A stretch of 64,000 nucleotides of DNA from Bugula neritina (taxonomy: Eukaryota > Bryozoa > Gymnolaemata > Cheilostomatida > Bugulidae). The stretch is from contig OZ037771.1 of NCBI GenBank assembly GCA_964035545.1, positions 13,891,133 through 13,955,132 of the forward strand, in the 5' to 3' direction. The translations under genes and the position numbers were made by a program. The notes below the pieces were generated by a model that was not told where the DNA came from, did not search any database, and worked only from the letters and a program-made list of their open reading frames with translations. Shown one piece after another: positions 1 through 64,000 of this stretch (position 1 is its first letter; each line of letters begins with the position of its first letter).

Positions 1-200
1 GTAATATATATACTTACCTGTATAATACAGAGACTAGAGTAGTATATATACTTACCTGTATAATACAGAGACTAAAGTAGTATATAAACTTACCTGTATA
101 ATACAGAGACTAGAGTAATATATATATATACTTACCTGTATAATACAGAGACTAGAGTAATATATATACTTACCTGTATAATACAGAGACTAGAGTAGTA
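1..200. repeat. 38-bp minisatellite carrying tandem 5' splice donors
   Basis: Five units of 38 bases (one of 42). Read on the minus strand, each has TATTATACAG followed by GTAAGTATATA. The GT dinucleotides follow minus-strand exon-end positions 174, 136, 94, 56 and 18. It overlaps the 3' end of the last visible AASDH exon. Confidence 0.95.
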
Positions 201-3200
201 TATAGACTCCTTAATGTGACTCTCAACCAGCTCTAACAACTTCTTTCTGTTCAGTTTTCCTGAAGGTAAGAAGAAAACTCCCTCAATACAAATTATTGTC
301 TGTTGAATTATTATTTGAAATCAACAAAATTGAAGAAAAGGCCAAATAATTGTGTAAAACTTGTGTAACTTCACCAGCCCTCTCCTGAGCTAACACTTAT
401 ATGAGACAATATGAGACAATTTGCCCTGTCAAAACAGGCACTTGGCAAGCACCTGGACTGATGGATCAAACACTACGCAATCTGGTAATATCATAGCAGG
501 TATTCTAAACAACACCGATATATTAAAAGTTCTTGGGCTATATAAAAGTTTAATGCAGAAACATGCAGTCACTTGGAAAAGTGGCTATAGATTTTTCCAG
601 AACTATAAATTATGAGTTTCCCCCAATGACTGTAGCGGGCATTGCGTCACCTCCATGACTCACCATGACTGTTGACAGGGAGGTGGTCCAGCTGAATAAC
701 TCTGTCTGGTATGTAGTGGGGAGGGAGAGAGGAAGTTAGATGATTCTCCACACCACCAGGGGGCAGCACACCGGAATATACAAGCACTAGACCCTTTTCC
801 TTGTCGTATATAGAACTAGCTTGCTGAACATCAGAGTGTCTTTCAGCATACTGTACAAATAAACATACCGTTGCTGACGTCACACATAATCATTCAGTAA
901 AAAATATTTCCTTAACTTATTCATTGCATAAATTGCGTAACACTTTACTTTGATAGACACTTGAAGTTGAAGATTTGTAAAGACGTCTTTTATAAAAGAA
1001 ACTAACTTGACTCAGGAAAAGTAGGTTTAGTCGGATTCCAGCTCGTTTAATAAAGTCAGCATTCTTTCTACCAGTCACATATATCTGATCATGTGACTGA
1101 GTGACTATGTCACCAGTGTCAAGGTCATATGACTCAGTGATGCCATTGCGGCCGTCGATATAGCAGACTCTAGTTTGACTACCTGCAGAACACACGACCT
1201 TCTTTATTAGTATTGCAGAATACCATTTATTATATTTAATGCTCGATATTATAATATAATAATATTATTATATCATAATATAATATCATGTTATTGTAAT
1301 TAATGTTCGATTTCATATAAAAATGTTCCATTTCATTAATATTTTTGCCCAGCTGGGCATAGTGTAGCACAATTTTTTGGCAAATGTTGTAACTCGATGC
1401 TTTTCTGAATAAAAGTTTCTTGGAGAAAAGACAGAACTCCATTAGCTGTCCAGAGTGTAGCATCTGCTTGAACACCAAATTAGCAACAAGCGTAGAGAAT
1501 TTAGTGTAGATGAAATGACACAAATAGTCTAGCATTACTACTATTCAGTCTTACTACAAGTATGTTAATAAAAACTTATTTCTAACAGAACAAACAATTC
1601 TTGATATGAACACTGATAACATTTATGACACTGACAGATGTGACACTTGTGACAGTGAAGTGTATGACATTTAGGGCACTTGTGACACTGACACTTACGA
1701 TATGAACCCTGGCATATTATTAGATATGTATGACACATATGACACGTATGATACTCATGACACATGTCACATATGACACTGATTCGCTTAACACTTATGG
1801 CTCATGAGACTGACACGAATGACACTGACACTTGTGACATGAACACTGGCATGATGTTGGATATGATTGATTTTGACAGATATCATTAACTGCTCAGAGA
1901 AATATTTATTCTACAAGTTAAAGTTATTTGCATTCTTGCAGATGACAAGCCCAAAAGAGGAAACGCATGGTTAGGCAAACTTTATTCAGATGCTTATAAC
2001 AGGAAATGGTGACTCACACAGTCTGAGTTCAGCTTCTCCATCGTTGGAGTCTGCCTTCAACTTGAACGCCGTCTGACAGAGAGCTGTTCCTATAGGGACA
2101 GGATCCATGCACCTTCTACTATCAGACTTATACTTTCACATCGGACATGTATTACAAGGGTATGCACACAGACATACCCATTTCATGAATTTTACTTTTT
2201 AGACTAAATGTAAATGAGGATACTGCACATGAAAGAAAATTTTATATTCTCATTTTAGCATGTACAGTGCTCCCTTTATACCTCACGAATCCTTTTCTCA
2301 CAAAGTTCTATAGGTCACGAGAAGGGTTTGGACCCTCGTTTTGTAGCTTATGTATTTGTGTATAGGGACAAAATGGTTGAATTTAATGCGTTCCGGGAGT
2401 TAAACCTGGTATGTCACAAATTGAGATTTCAGGGCCCACAGCTTAGAGAGATACGGAGGGAGAACTGTATTACATATAGACACAACCTATACATGTTTCA
2501 CATCAGCCATGTATTAGATTAGTATATTTTACACATGCACCTACGGTTACGGGTAGTCATGACCCAGCCCTTACCTAACAATGTAGTCAGAATCTATCTG
2601 ATAGACTGAGGACCACACAGACTGCTCCGTCAAGCCGTAGACATTAAAGAACTTTATTCTTTTCATGAGTGTCTCTGAACCTCCACACATATCAGACAAA
2701 TCCGCACCTGAATTACATGACTAGTACCTTCAGACAGTAGTACTCTCAGACAGTAGTACTCTCAGACAGTAGTACTCTCAGACAGTAGTACGCTCAGACA
2801 GTAGTACCTTCAGACAGTAGTACTCTCAGGCAGTAGTACTCTCAGACAGTAGTACTCTCAGACAGTAGTACTCTCAGACAGTAGTACTCTCAGACACTAG
2901 TGCTCTCAGACAGTAGTACTCTCAGACAGTAGTACTCTCAGACAGTAGTACTCTCAGACAGTAGTACTCTCAGACACTAGTACTCTCAGACAGTAGTACT
3001 CTCAGACAGTAGTACTCTCAGACAGTAGTACTCTCAGACAGTAGTACTCTCAGACAGTAGTACTCTCAGACAGTAGTACTCTCAGACAGTAGTACCTTCA
3101 GACAGTAGTACTCTCAGACAGTAGTACTCTCAGACAGTAGTACTCTCAGACAGTAGTATCAATACAAGTGAGCATAACTCTCAACAAACACATCAGCACT

Positions 3201-5223
3201 AGTAAAACTGTCTCTTAAGAGATCAACCTTGATTTGAAGCTTTTTTACTACTATCTGAAATCTTGAAATGTTTTTAATCTACTTAATACGTGTGAATCAA
3301 AAATAATACAGTTAATAACAAGTGACTTGATTATAAAAATACAGATATATATTTTAATGCCTTGAGTTGAAAGAATGTTGTCTTCTTATACAGAGACTAT
3401 GATTGGTTGGAACATTAGAGTCTGTTGTTTTGTCTTCTAATGGTACAAAATTAAACAGCATCTATAGATACTAAAAATCAACTATAATATTACCGTAGAT
3501 ACTATATTACTGTAAATATGACATTACTATATATTCTATACTACTGCTGGTAATGGGAAATATTGGTGTCTAGATAAATTAAGAAGATCAAAAATTTCAC
3601 TAAAACGCTAACAATTTAGAGCTTCAAGAACATGACAACACAACAGGATGAGCTAGTCAAGGTTCTATCCTTGAATCTCAAAATATTACCAGTTAGGCAG
3701 GGTTCTCCACCCAAACTAATAACCTCAACACTGGTATTGTGAGAGAGAAGCTCCTGGGCTATGCTGTGAAGATTCAGTAATTTTAGGAAACTGGGAACAG
3801 CCTGCAACAGAAAACAACCAGAATAAAATACTAACAGGGCATCAAAAGATCAGAAACACTAAAACCGAGTGGAGATAACTAACTTTATAGTCAAAAATCC
3901 ATGTCATTTGACCCTCCCAAAGTCACCACTAGATGGCGGTAACTTAGAAAGCTTGTAGTTATGTAATTAAATAACACAAAGAATGCTGATTCTGAAAAAT
4001 ACAGATAATTTTTATAAGAAACCATATTAATTTATGACATTATTATGCATCAGTTTAAGAAAGGAAAGAAACCATATAAAAAGCACACTAATTATATAAT
4101 TTCTGACATAAAGAAAATTGAAAGTTGCTCTAAAATATAAATATAATTTGTTTATTCTTTCTAACATTTAGATACATACTTTTAGAAAATAATCTATTCA
4201 AGTTAATGGGCCCCCAAAAATATTTTGAAATTATAATTTATCTCAAGAAATTTTGAATAAAGTAAATTAATAATAAAAGCAAGAAATAAACTGGGTTACC
4301 ATACCTGGATATGGGTGACACAACTCTTTTTCAGATACTGAAGTAGCTCCACGTGTTTTCCAACTTTGAATTCGCGATAAATAACTTCACACCCTGTTGC
4401 TATGGCAATCAGAATTGTTAGTATAGCCGGGTCAAAGGTCAAAGGGGAGGAGCAATATAAAACACTTTTAGATGTTATATTCATGTGTTTTCTAAAACAA
4501 GAACACACCAACGAATGTAATGTTGAAATGTTTTAAAATCAAGGACAGGTTCCCTACCTCAATTCACAGTATTTGAAAATGAAAACATAAAAAAAAGTTA
4601 TTAGAAATAAAGCACATAGCAGAGGTATATTTTGCAGGTTGTAAGAATATTCGCACCGAACCTAAATTCATTAATATTAGGTTGAATACAGGACTTGGTG
4701 ACGTATACAATCTTTGGCTGAGGTCGGGTGGTGCCGGATGTGGTAGCAATATACATAATATCATCTCGATCCAAGACGCCAGCGTACTTCGCATCATGGC
4801 TCTTCGTAACATGACGATAAATCGAATCACCTTCCCGTACAATCCCTTCTGATTCAAAGGCAACCCTGGATATGAATTAGAATTATTAATTGAATTTAGA
4901 ATGGCTATAATTATTCGTGAAGATTTCTTATTTTACCACAAAACTTGACACTCATTCTAAATTAAAAATGTAATAAATAAGGTTATTTATAGTTCTCAAA
5001 CACAATCACTCCAGAAATACTTGTGAATTCGTTCTATTTCACTTGTACCTTGATTACAGCTGTACTTTACTGAGCATATGATTGTAAAAGCTCTACAGAG
5101 AAGGTAATGCATGGTATATATGGTATATAGATGATATTATGTAACTTTCTGAATTAGCTAAACCTTGTTTCAAATCCTAGAATGCTACTTCTATTGTGTA
5201 GCTTTTAATTGAGTCATACAAAA

Positions 5224-5305
<82 letters not shown>

Positions 5306-5729
5306 TTTTCTATTAAAAACAATGCATCATAAAATATTATAATGATTTCTGCTTCCTAGTAGGTTTGTAGCGTTAGAAACCAGAAAATATATTCACACTG
5401 TTTATCATAAATGCAAGTGAGTAAAAATATAAATTGCACAACATGGAGGAGAAAAGTGTGCCAAGAATGAATTAAATAATATTGAATGATTCTTTTTCTA
5501 ATGTAATTTAGAATGAAAAAGGCGTTATACTAATTGAAATTCACACGAGTTTTAATGTCACAATACAGAGCGGTAGGTAGCAGAAAACTGAGAATAGAAT
5601 AGACCAAAACTCATACTGTAGAAAAATTTGCCGTATAAACTCATTAACTTTTCTGTTCACGCTAACCTGAGTGTAGCTGAGGAGTTGTGAGTCGCAAACT
5701 TTATACAATACGGTATTCTCTGAATCCAT
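174..5729 (-). CDS. AASDH: AASDH/ACSF4-like acyl-CoA synthetase, 5' part (runs off left edge)
   Basis: Exons (5' to 3'): 5617-5729, 5021-5092 (tentative), 4662-4865, 4305-4491, 3690-3801, 2575-2674, 2018-2115, 1007-1182, 664-850, 174-259. All join in consistent phase, about 445 residues. Motifs in order: LSYTQVSVNRKVNEFI (A-domain start), TSGTTRPQPK (the phosphate-binding loop of AMP-binding enzymes), SPLTFDPAIL, LGGEPC, FFNVYGLTEQSVWSS (A5 motif), TGRKNADFIKRAGIRLN (hinge and A8 region), and LPVNSHGKLNRKKL with the expected catalytic-type lysine near the end of the A domain. This order fits the beta-alanine-activating enzyme AASDH. In that family the adenylation domain is followed by a carrier domain and PQQ-type repeats, which would lie left of the window. 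The first ATG is directly preceded by an in-frame TGA. About 45 residues expected between the first two exons were not found. The last donor lies inside a repeat array. Confidence 0.85.
1565..1860. repeat. Degenerate TGACAC-rich repeat
   Basis: Loose repeats of GACACTGACA, TTGTGACA and ATGACAC blocks within the AASDH intron. No fixed unit length; open frames here are low-complexity His/Cys stretches and not genes. Confidence 0.8.
2729..3165. repeat. 16-bp minisatellite (about 27 copies)
   Basis: Near-perfect tandem copies of CTCTCAGACAGTAGTA in an AASDH intron, with rare variants (CACTAG, CCTTCAG). It does not contain a neighbouring exon edge. Confidence 0.97.
5228..5302. repeat. (TA)n microsatellite
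   Basis: Uninterrupted TA dinucleotides between short inverted flanks (AAAACCATATA ... TATATGGTTTT), so the tract can form a long hairpin. Lies in an AASDH intron. Confidence 0.98.
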
Positions 5730-8014
5730 TCAGCCCAAAGGGAGGAGGAGAGGTCTATGGGGAGAAATGGCACTTCCTTACACACACAGCTACAAGAAAT
5801 TTAGTAGAATTCTATTTTGACAGTTATCATATATAGAAATAAATCAAATCCTGTTAAAGTACGAAAATAGCTTACGAGTTTCAATAAATGTTTTTTTTTA
5901 AATTAAATATGAGCTGTTCGAATTATATAATCAAAGTAACAAATCACAGCTTTTGAGATTTCATTCTTGAGTTAAAAAATAAAAGTGAAGCAGATGTTGC
6001 AAATCAACAGAGTAAAACAAATTGAACAAATTAAATTTTTTCAAACTAAAGTTCACCGATTTTAGAGTTTGCAAGTAAGGTGAAGGTTACAGAGAAAGGG
6101 AAAAATTGGCCAGAAAATAAGTTTAAAATATCAACGAAGGTATAATTTGTAAAGAACTAACATTTTTTAATGGTCCAAGCATCAAAACAAAAATTAGATA
6201 AATAATTCAAACAGACTTTAGATGTAATTGAGAGGTTTCAATGATGTGTATTAAAAAACCTTTTAATAATTTGAACAATTTCCTTCAATGGAAGATCTTT
6301 ATCTATTGCAGTTACTTGTTTGTTACCGCACTTTTGGCAAACACTCATTCTTGTTCATGGTGCTTCTACAAGAGGTGCAATCACCATTAGCAATCACTAA
6401 TAATGTCCAAACATAGCCATAATTATTTCAGTAACAGTGGAAAAATAAAGAAGGAATACTCCCGAATTATCAGATTGAAAATAGTTGACACTTGTTAAAA
6501 TGTTGACAATCGTCAATATGATAATTTTGAAAAATTCAATGCGATAATCATAACTATAACGAAGCAGCTTTGTCACCAGAATCCTACCAAAGTCAAGACA
6601 TAATCTTTATGCGATAAAGAGCGTTAGCATGACATTAAATCTAAAAACTTAATTTTAAATTCAAATTTAAATTGTAGGCAATAGAAAAAACATTTAAACA
6701 TTTGTTTTAAACTTATGCTGTGATTGCCACTTTCCCTGTGACTGCCACTTTCCCTGTGACTGTGAGTATGCCATTGTGATTGTGTCAAGATTAAAAAATA
6801 TTTCAATGATGATTAAAATCACAACAATAATGGTAGCGTTTATGTTGACAGTCACTGTGATGAATGGTTCTACTTTTATTAGTATTAGCAGCTCTGAGTG
6901 GGTGTTGAATGACTATGAGTGCAGTAGTTAGAGGGATCTCGAGTTTGAAGTTGGGGACATAACTCAAAACGTCAGACCCTGAACTAAAATCATCCTTCGC
7001 CACTAACTTGTAGCTGCTTATAGTTATAGAACCATTTCACTATACACTCACACGGACAGTGACTGTCAGTGTGAGTGTCAGGGTGACACTGTGAACACTG
7101 AATGTGTGTTAAAAGTAAAACTTAAAGTTAAACTGCGTCTGCTGTGAGTGTAAGTGTAAGTCACCTGGTGAGATTCCGAGTAAATTTATGGATAAAATAT
7201 TAATTTAAAGCAGCACTACATCTAGGTAAGTATATAATAATTATTATTATAACAGAGCTTGACAATGTTACATTTTAAAAGTATAGGAGCCTTTACACGA
7301 AGTGAGGGTATAGTTACCAACAGCAGGAATGACACTAGCAGTCTTTCTCAAGGACATCACCTTCACTCCTTTCTTAGTTATTTCAGAGTGTCGGGGAGGG
7401 AGGGGTGTGTGGAATTGTTGGGAAAAGTAGTTATGAGTTTTGTATACAAGATATCTTATTGGTTGTAAAAATTAAGTGTGTCCAATAGGGAATCACTGAT
7501 TTTAAATTCAACTCCAACAAAAATATGTACTTGAAACGCTAAAAAGCTATGGGTAGATAAATCGAAACTGTATGCGTAAATAAGCAAAGTTATGTATTGT
7601 GCAGAACTTTTGACGCCTTTTATTAGTAGGTAGTACAATAGGTACAATGTACCAAATGTGGCAATCAATTTGTTATCATACAATGTAGAATCAAAGCCCA
7701 AACTATAATAGTTAGATGTCAAATTACTATTTTCTTGTATGCAACTGGGAAATAATTCAATTATTGTTCAGACAACTCCATGAACAAAGGTAAATTAGAA
7801 AAAACAGTATGCTGTATCATGAAAGAGGCTTGTTACTAGTAATTTTCAAACATTCTCAATTTTATTTATTTGTGTCATTCAAAAGTGGCAATGAAGGTTG
7901 CAATCTAACTTTTAGTTGTTATGCAACTCAGTTGCCACATAGAATAGTGAGTAGAATAGTAAAAGTAACTATAAGTACCAAAATGCAAAACAAATTTTAT
8001 AAACTCTCTAAACT
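5730..8014. other. Intergenic gap between AASDH and OCIA genes
   Basis: AT-rich, with no coding region I can support on either strand. It should hold the AASDH promoter (right of 5729) and the 3' UTR of the OCIA gene. A short GTGAGTGTCAG/GTGACACTG-rich inverted patch lies at about 7040-7170. The open frames at 6803-7003, 7259-7468 and 7456-7722 show no motif or splice partners. Confidence 0.6.
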
Positions 8015-8649
8015 CTAACTTTCTGACCAGCTATCTCCATACTTGTTCTTCTTTTCTAAAACAATAAAAAAGAGTTGATATGAAATAACATCTCGCAGGA
8101 CCACGGCGGTGAAAGGTGACCAATATATAACATCTCATATTAGTTGTATTACCAGCAACAAATCCACACCATAATTTTCGATTCCTTTGCTAAAAGCACA
8201 ATGAAATCTAAAACAAGCACAACAGTAGAAAAATATCTCATAGACTTAAAGAATACCAAAAATATTGAACCAAAGTTTTAACCAACAAGTAAATTATACA
8301 TATTTGCACCAATGTTCAAATAACACGAGCTCACATTCTAAATTTTGATTAGCCAATAGAATTAAAATAAAATATGCAAATTATAATAAACGATCAGCAA
8401 GTGAATTTATAAAATAACGCAAGAAACTTGCCATTAGACGGAGTGTATGCGGAAGGTCGTCTATCAACTGAAGGTGGTGTTGGCTTGGCATTTGGTTGAG
8501 TCATCCCTTTAGGATTGGTTTCGTATAAACGGTTCTTTTGTCTCAAGTCTTCATAAGTAAGACCTCGAGAGGCTGCAAAAACATGGCTGCTGAGACAGGA
8601 AACAATGGAAAGGAATTCAACAAATCTACTCCAATTTGAACCATGCTGT

Positions 8650-8694
<45 letters not shown>

Positions 8695-11203
8695 GCGGGC
8701 ACATATATAAATTTAGAAGCGTCGCGTCTGCTTTTGAGAACTAAGAAATCTGTAGTATTTGCTAATAATATAAATTTTTTACAAACACAAGAAAGTCTGA
8801 TATACTTTACTTTAGTGGATGAGCTACACCTATAGCTTACAATTACTTTACCTATTTCAGAACCATAGCAATACATAAAATATACTAACGTAAAGTTTCC
8901 TCTTTGTTTTCACTGGGAATAATAAAACTTTGCATTACTTTTTCATCTGAGACAAAACTATCAGAGTTATCATCACTTGATGGTGCTGCTGCTGCCTCAG
9001 AAGGGTAACGTTGCACGGGAGGACGGCCAGACACATTTGTTATATGACTACCATTATTAATCCTGTGTAATACAATAACATGTTTATAATACTAAGAAAC
9101 TCACACAAGTTTAAAGTAACTATCCCTGTGAGAAACCCCTGGTGGAAAGGGTTTTTGTTAAATCAGACTAAAGACTTATTCATATGTGACACAGGAGCAA
9201 TTATGACTGGATACTCTTCCTAACATCACCAATGGTCTTTACTGGGGTTTGAACCCATGACTTCGTGCTTACTAGACAAACGCTCTAACCCCTAGACCAC
9301 GGATGCTCCTTCATATCTTTTATACTAAACTATACCAACAAGGGTTTTCTGTGATTTAGAGTTTCTATTTATAACTAGAAAGAAACATATATCATCCAAG
9401 GTTAGATATAAATGCTTAAAAAGTACTGCTGAAGTTGATTTTCTTTCATCTCTCTCATCGTTCTGCTAAACGTCCCGTCTATTTTCAACAGCTCACCATG
9501 TATCTTTTTTATCACAATACCGATTGTAATTGAGTAAATCAGGAATCCCGTACCTGAAGGGGTTAGTAACACACAGTACCATAAATATGTATTCTATTGG
9601 TGGTGAGACAGCTGAGAATAGATAAAAACATCTTCAATGTATAATAAATTACCGCAATTAAGAAAAAATGCTTTAAATTCAGCCACGACTAATTAGTGCA
9701 GATAAAGCCTATCATTAAACATGTTTGTATCTGATAAGTTAAAAAGAATCCATAATGTTGTGTGTATAGTGTCACAGTGTATAGTGTCACGGTGTAGAGT
9801 GTCACAAATCTTTGTTGAAATTCCTCAGCCTGACAACATCATTTAAGAAAGACTATATTGCCTTCGACTAGAACTATTAAAATTATTACATCACAACACA
9901 TATACGGTATACTCATATTTCATTGGCTATAAAAGTACATACTGGCACATCTAACAGCATACATTCTCCAACTAGGTGCAGCAGCTTCCATGCTTGCTGT
10001 CTTCTTCCATATTCCTAGAGAACAAGGAGATTAATCCTTCTAATTGAAGGCGTAATTTACTATCGAAAATGCACACTATTTACACAAATAAAATATACAT
10101 AATACATTTTTTGACAAAAATAAATATTGCTCACTAAACATGAAACAAAGTCTTAATCAACACGCATGATTTTCACTAACTCTTTTAAAAAAATTCAAAA
10201 CCAAATTTAAAAAATAATACATTATCTGGCTTTATCTGTTGAAGCTTATATCAGTATCACGCAATAAATATGTATATTATAATTTTTAAAGATAAACAAA
10301 AAATATCCATGTTTACTAAATAAAGTAAAATGACGTATAAATAAACACTTTCGCAAACATTTCGGCAGATTTTCAAAAATTTCTCAACGTTTAGAAAAAA
10401 TACTATAATTGTAAGATTTATTACTCACCCACTTTTGTAAGATAATATGCCATGTATGACCCAAAACCAACTGCTGGCACCTCTGCAAACAATCTTAACT
10501 ATAAAGCATTTATATATATTTTAAACCAAATTAAGGAAATCACTCCCAAAGCTGTGGGATAGATTATTTATCCAACAGTATTGTTTTAAATAAATATATA
10601 GAGTCATGTCACACAGCAATAACAATGCATTGCACGTAATACATGACGCGTATATTACGAATCTGTGACATTTCGAATATGACATTTGGAAAAGGACGTT
10701 TGGAAAATGAAGAATACTCAATATGGCTTAGTCCAGAGAGGTCGAGCTCAAAAATTGTTATGTTAATGTGAACAATCGTAAATTAGAACTACTAGGTAAC
10801 TAATTCTATTTCCATGATAGTCTAACTGATGCGGCCATTATAACTATTTTTAAAAGCCATTTTGGAATTTACCAGATGCCGGACAACCCCTCAGGACTAG
10901 ACCATGTTGAATATTTTTCATTTTCCAAATGTCTATTTTCCAATTGTTTATTTTCCAATTGCCCATTTTCAAAATAGGTGTTTTCCAATTGTCATTTTCG
11001 AAATGTCGTGTTACCGCGCATTAGCTACTGCAAACACTTGTTTTTAAACCCTGATAACAAATAAGATGAATTATATTGTGAAAATCTAAGATAGATTACT
11101 TACGGAAGCCAAGGAACATTTTTCGTTGAACTTCCTTTATTTTTGCAATTTCCTCAGGTGTGTATTCGAGTCGCCCATTATGTTCAGAGTGAGGATCTGC
11201 CAT
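8015..11203 (-). CDS. OCIA domain-containing protein (OCIAD1-like)
   Basis: Exons: 11104-11203, 10429-10482, about 9939-10014, 8890-9062, 8432-8572, 8015-8055; 194 residues if all are correct. The N terminus MADPHSEHNGRLEYTPEE and the following MFLGFQVPAVGFGSYMAYYL resemble the first half of the OCIA domain (helical membrane-associated segment). The C-terminal part carries LTYEDLRQKNRLYE, close to the OCIAD1 YEELRNKNR motif, and the last exon ends NKYGDSWSES, matching the conserved OCIAD1 tail NKYGDTW. Known family members are mitochondrial or endosomal membrane proteins. The second half of the OCIA domain (exon near 9939-10014) matches poorly, and its 3' splice choice is unresolved: A|GTATGT breaks the frame, AT|GTACTT keeps it. 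The intron before the last exon uses a GC donor. The gene sits head-to-head with SUCLA2. Confidence 0.75.
8651..8691. repeat. (TA)n microsatellite
   Basis: About 20 TA units in an OCIA-gene intron, ending next to ACACGCGGGCAC. It creates apparent open frames on both strands that read YIYIYI. Confidence 0.95.
9097..9310 (-). mobile_element. tRNA-derived SINE, copy 1
   Basis: On the minus strand it starts GAGCATCCGTGGTCTAGGGGTT, has the B-box-like GGGTTCAAACCCC, and continues with the shared body (GGTGATGTTAGGAAGAGTAT, GGGGTTTCTCACAGGGATAG). Matches the copies at 31227, 39652, 47769 and 56588. Located in an OCIA-gene intron. Confidence 0.9.
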
Positions 11204-12256
11204 TTTTACTACAAAAATCATCTTTTAAAAAAACACTAGAATGATTCTCAAATAAAATAGAATAAAAGTCAATGTTATTTCAAAAGAAAAGCTTAAGGAC
11301 ATAAAAATAAGTATATACAACTCAAAATCAAATTTCAGCTCTTGAAGTTCAACACATAGTGATAGTGATCGTTACACTTACACTTATAGAAAAAAGACAA
11401 AATATTTCATATTTATTTTGATATAACTGATATATTTACATCATTATTATACTAATAGTAATACTAGTAATAGTAATACTAATACTAATAATTTCATGCT
11501 TTTAGTTTTAGTTCATGCTATACAGTATGAGTATAGTATACTAAAAGTAAATGTAAATCTAATTCAGTAATTGTTTATACTTTATAGTCATACACTATTA
11601 CTACTACTACTAGTATTACATTTACTATAGCTTGAGCTTAAGTTATACCAACAGTAAAAGTAAAATTAAAAGTAAAACTAAACTAAAACTAAAAGTAAAA
11701 GTAAAACATAAGCAGTTAAGAGTTATTGTTACCCTTAAAATTATTAATTAATGTTCTCAGCTGAACTCTTATGAAAAATAATCATTACTTTACCTGTAAA
11801 GTCAAAATAATTATCAATGGTAGTACAATTAAAGCTAAACTTATTTGAAAATCAATTATTACAGATTGAAATACTAAGAAAAGAATAAAAATTACCTACA
11901 ATCTGAATCTCAGTATGAGTATCAGTATGAGTATGACATTGCTTTTGCATTTGCACCTGCACTAGTTTGAAGTTGATATGCAGAGAAGACAACTCGGTAA
12001 TTACAATGAAATGTATTGAGAGATATCTTCTGTATATCCGCTAATATTATAGTAGGGAAAACTCCCCGCCGGATATGAGCATCTCTCAGAGCTTTAATTT
12101 TACTGCTGAATACCGACACCGAGGCATTGACAGTGACTATCCTAGTCGCACTCATTGTGGCAAAGAGAAAGTAATCTACAATATTTGTGAGCGATAGCTT
12201 TTGGGACCAACCTTTATGCTGTGGATTATTAAACTCTGCGTATCAGTTGCATAAAT
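11204..12256. promoter_or_regulatory. Head-to-head intergenic region (OCIA gene / SUCLA2)
   Basis: About 1.05 kb between the two start codons, so it should contain the promoters and 5' UTRs of both genes. It holds degenerate ACTAATAGTAAT-type triplet repeats (11440-11700) and a cluster of TATGAGTATCAG words near 11910. No TATA box or CpG island stands out. A 77-codon minus open frame at 11922-12155 is unsupported. Confidence 0.5.
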
Positions 12257-15200
12257 ATGGCTACAAGATATCTTAGATCTTCAGCGGTACTTGCTAAACA
12301 ACTACTGAAATGTGAATCTAAACATAAGGTAAAACTCAAATTGAAACACTAACACTGTTAGTGTTACTATCAAACTGACACACTAGCAGTTTTAGTGTTT
12401 TAGTTTGATAGTGCTTCACTGTTAGTAACAGTGAAGCACTATCCAACTCCGAGACTCACACTTACAGTTAGTGTTACTGACTATCACCATGGATATCACT
12501 ATCAGTATGAGTATCAGTATGACTAACTCAAAGTTTAATTCCAATAGTAATTCTATTACTATTAGTATTACTATTAGTAATGGTAGTACTAGTTATACTA
12601 AATCTAATAGTAATACTAATAGTAATAAATAATAATTATGCTTCTAGTTGATGTTATAGTAGTAATACTAATATAAATAGTAATACTAATAGTAATACTG
12701 ATAGCATAAAATTAAATATCAATATGAATAATAATTCAATTAGAAGATGATTTAACAATAGCTTTAACTAAGTTTTTGTTTATACTATAACTTAAGTTTA
12801 AGTATAACTGTACAAGATTAAGTACTACTACTAGTACTAGTAGTAGTAGTAGTATTTTAAATTAATTAGTTTATCTAGTTCTACTTCATAGACTGAATTA
12901 TTAAATTTAATCCCATTTTGATTTATTTCTAGTTTTACTAAATTTTGTTTGATGATCATTTTGGATCATAATTGGTGTGCATTTTTTATCTGGTTCTACT
13001 TCTAGGCTTTGGGTTTTATCATAATATTTGAATGTAGCGATTTTTTATTTTGAAGTTAGTAACATAATTATGTTAATTAATTTTTATATCACTATCTCTC
13101 AATCAGTACGTAGTAAAATGTAATGTGTTGCTGTAGATAAGTAGGTAACTACAATGGTAGCTTACAGTTTAAATGCCAATCACAATGTGAAAACACTATA
13201 AAAAGTGAATCGGAAAATCAATATCAGTATGGCTAGTCCAATGAAGTCTAGGCAAACTTGATGGTTAGCCGTGTCAACTTCAAGCCATAGCTTTGATAAA
13301 ACTAAAAGAAATTAAAGTGAGTCCGCTCAAGTGCAGCAATACTTTAAGTTGACTCGGTTTTTCATATTTTAAATACGGTACTTGCTGTTAATCAATAAAA
13401 ATTTCAACTCCAAGTCAGTTATTTGAGAAAGTCAGTTTAGTAGCCTTAGCACGTTGGCTACAATCAGTTTATGTACAAGTACTGCAGTCAATAAGTACAC
13501 AAATCACCATGGCTCTGCTACATCGTCCATTTGTATTATATTGATAGAAACTTTCTACTTCCTGCCGTTCCATTATGTATTCACTCATCTTCTTCATATC
13601 CTATCATCATTCAGCATTAAATACATAACCAGTTGCTTTCCTGACATCACAATTTACCTGCACCAACACATGTATTATAGTGGGAAGCTGGTCACATGTC
13701 ACATGCTTGTCACATACTAGCTAGTTGTAGATTTCCCCTTTTGTGAGTTGTTTCTTGCAAAGAGCTTTAGTGTTTGAAGAATTTTGAATATGCTAAAATT
13801 TTAACATAGCAGCTTTAATTCTGGTGACTGGCCTATGAATTAAAAGTCATAAATGTGAGTTTTGGATGCATACTTTATGGAAGCTTTGCTAGTAAATTCT
13901 TAAAGTAAACTGTAAAAGAACTCAGCAGAAACAGGCCATCTCAGCAGATTAAAAGAATAATCACGTGACATTTTGATAAGGAAATATTATTTATCAGTAT
14001 TTGACAAATAGGCTCAATAAACAATATTATACAGATAATGTACTTATCACTAGTATTTTGGTGTGTAGAAGTTAACCATTACTGTATATTATCCAACTTG
14101 TATATACTGTATAGTGTAGATATTGTATATACGTATAGTAGGTATATGTTTATACTTTATATTCAGTTTGTTTGTGTGTGCGTGTATTCTTTATATGTAA
14201 GTATTCTTATGTACTGTATATCTATATGATATATACTATAATATACTCTATATAGTATATCTTATACGTTTATATCCTCTATGTCTATATTGTGTATGTA
14301 AAGACTGGTTGGTTAACCTACTATCTCTAATTCTCAATGATCTCTAATAATACAATAGATTTTAAGACACCGAGCATTGTTATTTAACTTAGATATCCTG
14401 TCAGAGCCGTAACCTCTCTCTACACGAGTGCGACAGCATGGGTCTGCTGAAGTCAGCCGGTATCGCTGTCCCAGAGTTTCGAGTGGCGAGCACCAAGGAA
14501 CAGGCGCTGGAAGTTGCCGAAGAATTGGGTAATTCTAATTTTTTATTATGAAGAAACATTCTCTGGAGTTTCATTCAGTCGAAATTGAAGTTGGTTGATA
14601 CTTTTTCAGTTGCGATTGTATTGGTTTATATTAGAGAAAGATTCCAACGCGGTTAAGGCAACGTACATTTCTGCAAAGGATGTTTTCCTGACAAATCACT
14701 GAAATGTATTTATTTATTTGTTCATGCAGCGCAAAAAGGAAATAAAGATGTGGTTGTGAAAGCCCAGGTTCTAGCTGGTGGCAGAGGTAAAGGTCATTTC
14801 ACTAGCGGACTGAAAGGCGGTGTCAAGGTTGTATATTCGTAAGTTTCTCTAATTGAACCATTTCCTGTCTAAATATAATCAAACTCCTACAGATGTTACT
14901 GTGACTGCTAGTTGTTTAATGCTAGTTGTTGTATTCTGTACATGTCACATCAGTCACATCACATTGTCACGTATGCAGGGCAGCAGAAGCAGCTGACTTA
15001 GCCGATCAGATGATTGGTCACAATCTGATCACAAAGCAGACGGGAGAAGCCGGGAGAATATGTAGTAAGGTGGGTGTGGTCTAGAATACAAGGGTGTGGC
15101 CTAGAATACCTGGGTGTGGCCTAGAATACCTGGGTGTGACCTAGAATAAAAGGGTGTGGCCTAGAATACCTGGGTGTGGCCTAGATTTTGTGGGTGTGGC

Positions 15201-18200
15201 TTAGAATACCACAGCATTATGGTTAATATTGTGCATGTATGCTGCAGTCTAGTTTAAACTGTTCTATCAACAGGGTACAATGCTCTACAAAAATTCTATT
15301 TTAGAATCTAGAGTTAGTCTGTTAGTTTGACTTTTCCCATGCTATGTAGGCTGCAGTTTGACATTTGACTATGTAGTATGTTACAACACGATGTAGTATA
15401 TTAGTCTGTATGTTACAACACGATGTAGTATATTAGTCTGTGTGTTACAACACAGTGTAGTATATTAGTCTGTATGTTACAACACGATGTAGTATATTAG
15501 TCTGTGTGTTACAACACAGTGTAGTATGTTAGTCTGTGTGTTACAACACTATGTAGTGTGTTAGTCTCGATGTTACAACACTATGTAGTATGTTAGTCTG
15601 TGTGTTACAGGTTATGATAGCTGAGAGGAAGTACGTAAGACGAGAGTTTTACTTTGCCATCACCCTAGACAGGAAACACGCTGGTCCCGTACTGATAGCC
15701 AGTTCTCAGGGAGGTCAGTGCGTCTGTCTGTCTACATCTACTTCCTGTTTACTCCCTCTAGTGACGTCTGCTGGTATCCATGTTGGTCTCTCGTTGCAGG
15801 AATGAACATAGAAGACGTGGCAGCTGAGAATCCCTCCGCCATCATAACACAACCCATCGACATAATGGAAGGAGTGACTGATGCCATAGCCGAACGAGTG
15901 GCAGCGTCAGCAGGTTTTTATGAGGACGGTCTAACTCAGGCCGTAGACACTATCAAGAAGTTGTATGATCTCTTCATTAAATACGATGCTACTATGTTAG
16001 AGATTAATCCTATGGCAGAAGATCGGAAAGGAAATGGTGGGTGGAGTTTCTACTACTAATTTATCAGAGAGAGTGTTTAATGTTTGTACTGCAACTTGTT
16101 TGTCTAATTAAGGGATGTAATTCACACAATTCAAAACTACAGTTGAGTGTGTAAATATCTCATAAAGTCTGCTTATGAAATGCTCTATCAATATGACAAA
16201 GGATTTCATTTATACTAAAGGCCTGTGGAGATCTTTTTGTTTGTGATCACTAGAATCATACCTCTGTGTGGTAACCATGGAGACAGTGTCATGTGACCTA
16301 CAGTTTGTTACTGGTTGCTAAGCAGCGTTGTAGCAATACACTGGCAGTCTGAGCGTGTTGTAGTCTTGTGTATGGACTGTAAGATCAACTTTGATGACAA
16401 CACCGAGTTTAGACAGAAGGAAATATTTGCCTTGAAGGACGAGAGTCAGGAAGACGCTCGCGACAGCAAGGCTAACGCTGCCGGCCTGAACTATATCGCT
16501 CTAGACGGCACCATAGGATGTCTGGGTAGGAGTCGTGTGTTTATAAGTGAATTAGAGATTAAGTTCAAACAAGATATTTTAATCAACAATCTTAATGCAT
16601 GCAGTCGTCAGATTTCTAGTGTTTGGGCACTGGTTTTGTTTTACATTTATTTTCTTTGAAAGTATTTTACTTATTATCATTCCAAGCTTTAAGTTGACTT
16701 TACTTTCTGTTATTCAGTCTAATGTCAGAAAAACCAGTATCTCCATTTTGAAGTGTAAAACTAAACTGTATAAAGATGTATTACTCTAGTTGCCGACAAG
16801 CACACCAGACGGTGCATGAATAGAATAATATATTGTGTTTGTGACTACTACTTGTTGTCTTCCCCTGATCACCTCTGTTGCCTTGGTTCTCTCAGTAACT
16901 CCTCCTTTGTCTGCAGTCAATGGGGCGGGTCTAGCCATGTCCACTATGGATATAATCAAGTTACACGGAGGATCCCCAGCTAACTTCTTGGATGTGGGAG
17001 GCGGGGCTACAGCTGAACAAGTTACTACGGCGTTTGAGTTAATCACAAGTGATCCTAATGTAAGTTTCTTCAAGTACATAGTATAAACGTATAGTGTAAG
17101 TACGTAGTGTAAGTACGTAGTGTAAGTATGTAGTGTAAGTATGCAGTGTAGGTATGTAGTATAAACGTATAGTGTAAGTACGTAGTGTAAGTATACAGTG
17201 TAAGTGTCTCATTATTCCTTATAACTTGAGTGTAATGTGTAGGTACATGATGATTTGAGTGTATCTGGAGTGAGTATATATAGTATAAGTTTAAATACAT
17301 CATGTAAGTATATATTGTAAGTACACACTGGAAGTATGTAGTATAAGTGTATAGTGTAAGTACACTATTTAAATGGCTACTTACATAGTATAAGTAAGTA
17401 TAGTAAGACTATCTGTTAGTTATGTTGCACTCACACCAGATGACCCATGATGGGATATAAATACCGCTGCCGTGGTGATGATGCCGTCTATGCTGCTGCT
17501 GCCTCTTTCAATGTCCCTTCCCTCCTGCTGGACCTTGTATTCCACCTCCTTCTGTATTATTCAGAGTATAGAAGTCTAAAGCGTGTGTTGGCTAATCCTT
17601 GCGTCCTCCAGTATCTAATATGTATAATAAGTCACTTCAACTGTAATCTAAATATAACGAATCTGTTGTCATGGGGTGACAACTTCTAGTTTCCTGACCC
17701 TTTCTAATGACTTCTTCGGAATGTTTTTAGGTAAACGCTATATTAGTGAACATATTTGGAGGAATTATGAGGTGTGACATCATTGCACAGGGAATCATAG
17801 ACGCCGCTCAGAAGCTTTCTCTCAAAATCCCCATCGTAGTGAGATTGCGAGGTAGGTTGTTGCTATGCAGTGTTATACAGCTCTGTGTATAGTGTTATAC
17901 AGCTGTGTGTATAGTGTACTGTATATAGTATATTATATAGTATGTATCTTCTATGCTCCAGGTACCAGAGTAGACTGTGTATAGTGTATAGTGTACTGTA
18001 TATAGTATATTATATAGTGTACTGTATATAGTATATTATATAGTATATTATATAGTGTACTGTATATAGTATATTATATAGTGTACTGTATATAGTATAT
18101 TATATAGTATGTATGTGCTATGCTCCAGGTACCAGAGTAGACGATGCCAAGGCACTGATGGCAGCAAGTGACCTCAAAGTTATACCTTGTGATAACCTGG

Positions 18201-18766
18201 ATGAAGCTGCCTCTATGGTCAGTCACACTAATCTTGTATCCACCCCTTCTGCCTTCCCCCATCCCTCCACCCCTTCTGTCTCCCCCTCCCTCCTCTCTCA
18301 CACTATCCACCCCTTCTGTCTCCCCCATTCCTCCTCTCTCACACCATCCACCCCTTTTTTCTCCCCCTCCCTCCTCTCTCACACCATCCACCCTTTCGCA
18401 TCACTCAACTAATTCCCTCACATATTTCTCTATTGTTAAGTGTTTCCTTTCCTGTAGACATATTGGAAGTTACTCTAGTAATTCTGTACTTGAATATTAT
18501 CTTTCCACTTGATGTCATCTTTTCCATAACTGTTTCCTTTACATATTACATTATAATATTATGATGAAAGAAGGGCATTGACGTGATAACATTATATATA
18601 CTACAATATGATATTATATCCAGTGTAGTGTTGACACTACTATACCATCAGTATGCTCGCATATTCAGTCTCACCTGCTCGTCTCTTGCAGATAGTGAAA
18701 CTCTCCAGTATAGTCGAACTGGCCAAAGACTCTAATGTCAAGGTTAATTTCGAGCTGCCAATCTAG
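12257..18766 (+). CDS. SUCLA2: Succinyl-CoA ligase [ADP-forming] subunit beta, mitochondrial
   Basis: Eleven exons in perfect phase: 12257-12328, 14405-14528, 14730-14838, 14979-15069, 15611-15713, 15800-16036, 16364-16525, 16917-17059, 17731-17851, 18129-18217, 18692-18766; 441 residues, close to human SUCLA2. The enzyme converts succinyl-CoA and ADP to succinate and ATP in the mitochondrial TCA cycle, pairing with the alpha subunit. Exon 1 encodes a basic, Ser/Ala-rich leader ([18 protein letters not shown]), fitting a mitochondrial targeting peptide. The ATP-grasp region begins [19 protein letters not shown] and contains [14 protein letters not shown]. The C-terminal ligase domain has [33 protein letters not shown] and [12 protein letters not shown]. 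The ending VKVNFELPI and overall similarity favour SUCLA2 over the GTP-type SUCLG2. Minisatellites abut several exon edges (donors of exons 4 and 8, acceptors of exons 5 and 10). A candidate AATAAA lies at 19493, giving a 3' UTR of about 0.7 kb. Confidence 0.96.
12540..12860. repeat. Degenerate TAGTAATAC triplet-rich repeat
   Basis: Loose runs of AATAGTAATACTA and TAGTAGTAGTAG in SUCLA2 intron 1, similar to the composition at 11440-11700. The long intron 1 (12329-14404) otherwise shows nothing recognisable. Confidence 0.7.
15066..15210. repeat. 20-bp minisatellite starting at the SUCLA2 exon-4 donor
   Basis: About seven units of GGGTGTGGCCTAGAATACCT. The first begins in the donor itself (AAG|GTGGGTGTGG). 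Confidence 0.9.
15360..15611. repeat. 30-bp minisatellite ending at the SUCLA2 exon-5 acceptor
   Basis: About eight units of TGTTACAACACGATGTAGTA plus TATTAGTCTG. The final unit becomes TGTGTTACAG|GTTATG, the real acceptor. Confidence 0.9.
17061..17400. repeat. GTAAGTA-rich minisatellite after the SUCLA2 exon-8 donor
   Basis: Irregular 13-base units GTAGTGTAAGTAC and variants begin about 25 bases after the exon-8 donor (AAT|GTAAGT). Many units contain donor-like GTAAGT. Confidence 0.85.
17870..18120. repeat. TATATAGTGTACTG repeat with a duplicated acceptor, SUCLA2 intron 9
   Basis: Repeats of GTGTACTGTATATAGTATAT fill the intron. At 17951-17975 there is a 25-base exact copy of the exon-10 acceptor and its first 14 exonic bases. 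Confidence 0.9.
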
Positions 18767-20233
18767 ACTCTCTGCTTTAAAAGGAAGAGTTTAGCTTTTC
18801 ACCGTCACCCACCAAACTGCCAGGCGAATGGAGAACCTGTTTTTAATTTATTCAAGTATCTCACTGAAAACCAGTTTATTGAAAGATCTGACGCTCACTT
18901 CTAGTAGTTTTGGTTACTCAAAGACAGTGTTCTTATGCTAACTTAGATTAAGTTCTTTCAAATCTGGTATTACTATCATGTTTTTACCTTTTTGTTTTGT
19001 GTCTGCGTCAGTATGTATGTGTAGAGCCTAGTCTATCAGCTGAAACATATTTTTTGCTATTATAGGGTTTTAGAGTTGGGAATGTTTTTAATGTAAAAGT
19101 ACACTTTTCTGTATCATGAAACTGCTTGATATGTACTCAGTTTATCTAGCATGGCATCGTATGCACAGGGAATACCGATCCTACCATACAGAAAGGCAAT
19201 AATATCAAGTTCTTTGTACTGATACAGTTTAACTTAAACACATAAGTTTTTGTGATAACATAGAATATAAAATAGTTGTGATAAATTCATTGAATTCTAA
19301 GCTTTTTAGTCATGCAAAAAGTTACTGGGTAAAGAGAATAATTATCCTAAGTCTTGTAAAATCTATTTCATAGTTTTGATTGTTCCCTTCAACCCCAGCA
19401 TTTATCTTAGACATGTGCTTTTTGCCATTTCTGTACAACAAAACCTACTATTGACAATGTATTTCTATAATGTAGCTATTGCCAATAACATCAATAAAAG
19501 TCATGAAGGAGTTATCTTATTTTGATCCAAGTTTGTACACATGTGTATTCATATTTTTACTAGTGTATTAGTTTTCAAATAGGATTTTTCTGCTCAATGT
19601 AAAATGTAGGATAACTACTAAATTCACTGTTAGAAGGTTTGTCCACTAGAGTGAAATCTGAACCTATCAAATATTCCACAAAATATAAAATTTTAGGAGT
19701 TGCATTATCTCTGCCACTCTTGCAAATTGAATACAGTCAAAGTATTGCTAAGAGTTATAATCTCCTTGATAGCCTAGTAATTTATTCAACTTAATCTTTA
19801 GTAACCAAATGTATTTATATAAATAATATTGATAATCAAAGCGATAAGTTGCTAAAATAGTTCCAACACTGTTCCACATACAAAGTATCAGTAAACAATT
19901 TCCTGTACACAAATGGAGCCTAAACAGCAATGTTGCTACCACCATGTCTCACTAAGCTGTGATTCTGAAACCTCTATTTGTGACAGAATACCAGATTTAA
20001 CTCATGGATCAGTTAAATTCAACAATTTTGTTACTATAAACACATACATAAGCCACCCTTCTTGTAAACTATGAAAGTTAGTAAGAACTGTGAGCTATGG
20101 CGTTGCACTGTAATTGTAAAGAAATTTGTTGAGAAGCCTTTACAGTTTAATACCCTTTGAGTATGTATTTATATGTTGGGGAAAATTTTAGGAATTATAG
20201 AGATTGAACTAAACTGGAATGTATGTTCGGTAC
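18767..20233. other. Convergent gap: SUCLA2 3' UTR and downstream
   Basis: Contains the SUCLA2 3' UTR to about 19510 and then AT-rich sequence without a supported gene. The minus open frame at 19748-19945 has no motif. It should also contain the 3' UTR of the 133-residue gene. Confidence 0.5.
19493..19498 (+). promoter_or_regulatory. Candidate polyadenylation signal of SUCLA2
   Basis: AATAAA on the plus strand about 730 bases after the SUCLA2 stop. Chance AATAAA hexamers are common in AT-rich DNA, so this is only a candidate. Confidence 0.4.
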
Positions 20234-21841
20234 TTAGAAGCATAAAGTTGTGTATAAAGCAGTCTTGGCCTTGTTGATATATCTGTTAGCATATGTTGTA
20301 GTACTAGTCTTAGTTTTTGTAGCTATTGATTCTAATTTGTTCATTAGTCTCGCCAGTACAACCATCTTCTGTGCCTGGAAGTTGTCCATGTCAGGCCTTT
20401 TGGATAACTCAAAACATTTCAGTAACGGTATCACTGATTTCTCCCCATCTCCATTTTTCTCCATCTAAAAATATTTTTTAGTAATTTTATTGTTTTCATA
20501 AAATTGGCTTCAAATTCGCCACTGTAAAGTAATCCATGTCATTGAATGCCGAGAAGTTATGTTCTCTTGACAATTTCACCCTCGCTCCCAAACCAAAATT
20601 TAATAATAAAATTGAAGAACTCATGCTATCTCAATTTCTATACTTTAACTGTTCCTATAAATGGAAAAACTACAGCCCATGTTGTTGCATTAGTCTCTAT
20701 GTATGCAGGAGTCTCTATAGTGTAATGGTTAGCAAGTGTTTGATTCCAAATGGGGGTGGGGGGCAAAGGTTCTTACACATGTCAAATAAATTAGGCTTCA
20801 GATTCGGATAGATTCAGATAGACCCTATTTATTTATTTTGGTACAATATATATTTTATGGATCCTTTGTTTGTTATGTAGCACAAACTTATTAATTTTGC
20901 ATATTCTATACTACCTATTGTTTGAAAAAAATATTTCGTTAATAAAAATTCCTTAAAATTAATGTATAATATTGTTGTATTACTGTTTTTTGTCTCGCAA
21001 ATCTGTGAAAAGTGGGCTATTATTCCAAATACTTTATATTAGCTATTATATCTATTAGCACATTAGCTATTTAGCAATCAATACAACAGTTATATACATT
21101 ATTACCAAAATAAAAAATAGCATTCAACTGGGAAGCCTCTATCTGGGATGAAACCATTTCAACAACATAAAAGTTTACAGGCAACAAAAGTTCCAGTTAT
21201 TAAAGGGTGTAGTCACTTTTATAGGTTGATTGGATATTTGAAACCAGTTTTACTTTCAATTCTATGGTGCTTTAGAGCCTAAAGAAACTTAATTGGCTAC
21301 AAAAGTTATAATGTAAGAGTTACAAAGTTTCTAAACCATGTTAAATTTAGCAGGGTTGCCTTTACGAAAACTTGGGAATTGGGAAATATAGCGCTGTATA
21401 ACAAGTCAAAATATTCAAATACTGAAGCAAAAGTTAATCTGCAAATAAGGCAAAGGTTTACATATCTAAGCCTTACTTGACTATTCTAAATGTTCATAAA
21501 TATTATCATAAGAATAGTAGCAATAGTAGCTACAAGTGTAAGAAGTGTATAGTAGTAAAACTCAAATGCAGTCTGCATAATTGTGTCATAGCTTTATACT
21601 ATTTAGTACAAAATTGTAGAATGTTGCATAAAGTTAGGATAAAACAAAATATAAATGATGTAACATTTACCTCTTCAGTGAATACTAATAGATTTTCCAC
21701 CAGCTCACTGATATCTTCAGTTTCTATAGCCAATGTTCTAAACTGTTCAACATTTTCCATGAGGGAGGGGTACTTCACCTGATTGGCCCGTCCCAATATA
21801 AGTAGAATTTGTTCCTCTGACGATAGTACAGCTCCCTCCAT
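20234..21841 (-). CDS. Unassigned two-exon gene, 133-residue helical protein
   Basis: Exon 1 is 21671-21841 (57 codons) and exon 2 is 20234-20464 (76 codons plus stop). The donor GAAGAG|GTAAAT and the acceptor TTTTTAG|ATGGAG are both in phase 0, so the two open frames join cleanly. The protein begins MEGAVLSSEEQILLILG and ends TKTSTTTYANRYINKAK plus a short tail. It is rich in Leu, Glu and Lys with long predicted-helix stretches (ENVEQFRTLAIETEDISEL; DNFQAQKMVVLARLMNKLE). No signal peptide, membrane segment or recognisable motif is visible. Exon 2 starts with its own ATG, so a shorter product is possible. I do not recognise the family. It is convergent with SUCLA2. Confidence 0.6.
21065..21160 (-). 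mobile_element. Partial copy of the TCATCCCA-ended MITE
   Basis: On the minus strand it begins GGTTTCATCCCA and continues through GCTATTTTTTATTTTGGTAA and ATATAACTGTTG, matching the left end of the element at 24971. The other end was not found. Located in the intron of the 133-residue gene. Confidence 0.65.
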
Positions 21842-24800
21842 GTTATACTAGAGTAACTATTAGTATATCATTATATTAATTAAGTATATTAGGAGGTAGC
21901 ATTGCTCGAATTCTTAGTTAGGTGTAATACCATCATAAAATAGCTACAGAATTCAGTTATACAGCTACACTGTGTATATTGACTAGCAAATCTCGTAAAA
22001 ACAGCTAATACACCAATTTATTTATGTTTGTGGTTTTCACGCTTGAGTCAGGTATTGTCTCAGGTGAGGGCTATTTAAAGTTCACTTTTACTCCAACACT
22101 GCCAAAATATTATTGTTTGGAATCCCTCGGGCTAATGACAACAGATTTTAAAACTGAAGTCAACAAAGTAGAAATAATGGAGAACAGCTTTACCCTGATC
22201 TCACTCATTGTTGAGATTGTATGCTTTTATATATTTTGTTTACTTGTGTAGTTATTTATCCCAACTGCTAATTCATTTGCCAAAAAGTGAGCTATAATAC
22301 ACTAAAAATTGAAATGCGTTTCTTTTATATGTGAAACTGCATACCACTCTATATAAGAAGATTAAAAAAAATTGCAGATGGAGAAATTAGAAAGATAAAA
22401 CTAAAAATAATAGTCATTGCAAGTAATGTAATTGCAAAAAATTGAAATACGAAAATGCTTTTCAAATACTCAAAAGCTTTTCTAATATATACTATATACT
22501 ATATACTCGTTGCTATGCTACAAATTTTTTAGCCTTAGTTGTGCGTATACTTTATATCAAACATCACATGATATTTTTACATGCATACGTGCAAGTAAAA
22601 TAGCCTTGTTATATCTATTTCACATTAATAGAAAAAGTTTTCCTCTCAAAATTCTAATGCAAAATTTCTACTATTTAACTCAATTACTCTAATTCATAAA
22701 AGTTAATACAACTTTTTAATCTGTAAAACTTACAACTTTCAACTCAACAAACTTACACTGTATGTAAAGTATGTTACTTACTTATGAAGTAGGTGTAAGG
22801 GTCCCAGCTAGTCGTGTGAGTACGGAGAAATGTGCAGTGCAAAGTGCAACAGTTTCAAAGGTGTCCAGCATATAATTGGTGTATTTATCTGCAACTCAAT
22901 TATCATATCCATAACTAGATGAGTGATAACCCTTTGTACCCTCAGATAAGCTCTCTGACTACTTGTTCACTCAGCTGTTGGTAGTTTGGACTTTTAGGAC
23001 GGATTTTATTGAACTTATGATTGCTTTTGTTTTGCCTAGCTCAAGTAGGTGTAGTACATTTAGGGGCAGTAGTGGAGAAACCCTTTGTTCTACATTAGAA
23101 ATGGAGCAAAAGAAGCTATGTTTTTAAAAAAATTTAAACTTCAGTGGAAAAAATTAAAAGATTTAGACTACTAAAACCTTTCAACCATAGAAATCTAGCT
23201 GCTAGCTGTGATAATTAGAGGAGCTGGTAAATTGTCATTGTTATGTAATCATTTAGTTCACAGCTTCAAATAGATTGTGTTAATCTGTTAAGTGCATTTA
23301 TGCAATTCATATTACGTTCTAGTGATGTTTGAACTTAAAGGATTGCTCAATCTTAGTTTATTACAATCACATTATAATTATGAACTATAATTTAATGTGT
23401 ATGCAAACAATTGTGACTTTGCAAAGGGATATGTGCCTAGAAAACAGCTTTTCAAAATTCCAATTTTGAGGGCGGTAAAATTTTCAGCCATGAAAAAGAA
23501 TAGCCTAATACGTGACGTGTGAACGCCAGTAACTATGCTGCACGTGCTAACTATAACGCTAGTATTCAAGGTTGCTGAGCACAATATCAACCAATAGCGC
23601 TCAAGCAGTTACAGTGCGCTATATAGGTCAACTTTGGTGCGCCCGTAATATTGCACAATCTGACCTAGTTTAGATCGATCGCAGGCATTCATCCTAAAGA
23701 ATGCATGCTTTTGCAATGCTTTTTTCTAATGGTTACAAGCAAAATATAGCCTAATGTTATTACATACATGTTATTTAAAATGTCAAAAAACTATAGATTA
23801 AGAGAATTCACATTTGCACTTCTATAAATATACAAATTACGAGCTGAAAGATCACATCTCACAGTCATATTTCTATAGTTATTCATTTGTATAGTCACGT
23901 GACCAGCAGGAATGCTGGCGCTGTTACGTCACAGTTCCCAGCTCATTTCAAAATCGGCGTTTTGGCTGTTACCAATCTACACCCTCAACTTCAACTAACT
24001 TTTTCTACCTTTGGTCAAATGCTTTTTGTCAATGCATGCTTAGAAAAACACAATATTATGTGTGTTTGACCTAAATGGCCATTTATTAGACAAGATAGAG
24101 CAATCCTTTAAGAAATTACATGTAATGACACCCAACCAGCTGGTTAAAGTGCTAGACGTTCACAATGAATATTGATAGCTACATGTTTGTATCGGTTTTG
24201 TGTTAGTGTCTGGTTGCAAGATATGCTTTAACTACTAGCCAACTTGGCAACAGGTTTTTAAGTTTATTTACTCTCAAATCGTACCCTATAAAAATGGGAA
24301 AAAATAGAAATTGTATAAGTAAGTAGTAACAATATAAATCAAAAGTCAGAGAAACACCATGAACATCACAGAACCAAACAAATTGACATGATCTATTATA
24401 ATTCTAATAAAACTTACAATATTGATGCATAGATAAACTTCTTAGCCATCACAATGCCAAAACCGATGGTCTATTCTCACAAAGAGTGTAAATATTGGAG
24501 TCTAACTGTGTGCTCGTATAATGCTAAAAATGCTCCTCTCTGGCGGTTTGATTATGGCACACTGACTCATGCAGTACAGTGAATTATAGCACTAGCCCTG
24601 CCAGCTACTAATAGCTTTGGTGAAAGCTTTAAAGCCTGAAAGCTTTAATGCTTGGTGGCATACCAATACATCTTGGTGGCATACCAATACAATGTTTTCA
24701 TCTGTAGCTATAAATTTATCTGCACTGGAATATTTTTAGATAAGATGCAAAAGCAGTTTCTGGTTATCTAATTTTAATAATAACTATAGTTAAAGTCATC

Positions 24801-24970
24801 TATTATAAAATTTACAGAATGTTTTAGAGATTTTTTCTTTCAGTTTATATGTTTTGTTTATTTAATTTGAAAAATCTAAAGACAATTTTATGTATAATTT
24901 GTAATGATTTTAATCAGTTCCAGAAAATTGCTGCCCAAGGTAACATTTTCTACCACAATACAACTAGGTT

Positions 24971-25451
24971 TCATCCCACTTAGACGATTCCCACTTGGGC
25001 GCTATTTTTATTTTGGTAAAATATATATAGTTATATACATATATAACTGTTGCATTTACTGCTAAACATGAAATAAGCTACTAAGCCAGCTATTTGCTTT
25101 AACTCAATACTAGCTACAGTTTATTTTATTCAGAATAACAGAATAAAATGCACAAATACATTTCATGGTATATCACGTACTGCTATATTACAACTTTACT
25201 GTGCCATTTTTGTCTAGAATCTCTTTAAATATACCACTTAATAAACATATTTGATTTTTTTCTTAATATATTTTGTCTATCTATCTTTTACCTTCAAGTT
25301 TAAGGTTTGTGCAAGATGGCTTCTTATAGAAGCATTGTTACTGTAAGTGGCTTGCTGGTGGCTTCTTTGCTTGCTAATATGTGCTAAACAATAGCATAAA
25401 AATAATACGTATATCACACTAAAATCTATAAATATCGTCTAAGTGGGATGA
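24971..25451. mobile_element. MITE-like element with perfect 18-bp terminal inverted repeats
   Basis: The left end TCATCCCACTTAGACGAT is the exact reverse complement of the right end ATCGTCTAAGTGGGATGA. Length 481 bp, with no transposase-sized open frame. Extending outward, GGT(T/G) also matches on both sides. No clear target duplication. Confidence 0.85.
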
Positions 25452-25489
25452 CACCAACATATCAGCCATGCAACTGTTCTATACCTGTC

Positions 25490-25600
25490 TCACTTTGCTC
25501 ACACCTGTCTCACCTAACTCATACCTGTCCCACCTAACTCATACCTGTTCCACCTAACTCATACCTGTCCCACCTAACTAATACCTGTCTCACCTTAATT
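25490..25600. repeat. 22-bp minisatellite
   Basis: About five tandem copies of CTCATACCTGTCCCACCTAA with variants (TCTCAC), just right of the MITE. Confidence 0.9.
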
Positions 25601-26352
25601 TTTACATTACAGTCCAGGAGAAATTATATAACTTGGCATTAAATTTTCAGCATAAATTCTAAATATTGCATTAAGCTCATTATATATGCATGCAATTATG
25701 ATGGCAGAGAAAGCTTCATTTATAAATTTTCATTCACAGCATAACAGAGTCTAATTATAAAAACGCTGTGTAGTAGTACCAATAATTTTAAAAGCTATTC
25801 TACTTCTATAGTAATAATATATTATGGTGTGATTTGAATAAAAACTTGTTTCAGTTAGTGCTAAAAGGCAAATATTTTCGAACTCATGAACCTTCGGAGC
25901 AATGGACTTTCGGAATAATAGATGATCCATCCGGACTTTAAATGTGCAGAAATGGAGAACTTGAAAAAGTCCAACTAGTTCTAGATAGGAAGCATACTCA
26001 CATAAATTACGTTACTGCAAGAACTTCAACCTACACCCTATATAACAAAAGATTATTACGAACAAACTTGAGCTACTGAAATGACTCCATTTCAACACCT
26101 AAGTAAGCTTTCACAACTAATTGATGAATGAGTCACAACAAATTTATTTCAGTTTTGAAGTTCAAAAATTTAAAAACTATTGAGTATTTAATACCTAGAA
26201 AAATGTAGAGCCTATATCAAAATACTGTATATAAATAAAAAAACATTGTCAGATAATAAATTATAAATAAAACAATATAAATAGCTTTTTATGAAAGAGA
26301 GTAATAGCAGTAGAAACATGGGCAGCAGGTAAAAGCTCATTAATGACTAAAG

Positions 26353-29300
26353 CTACTTTGATGATGTCATTGGTTCACTAGAGAATATTTGTACAGTAGG
26401 TGGTTCTGCTGATTGGCTGTTATCAAGGATAATAGGCTGACTGCTATTGGCTGCTGATTCCGCCTGGCATTTCCTTAATTCTTTCTGATTGGCTATAATT
26501 CTCAGTCTCTCTTCTTCCGCTGCCTTCTCTTTCCTTTCCCTCATAGAGTCAGCAACCAGTTGTATGCAAGGTCCCAAAGGTGTTGGCTCAACCATGTCAC
26601 TTCCTGTTCAACACACAAAGTAATATTCCAGTCTAGCAACTAATATGAGAGAACAACTTCAAAATACGAAACTATCTGCTGTGATTTTCAATACTACTGA
26701 TATCACCTTTATAACACAAATGCCTACCCCCTCCATGGTATGTCAACAAATGATACAAATTTTATTTAGCCATATTTCATTCCTATAAAAAATTAAACGC
26801 TGCTAATTATTGTTTAAAATGGGACTTGGATGATTTAAAATTTCCCCAAAATTAAAAAATAATAATTTGCCACAGTTTATAAAAAAACACAATGCAATGC
26901 AGAGGAAAAATATTCCAATACTTTGGTAAAGGGCCTACCTAGCATTTTCATGGCGTCTTCCCCGTCTACGATCGGGTGAAGCCAAGTTGACTTCCTGTCA
27001 TTGATAATGCCAGTACCCTCCGGTTTGTATATTTCAAACACGATGTCCAACACTTCTCTCTTCTTGAACGTCGTCTTTTTGCTTCTTGGTTTACCTGTAT
27101 AATATCAGACTTATGTCGTGAATTACATAACTATTTGTTTACAGTAAATAGTTTATTGATGTAAAACTAAAATTGTACAAAATAAAAATGAAATTTAGTA
27201 GCAAAAAAATAACATATACTACCACTTTTTCGTTTAAATATTTGACTTTTTTTACCTAAATAATCTAAAAACAAAAATAGTGATTAAGGAAAGTTTTTGT
27301 AAAATTGAGACTCAAAAAAAAAATGGTTTATTTTTTTCACGGTTTGCTTTCAGCAAATATGTTATTAATCTAGAACCAAATTTGTACGAAAGAGAAATAC
27401 AAATTAGCAGCAATCAGTATACTACAGCACAAAGACTGAGGGGAGGAGAGAAGGTAACCCGATAACAATGTTTTGTTATAAACATACAAAACGAATAAGC
27501 ACAAGAAAAACATAAAATCAGCCTCCTGTAACATAATTGGTTGCCTACCTTTAAATACTAGGTCTATGGCATGCTCTATCTCGTGATTGGCTGGCATTAG
27601 GTCACACTCTCTGAAGAACTGAACTATCTCGTCTTCTTCCAGTTCCCCGCCGAACGCTCGTCTATCAAACACACTCTCGTACCCTAAGATATAACCAAAC
27701 GTGTAAACTGATGCGTCATCTGATGTCATTTGACTCAAAAACCAACTTTTACCTACTTTATAACAATATTTTTAAAGTAAAATTACAATTACTTAAAAAA
27801 AAGACAGTTTTTCCCAATACAAACTGAGTTTACAGAATAATTTCTTCTTTTCTTAGTTTGATTTTTATTCACACTGAAAGCTGACATACTTTTCTTCTGT
27901 GACATAAACTTCTTCATATGCTCCAAGTTGATAACAATTTCTGGCTTATCGATGCCGCGTCTGTGCAGGATCCTCTTCAAGAACTTCTTGTAGTAACTCA
28001 CCCACTCGGCCCACGTTGAAGCGTGGTCTTTTGCCTACAACAGAAGTAAAATCGCTAAAACTTAACCTTGAACTAACTGGTTTACATCTTAAAACAATTA
28101 AAGTTATATCAATGTTAAAAATTAAATTAATTCGTTTTGATTGATTTTAGAATATTTTAACAGAAATAAAAATTTGGCTAGAAACTGTCTTATCCTCCAG
28201 TGCTATTGACCTCTAGAGTTTGCATAGAAATGGGACAAGAAACAGTTAAACTACCCACAAACCTTTTCTTTGAGGACATTGAGGTACTGACGACACTGCA
28301 TGCCACGCACATGCTTCTGAATAACAACTATGGCTTTGTCAACCTCCTTCTTAGAGGCACCATACTTGAGAGGGTGATAGGCACTGTAATGAAATGTTTC
28401 TATGAAACACATTGAGGTGTAGCATGGAAAAGTGGTCTACACACTACAACCTGGTTTATATAGTGAATCAGCTTTCCATGGAACATGCACAATGAAGTAT
28501 AGTAGCATGGAAAGGTAGTCTATATTATATTATAATCTAGTTTATCTATAAAATTTATAGATTCCTGTATTTTATAATCACACTTCTATGGCTCTAGTAA
28601 CATTCATAATGAATGCAACAAAAAAATTAATAAATAATTGTTTATTCCAACCAATTAAACATGGTATATAAGCAGACAACTCCAGAAAAGCAACTGTTGG
28701 TAAATAATGACTTCAAGAAGAACAGAGAAAACGGGAAATAATTAGCAGACGATTCTGAGGTATAATTTATTACCTGTAAATTTCTACATGCGGACCAATA
28801 ACTGATATAGTCTCTTTGCTTTCTTGTTCTTGCCTTTTCATTCTAAAGAGCAAAATTAATGCAGCCTGCTGTACAAGCAAATTAAACCGTGATAATAAGT
28901 CTACACCAGTTACTAGGACAATAACATTATAGTATTCATTATTTCCCCTGTCATTTTAAACAGCTGACGGTGTACTCAAACCATGCAATAAGAAAGTGCG
29001 CACAACAATACAACAGACTTTGTAATACAGACTTCCTTTAAATATAGTGAGTAAACATGACACAAAGATAGCTAGAAGCCAGAAAACATGTTACATAAAT
29101 ATACATATGTAACTTTTTTTTGGATTATAGGTTTTCTATATACAAATGCACCCTCACGCACACATTAGAGTACAACACTCACTGTTCTATCTCAGCCATT
29201 CTTTTGCTTTCTCTTTGAGCTTCCTGTTGCAGCTGCAAAGATTTAAAGTCCTTGGCCCGCTGCAAGGTCACTGGACTCACGGTTGGTTGACTGTAGATCT

Positions 29301-32300
29301 GCTTTAATCTGTTCCTGTGTTGTCTCCAGGACCTGGAAAATAGAAGAGGTTATCTACAGCAAACATGCTACAGAAGAGTAATATACAGCAAATATGTTAC
29401 AGAAGAGGTAACCTGGAGCAAATATGTTACAGAAGAGGTAACCTGGAGCAGATATGTTACAGAAGAGGTAATCCACAGCAAATAATTCATACAATAATTT
29501 TTAGTCGTAGAATAAAAAACTTACCTTTGTATTCTGATTGCAGATATCCTTTTATTCTCCTGCTCAGCTCGATAATCCCGTCGCAGATTCAAATAGACTT
29601 TGCGACTGACATAACCTCGGAATATTTTCTGTATGCTGACAGCTGCCGCTGCCTCTTTCTGTCTCTGCGTGTCAGCGTCTACCTTCTCCCAGTGCTCTGT
29701 CTGCCATACATTACAAAACTTTGAGAATGACAAACTTTTGTTAATTGTAGTTTTATCAGTAAACTTTTATATATATCGAGTGCAAAGTTCAAACTTTGAA
29801 CTTTAGAGTTACAGAAACTGAATATTTTGAGTTGTGAAAGTGATTTTCGTATACAAGAAGTTGGGCTAAAGATTTAAAGCAAAGTAATAACCAGTAAATG
29901 TGTAACACATATAAGTTAAATGGAGTTGTCATTCCATACATACAACATGGTGATCAACTAAACAGTATAAACATCAGGGTTCAGGCACATTGAAAGCTGT
30001 TTGCTCAGTTGTTGAAAGTGAAGATACTTAAGAATTCTTTGCTTTCAATTTATAACATCACAACAATCCCAACATTTCCCTTTCTGTTATACTGGTAATC
30101 TGCAACAATAATACTTTCCGCAGATCAACACACCTTCATATACTGTGGAATAGGTCGACTAGAGCGTGGATTAGATGCAGACGACAAGCTAGACTTGGGT
30201 CTCGCTGAGTTGCACCTCTGTTCGGGCGGGTGGTAACTGCCCTCCTCATTAGACTCAGTTATAAAAGCTGGTGAGGTGCAGAGCTGTTCTATTGGAGTTT
30301 GAATGCTGCAGTATAAAACAAAGTGGTTAAAAACAAACGTAAAAATTGCTTCTGCGGTTAAATTAAAAGTAAAAAAAACAATTTTTCAAAATCTAATGTT
30401 GAAGACCACAGGAAGCATCGTCTAACTGACGAAATACAAACATAGAAAAACCAAAAGTAACCTTTCTCTATCGAACTTGATTGCGTTATGCACTGAAAGG
30501 TCATCTTGAGTGTGTCGGAGGTCAAGGTGAGAAGACATCGGACGCACGTCAAGATAAGAAGACAACTTCCCGGCGTCCTCTCTCTTTCCATCCTCAATAT
30601 ACACGTCTTCCGCCCGCATCCCTTGAACTATGCAGACGGGACATTATGTTAGAGCAGGATAGAATAGATGTATAGAATATATTTAGATGTATAGAATAGA
30701 TATAAATATATAGAATATATATATGTATAGAATAGATATAGATTATAGATGTATAGAATACATATAAATGTATAGAATATATATAGATGTATAGAATCGA
30801 TATAAATATATAGAATATATATAGATGTATAGAATAGATATAGATGTATAGAATAGATATAAATATATAGAATATATATATATGTATAGAATAGATATAG
30901 ATGTATAGAATATATATAGATGTATAGAATAGATATAGAGAACCTTTCTTGAGATACTCCAGGGGGTTGAGCTGCCGGTGCGCGCTCCTGTCGTGTTCCC
31001 CGCTGAAGGGGTGATTGCGAGTCAGCCTGGGAGATCTGCAGCCGAAAGCACTGTGTACGGAGGGTATAGACGGGGCCGTGCGCATCGGCTGAATTATAGC
31101 GTTAGGATTCGTCTTATCAGTTGATGTCCTCAGCTTCCCAGCAGACTTGGCGGCTTCTCGCGGTTTGTTGAAGTTTCCCTGGAAAACACTTGATAGTCAG
31201 AATATACAGAATATATAGAATATACAGAGCAGCCGTGGTCTAGGGGTTAAAGCGTTTGCTTTGTGAACACGAAGTTGTGGGTTCGAACCCCGACAAAGGC
31301 CATTGGTGATGTTAGGAAGAGCATCTAGTCATAATTGCTCCTGTGCCTCATTTAAACAAGTCCTTAGCCCGTTCTAGCAAAAACCCTTTCCATCAGGGGT
31401 TTCTCACAGGGATAGCGACTATAAACTTGCGTGAGTTTTTTTATAGAATATACAGAATATATATAATACATAGAATATACAGAATATATAGAATATACAG
31501 AATATATAGAATATACAGAATATATAGAATATACAGAATTTATAGAATATATATAATATCCAGAATATATAGAATATACAGAATATACAGAATATAGTAT
31601 ACAATATTATATAGAATTACATTATAGTTTCAACAGAGAATAGGTTCTGTAAGCAGATTTCCTGTGATGATAGAATGAGACGTAATTGGAAGTTATAATT
31701 CTACCATATAGAGTACAGTTTACATGATAAGTTATTTAATGCTTTGTAAATATTAATGTATCATAATATTGTGCTGAATAATCAGTGGGTATTAACACTA
31801 GTAACCGCAATGCAACACTAGTAAGCACAATGCAACACTAGTAACCACAATGCAACACTAGCAACCACAATGCAACACTAGTAACCACAATGCAACACTA
31901 GTAACCACAATGCAACACTAGCAACCACAATGCAACACTAGCAACCACATTAATAAAATACAAAAAGTGTGTCAATATGTATAAAACTACTTCAGATAAT
32001 TATTGTAATTAGAAATTTTAAGAAAGTGCGCCATAGCATAGCACACAATACTGTAGCATGCAATAGTACAGCACACCATAGTATAGCACGCAATAGTAGC
32101 CTACAGCACACTATAGCATACACATATTAGCATAACACACATTAGAATAGCACACAATAGTATAGCACATAGTATTAGCATAGCACACCATAGCCTAACA
32201 ATCTAAACTTAGTATATTCTAAAGTAATGTAGGCAAAATAAATCATCTTACCATGTGAAAAGGAGGCTCGAAGCTGATGGCTGTGACCGCCCTCTCAAGT

Positions 32301-35300
32301 CCACTGGTGTTACTATTTTTAGCACTAGTCACTGTCCTTGACCTGCCCGGGGACTTCTCCCTGAGCACGCCCCCTCGTGGAGTAGGGTAGGCGGTGAACT
32401 GGAACAGCGGAGAAGGCACCAAAGACTTCATTAGCCTCATCCTTGATAACTGTTTCTCAGACTTGAAGTTTTCATCCTCGCCTTCGTTCCCCGATACAGA
32501 TACAGCATTTTTCTATAAATATGGAAAACAACATTATCATCAGTAAGAAAGTTTTTTGAACCGATAAACTTCAGAAATATCCGATAAAACAGTTCTACAA
32601 ATGCAGAATTGGAAAAAAGTTATGCGTGGCGTGACGTGGATAACTCCAAATTATGTCTTATCCCATGCAGAAGTAAAGTTGGCAGAGATGCATGTAGTAA
32701 GAGAGTTTGAGAAAGAGTCTACGGAAGTGTTGGTGATGCACAATTTTTTTTAAAAATGACGCTAAAGACTCTCAGTAAAAGTAATGTACTGCAGCTACAC
32801 AGTAACTATACACTAAGGGGTATTATAGCTACATACTGTGGGAGTTGTTTCCCCGCACTCTTCATGGTTCACATTAGCTGCAGGCAGTGAGCTATCTTTA
32901 GTCTTGACTGATGATGCAGGAGTATTAGCTCTCTCCACCCTACATGAAATGGAGGCATAACAATAAGGGGTGGATCCATCAACCCCCTTCTTATCCCCCA
33001 AGCAACTCTCTTATAACAACAGTCAAGAAATATGCTTTTAACTTTTTGAGTAAGTCACTTTACACAATAGAATATTTCCTATCGTCAACAAAACTTTACC
33101 AAAAGTTTCTCTAATCATAGTTGAATCATTCAACTTGAAACTATAACTTCAAGATATGTAATGCAGTAAACTTTATTTCCAGCTATAATGTCAAAATTCA
33201 AATCTCAAAAAACAAAATTCTTATTTCGAGACAAAACAGTAAATCATGAGCTGATTTTTGCTGCAAGTATAAAACAATCAAAGTAAACGATAATTAATTA
33301 TTTCATCTGATAAGTATAAACTTGCAAATTATTCATTTACAAGGTTGCAAATCCTTCAAATAATGAAGACAGAGTGATTCACAACACAAAGCTGGTCATG
33401 CTTCAAAGACAATCAGTAAATTGAAAACCAAGAAATCATACTTCTACACATGATTGGAGTAATTTATACCAATATTCACGCAAAGGAAAAAATAAAAAAT
33501 TAAGACTAAAACTAAATTTATGGTTGCTTTTTTCACTCACCTGACTTCGTGTTTACTCTTGTACCTAATTCTCTCAAGGTCGGGTGCAACTGAGTTCACT
33601 ATAGTAAAATACTCTACAGGTTGGGGGCTAGGTGAACGCCCCGCACTGTCTTCAGCCATGAACGGATAGGATTTGGGAAGAGGTTCGTGCTCATACGGGT
33701 AACTATTATACTCGTATATACTGGTGGGTGGTAAGGTCTCATCACAGTGCAAATAGTCTAGGTAGAAATTCCCATAGTGCTCTGATAGGCTGCATAACAA
33801 CGGTAGTGCATAGGTAAAGGGATACAAAGGGGGACAACTCACAGAAATGTGAAAGAATATGGAAGACACAACAATGCTAAGTGCTACAAGAATTTTTTTC
33901 ATCTAAACTCACTTTTAAATTCATTTTGAATCACAGATAATCATCAACAGAAAATGCCTGCAGTATGCATAAGCAAATCATTGTGATGAAAGTTAAATCA
34001 CGTTTGTCCAACTCATAAATTTAGGAATGGACACTGCATACAGTATCTGATCTTCACATCTCATTTTTTAATGATATTCACTTACCTCAAACTTTTATAC
34101 CTAACAGATAGTTATATAATAATTAGAAAAAACAAACAGATCTGACTTGCTCAAAACTTTGAAAAAAATATTTATAATAGATTAAAATTTCAATATAAAA
34201 TAAAGAAATATGACGCTAATTTAAATTTATAAAAATTGTGTCTTTAGTTTTTTTACATCTAAATTTCCAAACTATAGAGCATGCTAATGATGTACCTAAT
34301 GTCGGGACGATGGCGTCGTGGTGCGACAGTTTTTATGTTGGATACAGACAGAAGAGACTTGGTAGTTTTATCATCTAAACCGGAGAGTGTGTTGCTAGCA
34401 GCTTGCGGGATTCTCTCACTCTCAGCATGGCACTACAAGCACAACACAACGTCAAACGCCTGCAAGCGATCCAACATATTATCACTATGACAACTACAGT
34501 AACTGTGACTGTGATTGGTCTATAGTGATATTCAGTCATTCTATTCTTATGTTATATTAGTCAGTAGAAGGGGTTGAACCCTTATGACAAAAATTGGATA
34601 AGCGAATAAATTAGGCAGCCAGTTAGAGTAAAAAAACTGAAATAGTTGATAGCAGCCACTGGCAATATACTGTAAAAAGTAAAGATTAAAAAAGGCGCAC
34701 GACTCCATTGGTAATCATGTCAAGGTCAACGCTTCAAAAAAGCAAATAGCTAAAGCATACTTGATCCGGTTTTGCTTTGCTATGCCACGTAACTGGGGCA
34801 GTCTTTGGTCTATATCCCGCACTGGCCACGCCCACAGAACGACCTTTAGCACCTTGTAACCTCGTGAAATGTCGAGCATAGCTGTGGGATTTGAACACTT
34901 CCTGTTGACTAGAAAGACAGTAAATATTTGTGAACACCAAAAAAACATTTAATACTATACTCTATAGTGTAATATACTGTATAGTATGAGAAATCAGTGT
35001 GATTTTGCTCCACCCAATCGCGTTCCCCGAAACAAATACTAAATGCAGAAGAAACACAAAACTTAACACATGGGAGTTATTCTTTTATGTGAGAGATATT
35101 ATGAGATAATTCAAAAGAATATTTATCCTCGAACCAAGAAGAATAATTCTAAAGGTCATAATCTATAATTTCTTTTATGATTAACTTATTCAACGATTCC
35201 AAAAGAATATTTCGACAACTTACGAATCTGAACAAGTTGGAGTTACTTGCCCTCTCCAGTCCACTATGGAATAGGACTGAGAGTTTGTAGGACTACCGGG

Positions 35301-38300
35301 TGATTCCATTGGTAAAATAGCTAGTGGAGTTACCTCCCTTTGTGTAGCAGTTGAAGGTGGAGCTTCTCTGCGTTGATAAACAGTTTTGATGAATTAGCTA
35401 CTCAGTGACTCAGTGAAGCAGATTGCAATAAATTCAGTTCAACTCAAACGAAATTTTCAGCAAAAAGGGAATCTTGAACAAAAAACCATAAAAAATAAAA
35501 TAGAACTATAATTGGGCTGTTAGTTTTGACTTGAATACTGCAAATAGCTTGTGGTCCACTCACATTTGGTGCTGAGATATTACAGGGGGCGTGTCCTTGG
35601 GGCGGTTCAATACGGCCCTCACACCTGACTCTTTTTCATAACTTATTTCAGCAGACGCAAAGTCGGCCAATGAAATCACATCTTTTATTTGAAGAGTCTT
35701 TTTGGTAGACATTGATGATGAGGGTCTAAATAAGATAAGACAACTTCAAGTATAAAATTACATCCACACAACAATATGAGCATGTACCAAATTTTATTAA
35801 CTACTCGACTGTTTGGATTCATGTGACAACATAGCATCGACTACAGTCAGAGACTCAGAGTACAAAATGATATCCACTCAGAAAGCTTCTTTCATATTGA
35901 CTAGACTAGTATCAATTATTACATAAACAAGCCAATCAGAGAGCAGATACTAAAGTTAAAACCTGGTTTAACTAGATTTAGCTTAAATTATGCTCTAGGA
36001 GTCACTTTATGCTAAATGTGTGTGTGAAGGAGTTCTAAGTTCATGTACATTGTAGAATACACAGAGCAATTCATTGTGGCTATAAACACTGTAGTTATAT
36101 TCACAATCCTTGTGAGAACTTCTAATCAAAAATATTGTTGATATTAGACCAGCTCCAACATTGCTTCAGAGTTCAGGCTTTCTAATAACATTACATTTGA
36201 TTTTATTTTGATAAAACAAGGGAAGGCAAATGCTGAGACTAAATAGAACATGGCTACTTTTCTTAGCAAATTTTTGCTGCTCAGATAAATAAACAAGTAA
36301 ACAACCGCCAACTCTGATACTTTGTCACTTGCTAAATAGAAATAGTAAACAAAACAAATATAAACAATATAGTATCATATCAGTTGATGTGACATCATAA
36401 TATAAAAGCCTGAGTTCTAAAAACTTGCCTGCTTTGAGTCGCGGGGATACTGGATTTTGGACGGGGTTTAACATCTTTCCTCGGCTGTAGAGAAGTGAAT
36501 TTCTTGACGCTGTTTGGGCGATACGCGTCGGCCATGTTGAAGAACTGCTCCGTAGACTGTTCCCTCAGACTCCGCCCTCTTTCCGCAGAACTCAGTCTGG
36601 AGATCGGGCGACCTTCTACCGAAAGTCAAAGGTCGTGTCAATAGAAAACTATTTTCAGTCAAAGTAATATAGTTCAGATATTATTTGTTGTAACAGATTA
36701 GTTTAGCACAAAACCTTCACGGCCCTACATTTTGGTTGAAGTAAAACAAGCTGTTACTTCATCAAATTAAGAGCAATTGGCAATGTAACGACGTTTATTT
36801 ACAAATGCTCAAATAGTATCAAATAACATGGTAATTAACCCAAGAGACATGATGACTTTTGAAATTGACTAAAGATATTGAATGTATTAAATTTCACGCC
36901 TCGAAAAAATTTGTATAAACTTAGTTTACATTTTTTATTATATAATCAACAGCAATGAGTTAAATTAAGAAACTCTCCAAGTGGCTGGTTTAAGCTTATA
37001 GCAAATCAGTTGAATCATCTTGTTAGACATGAAAGTTTTGGGGATGAAAAACACAGACATTACATAACTGATGCTGAAGTAATTTTCTTATCATGTTTTT
37101 GAAGTTTTTAATTGATTGGCAATTTTTTTTCCTTTTATGAGACTATGAAATGAACTAAATTAACTACCACATCTCAACATCTATAAAAAAATTTTTAAAG
37201 AGAAGGCATAAAGCTCATTATATTATATACTAGCTGTAGTGAAAGCATGTTAAACGGCAAAGAGACGGTTAGCATTTAGAATGTTGAAGGAGGCGTGGCC
37301 GAGAAATCCACACAACACAAACCTTCAGTCTCATTGATGATAGCATTAACTATATGAGGAGTAAACAACTCCGGGTAGAGGTCAGACGGATGTCCTTGAA
37401 CTTTGTTCACTTCTCGTTGTATTTGCTCGATATAATCATTGACAACAGGAGTAAACGGGCGACCAGCTATCACAAAACATGAGGTACAACATGTATAGCA
37501 AAGCTTTGAAATAGACGACTAATCAAAACTTCTAACACAACTCTAGAGCCAATGGAAATCATTATAACAATGCATATAGTGAACAGATTCAAATGATAAA
37601 TATAAATAAATTTAGCTACAATAACTTCAAGTCTAGAAATATACAAAACGAACAAACGGCACTTCAGTCAAAAGTATTTAGCCAGAAACATACCATAAAA
37701 TGCCTACACAAAACACAATTAAGCACACTGCAGTTTCGTAACTAAACACAATTAAACACCAGACTGGGAGTTGGTTTCCTTACTGGGATTATTTTGTTGT
37801 GAAGTTGTGTGCTCTATCTGATTGGAACTTAGCACAGTGTCAATATAAGTATCATCATCTACGAGGTTGTAGTAGGGGGTGCTCTTGTCAGCTAGAGAGT
37901 GGACCATGTCTAGAGATTTCTGGTGTTCGGGGTCGTCCGCAACCCCCGACCCTTCATTCTGTAAGAATTAACATATCCAAGGCTATTATAGATTTAGTTG
38001 AGGGAAGAGGAATTCCTTTCACGTAAAAATTTACTGAAAAACTAACTTAATTTTTACAAAGTTGAACTATAAGCTAATCAGAAACACAGCTCACAAAGTA
38101 GCACCAGCAGAGCCCTATAAAAACCTTCCCAGCATAAACCATGAGCTGGAAAGACTGAGTCAGTTAGGAAGATGGTCAGACAGAATACGCTTTCGAACAG
38201 AAACTACAAAGACAATACAGCAACAACCATGAATAACCCAGATGTCTATAACAAAAGAGTGAGTAGATGTAAGGATGAGTAAGGAATGCATTTAGTAGAG

Positions 38301-41300
38301 CAGATGAGTCATAACAGAGAAGTGATCACATGACTTGCAGACGTCACTAGTGAAAGAAGTCAAATAGCAGCAGAAGAGAGGCATAATCAACTGCAGACGA
38401 CACTAGTGGAAAGAGAACTGTACAGAGACAAACTGAATTCTAGTAAATACGATCACCTTCTAGCTATAGAAACGTGTATAGGTGAGCAAATCTAATTATA
38501 TACATGTATTGTGGGTACATGGAAAAGGATATTTACCTGCTTTTCTAATCATATGTATATCTAAGTAGAATTTTTAAATAAAACAATATTGCATATTTTA
38601 AACGTACGTGTGTGCCTCACAGATGCATGTGTATGTCTATATGTATGTCGCAGGTATGTGTGTATATGTCACAGGTATATGTGTATACATCACAGGTATG
38701 TGTGTATATGTCACAGGTATATGTGATGTCACAGGTACATGTAATATAGAAAGAAGGGCAGGTATGGGAGGATAACTAATAAATACATATTTGTGGAACT
38801 GTACAGGCGAGACAAACTGAGAAGAGGGAGTTACCTTCTCACACTGGGATGATGTTTTACAGTCAATGAACCTGGCAATGTGGTAAAATTACTGTTTAAT
38901 TATAAAACTACATAATATAATATAATAATGCAACATAATATAATATAATGAAACATAATATTAGTTACAAATGAAAGCCACTTTTATCTGGTTACGAGAA
39001 TACTATACAATTTGAAAGTACCTGACTTTCAACGTCTGCTTCTTCATCTACCACTAGTGTACTCCCTGTATCCACCCCTTGTGTGCTTCTTGTATCCACC
39101 ACTTGTGTGCTTCCCGTATCCACCTCCCTCCACGTCACTGATTTGGGGCGAGACGGTAGATTTTCCAAGTCCTGAGATGTCTTCCGCTAAACAGAGAGGC
39201 AATAAAGTATGGCAGCCGTTTCCTGCCTAGTGTTTCTTCACAAATGTCTCCATATAATACCAAACTTATCGCTATTTGATGTAAAAATGATGCGATTTGA
39301 TAGTCACAGCATTCACACAATCAATAACTTAACTCTAATTCCGTATAGTATTACGTAACACGCCAACATACTGAGCTAGAATAGTGCACATCAGATCAGC
39401 TACCTAACTAATAAGATGTAGCATGGATTACTGACTGATACAAGAAGGTTTGAGAATTGCTTACTTTGTTATATACAGCTGGACCACAGTCTAGAAGTTT
39501 AAATACATAAATTTCAAAAAACCAAAACCTTTAAACCTGAAGTTGTACATTCATACATCATATATCATAAAATTTATTTTCCTGATGCAACTATTAATAG
39601 TTCATTGTTAGGTAAAAACTCAAATTCGTTTTAGGGCGCTTTCGGATTCCTTATGGCACAGGAACAATTACAGGAATAATTATGACTGAAAACCCTTCCT
39701 AACATCACTAAAAGCTTTTACTGGGTTTCGAACCCCTGACCTCGTGTTTACCAAGCCAACGCTGTAGCCACTGCACCACTGCTGCTCTGTCCACATTTCA
39801 CTGTTTTATTTCACTGATATAATGCTTTATATACAAGTTTTAAGTAGCAAAGCACCTTTGAGAAAATACTTTATTATTTTAGGTACACACAAAGCGTTAC
39901 CTAGAAGTAGCAAACTTAGCAATATACTCACAGTTGCAGCGTTACTTGATGTAGACCCTTTGATAGTGTCTGTGCTCACAATGCTAGTCTTCTAAGAAAA
40001 AAGCAAGAAATAATAAAATTACTCTACGTATGAATATATTATTAAAAAAGCAATAAAATGTTATTAAAAAGATATATTGTATAAATAAACACATTGTGTT
40101 AAAAACAGTATTTAACAGTCACTAGTAACAACGTAATACATGTGAGCATCTGTAGACATGTAGACAGTATCTGTAGACACGTAGACAGTATCTCTAGACA
40201 TGTAGACAGTAACTGTAGACATGTAGACAGTATCTGTGGACACATAGACAGTATCTGTAGACACATAGACAGTATCTCTAGACATGTAGACAGTAACTGT
40301 AGACATGTAGACAGTATCTGTAGACATGTTGACAGTATCTGTAGACATGTAGACAGTATCTGTAGACATGTAGACAGTATCTATAGAATATACAACGAAT
40401 GGTTACCCGAGTGGATACGGACGACTGAGCTCTCTCCGGTTGTCTAGTAGAACCAGTTTTCTCAGGAAGATGTGAAGACTGAGTTTTTTCAGCATGTCCC
40501 TTCCCTACATTAGTTGAAACTAGAACTGAGGCTGACTTCTTAGCAGACGACCTTGAAGGCGTAGATGACCTTGAAGGTGCAGACGAACCTCTGAATGCTG
40601 GTTGCTATGGTGATAATATATACAAATGACAATTAATCAAGTGCAACAACAGGATGACAGTAATAAAATGCTGCAACAGACACATGAAAATAAAAGCAAA
40701 GAACTTGTCAGTTAAGCTAAAACACTTGACAAAATGTCGAAGCGTTAGTTTTTAATAACAATTATTTAAAAGCAAACAATATTTTTTCATTATTTCAACA
40801 ATTTTAAAAAAGCTAAAGTTACTTTGACTTCTCAACAAACAGATATCAACAGCAATTATGTCTCCACAATATATACACATGCATGGATATATTAATGTTT
40901 ACATAACAATATAGTTTAAGAATTTAAACAGTCTGTTACACAATAACTCAGCTATAAGGTTGTGCACAAAACACTTGTAGCAAGAGTAAATATTGGCAAA
41001 CATACATTGTTTGAGCCTATTTGCATACATGTGCGCTGGCTATGCAATCAATCTTGCAAGTATCAATATCTGATAACTAATCATTGAACACTGATTGATT
41101 AGTCAAAGACAAACAAAGAGTTTGAGAGTCAATTGTAATGTAAACTCTTAAGGTATAAGCAGAGCTGGGAATTAGCACTAGGCTTGCAACTTACTTGGCG
41201 TTGGATTAGTATGCGAGGTTTTAATTACATTTTAAATGTTCACACAGTTTAAAACAATCAATGGTTGAAATGTAGAAACCGTTGTAAGTTTAAAACTCAA

Positions 41301-43550
41301 AGCAACATTTGATGTGCCAAAAAAACCCTAAGTAATTAAATATTTTGATTCATTTTAGTAATGAATAACTTCATCAGAAATTTTGTCTTCTATTTGAAAA
41401 TTTACTGAAACTGATGATTTTGAGAAAAAAACTTGAGTACTACACCCAAGATGAAAAGATCACTCTTTTGTTTTGTCTATTACTTGAAGAAACAGTGATA
41501 AACATATAGATGCTAATTTTGTAATTAAAAAGTTTAATTTTTGGAAAAGTTACAAACCTCAGCAAAGTGTAGTTTGTGTAGGTTTGAAGTGTACCATTTG
41601 TGAACTCGCTTTATATTGGAGGATTGTTGCTTGGCATTCCGAGACCTGCAAAAAAGTAAAGCAAGTTTTAACTGACCGAGTGAGATAATTCCAGCCAATC
41701 AAAGTACTTGTAATATCATATACTTCTTATATTGTTTGTTGCTCTACCACCCTTCAAAACTTCTTATTTATATTTTCTATAAGCCAATCAGATCTTTTAA
41801 TAAAACTTACTGTCCAATCAGATCTTTTAATAATACTTACTGTCCAATCAGATCTTACAATAATACTTACTGTCCAATCAGATCTTACAATAATACTTAC
41901 TGTCCAATCGCTTGAGTTATTAGCTTCGTCAAAATGCAGAAGAACTTTGAATCATGTAAAACCTTTTTCCTATTAAATGATAATAAAAATGTTTTGTATT
42001 CCTCAGTTCTAAATAGAAGCCTCTGTTACCCACAACATCTGCCAGGAATGATAATTTGAGTTTAAATAAATAATAAATATAAACTTATATTTATCTATGG
42101 TTACAGTTACTGAGTTAGAAAATTAAGCCACTGAAATTATTAAATACAATGATTAAATACATCTCCCACCTCATTGGCAAATTATGCAAAACAAAAACAT
42201 TGACTAGATGCATTTTCTAAGATAACCAACATCCTAGAGTACTAAACATCTTGCTCCAATAGCATTTTCTACACACTTAACTATGGCTACCTTATTTTTC
42301 CCAAAACAATACCCTAGAGGCCTAGAAGAAAATTTAACTCAATCTAAAAATTTTTATCTAACAAATCTTAAATTTCTATTTTATAAAATCAAATCAACTA
42401 GTGTTCATAAAATTAAAATCATATTACATAATACTTATATAATTATACATTAATTATAGCACCTTATGCTTATATACTTACACATAATCCTGGGCCTTTC
42501 CCTGCAGCTTGATAGTTCTTACTTGTACGTATTGTCTTTGTAACGCCTCGTACATTTCATTTACTGGATTTGCAAACTCAAGCTAAAATAATTCAGGTAT
42601 ATAAAATAAGCACTCTTTTTATTGAGTATTTGTTGTTGACAAGATTTGCAGGGTCAAAATATTTGTAATACTAATGTTGATCAAATAAATTAATATGAAT
42701 ACTAAATGGTATTTGAAAATTCATGCTTACATATAATAAAATTTGTGCAAAAGTATGTTTAGACTATTAAAACTAAACTTCAAACTTGAAATATTAAACT
42801 TTTATTTAGTGATGAGAGAAGTTACTAACAGAGGCAGTCAGTTGCGTAATTAGTTTTTTAATGAACACATTTGCTATTAGTATTAGCAAGTATAATTTTA
42901 TTTAAGGAGTATTTATCTATTTTTAGCTTAAAATGAGCTTTTAACTTAATTTTTTAAATTACTAGCTGCTAAAACATCAAGTACAACAAACTGTCAATTG
43001 CTAATTTTATGATTAAACTTCAAAAAGCGATTAAAGAGTTTAAGATCAGTAAATGGTTACAATCATTGTGAGAGTTATCAACTTTGTACCTAAAACTAAA
43101 AGATAGTAAATAACATAGAGTCATTGTTCAATCACCTTGTTCATCATATGACTTTTCATTTATATCTGAGGGTTAAATTAAGTTTAAGGTAAGCTCTACA
43201 AATTACGACATAATGTCTAGAGTCTGGAAAAAATAGTCATACAGCCCAGCAGTATTTTATAGAGTAATTAAATACGTATTTTAAAACTATAAAAGTTCGA
43301 GTATTACAAAATCAAAATGAGAATGACTATTATTATTAATATAAGTGTGATTATGATACTATGAGTATGATTTCATCAGTATAAACATCAAATTATTATT
43401 AATATAAATATAAATAAATATTGTTATTAATTGAGTAATAATATCATTTATTTATTTATTTATTTATCAGATTTAGTAGTTCACCTTAGCTTGTTTGATG
43501 ACGTTCAATCCTTCTTCTAACTCATTTCTTTCAGTAACTAAAGATCCCAT
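26353..43550 (-). CDS. Large IQ-motif protein, 27 exons, family not recognised
   Basis: Exons 5' to 3' (start/end): 43550/43485, 42582/42482, 41645/41558, 40604/40407, 39991/39932, 39186/39022, 37958/37784, 37466/37323, 36612/36429, 35725/35564, 35367/35224, 34908/34761, 34432/34296, 33789/33541, 32939/32837, 32512/32252, 31178/30944, 30627/30462, 30305/30134, 29700/29525, 29332/29183, 28842/28774, 28383/28263, 28034/27890, 27683/27549, 27094/26939, 26603/26353. All phases match, giving 1386 residues. The first ~85 residues look helical (MGSLVTERNELEEGLNVI). Residues about 85-980 are Ser/Thr/Pro-rich and probably disordered. IQ motifs follow: VSIQKIFRGYVSRKVY (about 1005), IRIQRSWRQHRNRLK (about 1042) and VVIQKHVRGMQCRQYL (about 1132). 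The C terminus has LDIVFEIYKPEGTGIIND, faintly EF-hand-like, and a charged helix. A calmodulin-binding cytoskeletal, centrosomal or ciliary role is a guess. One intron uses a GC donor. The first exons could belong to a separate gene, but phase continuity argues for one. Confidence 0.75.
29340..29480. repeat. 30-bp minisatellite beside the IQ-gene exon-21 acceptor
   Basis: Units like AACCTGGAGCAAATATGTTA plus CAGAAGAGGT. On the minus strand two units carry TGCTCCAG|GTTACC, resembling the real acceptor TTTTCCAG|GTCCTG immediately downstream. Confidence 0.85.
30660..30938. repeat. TATAGAATAGATATAGATG minisatellite
   Basis: Tandem TATAGAATATATATAGATG-type units fill the IQ-gene intron between exons 17 and 18, ending six bases from the exon-17 donor. 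Confidence 0.93.
31227..31441 (+). mobile_element. tRNA-derived SINE, copy 2 (best preserved)
   Basis: Begins GAGCAGCCGTGGTCTAGGGG (A-box-like) with the B-box GGGTTCGAACCCC, then a non-tRNA body (GGTGATGTTAGGAAGAGCAT, CATAATTGCTCCTGTGCC, GGGGTTTCTCACAGGGATAG) ending in a T tract. The head is tRNA-like but lacks a paired acceptor stem, so it is not a tRNA gene. Located in an IQ-gene intron. Confidence 0.92.
31442..31615. repeat. ATAGAATATACAGAATAT microsatellite
   Basis: Tandem 9-base AGAATATAC/AGAATATAT units directly after the SINE T tract, suggesting growth from the SINE tail. A shorter run of the same words flanks the SINE on the left (31195-31226). Confidence 0.93.
31795..31950. repeat. 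20-bp minisatellite AACACTAGTAACCACAATGC
   Basis: About eight near-identical tandem copies within an IQ-gene intron, with alternate GTAACC/GCAACC. Confidence 0.95.
32030..32200. repeat. ATAGCACACAATAGTA degenerate repeat
   Basis: Loose units of TAGCACACAATAGTATAGCA in the same IQ-gene intron as the 20-bp array. Confidence 0.85.
39040..39125 (-). repeat. 24-bp coding repeat in IQ-gene exon 6
   Basis: Three tandem 24-base units on the coding strand encode VDTGSTQV, VDTRSTQG and VDTGSTLV. It keeps the reading frame. Confidence 0.9.
39652..39789 (-). mobile_element. tRNA-derived SINE, copy 3 (3' truncated)
   Basis: The minus strand begins CAGAGCAGCAGTGGTGCAGTGG, carries the B-box GGGGTTCGAAACCC, and stops in the middle of the body near the CCTGTGCC word. 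Located in an IQ-gene intron. Confidence 0.85.
40150..40383. repeat. 21-bp minisatellite GTAGACATGTAGACAGTATCT
   Basis: About eleven tandem copies in an IQ-gene intron, about 24 bases from the exon-4 donor. Apparent open frames on both strands arise because the unit length is a multiple of three. Confidence 0.95.
41783..41902. repeat. 30-bp minisatellite CCAATCAGATCTTTTAATAA-type
   Basis: Four tandem copies in the IQ-gene intron between exons 2 and 3. The minus strand shows GACAGTAAGTATTAT in each unit, donor-like, but the array is far from an identified exon end. Confidence 0.9.
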
Positions 43551-45272
43551 ATTCAAAACTAATATGTCTATAACTTGTAGTTAACTATAATTTAAGACAT
43601 GAAATAAAAAATACATATTTATTCATTTTATGTTTACAAATATCTCCAAAAAGACCACTGAGTGTCAACTAGCCATGCTGAGCACTGTATAATCACGTGA
43701 CTTTAGCTTACTTGCCAACGGATACAGAAGTATTATAATTTTAACGAGTCAGTTTTTAGCTTTTCTTGTGGGAGTGACAAGCCATTGTGATTATTAGTTT
43801 AACAGCTACTTTTATTCACAGTAATAATAGTAAAACCAATATTAATATATATATAGCAATACTTGTACTGGCCAGGAATACATTTAGCTTTACACATGAA
43901 GCAGGTTCTATTTGAAAATTAAAATGAAAAATAAATTATTCAAACAGTATTTTTGCATTCCATTAATAATAATTAATCCATGATGAAGATCATTTCAATT
44001 TCATAGTTTTAGTTTATCACTTTGACTTTAACTTTGAGTTTATTACTAGTATTACACTTTACACTGTAAATTAAAGTGTCAGACTTAGTCAGTAGACATT
44101 TAGTGAGTGTAGTCTGCAGTCGTAGGCGTAGTATGACTATAAGTGTTACAGTTAAACTTAAAGTGAAAGTTGAGCTTAAAGTTAAAATTAATGTTATACT
44201 TATTTTAATCGTAATATGAGCCTAAGGCGATTATCATCATGAAATGTATTGAATTTGGGTACGTGGGTACTTTTAGTTGTAAATAAATATTAGTGAAGAG
44301 GAACGAGTAAGGTGGTAATGAATTAGCCATTACTATTAGTATTAGAAAGGATTAGCTGGCTTGATAGTGTAGAATAGCTTCAATGTTATAGAATTTTCAA
44401 GTAATTATCATTAGACTTAGTATCTTTAAACAGTAGGTTTCATGATTTAGTTCAGCATCTTGAGACTGAGTCCCATAGTTTCTCATAAACCTATAGCAAT
44501 GGTAATAGTACTGTTACTTCATTATTAGTACTGGTAGAAAATGGAAACGCATAATACTATAGCACTTATAGTTATAGTTCTTTACAAGTCGTAATCATAA
44601 TTATAATAGTCTAGTTAAACTTAATATTCATAAAATTACATGGTCATATTGAATTTGATGTTGATATGAAAAGTATAACAATTACAAAATAAGCACATTT
44701 ATATTATTCCAATATTTAAGATCATTTAAAATTATTGCAGTGAATATTCACATTGAAAATAACTATTAAGTTTTAAATAAGTTCATTCACTTTCATTTTG
44801 GTACTGCAGCAAGTATTATTAGAGCTTCTATTTCCATTTTATGACTTTAGTTAATTTTATTTATTGGTAGTTTAATATATATGATTATACCAATGGTATC
44901 ATTAGTAGTAGTGGTCTACAATTACTATCATAGTATAGGTATAGTTTTGGCAATAATATGGATAAGGTAATAGTGCTCTTGCTAATAATAGTGATAACTA
45001 AAAAGTGATTTTGAGTATTATTCTTGATAAAATTAGAAATCAGTATTAATGGTTTAATTAGGGATATAATATTATAAAATTAAAATAATTTTGCATTGAC
45101 ATTGGGCTTGTTTTTGCTACTAATAATTATTATTGCTACCTGCATTTCTAATTTCATCTCATTCTTATTACTATACTGTATATTTTTTATCTATAATAGG
45201 CATAATAATTCAGTCATATATGTAACTAAACATATTTAATACATTCTATTTTTATCAACAGATAGTAAAGAA
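43551..45272. promoter_or_regulatory. Head-to-head intergenic region (IQ gene / UVRAG)
   Basis: About 1.7 kb between the two start codons, so it should hold both promoters and 5' UTRs. It is very AT-rich with loose TAGTATTA words and one GC-richer patch near 44100. No core promoter motif can be singled out. Confidence 0.45.
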
Positions 45273-48200
45273 ATGGAAAATAGTAATAAAACACAGAATA
45301 AGTTGAAACTGTCAACCTACAGTGTAAGTATATATAGTATAATGTATATAGGGCCTAATATACTCAAATTGTTTACATTGTCATTACACCCATGGTTAGA
45401 GTTTCAGTCTAAATCATTTTGTATGCAATTAAATCATTTGTACTAAGTTTAGCTAACAATATTGAAATTAAAAAAGGTGTTTGTTAAAATGAATGAATTT
45501 TTCCAACTCGTTGCCTATCCATGATATTTACTGTTCTGTTTTCTTCAATTAAATGTTAACTATATTGGAATAACAAATTTAGTTTTTATAACTGAGTACA
45601 AGAGTGTAATAAAATGTTTGTCTTTGATACAGCCACGAGTTCGACATTTAACTTCACTTTCTGTTAAGAATTTGTCATACAAATGCGCTGATGTCACCAG
45701 CTATTTTACACTTCACAAAGACTTCAAATCTGTAGGTAAGATTGCCAATTCTTTTGTCATTTTGATTTTATGTTATAATATATTTATTTTGTAATAAATA
45801 TCTGGCAATAATAAGATTTGTGCTAGCATGTGATTTAATTATTTATTTTTAAAATGTATAGCTTTTTCTATTGATAACAACTATGTTCAAGTTTGCTGTG
45901 AAATTTTCATTTGCTTATCAATTATTTTGGAAATGCAATACTCAGTCACTGTTCACCAATTATTTTTATTTTTAGAATTTTATAAAAGTGAACAACTTAG
46001 TGGATCTGTAAACTTTTCCTGGAATGCATTCAACCTCACCTATCTGCCCAGTTACTACACGTCTTCCAGTCAAGTCTGTATTCGTGTCTGGGTGACAGAA
46101 GGCACCTCTGACCCTAAAGTTCATCTCGAGTATGAAATTGACTTGAAACTTCTCCACATTCTAGAACCTTCAACTAATTCAGTAAGTCGAGACATTTACT
46201 GTAGCCTCGAGGTCTTCTGCCAACTTCAGTTTAGTGTTTGTTCACTTTGCATATCACGGCACCTCTACTTAAAACTATACTTTTGTTGCAAAATGTTCTA
46301 CTATTGTTTAGTAATCTTATATTATGTATATAAATTTTAACCAGTATTTTAACTCTTGCCCATCAAAGTATGCTGAGTTTTCAAAGGGAAAAATTCTAGT
46401 TTCACTTGATGCTTTTACTAACTGAAAAGAATTTTTGTCTAGAACTCAATTCTTCAGCACTGTATGTTGTGTGATAACTTAATTCTAACACATGGATAGT
46501 TTAATTCTATGATTATGTTCTACAAACTTTATAACCTGTTTCATAATTACATATTATTACACTTCATCATAATAATTAACCTATCACATTATTTATATCA
46601 TATAAGTTGTATTTTGTTACTGTATTGTTGCTATAATTACCATTAGTTATATATCTCCATGTTTTGTTACTAGTTGCTGTATACTGCTAACTTTAGATAC
46701 CAGAGAATGGGGAGATGCATGATCACATGACCTTGACAATGTTTAGTACTCCGTTTGTGATGCCCAATTCACTCAGTCTGACTAAGAAAGAGTTTCTATA
46801 TTTAGATACAAACCAGCCTCTGAAGATATCCTATTCTCCTAACCTACTAGCTCGGTAGGTGACTTACTCTACTGTGAGTGACTATTAGTCACTGGGAATA
46901 ACTAATAAAGACTAACAGTGACTGAGAGTTATTACCTGCTTGCTTGCTTAGTGACTTGCTTTACTGTGAATGACTACTAGTAACTGTGAGTTATTAGTAG
47001 TCACTGTGAGTGTCTAGTAGTCGCTGTGAATGATACATATTTGAGTGAGATAAGGGTTACATCTATTGTGGTCTTTAGATTCCATCACAGTTACTGTAAG
47101 CTAACAATTATTCATCTTCAGAAAGCAAAAGATGATGTTAGATTGCGTGTATTCTCTTCATCTGGTGGTCCATTATATTATAGTAATAGATGTTGTTAGG
47201 AATGAATGGTTTGTAGCAGTCGAAAATGTGTCAAAAGGTTCGAGTTTTGCAAGTAATTTGCTTTATAGAAAGTCACCCAAGGTGTATAGGAATTTAAACA
47301 CATCTGTTTTAACATGATTATAATAAGACACACTTGTGTATTCGACGGATGTTGGTAGATTTGCTATTACTTTATGACATGCAGACTACAGACATTATTA
47401 CGAGCATTGAAGCAGACAGAAAGATCTATAGAGAGAGTGAGAGAGGACATTACTAAGCATTTAACAGATATTCAATCCGTCACAGAAAAGGTAAGAGCTG
47501 TATAAATGTTCAGCCTATCATAGAGAAGGTAAGAAATGTTCAGCCTATCATAGAGAGGGTAAGAAATGTTTAGCCTATCATAAAGAGGGTAAGAAATGTT
47601 CAGCCTGTAGCAGCAGCCATGGATATATGTTACGCCTCTGGTTAACATATTAGTGTTTGGGAGTTTGGTCATCAAAACGTTTGAATATAGATATTAAATA
47701 AATATGACGTTGTTGAATTTTTATATAGCAATGGGAAAATATGTGTATTTTATTTTTATGATCTAATATAGAGCAGCTATAGTCTAAGGGTTGTGGGTTC
47801 TATTCCCAGTAAAGGCCATTGGTAATGTTAGGAAAAGCATCCAGTCATAATTGCTCCTCTGCCCCATCTGAATAAGTCCTTAGCCCGATTTAACAAAAAC
47901 CCTTGTTACCAGGGTTTTTTACAGGGATGGTGACTATGAACTTGAGTTTTTAATGGCAAAAAGTATGAAATTTAATCCTCAACTAGCAATTCAACTAGTA
48001 CTCTATTTAGTTGTGTTAGTCGGCAATAAATGTAGCCTGTGAACAAACCGTTTCTAGAAAGAGCAAGTTGAGCTGCATAAACTCAGACTAGAGAATGTAC
48101 ACCACCGGCACGACTACAGGAAACAGGTGTTCTTGCAGAAGAAGTCCAAACTCTATAGCAAACGTGCCGAGTCGGAAAAGAAAGGTATGTTGACCAGTTG

Positions 48201-51200
48201 TTACTCGTATCGTATTTAAAAAAGAATTTGGTGACGAGTTAAGTTCTGTTTATACCTTCCCAATTTTCGGTCAGAAATTCAATTTGGCCAGTTGAAGTTT
48301 TACCGAATAGCATTGCATTGTAAAGGGCACTCATCAAAAATTTTGAATTGTGATAACTAAATAGCAAGCAAAGGGAATGATAACTCCTTGTATATGTCGG
48401 TATTCATGTTTATAATTATATTAGCTACCTTTCTCAATTATGGCTTTTATGCTGTCAACTCAACTAAGTCATTGCATTTTCAACGGGCATCAAATAGCTA
48501 TTAGAAAGTGAGCTTTTGCATTAATATGATTTCAACGATTTTCAGTAAGACTATAAAGGGGTACTCGGACAAGCGAAATTAACTGAAACTCGAAACTTTT
48601 TTCAGCAAAGGTATAAACGCAACTTTATCTGCTGTTTAGTTTTACTTTGTAAACTGTGCAGAGAAAGAGTTGGAGGCTGTGCAGAAGGCGTTGCAGCAGG
48701 ATGACTACCACTATAGTGATATCAAGAGTGACTTCTACAACTCCAGGTGAGACTCTTCTCACTGAGTGACTGGTTTATAGTCAGTAGTTAACTCAAAGTC
48801 TGGGTTTTTATCCTCAAGGGGTGTAGAGCAGCTTTTTATGAAGTTGTGAAGCATCAGTTTTACAAACTTGGCTATTTTAGATAAACTACTGTCTTGTGCT
48901 GATGAATCTTTACTTACTTTTTAAAGAATCAGTTGAAATTTCCTGCAGACTGCATCAATTTAGTGAGTGAACTTTGCATCAATGAAAATCCCACTATTGA
49001 ATTTAATTATCTAATAAGTTTTATTTGTGATTTTCTTTATCTTTTATATTACTCTATATTATATATTACTCTATATTATATATTACTTTATATTATATAT
49101 CACTCTATATTATATATTACTCTGTATTATATATTACTCTAATTTATATATTACTCTATATTATATATTACTCTGTATTATGGGGTAATATATCATATGC
49201 TTACTTTATATTTCATATTATTGCATATTTTATATTATATATTATTTTCCCTGTATGCTTTATAACCTAGTTTCATATCTGCTGTAGAGAGAAGTTGTTG
49301 AAGGAGAAAGCCCTCCTCTCTAAACGTCACAGACAGATGGTGTATGAGCTCAGTCTTATTTATCCAATCAACCAGGTCAGTCTTTAGAGAGTTCCTCATT
49401 TTATCTAGTTTGATTTCTCTTTTGAAGACATTCAGTTATCTGATGATAGAATCACAGGCTATTTGTACTTAGTGTTTAGTTACTTAATAAAAGAAATGTT
49501 TTAATTCAAGCCTACATGTCTAACAAGAGTCTTGAAATAATGTATTGAATTTCTAAGAATTTAAATTAAATTTATTATTTAGAAATAGGTATGCATAATT
49601 CAAGACTGAAAATGTCTGACGTATATTCAGTACTCCAAAGTCTAAAGAGCACTAACTAGAGACTGTGTGACGTGTATTCAGTACTCCAGGGTCTAAAGAG
49701 CACTAACTAGAGACTGGTTTCTGTTACAGACAGTGAACGGCAGGTATACTATAGCAGGAGTCTGTCTACCAGATCCCGAGATTGTTAACAGTCAGAACGA
49801 GCTCGCCTGCAGCACGGCACTCGGTCACTGCTGTCATCTCGTCATCATGCTCTCACAGTTTCTGGAATTCCCTTTAGAATACCCGCTGGAGTACCGGGGT
49901 TCAAGGTCGTTAGTGTACGACAACCTTCGCCCTCAGCCACCTTCACAGAAAGATCGGTCGTGAGTTGTAAAATTAGTTGGTTTTTAATTTAACATGTGGT
50001 TGATTACATAATTCCTTTCTTCTTAAATTTTAGTGTGGACTATAATTTAGCTGATTTTATTTATTTTAGATCAATGTTAATAAAAACATTAATAGTGCAA
50101 AAATAGTATCTTCAATCTATTATATTTTATCTTATTTTAAATACAAAGCCTGCTTCAGTTTTACACATATCTATCACCTAGTTAATGCAAGTTATGTTCG
50201 TATATGACACTTGCTGCAGGTACTCTTTATATACTTGACACTAGCTGCAGGTACCCTTTAAATACTTGACACTAGCTGCAATATCCTATATACTTATGAC
50301 ACATGCTGCAGGTACCCTCTATACTTATGACACATGCTGCAGGTACCCTCTATACTTATGACACATGCTGCAGGTACCCTCTATACTTATGACACATGCT
50401 GCAGGTACCCTCTATGCTTATGACACATGCTGCAGGTACCCTCTATACTTATGACACTTGCTGCAGATACCCTCTATACTTATGGCACATGCTGCAGGTA
50501 CCCTCTATACTTATGACACATGCTGCAGGTACCCTCTATACTTATGACACATGCTGCAGGTACCCTCTATACTTATGACACATGCTGCAGGTACCCTCTA
50601 TACTTATGACACATGCTGCAGGTACCCTCTATACTTATGACACATGCTGCAGGTACCCTCTATACTTATGACACATGCTGCAGGTACCCTCTATACTTAT
50701 GACACATGCTGCAGGTACCCTCTATACAGCAGAGGGAAAGACAAGAAGCTCTTCCTACACGCCACCTTCTTGTTAAACAGAAACATAGAAAACCTCCGCT
50801 ACTCTCAGGACCTCCACACTAAAGATCCCAAACTCACTCTACGCAACCTCAAGGACCTTTTCGAGAAAAAGTTTGGCGTTGGGTTGGTCTTATGAATTAT
50901 CTCATCATGACAGTCATTGCTGTGCTGGTGTTTGATCCATGTCCAAAGAAAGTAAATGTTCAGCAAAGTTACTTTCTGTGGTTGACCTCAGATTGTTGTA
51001 ATTTCAGTTCGTCTCCGCAGAAAGTGAATGAACCCTTATCCCCGCCCCTTCCTATTCGGAGAGTGGACTCTGTTCCATCATTATTGCGTCGTAAATCTCT
51101 GCCAGGTAAATAATAACCAATAAACTTTATCTCATATTAATCAATAGTTTATACAGTAAAATATATATGAATATTATGATCCACTGTATTGTTGAACTTG

Positions 51201-51486
51201 TTGATGTTTAGCCCTAGAGCAACACAGAAGCCTTGTGAACTGGTCTGGGTTGAACTCGCCTCGCAGTGCAGACGTTTCTAGTGATGAGTCAGTCGATGGC
51301 AACCTGCTCACACCTGCTAGCAATGACAAGGGTTCAGCTGATGAGGTCTCAGCCAATAGCAATAGAGAAACAAACACATTAGCCAATAGCGTGACACTTG
51401 ACTCACATACGAACGAGACTTTAGAATCTAGAGATGAAGTTGATTATAACACTCATCTTGAAAATACGGCAAAGACTCTCTCCTAA
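45273..51486 (+). CDS. UVRAG: UVRAG homologue (UV radiation resistance-associated protein)
   Basis: Twelve exons: 45273-45323, 45633-45735, 45976-46181, 46697-46854, 47385-47490, 48058-48184, 48662-48746, 49288-49375, 49730-49959, 50715-50882, 51008-51105, 51212-51486; about 564 residues. UVRAG is a subunit of the class III PI3-kinase (VPS34 complex II) acting in endosome and autophagosome maturation. In order: RVRHLTSLSVKNL plus SYFTLHKDF (start of a C2-type domain), a C2-like core through exons 3-4, a coiled coil in exons 5-8, then YELSLIYPINQTVNGRYTIAG, CHLVIMLSQFLEFPLEYPL and YPLYSRGKDKKLFLHATFL (conserved BARA-like region). The Ser-rich tail ends KTLS. Exons 1-9 join with strong sites. 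The donor of exon 10 (GG|GTTGGT) is weak and chosen by phase; if unused, translation would stop at 50893. Minisatellites carry copies of the exon-5 donor and exon-10 acceptor. A further 5' exon is possible. Confidence 0.9.
47491..47615. repeat. 30-bp minisatellite carrying tandem donors (UVRAG exon 5)
   Basis: After the real donor GAAAAG|GTAAGA at 47491, three more units carry AGAAGGTAAGA, AGAGGGTAAGA and AGAGGGTAAGA, with GT at 47529, 47559 and 47589 and the shared body AATGTTCAGCCTATCATA. Confidence 0.93.
47769..47955 (+). mobile_element. tRNA-derived SINE, copy 4
   Basis: Starts AGAGCAGCTATAGTCTAAGG; the tRNA-like head has an internal deletion before GGGTTCTATTCCC, and the body matches copy 2 (GGTAATGTTAGGAAAAGCAT). 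Located in UVRAG intron 5. Confidence 0.88.
48241..48624 (-). mobile_element. MITE-like element, family 2, copy A
   Basis: Ends are AAGTTCTGTTTATACCTTCC and AAAGGTATAAACGCAACTTT, imperfect inverted repeats. The interior matches the element at 60134 in inverse orientation (TTTTCGGTCAGAAATTC, TTGCATTGTAAA, CTCGGACAAGCG). No open frame of note. Inserted in UVRAG intron 6. Confidence 0.8.
49050..49185. repeat. TATATTACTCTATAT repeat
   Basis: Tandem 17-base TATATTATATATTACTC units in UVRAG intron 7, not touching an exon edge. Confidence 0.9.
50205..50727. repeat. 31-bp minisatellite carrying tandem 3' acceptors (UVRAG exon 10)
   Basis: About 17 units with exact 31-base spacing from about 50308 on. 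Each has CATGCTGCAG followed by GTACCCTCTATAC. The last unit is the real acceptor and first 13 bases of exon 10 (exon start 50715). Confidence 0.97.
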
Positions 51487-52548
51487 TATTCAGTTGGCTG
51501 TATTAACATGCGAGATGTGGAACAACCCTATAGTTATACTACATATATGTATATATACCTGATTTTCTAGTCCTAAGATACTGCATTTTAACCAAATATT
51601 ACTTAATGTACGTTTACTAATAGAAAAATGATATTAATTTTTATCTAGTTTTATTGTAAAGTATTTTTTTCAAACATGACTTCTGCGTTGATTAATCTTC
51701 AGCCAATCAGAAACTGGTGTCACCATTTGTAAGCTGTTTAGTGAATCCAGTAGAAAATATTCAGAGTTGTGTGCTCTTTCCCTGACAGGTTTGTATAGCC
51801 TCTAAGCTCCCATTAAAGGCTTGTCAACATTTCAACACTACAAAGAATAAAATATATACAATGTATTGAACACACGGCAATAGGTTTTGCCAACAACTGT
51901 CTCTAAATGTTGACTGTATGTCAAAATATAAAAATATTCTAAATTTAGTGACTTTAAAACGCTTTTACAATAATATAGTTATACATAAGCAAAATTAAAT
52001 GCACCGGAATGTTGAACAATTTAATACAAGTGTGAAATATCGTGTAAGTATTTTAACACATTCATGACACTACAAGCCGTTTCAAATTGGTTATTGGATT
52101 CAGAACTTAATGACCCGTTATAATAGCATTTGATATGAATATTTAAAATATGTGTATTATAAATTGACCTCCTTGTACCATAAAAGATAATTTGTATAAT
52201 CTATACTATATCATTTTTATGTAATACAACCAATATTGTAGAAATCGAGTACTACTATAGCTTCTGTGTGTCCTCAAACATGAATAAAATCAAATATCCG
52301 TCTAATATCCGTCTAATACCGAAAAGGGTGTTGCAATTTTAATTCGTTATTTATATCTCAATTATTTAAAGAGATTATATAATCTTTAGGTTTACTGACG
52401 AGTTACATGTTTCGTGACAAGAGTTGGAATAAAACGGTAACTTTTGAAACAATTAATGCTGACACCTAATCAGTAATCATTGTTCATGTGTTTTATATTA
52501 AACTGGGAATGTCTAAAGTCCTTGACCTCAATCATCTAGCCTTAAAAC
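51487..52548. other. Convergent gap between UVRAG and the SLC16 gene
   Basis: About 1.06 kb containing the 3' UTRs of both genes. AT-rich, no repeat or open frame of note. It has a short duplication TATCCGTCTAATATCCGTCTAA near 52297. Confidence 0.6.
51846..51851 (+). promoter_or_regulatory. Candidate polyadenylation signal of UVRAG
   Basis: AATAAA 360 bases after the UVRAG stop codon, in the gap before the convergent SLC16 gene. Only the hexamer supports it. Confidence 0.35.
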
Positions 52549-55500
52549 CTACACTAAAAGTACTTCGTCGGGTGTTTTCTTCTTGGTCTGTCGTTCTGAC
52601 GCCCTCCAAACAATCAGAGCCAACACTGAGGCTATAAATGAAAGACTACCCGCGAGCAAGAAAGAGTATGTGTAGGTCCCTGATCTATCCACCAGCCAGC
52701 CTAGTAAACACATGAGAGCTATGGCTACAGGTTGTAGGACTGCCAGTATACATCTTATTAATTTGCAGTTAATCTTTCAAAATGCACTTATAGCTTAAAA
52801 TTCAGGAGCTTATGGAGAAAAAGTTTTATTCAGCATAATAGGATTTAAAGATGGCTAAGATGTTTCGATGAGACAAAAATTGTTACACTTTTACATCTTG
52901 ATAATCCAATTATTATAGATGTTATGTGGAATTGTTAACTGATGGTAAAGTTCACTAAGCTACCACAATCTACACACACATATATATATATAGTATATAT
53001 TGGAAGCTGTTTTACCTGCTATGGGAGGTCCACTAAGACTACCCAATGCACACAGGAAGTTCATAACTCCCATAGTATTTGATAGGTTAGACTCGCCTAG
53101 CAAGTTAGTGAGTAAGGCCGGCCATACCGCGCCCCCAGTTGAGCTATGAACTATGCCGGCAAGGATACTAAAGCAACACATATGGGAATATCAAAATAAG
53201 CATGTTTTACGGTTTATAAGCACTTCACATATACACAGAGGTTCTGATTGATGGTTTAAAAGTATGAGGATTTCAAGAGAAGATAACTATGTGTGCCGAG
53301 GAAATAGTAAAGTAAGATAATGATTTTTTATTTACAACTAGATACACTTCAAAACAAACTAATAAAGTTTGGATGATTACAGCCTTCGAAATGATGTTCA
53401 CACACATGCATGCTCGCGCGCACACGCACACACACACACACACTCTCACACACACACACGCACGCACACACGCACGCACACACACACACACACCTGTATA
53501 TGATGAGCCCTGAAAAGCTGTGAATGAAAGGGAGGCTGACTGTCAGTACGCCGATGATGAAGCTGGCGGTAAATGTGACGGCGAATGGCGGCACATTCTT
53601 TGATATCAGAGCACCATAGACGAGTCGGGAGGGCATTCCTTGAACACATAGACATAGATATTTCTTGAACACATAGATATTAATTCTTGAACACATAGAC
53701 ATAGATATTTCTTGAACACATAGACATAGATATTTCTTGAACACATAGACATAGATATTTCTTGAACACATAGACATAGATATTTCTTGAACACATAGAC
53801 ATAGATATTCCTTGAACACATAGACATAGATATTCCTTGAACACATAGACATAGATATTCCTTGAACACATAGACATAGATATTCCTTGAACACATAGAC
53901 ATAGATATTCCTTGAACACATAGACATAGATATTTCTTGAACACATAGACATACATATTCCTTGAACACATATAGACATACATATTCCTTGGACACATAG
54001 ACATAGATATTCCTTGAACACATAGACATAGATATTTCTTGAACACATAGACATAGATATTTCTTGAACACATATAGACATAGATATCTTTTGAACACAT
54101 AGACATACATATTCCTTGGACACATAGACATAGATATTCCTTGAACACATAGACATAGGTATTCCTTAAACACATAGACATAGATATTCCTTAAACACAT
54201 AGACATAGATATTCCTTGAACACATAGACATAGATATTCCTTGAACACATAGACATAGATATTCCTTGAACACATAGACATAGATATTCCTTGAACACAT
54301 AGACATAGATATCCCTTGGACACATAGACATAGATATTCCTTGAACACATAGACATAGATATTTCTTGAACACATAGACATAGATATCTTTTGAACACAT
54401 AGACATAGATATTCCTTGAACACATAGACATAGATATTCCTTGGACACATAGACATAGATATTTCTTGAACACATAGACATAGATATTCCTTGGACACAT
54501 AGACATAGATATTCCTTGAACACATAGACATAGATATTTCTTGAACACATAGACATAGATATTTCTTGAACACATAGACATAGATATTCCTTGAACACAT
54601 AGACATAGATATCTCTTGAACACATAGACATAGATATTTCTTGAACACATAGACATAGATATTTCTTGAACACATAGACATAGATATTTCTTGAACACAT
54701 AGACATAGATATCTTTTGAACACATAGACATAGATATTCCTTGAACATATAGACATAGATATCTCTTGAACACATAGACTGTGTATCGTGTTTAGAAATG
54801 AGTATGGGATTAATTACACTCTATTTAGAGTTGTCTACCCACCCATAACACCGAAGATAGACAAGAGCATAGCGGCCTGGGCTGACGAGAATTGTGCATA
54901 GAGCTGGGTGTAAGCTGACAGGTGAATGACTATGATGGAATTTGTAAAGCTGATGAAAGCGCTGGCGGCACAGAGAGCAAGAAATCCCTTGTGCTGGAAT
55001 ATCTTCCAATTCATTACAGTGATATTAGACGCGCTGAAAGTAATAGGTGTGACAAGCTATTGAATGTATTGGAATACTTATATAGAACTATTGCAAATCA
55101 GAACTAATTCCTCAATAATTCAAGTTAATTTTGTGTCTAAAGTTAGAATCTGTAGTAAAGAGTTTCCAGCTAACAAGGGTAAACTTGTGTATACTGTAAA
55201 GGAATCTTAAGTGGTGTGTTTTGTCATTCTATATTATTACAGACAATATGATTAGGAAAGAAAGGTGACAGGTTTTTAGGTTAGGTTTGTTTCATCTATG
55301 ATTACACAAAATGGTGTTGTCAAATGACGATTTTACTACAGTCTCTAAATTTTAGTTTATTTTGTTAAAAGTTAGTTAGTTTTCATAAAAAATAAGTTTA
55401 TATTCCTTACAGTTATATATATATATATATATATTTTTAATAACTTTTTTTAAAAATCTTCACATAGGAATCTTAAATATTAACCAATAAATTATCATAT

Positions 55501-58192
55501 AGAAATGAAAGAAACAGATGCTCTCTGGTGAATAGAAAAGCTAATGTCATGTTAATATTTTCACCATCATTACTCTAATTTTTTCCTATTTATGTAAAGA
55601 GACAATATCAAAACAGCTTTATCATCCATGCAATAATAATATTGTATACACTAGTTAATGGATTACCTCCCATGTACACACATCAATGGCAAGTTTCTAC
55701 TCTCTTTGAAGGGACGTAGAAGTAAACCCAGACAGCCGATATTCAGTACGATGGCCCCACATATAAGGAGACTTCCTCTCCAGCTGTAAGACTCAATCAA
55801 ACGCTCCACCAAGATGGGACCAATAAATATTCCTGCAAATAGAATGCCAAAAGTTGCGGTCTGTACATGAAATTGTTGAAAGAAAAGTAATATGAATATG
55901 GAATGTTTAGGTGTACAACTTGTAGTTTATGTATGACTCTAACATGAGCAAATAAGAACTGAAAATTAGTCATTACACTTGATCATTATAATCTTTTGGT
56001 TCTTTAATTTGTAAAAGCACTTTTATGTTGCAATCAGTTATCCAACAAAAGTAATTGTTACAAAATGTTATATCTTTAAATGAGTAAGAATTATGCTTTT
56101 AGGTGAAACCATCAACTGATGATTCTACAGTGTAATTGCATAGATTAATTATGTTAGTTATACCAGATTCAAAACGTCGAATAAGTTGAATTCACACTGT
56201 ATTTTGACCCAAAACTGACAACACAGATTGTAAAATACTTAAGAAAATTCGTTTTAACTATGTTTACAATTATAAAAACTTGAATAAACCTAGAAAGTTT
56301 GAAATAACAACGTATTATTACCAGTCTCATATTACCAGGACATGACCCATACAAGGGCTGACAGCTACCATAGTATGTACCTACCAAAGGATGAGCCAGA
56401 TGAAGCGATGGATTGCGCAATATGTTTCCACTTGTCAAAGTACGTGGACACTGAAACCACTATTGGTATGATGGTTATTCCTAGACCAAGCCCTGCATGT
56501 GTAAAATACAAAATATCACTATCCTTTAACGTTTAATGCATATTGGCCTATGTATGTTGAAATCATAAAAATTCTCAAGTGGGTCTATAGTTACCATCCC
56601 TGTGAAAAACTCAGATGGAAAAGTTTTTTTAAACAGGCCAAGAACTTTATTGTGGCAATGGAATAACTATAATTGCATATTCTTCCTAACATCACTAATG
56701 GCTTTTACTGTGGTTTAAACCTATAACCTTGTGTTTACTAAGGCTAGGGCCACACTGTGCGTATTTTCGCTTTCATTTTTAAATCGCACTCGCTTTCAAT
56801 AAAACGCAATTTACTGGAATGTAGCATTAAAATAAAAAAATTGGGCTCGCTGAATAACTACCAGCCAATTAGGTGACGACGACAGAGACAGAGAATGCTG
56901 AGCGACAAGTGCGAATGTTTTCTCAACGCATACAGTGGACACCTTTGCTACTTGTGATTTCAATTTTCGCATGCGAAAACACTCACAGTGTGGCCCTAGG
57001 CTAAGCTGGCGCTCTAACCGCTAAACCACAGCTGCTCTCTTTTGAAATCATAAAATATGAATCAAACAAAAAATAAAAATTTATTTTCTCCTGCATAATT
57101 GAACTAATAATGGTGAAATTTGATATGGGGAGTTATATTACACACCTCAGCTTTAAATGTCAATTACATTCCACAGGGAAGCCACAAATTAGAGAATCTG
57201 GTAGCCAAATTTCAAATAATAAAAGTTACATAACTTTCTCAACATTTCTACCTTAACAGTATATATACCTGAGATTACTCCGTATGTTCCAAACAGGAAA
57301 TACACATTAGTAGCAAATACGGAGGAGATAAGTCCAAAAGACGTGATGACAGATCCTATGGCACAGGATAACCTAGCACCATATCTGTTTAGCATAGCAC
57401 TGGATAACATGGCTACAATTGTATATGTTATATTATATTACTATAGTATATATATTATATTATATTACTATACAATAGTATATATATATTACATTATATT
57501 ACTACAATAGAATATATTACATTATATTACTATACAACAGTATAATTGTATTATATTACTACATTAGTATACATTACATTATATGGATTCAACAGGATAT
57601 AACCATAGCCTGAGAACATGCATACTAACAGGCGAGGTTTGTGGAGGCTATGAGAGCTGACCCCACCCATGCTGCCATAGCCTTAGAGGTATCTAGCTCT
57701 TTCATCATGTCGATGTAGTAGATACCAGATGAATATACGATGCTGAACACTGTAGCTCTGAGCAGGAATGAGCCTGTGGAATGACAGAGAAAACAGGGTA
57801 AAATTATCTAAGTTAGCATGTTTCAAAACATCTTTAGAGATAGTGCCTAAGAAAACATGCAGGGTCAGCCTATAATTTAGCTATTGAAGTTGCATACATT
57901 TTGGATTCATTTAACGGGTTTGTCAGAAATAAATTGTTAAACCTATGATTTCGGAACATAAAAATAATTAGTTTTAGATGGCATCTCTTGTATGTTGGAG
58001 GTAGAATAACTATTGATGTTTGTAAAAAGCAGTAGATATTCGAACCGTATAAGCTGACAATCATTGTTAATGTTACAGTTATACATGATAATACCATCAA
58101 CATGATTAGAGGGATTACTTACACAGACATATGACGTAGGCATAGCCGTAGTCCTTACGATTCTCAATCAAACACTCTGGATACCACACCAT
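52549..58192 (-). CDS. Monocarboxylate transporter-like MFS protein (SLC16 family)
   Basis: Nine exons: 58123-58192, 57630-57773, 57412-57269, 56492-56385, 55832-55667, 55033-54843, 53638-53494, 53167-53016, 52724-52549. All phases match, giving 431 residues, near the usual SLC16 length. The N terminus DYGYAYVICLCSFLLRATVF corresponds to the conserved DGGYGW-type start of TM1. Later come MLNRYGARLSCAIGS (loop 2-3), ISGLGLGITIIPIVVSVSTY and KHIAQSIASSGSSFG (TM4-5 region), SYSWRGSLLICGAIVLN, MGMPSRLVYGALISKN (TM8 loop) and GPPIAAIALMCLLGWLVD near TM11. Such proteins carry lactate, pyruvate or other monocarboxylates or related substrates across the plasma membrane; the substrate cannot be told here. 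The intron before exon 7 is almost entirely a 25-bp repeat array carrying acceptor copies. The exon 7 donor lies in a (GT)n tract. Convergent with UVRAG. Confidence 0.93.
53402..53495. repeat. (CA)n/(GT)n microsatellite at the SLC16 exon-7 donor
   Basis: On the minus strand exon 7 ends TATACAG and the intron is GTGTGTGTGTGTGTGTGCGT from its first base, so the donor GT is the first unit of the tract. Confidence 0.95.
53639..54775. repeat. 25-bp minisatellite carrying tandem 3' acceptors (SLC16 exon 7)
   Basis: About 45 tandem units, minus-strand consensus TATGTGTTCAAGGAATATCT plus ATGTC. The real acceptor is TGTTCAAG|GAATGCCC at 53638, so each unit repeats the acceptor and GAAT. The array occupies 1137 of the 1204 bases of the intron. 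Confidence 0.97.
56588..57038 (-). mobile_element. tRNA-derived SINE, copy 5, split by a MITE
   Basis: SINE body at 56588-56742 and tRNA-like head at 57001-57038 (AAGAGAGCAGCTGTGGTTTA on the minus strand), interrupted by the element at 56743-57000. Located in an SLC16 intron. Confidence 0.9.
56743..57000. mobile_element. MITE nested in SINE copy 5, with 5-bp target duplication
   Basis: Left end GCTAGGGCCACACTGTGCGT pairs with right end ACTCACAGTGTGGCCCTAGG as an inverted repeat of about 26 bases with few mismatches, including TTTTCGC. Both flanks are CTAAG (56738-56742 and 57001-57005). 258 bp, non-coding. Confidence 0.92.
57420..57600. repeat. ACTATAGTATATATATTAT repeat next to the SLC16 exon-3 acceptor
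   Basis: Irregular tandem units. On the minus strand some read CTATTGTAG, resembling the real acceptor CAATTGTAG|CC at 57412. Confidence 0.8.
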
Positions 58193-60133
58193 CTTGGAGA
58201 GATTCGTGGAGAGACAGGAGACCCAGGTGAGAGAGAACTGCTACTAGCACCGATTTTAGAGTTTATTATATTTAGCAAGAATTTGTTATTACTCTACTTC
58301 CAACAATCTTCATCATGTAGCACAGCATAACGTAACAATTGTTTTAATATTTGTTGGGACATTCCAACAGCATTGAAAGCGTTTGTTACATTATGTTACT
58401 AATATGCAAGCACACACTATTAAGCTTTATTTGGAGTTTTATAGCTATGTAAGCTATTTTATGCTTTTCTGTATTTTGTATAACACAGCTTATAGTTACC
58501 GCAAAAAATCTAACTTTTAGACTATTACATAAACCCAGCACTTAATGTCATTCATTCTTTTGTGGTCAATGCATCTCTATTAATCTTTCTCATTAATATT
58601 CAACATTATTGGAGGTAAATGGAAATTGTGAGGATAACTTTATTAAGTTGTTTATTTTCACAGGATGTTACAAAATCAGTTCTAGTAAAGACAAAACACA
58701 GATGAGTCATAAATTTCAAAAAAGCTCATGTTTGTGAACTTCACCCAAAGAGATATATTGTCCAAATATAGAATAAACGCAAGTATTTATAAAAACAGCA
58801 TAAATAATTGAAAATATAATTTAGAAACTAACGAGACACGGCAAACAACTAAGCTAATTTTCAGCAGTTACATCTAAATATAGAAATTAAGTAGATGTAT
58901 ATATATAAAGAGAATTTAGAGAAACTTAAAAATACAAACAATGTACTTTGTGATATAAGATTATGGTTACAAATATTAGTTCAGATGTTAGCAAATAAAA
59001 ATGCAGAAAGACATAATATAATAGAAATATATTATATTATACACAAAACACCAGGCATATTTAAAGTTGTTTAACCTGAGGAACTTATTAAAGGCAGTGG
59101 GCACACAACTCCAGGTAATGTAAAAATAGTATCTATTGCAAATGCTGTATTGTAAAACAGTAGAGAAAGTAAATTACTTTCAACTAAATATCCATATTGC
59201 AAATTCTATCAAACCAAACCCTAACCAACATAATGAAGTTAGTAAATAGAATAGCTAACAGCCGTAAAGTTTATATTCTGAATTAGACTGACATTCTATT
59301 TAGTCAATGCATCATAATTATAGACATTAATTTGAATAATAAGTTGAAAAAAATTTAAAAACATAATTTTTAAGAAACTAACAAGCTCGCTGAACCTTTC
59401 ATTCTTCAGTAACAGAAGTGATAGTGGAACAGCCAATCATAACCATTCTACTGTTTGGGTGTCCAATCAAAGCAGCTAATGTATTTCTGGAACAATTTGA
59501 GTTGTGTCTATCCCAGTGTTACTGCAACAAATATATATATTGAATACTTGCAAGGATATAGAATATCTAACTGGAGGAATCGGACTTCTAGTGGAAATAA
59601 GCTCCATTTCCATAAAAACCAAAGAGGAAAGTTTCTATATAGTTGGATACTAAAAGCAGTTTAATCAGAATGCAAGGGTTGTGTGAAACTTTGATAAGGA
59701 AATACCATTACGCTACAGATCTAACAACATATTAGATTGGCTAATGCATTGAGTGTGCAAACGACATTGGACAATTGTTTACAGTCAATAACAATGTCGG
59801 TAACAGCAGAGAAAATCTGTAGCAGCAGAGAAAATATGTAGCAGCATTCAACCACAGATAAATGAGCTTGGTAAGCAGAAATGTTAACCAGAGCCAAGAC
59901 TTGGACAACTCTGGACTCCCCAAACCTTGTTAGATTTACTCAATCAGCCAGACATGGAGTTTACTAATAGAAGCCCTTAGCCAATCAAGAGTGAGGTAGG
60001 TGCAGTAATAAAGAAATTGAGAAAAGCCTGTGTTCTAGATAAAAAATGTAGCAAAAGAAGTTATGTTCCAGCAAGAATTTCAACCTGCGCCCCAAACCAA
60101 AAGATATGAAGAAATTTAGAGAACTTACGCTAT

Positions 60134-60564
60134 AGTTGCGTTTATACCTCTGCTGAAAAAATTACTGAGTTTAAGTTAATAACACTCGTCCGAGTACCCC
60201 TTTATAGTCAAACTGAAACTCGTTGAAATCACATTGATGCGGTTGCTCACTTTCTGAAATTGAAATTTGACTCGCATAATAGCTATTTGATGCCCTTTGT
60301 AAACGTCGTCAATTAGTGAAGCGGACAGCATAAAAACAATAATTGAGAAGGCGTAGGCTATATAATTATTACCGTATAAGTACGTTGTCTATTCGCCAAA
60401 TTATTAACTGAATGTTTACAAGGAGTTATTACTCCTATTCTGATTAAGTTATCACAGTACAAAAATTTTTCCGAGTGGCTTTTACAATGCAATAAAACTC
60501 GGAGAAATTTCAACCCGGCCAAATGGAATTTCTGACCGAAAATCGTGAAGGTATAAAGGCAACT
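60134..60564 (+). mobile_element. MITE-like element, family 2, copy B
   Basis: The left end AGTTGCGTTTATACCTCTG and right end GAAGGTATAAAGGCAACT form terminal inverted repeats of about 17 bases with one mismatch. About 431 bp; the interior is shared with copy A at 48241 in inverse orientation. Confidence 0.82.
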
Positions 60565-60887
60565 TTACTCAAATTCTCCACCACTGCTCCTAAATGTCAA
60601 GAGTTACTGTGAGATAAGACGATTACATCATGTTTGATAGTTTTCCCACTTAGATATCTCATGGTGAGCATAACTCCATGTAACAAGTTAATCACAGACT
60701 GGCTGATTGCGCCATCAAGCACCAAATACAGCACTAGCACACTACCTATCAGCTGGATAGGAAATTAAACAGCATTCAAGGTCACCTGGAGGTCGAACAT
60801 TATATTATTTAAACAATTCTGAAGTAAAAGCAGAAAATGGATCAAGAAAGCATATTGCATAGCAGCGAAGATAATATACTAAAAAGA

Positions 60888-60892
<5 letters not shown>

Positions 60893-60930
<38 letters not shown>
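60893..60930. repeat. (TA)n microsatellite
   Basis: About 19 TA units followed by TTTATATATAATATTATA in intergenic DNA. Confidence 0.95.
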
Positions 60931-60940
<10 letters not shown>

Positions 60941-62508
60941 ATATTATACGCAAAGGTGAACTAAGTGTACAGGTGTAACTAGCAAGGTGTACCAGCTGGG
61001 ATTGTACCACCTCGAAGTGATAAACCAGCAGGTGAGTGAGTTGAAGACTCTATAATATCCATACTTCTACTGCAAACAGCTTTGTTTAACAGTGGAAGAT
61101 TATGCTTAGTGAGTAGAGAGGTTGGACTGACAAGAGCAAAAAACTCTCAACATTATCATAATGTACTATAACATAAGTAACTGAGTTACACATATGGCTA
61201 AAGTCTAAACCCTTGGAGTGAGTATATCTTTCACAGTGTGTTAACAAATAAACATCTTAATACTGAAACTTTGCCTTGAAAAGATAATTTATTAAAAAGA
61301 GCTCAACATTCTACTCAAAGTTACAAAAAGACAAGAGAGAGTAGACATCTATCTCATATGACTAGCATAGACATGAGTGGAATCTGCCATTTTGAAAAAC
61401 ATGTCCACCTACACACTTTACAGAGTTTGATCATTAAGGAAGATCAGTAACCAAGGCAACTGATTAGATACATTGTAGAGTAGAAACATTCCACTGTATG
61501 ATGTGTGAATAGAGTGTGTGGGCGTGAACATTCCTTTAAGCTATGAGTGTACAGGTCAGGTGACCTAGGATTACCTGCTAGGTGCTAGTTATAGTCTAGT
61601 ATATATATACTATACACTAGTCTACTAGTATATATACTACACACTTGTGAACTGTGAAGAAATAGAGTTAGATTAGTGTGTTTGACCTTCACCTTTAGAG
61701 TGAGATTTAACTGCCTAGTGCTTAATGCTCAGAAACGTAAAACTGGATTAAACTTTGACAAATACTGATTGATTTTCATTGAAGCTGCTGCAGTATATTA
61801 GACAGAGCAGTGGAATAGATGCAGAGACCTTACAACTACAGTGTTAGTATACAGTACTACATTTATGAGCCGACATGTAGAGAAGATAACCCTTAGCCCC
61901 ATGCATTTAGCTACAAACACATCTAGCAACCTGTGATATGGGTGTGAACACTACAGAGCAGTACATCTAGTTAATCTCAGGGGTTATCAACGCCTCCGTA
62001 GTTTTATTATATGGTGGAGGGTTATCCTCAACGTCCCTGAAATGTTACACATAACTTTGAAGATCACAGGCTATTTGGAGAAACAACTGCAGCCTTAGCT
62101 GATAGATAGCGCAGAGTTAATTGCTAATGTAAACAGTAGATAACAGGCTGGGCTGGTCTCCTGTGTGGAACTCAAGCTATAAAGTTGAAATAACGAATAA
62201 ATGTTACAGAAAAAGAAACATGCTCAGAAAATTAAAACATGATTACGAAGAAATGTCTCTACCAGCATCTTTCGTTAGGTTGAGCTGCAGTTACAACTTC
62301 ATTCAAATCTGTTTCTGCTTTCAACTCAAATGATTCATAAAACTAAACGTATTTGCTGAAGTATTTTGATGGTACTTTGTATAATATGATTATGTATATA
62401 GTTATACAAAACATTTAAATATGACTACAGATGTTACTGTCCCATATCATGTTACCCACCTACATATTACTGGTAAGAAGAGAATATAGAATACTACTGT
62501 ATCATAAC

Positions 62509-63646
62509 TCACGGAGCAGCAGCGGGTGTAGGGTTCGCCTCAGGGTGGTGGGGATTCGGGGTGTTCCCCCAGTCCTGCTGTGGGTAGGGCGCAGTTCCAT
62601 ATGAGTATGTCTTGGGATGGAAAGGCTGTAAACATAGTTTAGTATTTACTTTTGCTGTACAATAAATAAATCTAGGCCTGCATTGCATAGGCATTCAGTA
62701 TAAAAACAACTTTTTAGCAGTTTTTACAGGATATAAATGTGAATATTCTGAACCTCTGACACTGTATGTTTCTTATATGTGACTAATGTATGACTCATCC
62801 GAATGTACATACACTTACTATAACTTACAATACTTACATGTACTAGATACACTTACCTTTGACCCTTTTCCAGACATCCTCCTGTACGTGACAACTAGCA
62901 GTATCACTAGACATACGCCGATACACACCAACAGAGCACCGAGACCAAGGAAGGCAAATCCTGTGTATGTTAAATTCCTGCAACCATCACAAGTGAATTC
63001 ATAATAATGTAAGACAATGTGATAAGAAGTAACTTACAGGAAGTGAATAAGGAAATGAATTCTGATATAATAAAAGTTTTGAATGCGATCATTTCAAACG
63101 AGATTAAATAAAAAAATAGAAATAAGCAAGAAATGAACAAGACAAGAGTTGCCCAATCTTATTTGACACACCCACAGGCTTTGACTCAATTAGTTTAGTC
63201 ATTTCATTTAGCTGTATAGATTAAAACACCTTTCAGCTACATAGGCAACTGTTCGCTGTATATATATATGGAACAACTTTGCTCACTTATGTATTATAAT
63301 ACAATGAATACTGAATGAAGTAATTTTAAATTTTCTACTGAGAAAAATCGTGTGAGAAATTATTACCAGACACTTGAGACCAAATAGCAAAGCTTAGCAT
63401 GAGAACTTTCTATTAAACTTACTTGGCAGCGGCTTGCTTAGGTGCTGCTCTGGTATAGTTGGAGCCAAGGCTACTAGCGAAATAGCCCAATAGAACTGCT
63501 CCTACTATGAGGGATATGATGGCAGCGACGTTACACCATACGCAGCAGCATGCAAATTTCTTGCATCTTTTCTTCTCCTTCTTTTGCCTCTCGGCCAATG
63601 TGGCCGCCGCTGATGAACTAACGTTATGAGAGTCGGAATTGCCCAT
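62509..63646 (-). CDS. Small two-helix membrane protein with probable lipidated N terminus
   Basis: Exons 63423-63646, 62857-62977 and 62509-62625 join in phase to 153 residues. The N terminus MGNSDSHN fits the N-myristoylation pattern (Gly2, Ser6). Next come a basic stretch KKEKKRCKKF and a cysteine cluster ACCCVWC, suited to palmitoylation, then TM1 (AAIISLIVGAVLLGYFA), a short loop with an NYT glycosylation sequon, TM2 (GLGALLVCIGVCLVILLVV) and a Pro/Tyr/His-rich tail ending NPTPAAAP. The family is not recognised; animals have many such small tail-rich two-helix proteins. The stop codon TGA overlaps a strong donor-like GTGAGT, so the reading frame may continue into an unseen exon to the left. 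A likely acceptor (GTTACAG) just upstream of the ATG suggests a spliced 5' UTR. Confidence 0.7.
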
Positions 63647-64000
63647 AGTTTTAAAATAAGATCTGTAACAGTGAATGATTTTCAGCTATTGATTATAAGT
63701 TTTTAAATGTTAAACGCTGCTTATTTCAATTTAAATGCCTGAATGTTGCACAAAAGTGGCGGGAAGTGTAAAATGACCTTTTGTCGTACCAAAATATAAA
63801 TGGGAGGGCAAATGTGATAAATGAACAAGTTAAAAATTAGAAGCTAGAATAAATTTATATTCATAATTTAGTAATGAATAAAAATATGATCAATAAAAAG
63901 TAAATATTTTAGGGCCTTTTACACACATTCATATTGATAATGGTGCAAGTGAACAAAACTGACCATGATTACTTTACTCATTAATACTGCCACTGTTCCA
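63647..64000 (-). promoter_or_regulatory. Upstream region of the small membrane-protein gene
   Basis: AT-rich sequence that should hold the 5' UTR. CACTGTTACAG on the minus strand, about 15 bases before the ATG, looks like a 3' splice site, implying a non-coding first exon further right. Nothing else is recognisable. Confidence 0.4.

What the first reader, a model, noticed from the sequence alone, without database searches (positions are those of the whole stretch)
1..54775. Minisatellites whose repeat unit contains the adjacent splice site, in several unrelated genes
Seen: in AASDH, UVRAG (twice) and the SLC16 gene, tandem arrays are in register with an exon edge and every unit repeats the splice dinucleotide plus flanking bases; SUCLA2 and the IQ gene show weaker versions. 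Known: tandem duplication of AGGT-containing segments has been proposed as a route to new splice sites and introns. Inference: this genome may have a local tendency for junction sequences to be amplified, leaving tens of competing splice sites. The arrays could be neutral products of slippage, or could alter splicing or length variation.
Basis: partly seen in the sequence, partly recalled or inferred. Interest (0 to 1): 0.86.

Follow-up and report, generated by a model that had tools for sequence, protein, structure and literature searches.

The report
Minisatellites that copy splice junctions
In this bryozoan genome some repeat arrays inside genes carry a copy of the neighbouring exon edge, splice signal included, in nearly every unit; the same thing is known from lancelets as "mirages", and here it looks mostly like ordinary intron repeats that happen to cross an exon edge.

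Summary
The arrays are real. The window is chromosome 7 of the bryozoan Bugula neritina (chromosome lengths match the published assembly). In AASDH the 38-base unit is 24 exon plus 14 intron bases; in the second UVRAG array it is 18 intron plus 13 exon bases. The first UVRAG array (donor) and SLC16 (acceptor) are weaker but genuine. SUCLA2 arrays only abut junctions; the IQ-gene array at 29342 does not resemble its junction. A Watersipora orthologue aligns without a gap at both UVRAG junctions, human UVRAG at the acceptor one, so the copy next to the exon is the coding edge. AASDH carries 10 equally strong donors, UVRAG 16 acceptors of similar score. Two further clear cases lie among 17 non-satellite 10-kb loci from elsewhere. 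The junction itself is not a favoured target: junction words recur about four times less often than intron words. Array ends do hug intron ends, about 2.5-fold. These are "mirages", described in lancelet Adh, globin, TnC and PGBD5 genes, here in another phylum. No RNA or population data were available, and the genome-wide tandem pattern search did not complete.

The parts
1..208 (-). AASDH donor mirage: 38-base unit = last 24 bases of the exon + first 14 bases of the intron; the array continues 215 bases outside the window (L014 3786-4000)
   Evidence: TRF; copies listed; 10 donors all scoring 8.4 against a 90th percentile of 7.07 for predicted donors
174..259 (-). AASDH exon (predicted) whose 3' end (174) is the exon-proximal copy
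   Evidence: exon finder; with this end the stretch between LL and DKTF has 31 residues against 28 in Watersipora P0005 (read; alignment gapped and weakly conserved there)
47385..47490 (+). UVRAG exon (predicted) ending ..ACAGAAAAG; the donor at 47491 is a diverged first copy of the array
   Evidence: Watersipora UVRAG P0001 aligns without a gap across TEK|KEQVE (THM|LEQVE)
47504..47606 (+). UVRAG donor array, 30-base unit ..CATAGAGAAG|GTAAG..; 3 units plus the true donor
   Evidence: none of the other donors compared matches the unit as well as its own donor (196 donors held)
49730..49959 (+). UVRAG exon upstream of the acceptor array (..PSQKDR(S))
50203..50727 (+). UVRAG acceptor mirage: 31-base unit = last 18 bases of the intron + first 13 bases of the exon (encoding YPLY)
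   Evidence: 16 acceptors scoring 8.1-9.3 against a 90th percentile of 7.44
50715..50882 (+). UVRAG exon (YPLYSRGKDKK..), 5' edge in the last copy of the array; its 3' end is a prediction
   Evidence: human UVRAG 9rx5/7bl1 and Watersipora P0001: no gap at the junction, one gap 7-8 residues upstream
53494..53638 (-). SLC16-like exon starting GAATGCCC (MPSRLVYG..)
   Evidence: MCT1, E=0.01, no gap at the junction; MFS_1, E=9.3e-06, below Pfam's cut-off
53635..54779 (-). SLC16-like acceptor array, 25-base unit ..TGTGTTCAAG|GAAT, 46 copies, 4 exon bases per unit
15071..15210 (+). SUCLA2 array beginning 1 base after the donor of predicted exon 14979-15069; abuts, does not contain the junction
15376..15609 (+). 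SUCLA2 array ending 1 base before the acceptor of predicted exon 15611-15713
29342..29484 (-). IQ-motif gene array, 9 bases from an acceptor, no resemblance to it: not a mirage
   Evidence: IQ motif in neighbouring exon

Best explanation
These are mirage-type minisatellites. This genome makes many tandem arrays of short units in introns. Now and then the duplicated seed segment spans a splice junction. Its exon bases and splice signal are then copied with every unit, and slippage or unequal exchange expands the array into the intron. The copy nearest the exon stays the working splice site because that copy leaves the coding sequence intact, so the array is tolerated as extra intron. Shown here: unit anatomy, orthologue continuity at two UVRAG junctions, unrelated units in different genes, junction repeats rarer than intron repeats. 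Inferred: slippage or exchange as the motor, which copy is spliced in RNA, and selection as the reason why junction repeats are rarer.
For: Exon bases lie inside the units (24 in AASDH, 13 in the UVRAG acceptor array). Watersipora UVRAG has no gap at TEK|KEQVE or KDRS|YPLY, human UVRAG none at the latter, so the outermost copy is the coding edge. Units of six arrays are unrelated beyond the AG|GT core. Arrays are common in general: 105 array blocks in 238 kb, 64 of them in 159 introns between predicted exons. Junction words are repeated about 0.25 times as often as intron words (after dropping exons made mostly of array, 5 of 182 vs 171 of 1630 and 2 of 186 vs 106 of 1680). Other loci hold the same thing: a helicase gene like DDX18/HAS1 with 9 AG|GTRAA sites 16-18 bases apart and L004 with TTGAG|GTAAT-like repeats.
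Against: Array blocks hug intron ends about 2.5-fold, which plain uniform insertion does not predict. Exon edges outside conserved genes come from an exon finder I wrote and trained on the same sequence, without RNA; it misplaced the UVRAG acceptor by one unit (50684 instead of 50715) and called five exons that are 46-100% array. CAGGTA occurs in more array units than dinucleotide shuffles give (7 vs 1.3, 0 of 200; one of 28 motifs tried, controls included). Units exceed random intron windows in donor scores (23 of 73 units at 3 or more on the sense strand, 13.5 expected; 15 against 11.5 on the other).
Confidence: 0.7

Rival explanations
1. Splice junctions, or the intron ends next to them, are preferred birthplaces of minisatellites in this genome, and most arrays that reach into coding sequence are later lost to selection.
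For: Array blocks within 20 nt of a splice site: 22 of 64 against 8.8 expected (0 of 4000); within 6 nt 8 against 2.9 (p=0.0043), with stricter exons 8 against 2.5 (p=0.001); outside the window, within 20 nt, 7 of 38 against 3.0 (p=0.023). Array starts near donors: 7 in -6..+6 and 8 in +7..+19 against about 1.6 per 13-nt bin at 20-149 nt, overlapping TRF rows counted apart. The AASDH array is not in these counts because its best period over the joined sequence is 156.
Against: Junction words themselves are depleted. All 10 arrays that overlap or come within 6 nt of an edge match their own junction best (pct 0.05 or less), as their place implies, but of 15 pairs at 7-19 nt only 2 do, so most near arrays are not copies of the junction. 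Loss of unconstrained flank between array and splice site would also give the hugging. Outside the window the excess rests on 7 blocks, and with stricter exons it is 5 against 2.3 (p=0.06).
Confidence: 0.25
2. The repeated AG|GT units act as a ladder of splice sites used on purpose, for alternative or recursive splicing or to tune splicing efficiency.
For: UVRAG units carry acceptor and donor signals back to back (acceptors 8.1-9.3; 15 donor-like sites, 4.3-4.8, near the median 5.1 of predicted donors), and AASDH units carry strong donors (8.4). In UVRAG, use of an upstream acceptor copy would leave a donor-like site at the join.
Against: Unit lengths 38, 31 and 25 are not multiples of 3, so use of a neighbouring copy shifts the frame. 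The Watersipora orthologue shows no inserted repeat peptide. In lancelet, mirages are reported not to disturb splicing (PMC3087553, PMC3902484, passages read).
Confidence: 0.05

Closest known systems
Mirage minisatellites of lancelets (Adh3, globins BflGb6 and BflGb9, TnC, PGBD5)
   Different: A bryozoan, not a cephalochordate; up to 46 units per array; three genes with four arrays in one 64-kb window and further cases in other loci; RNA splicing and length variation not tested here
Intron gain by tandem duplication of AGGT segments (Rogers model; vertebrate ATP2A1, fission yeast 24-bp repeats, potato RdRp variant)
   Same: Tandem copies of a segment with splice signals next to coding sequence (PMC4974935, passages read)
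   Different: Here the arrays lie at existing intron edges and lengthen an intron; no new intron position was shown
Introners
   Same: Repeated sequence with splice signals in several genes (recalled, no call)
   Different: Units of the six arrays compared are unrelated apart from the splice core, so no dispersed family was seen

Membership tests
Mirage minisatellite | Tandem unit spans an exon-intron boundary and includes exon bases | tested here: met
   AASDH 24 exon bases, UVRAG acceptor 13, SLC16 4; the UVRAG donor unit shares 8 of 10 exon-end bases with the true edge (read)
Mirage minisatellite | Can affect donor and acceptor edges | tested here: met
   donors: AASDH, UVRAG, L004, L009; acceptors: UVRAG, SLC16
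[quoted passage not shown]
Mirage minisatellite | mRNA spliced normally despite the repeats | not testable with these tools
   only protein continuity with orthologues; no RNA
Mirage minisatellite | Length instability between haplotypes or in soma | not testable with these tools
   no second haplotype or reads available
Intron gain by tandem duplication | A new intron position created by the duplication | not tested
   intron positions of other bryozoans were not available
Introners | Dispersed family of similar introns in many genes | tested here: not met
   in the 238-kb sample only: six units compared pairwise, best score 9 (the AG|GT core); among 99 units of period 15-64, 4 distant pairs at score 16 or more, all TA-rich repeats

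The most novel reading that the evidence does not exclude
In Bugula neritina intron ends are preferred birthplaces of minisatellites, so that thousands of introns carry ladders of near-identical splice sites, most of them harmless because only the outermost copy is used, and some in the process of moving exon edges or creating introns.
Probability: 0.25. Interest if true: 0.75.

Novelty: new member of a known kind. Interest (0 to 1): 0.48.

Why it matters
The papers seen here describe mirages in four kinds of lancelet gene. A genome in which they seem common would offer a natural test of how the splicing machinery chooses between 10 to 16 equal sites a few dozen bases apart, and of whether such arrays give rise to new introns. 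It also warns gene annotators: exon finders put extra exons into these arrays, as mine did in UVRAG.

Tried and rejected
Motif enrichment in array units against dinucleotide shuffles (106 units): CAGGTA, AGGTAA, ACAGGTA and ACAG exceed all 200 shuffles, longer splice words such as AGGTAAG do not; 28 motifs were tried, controls included, so this is weak. Sense against antisense splice scores of units: 23 vs 15 of 73 units with a donor score of 3 or more, Wilcoxon p=0.16, acceptors p=0.38, so no clear orientation signal. Array coverage by distance from the edge: no peak at the edge. In one search the figures were 25 vs 12.4 within 20 nt and 10 vs 5.2 within 6 nt, with a block near both ends counted twice; two of those 10 rested on the dropped exons. 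The mended test is clearer than the old one, so I moved the rival from 0.2 to 0.25, the best explanation from 0.75 to 0.7 and the novel case from 0.2 to 0.25. An exact search of the genome for AGGTAAGTAAGGTAAGT found none; the search for three AGGTAAGT words with 8-38 bases between did not complete.
Full report
Source. The genome holding the window has 9 chromosomes of 35.64, 33.58, 32.42, 24.80, 17.72, 16.05, 15.81, 13.35 and 10.88 Mb. They equal Table 3 of the Bugula neritina genome note, assembly tzBugNeri2.1 (PMC11480708, passages read). The window is bases 13,891,133-13,955,132 of contig 7. Clavelina, another animal with 9 chromosomes, does not fit (part 1 of 3 of the paper seen).

The arrays. 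TRF finds 73 rows in the window, 46 non-redundant arrays with period 9 or more. AASDH on the minus strand ends an exon with ..TACTCTAGTCTCTGTATTATACAG|GTAAGTATATATAT; this 38-base stretch is there 10 times with CAG|GTAAGT intact, and an eleventh copy ends without GT. All ten donors score 8.4 on a matrix made from predicted donors whose 90th percentile is 7.07. UVRAG has a donor array, 47504-47606, in which the true donor at 47491 is a diverged first copy. It also has an acceptor array, 50203-50727, with the unit TTATGACACATGCTGCAG|GTACCCTCTATAC; the last 13 bases encode YPLY of the exon. Sixteen acceptors in it score 8.1-9.3. SLC16 has 46 copies of ..TGTGTTCAAG|GAAT, a weak acceptor (2.2) with four exon bases. 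SUCLA2 arrays stop one base short of a donor and of an acceptor; the IQ-gene array at 29342 does not match its junction.

Which copy is the edge. The spliced UVRAG peptide aligns with human UVRAG (9rx5, E=2e-25) over the acceptor junction S|YPLY; the one gap is about 8 residues upstream. UVRAG of the bryozoan Watersipora subatra (P0001, 49% identity) has no gap at either junction, QSVTEK|KEQVE and PSQKDRS|YPLYSRGKDKK; there is a two-residue gap 7 residues before the second. So the coding sequence excludes the repeats and the copy next to the exon is the edge. Watersipora AASDH (P0005, 44%) has 28 residues where the Bugula reading that ends at the first array copy has 31, and 21 without the array-like tail (counted); the stretch is poorly conserved, so the AASDH edge is less certain. 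The SLC16-like exons align with MCT1 without a gap at the junction, at E=0.01.

Other loci. Of 18 further 10-kb loci (9 at 3 Mb on each chromosome, 9 from a random list), one (L011) is satellite throughout and was dropped, leaving 17 (170 kb). A helicase gene in L009 has its donor ..GCACAG|GTAAAAT followed by 8 further AG|GTRAA sites 16-18 bases apart; the exon pair matches HAS1/DDX18 chains across the junction YVHR|VGRTAR (best of 80 matches; a one-residue gap lies six residues after it). L004 repeats TTGAG|GTAAT-like stretches. In L006 (REV1-like) and L008 long arrays begin at the donor or after 3 intron bases. Two clear cases in 170 kb would mean of the order of thousands in the genome, with a wide margin.

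Is the junction a favoured target? I wrote an exon finder, trained on 39 seed peptides of the window and then on its own predictions. For exons scoring 11 or more, an 18-base word over the junction (8 exon, 10 intron) recurs within 130 bases, with up to 4 mismatches, at 5 of 185 donors and 3 of 190 acceptors. For words inside the same introns it is 171 of 1657 and 110 of 1714 (p=0.0003 and 0.005). The direction is the same for all four word definitions. It is not significant for acceptors with only 4 exon bases (p=0.08), nor for acceptors in the loci outside the window taken alone, nor for several comparisons with stricter exons. An earlier run with other control positions gave 237 of 2337 and 157 of 2416 and the same outcome. 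Array coverage rises from 1-3% in the last 20 exon bases to about 17% at 60-150 nt into the intron from donors, with no peak at the edge.

Against this stands the position of arrays in introns. After dropping five predicted exons that are mostly array, 64 array blocks lie in 159 introns. Measured on array-free flanks, 22 are within 20 nt of a splice site against 8.8 expected (0 of 4000 simulations), and 8 within 6 nt against 2.9 (p=0.0043); donors 5 against 1.5 (p=0.014), acceptors 3 against 1.4 (p=0.17). Within 20 nt the window's blocks give 15 of 26 against 5.8, the other loci 7 of 38 against 3.0 (p=0.023; with stricter exons 5 of 32 against 2.3, p=0.06). The AASDH array is not among them, because TRF gives the joined array a period of 156 and I kept periods up to 130. 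Both results can hold if arrays readily reach the intron ends but rarely take in exon bases. Whether that reflects where arrays are born, or loss of the free flank, cannot be told here.

Mechanism. Units of the six clear arrays are unrelated except for the splice core, so they arose separately, not from a dispersed element. In the UVRAG acceptor array the copies nearest the exon are identical and those furthest away are degenerate (0 mismatches in the last 7; 5 and 8 in the first two), as if the exon-side copy feeds the array; SLC16 and AASDH show no such trend. The simplest account is local duplication across a junction followed by slippage or unequal exchange, tolerated because the outermost copy keeps the coding sequence. 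That RNA uses the outermost copy is inferred from protein only.

Known before. Tandem repeats over exon-intron boundaries are called mirages in lancelets. PMC3087553 describes them in globin genes and cites Adh3, reports regular splicing by RT-PCR and length instability, and proposes a route to new introns; PMC3902484 adds TnC and PGBD5 (passages read). Intron gain by AGGT duplication is reviewed in PMC4974935 (passages read). Searches for mirages, intronic minisatellites or such repeats in bryozoans listed none in a bryozoan, but I saw only the top rows of most lists, and the library holds only open-licence papers, so this is no proof of absence. The original Adh3 paper was not read.

Verdict. 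A real and attractive example of a known kind in a new phylum, apparently frequent there; preferential amplification of the junction itself is not borne out by the sample, while a milder preference of arrays for intron ends is.

Noticed in passing
L011 1-10000 (G000:C4:14615688-14625687): The whole randomly placed 10-kb stretch is one 20-base satellite (about 509 copies, 69% matches).
   Followed up: no
L014 2576-2794: A 12-base array inside AASDH stays open in frame (TSVD repeats) and was predicted as an exon next to PPRKKLK; it may be a coding minisatellite or a finder artefact.
   Followed up: partly
window 39046-39124: A 24-base array lies in an open frame (VDTGSTQV repeats) that the finder first read as part of an exon and later cut at the array; perhaps a coding minisatellite.
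   Followed up: no
window 50203-50727: Polarity: copies nearest the exon are identical, copies furthest away are degenerate or deleted.
   Followed up: partly
window 48549-48701 and 59988-60308: Stretches on opposite strands share peptides in translation (DYKGVLG, FFQQRYKRN), probably a dispersed repeat.
   Followed up: no
window and L001-L014: Array units are rich in AGTAT words compared with non-array DNA (38 of 106 units, 10.1 expected), but AGTATA is not above dinucleotide shuffles.
   Followed up: partly
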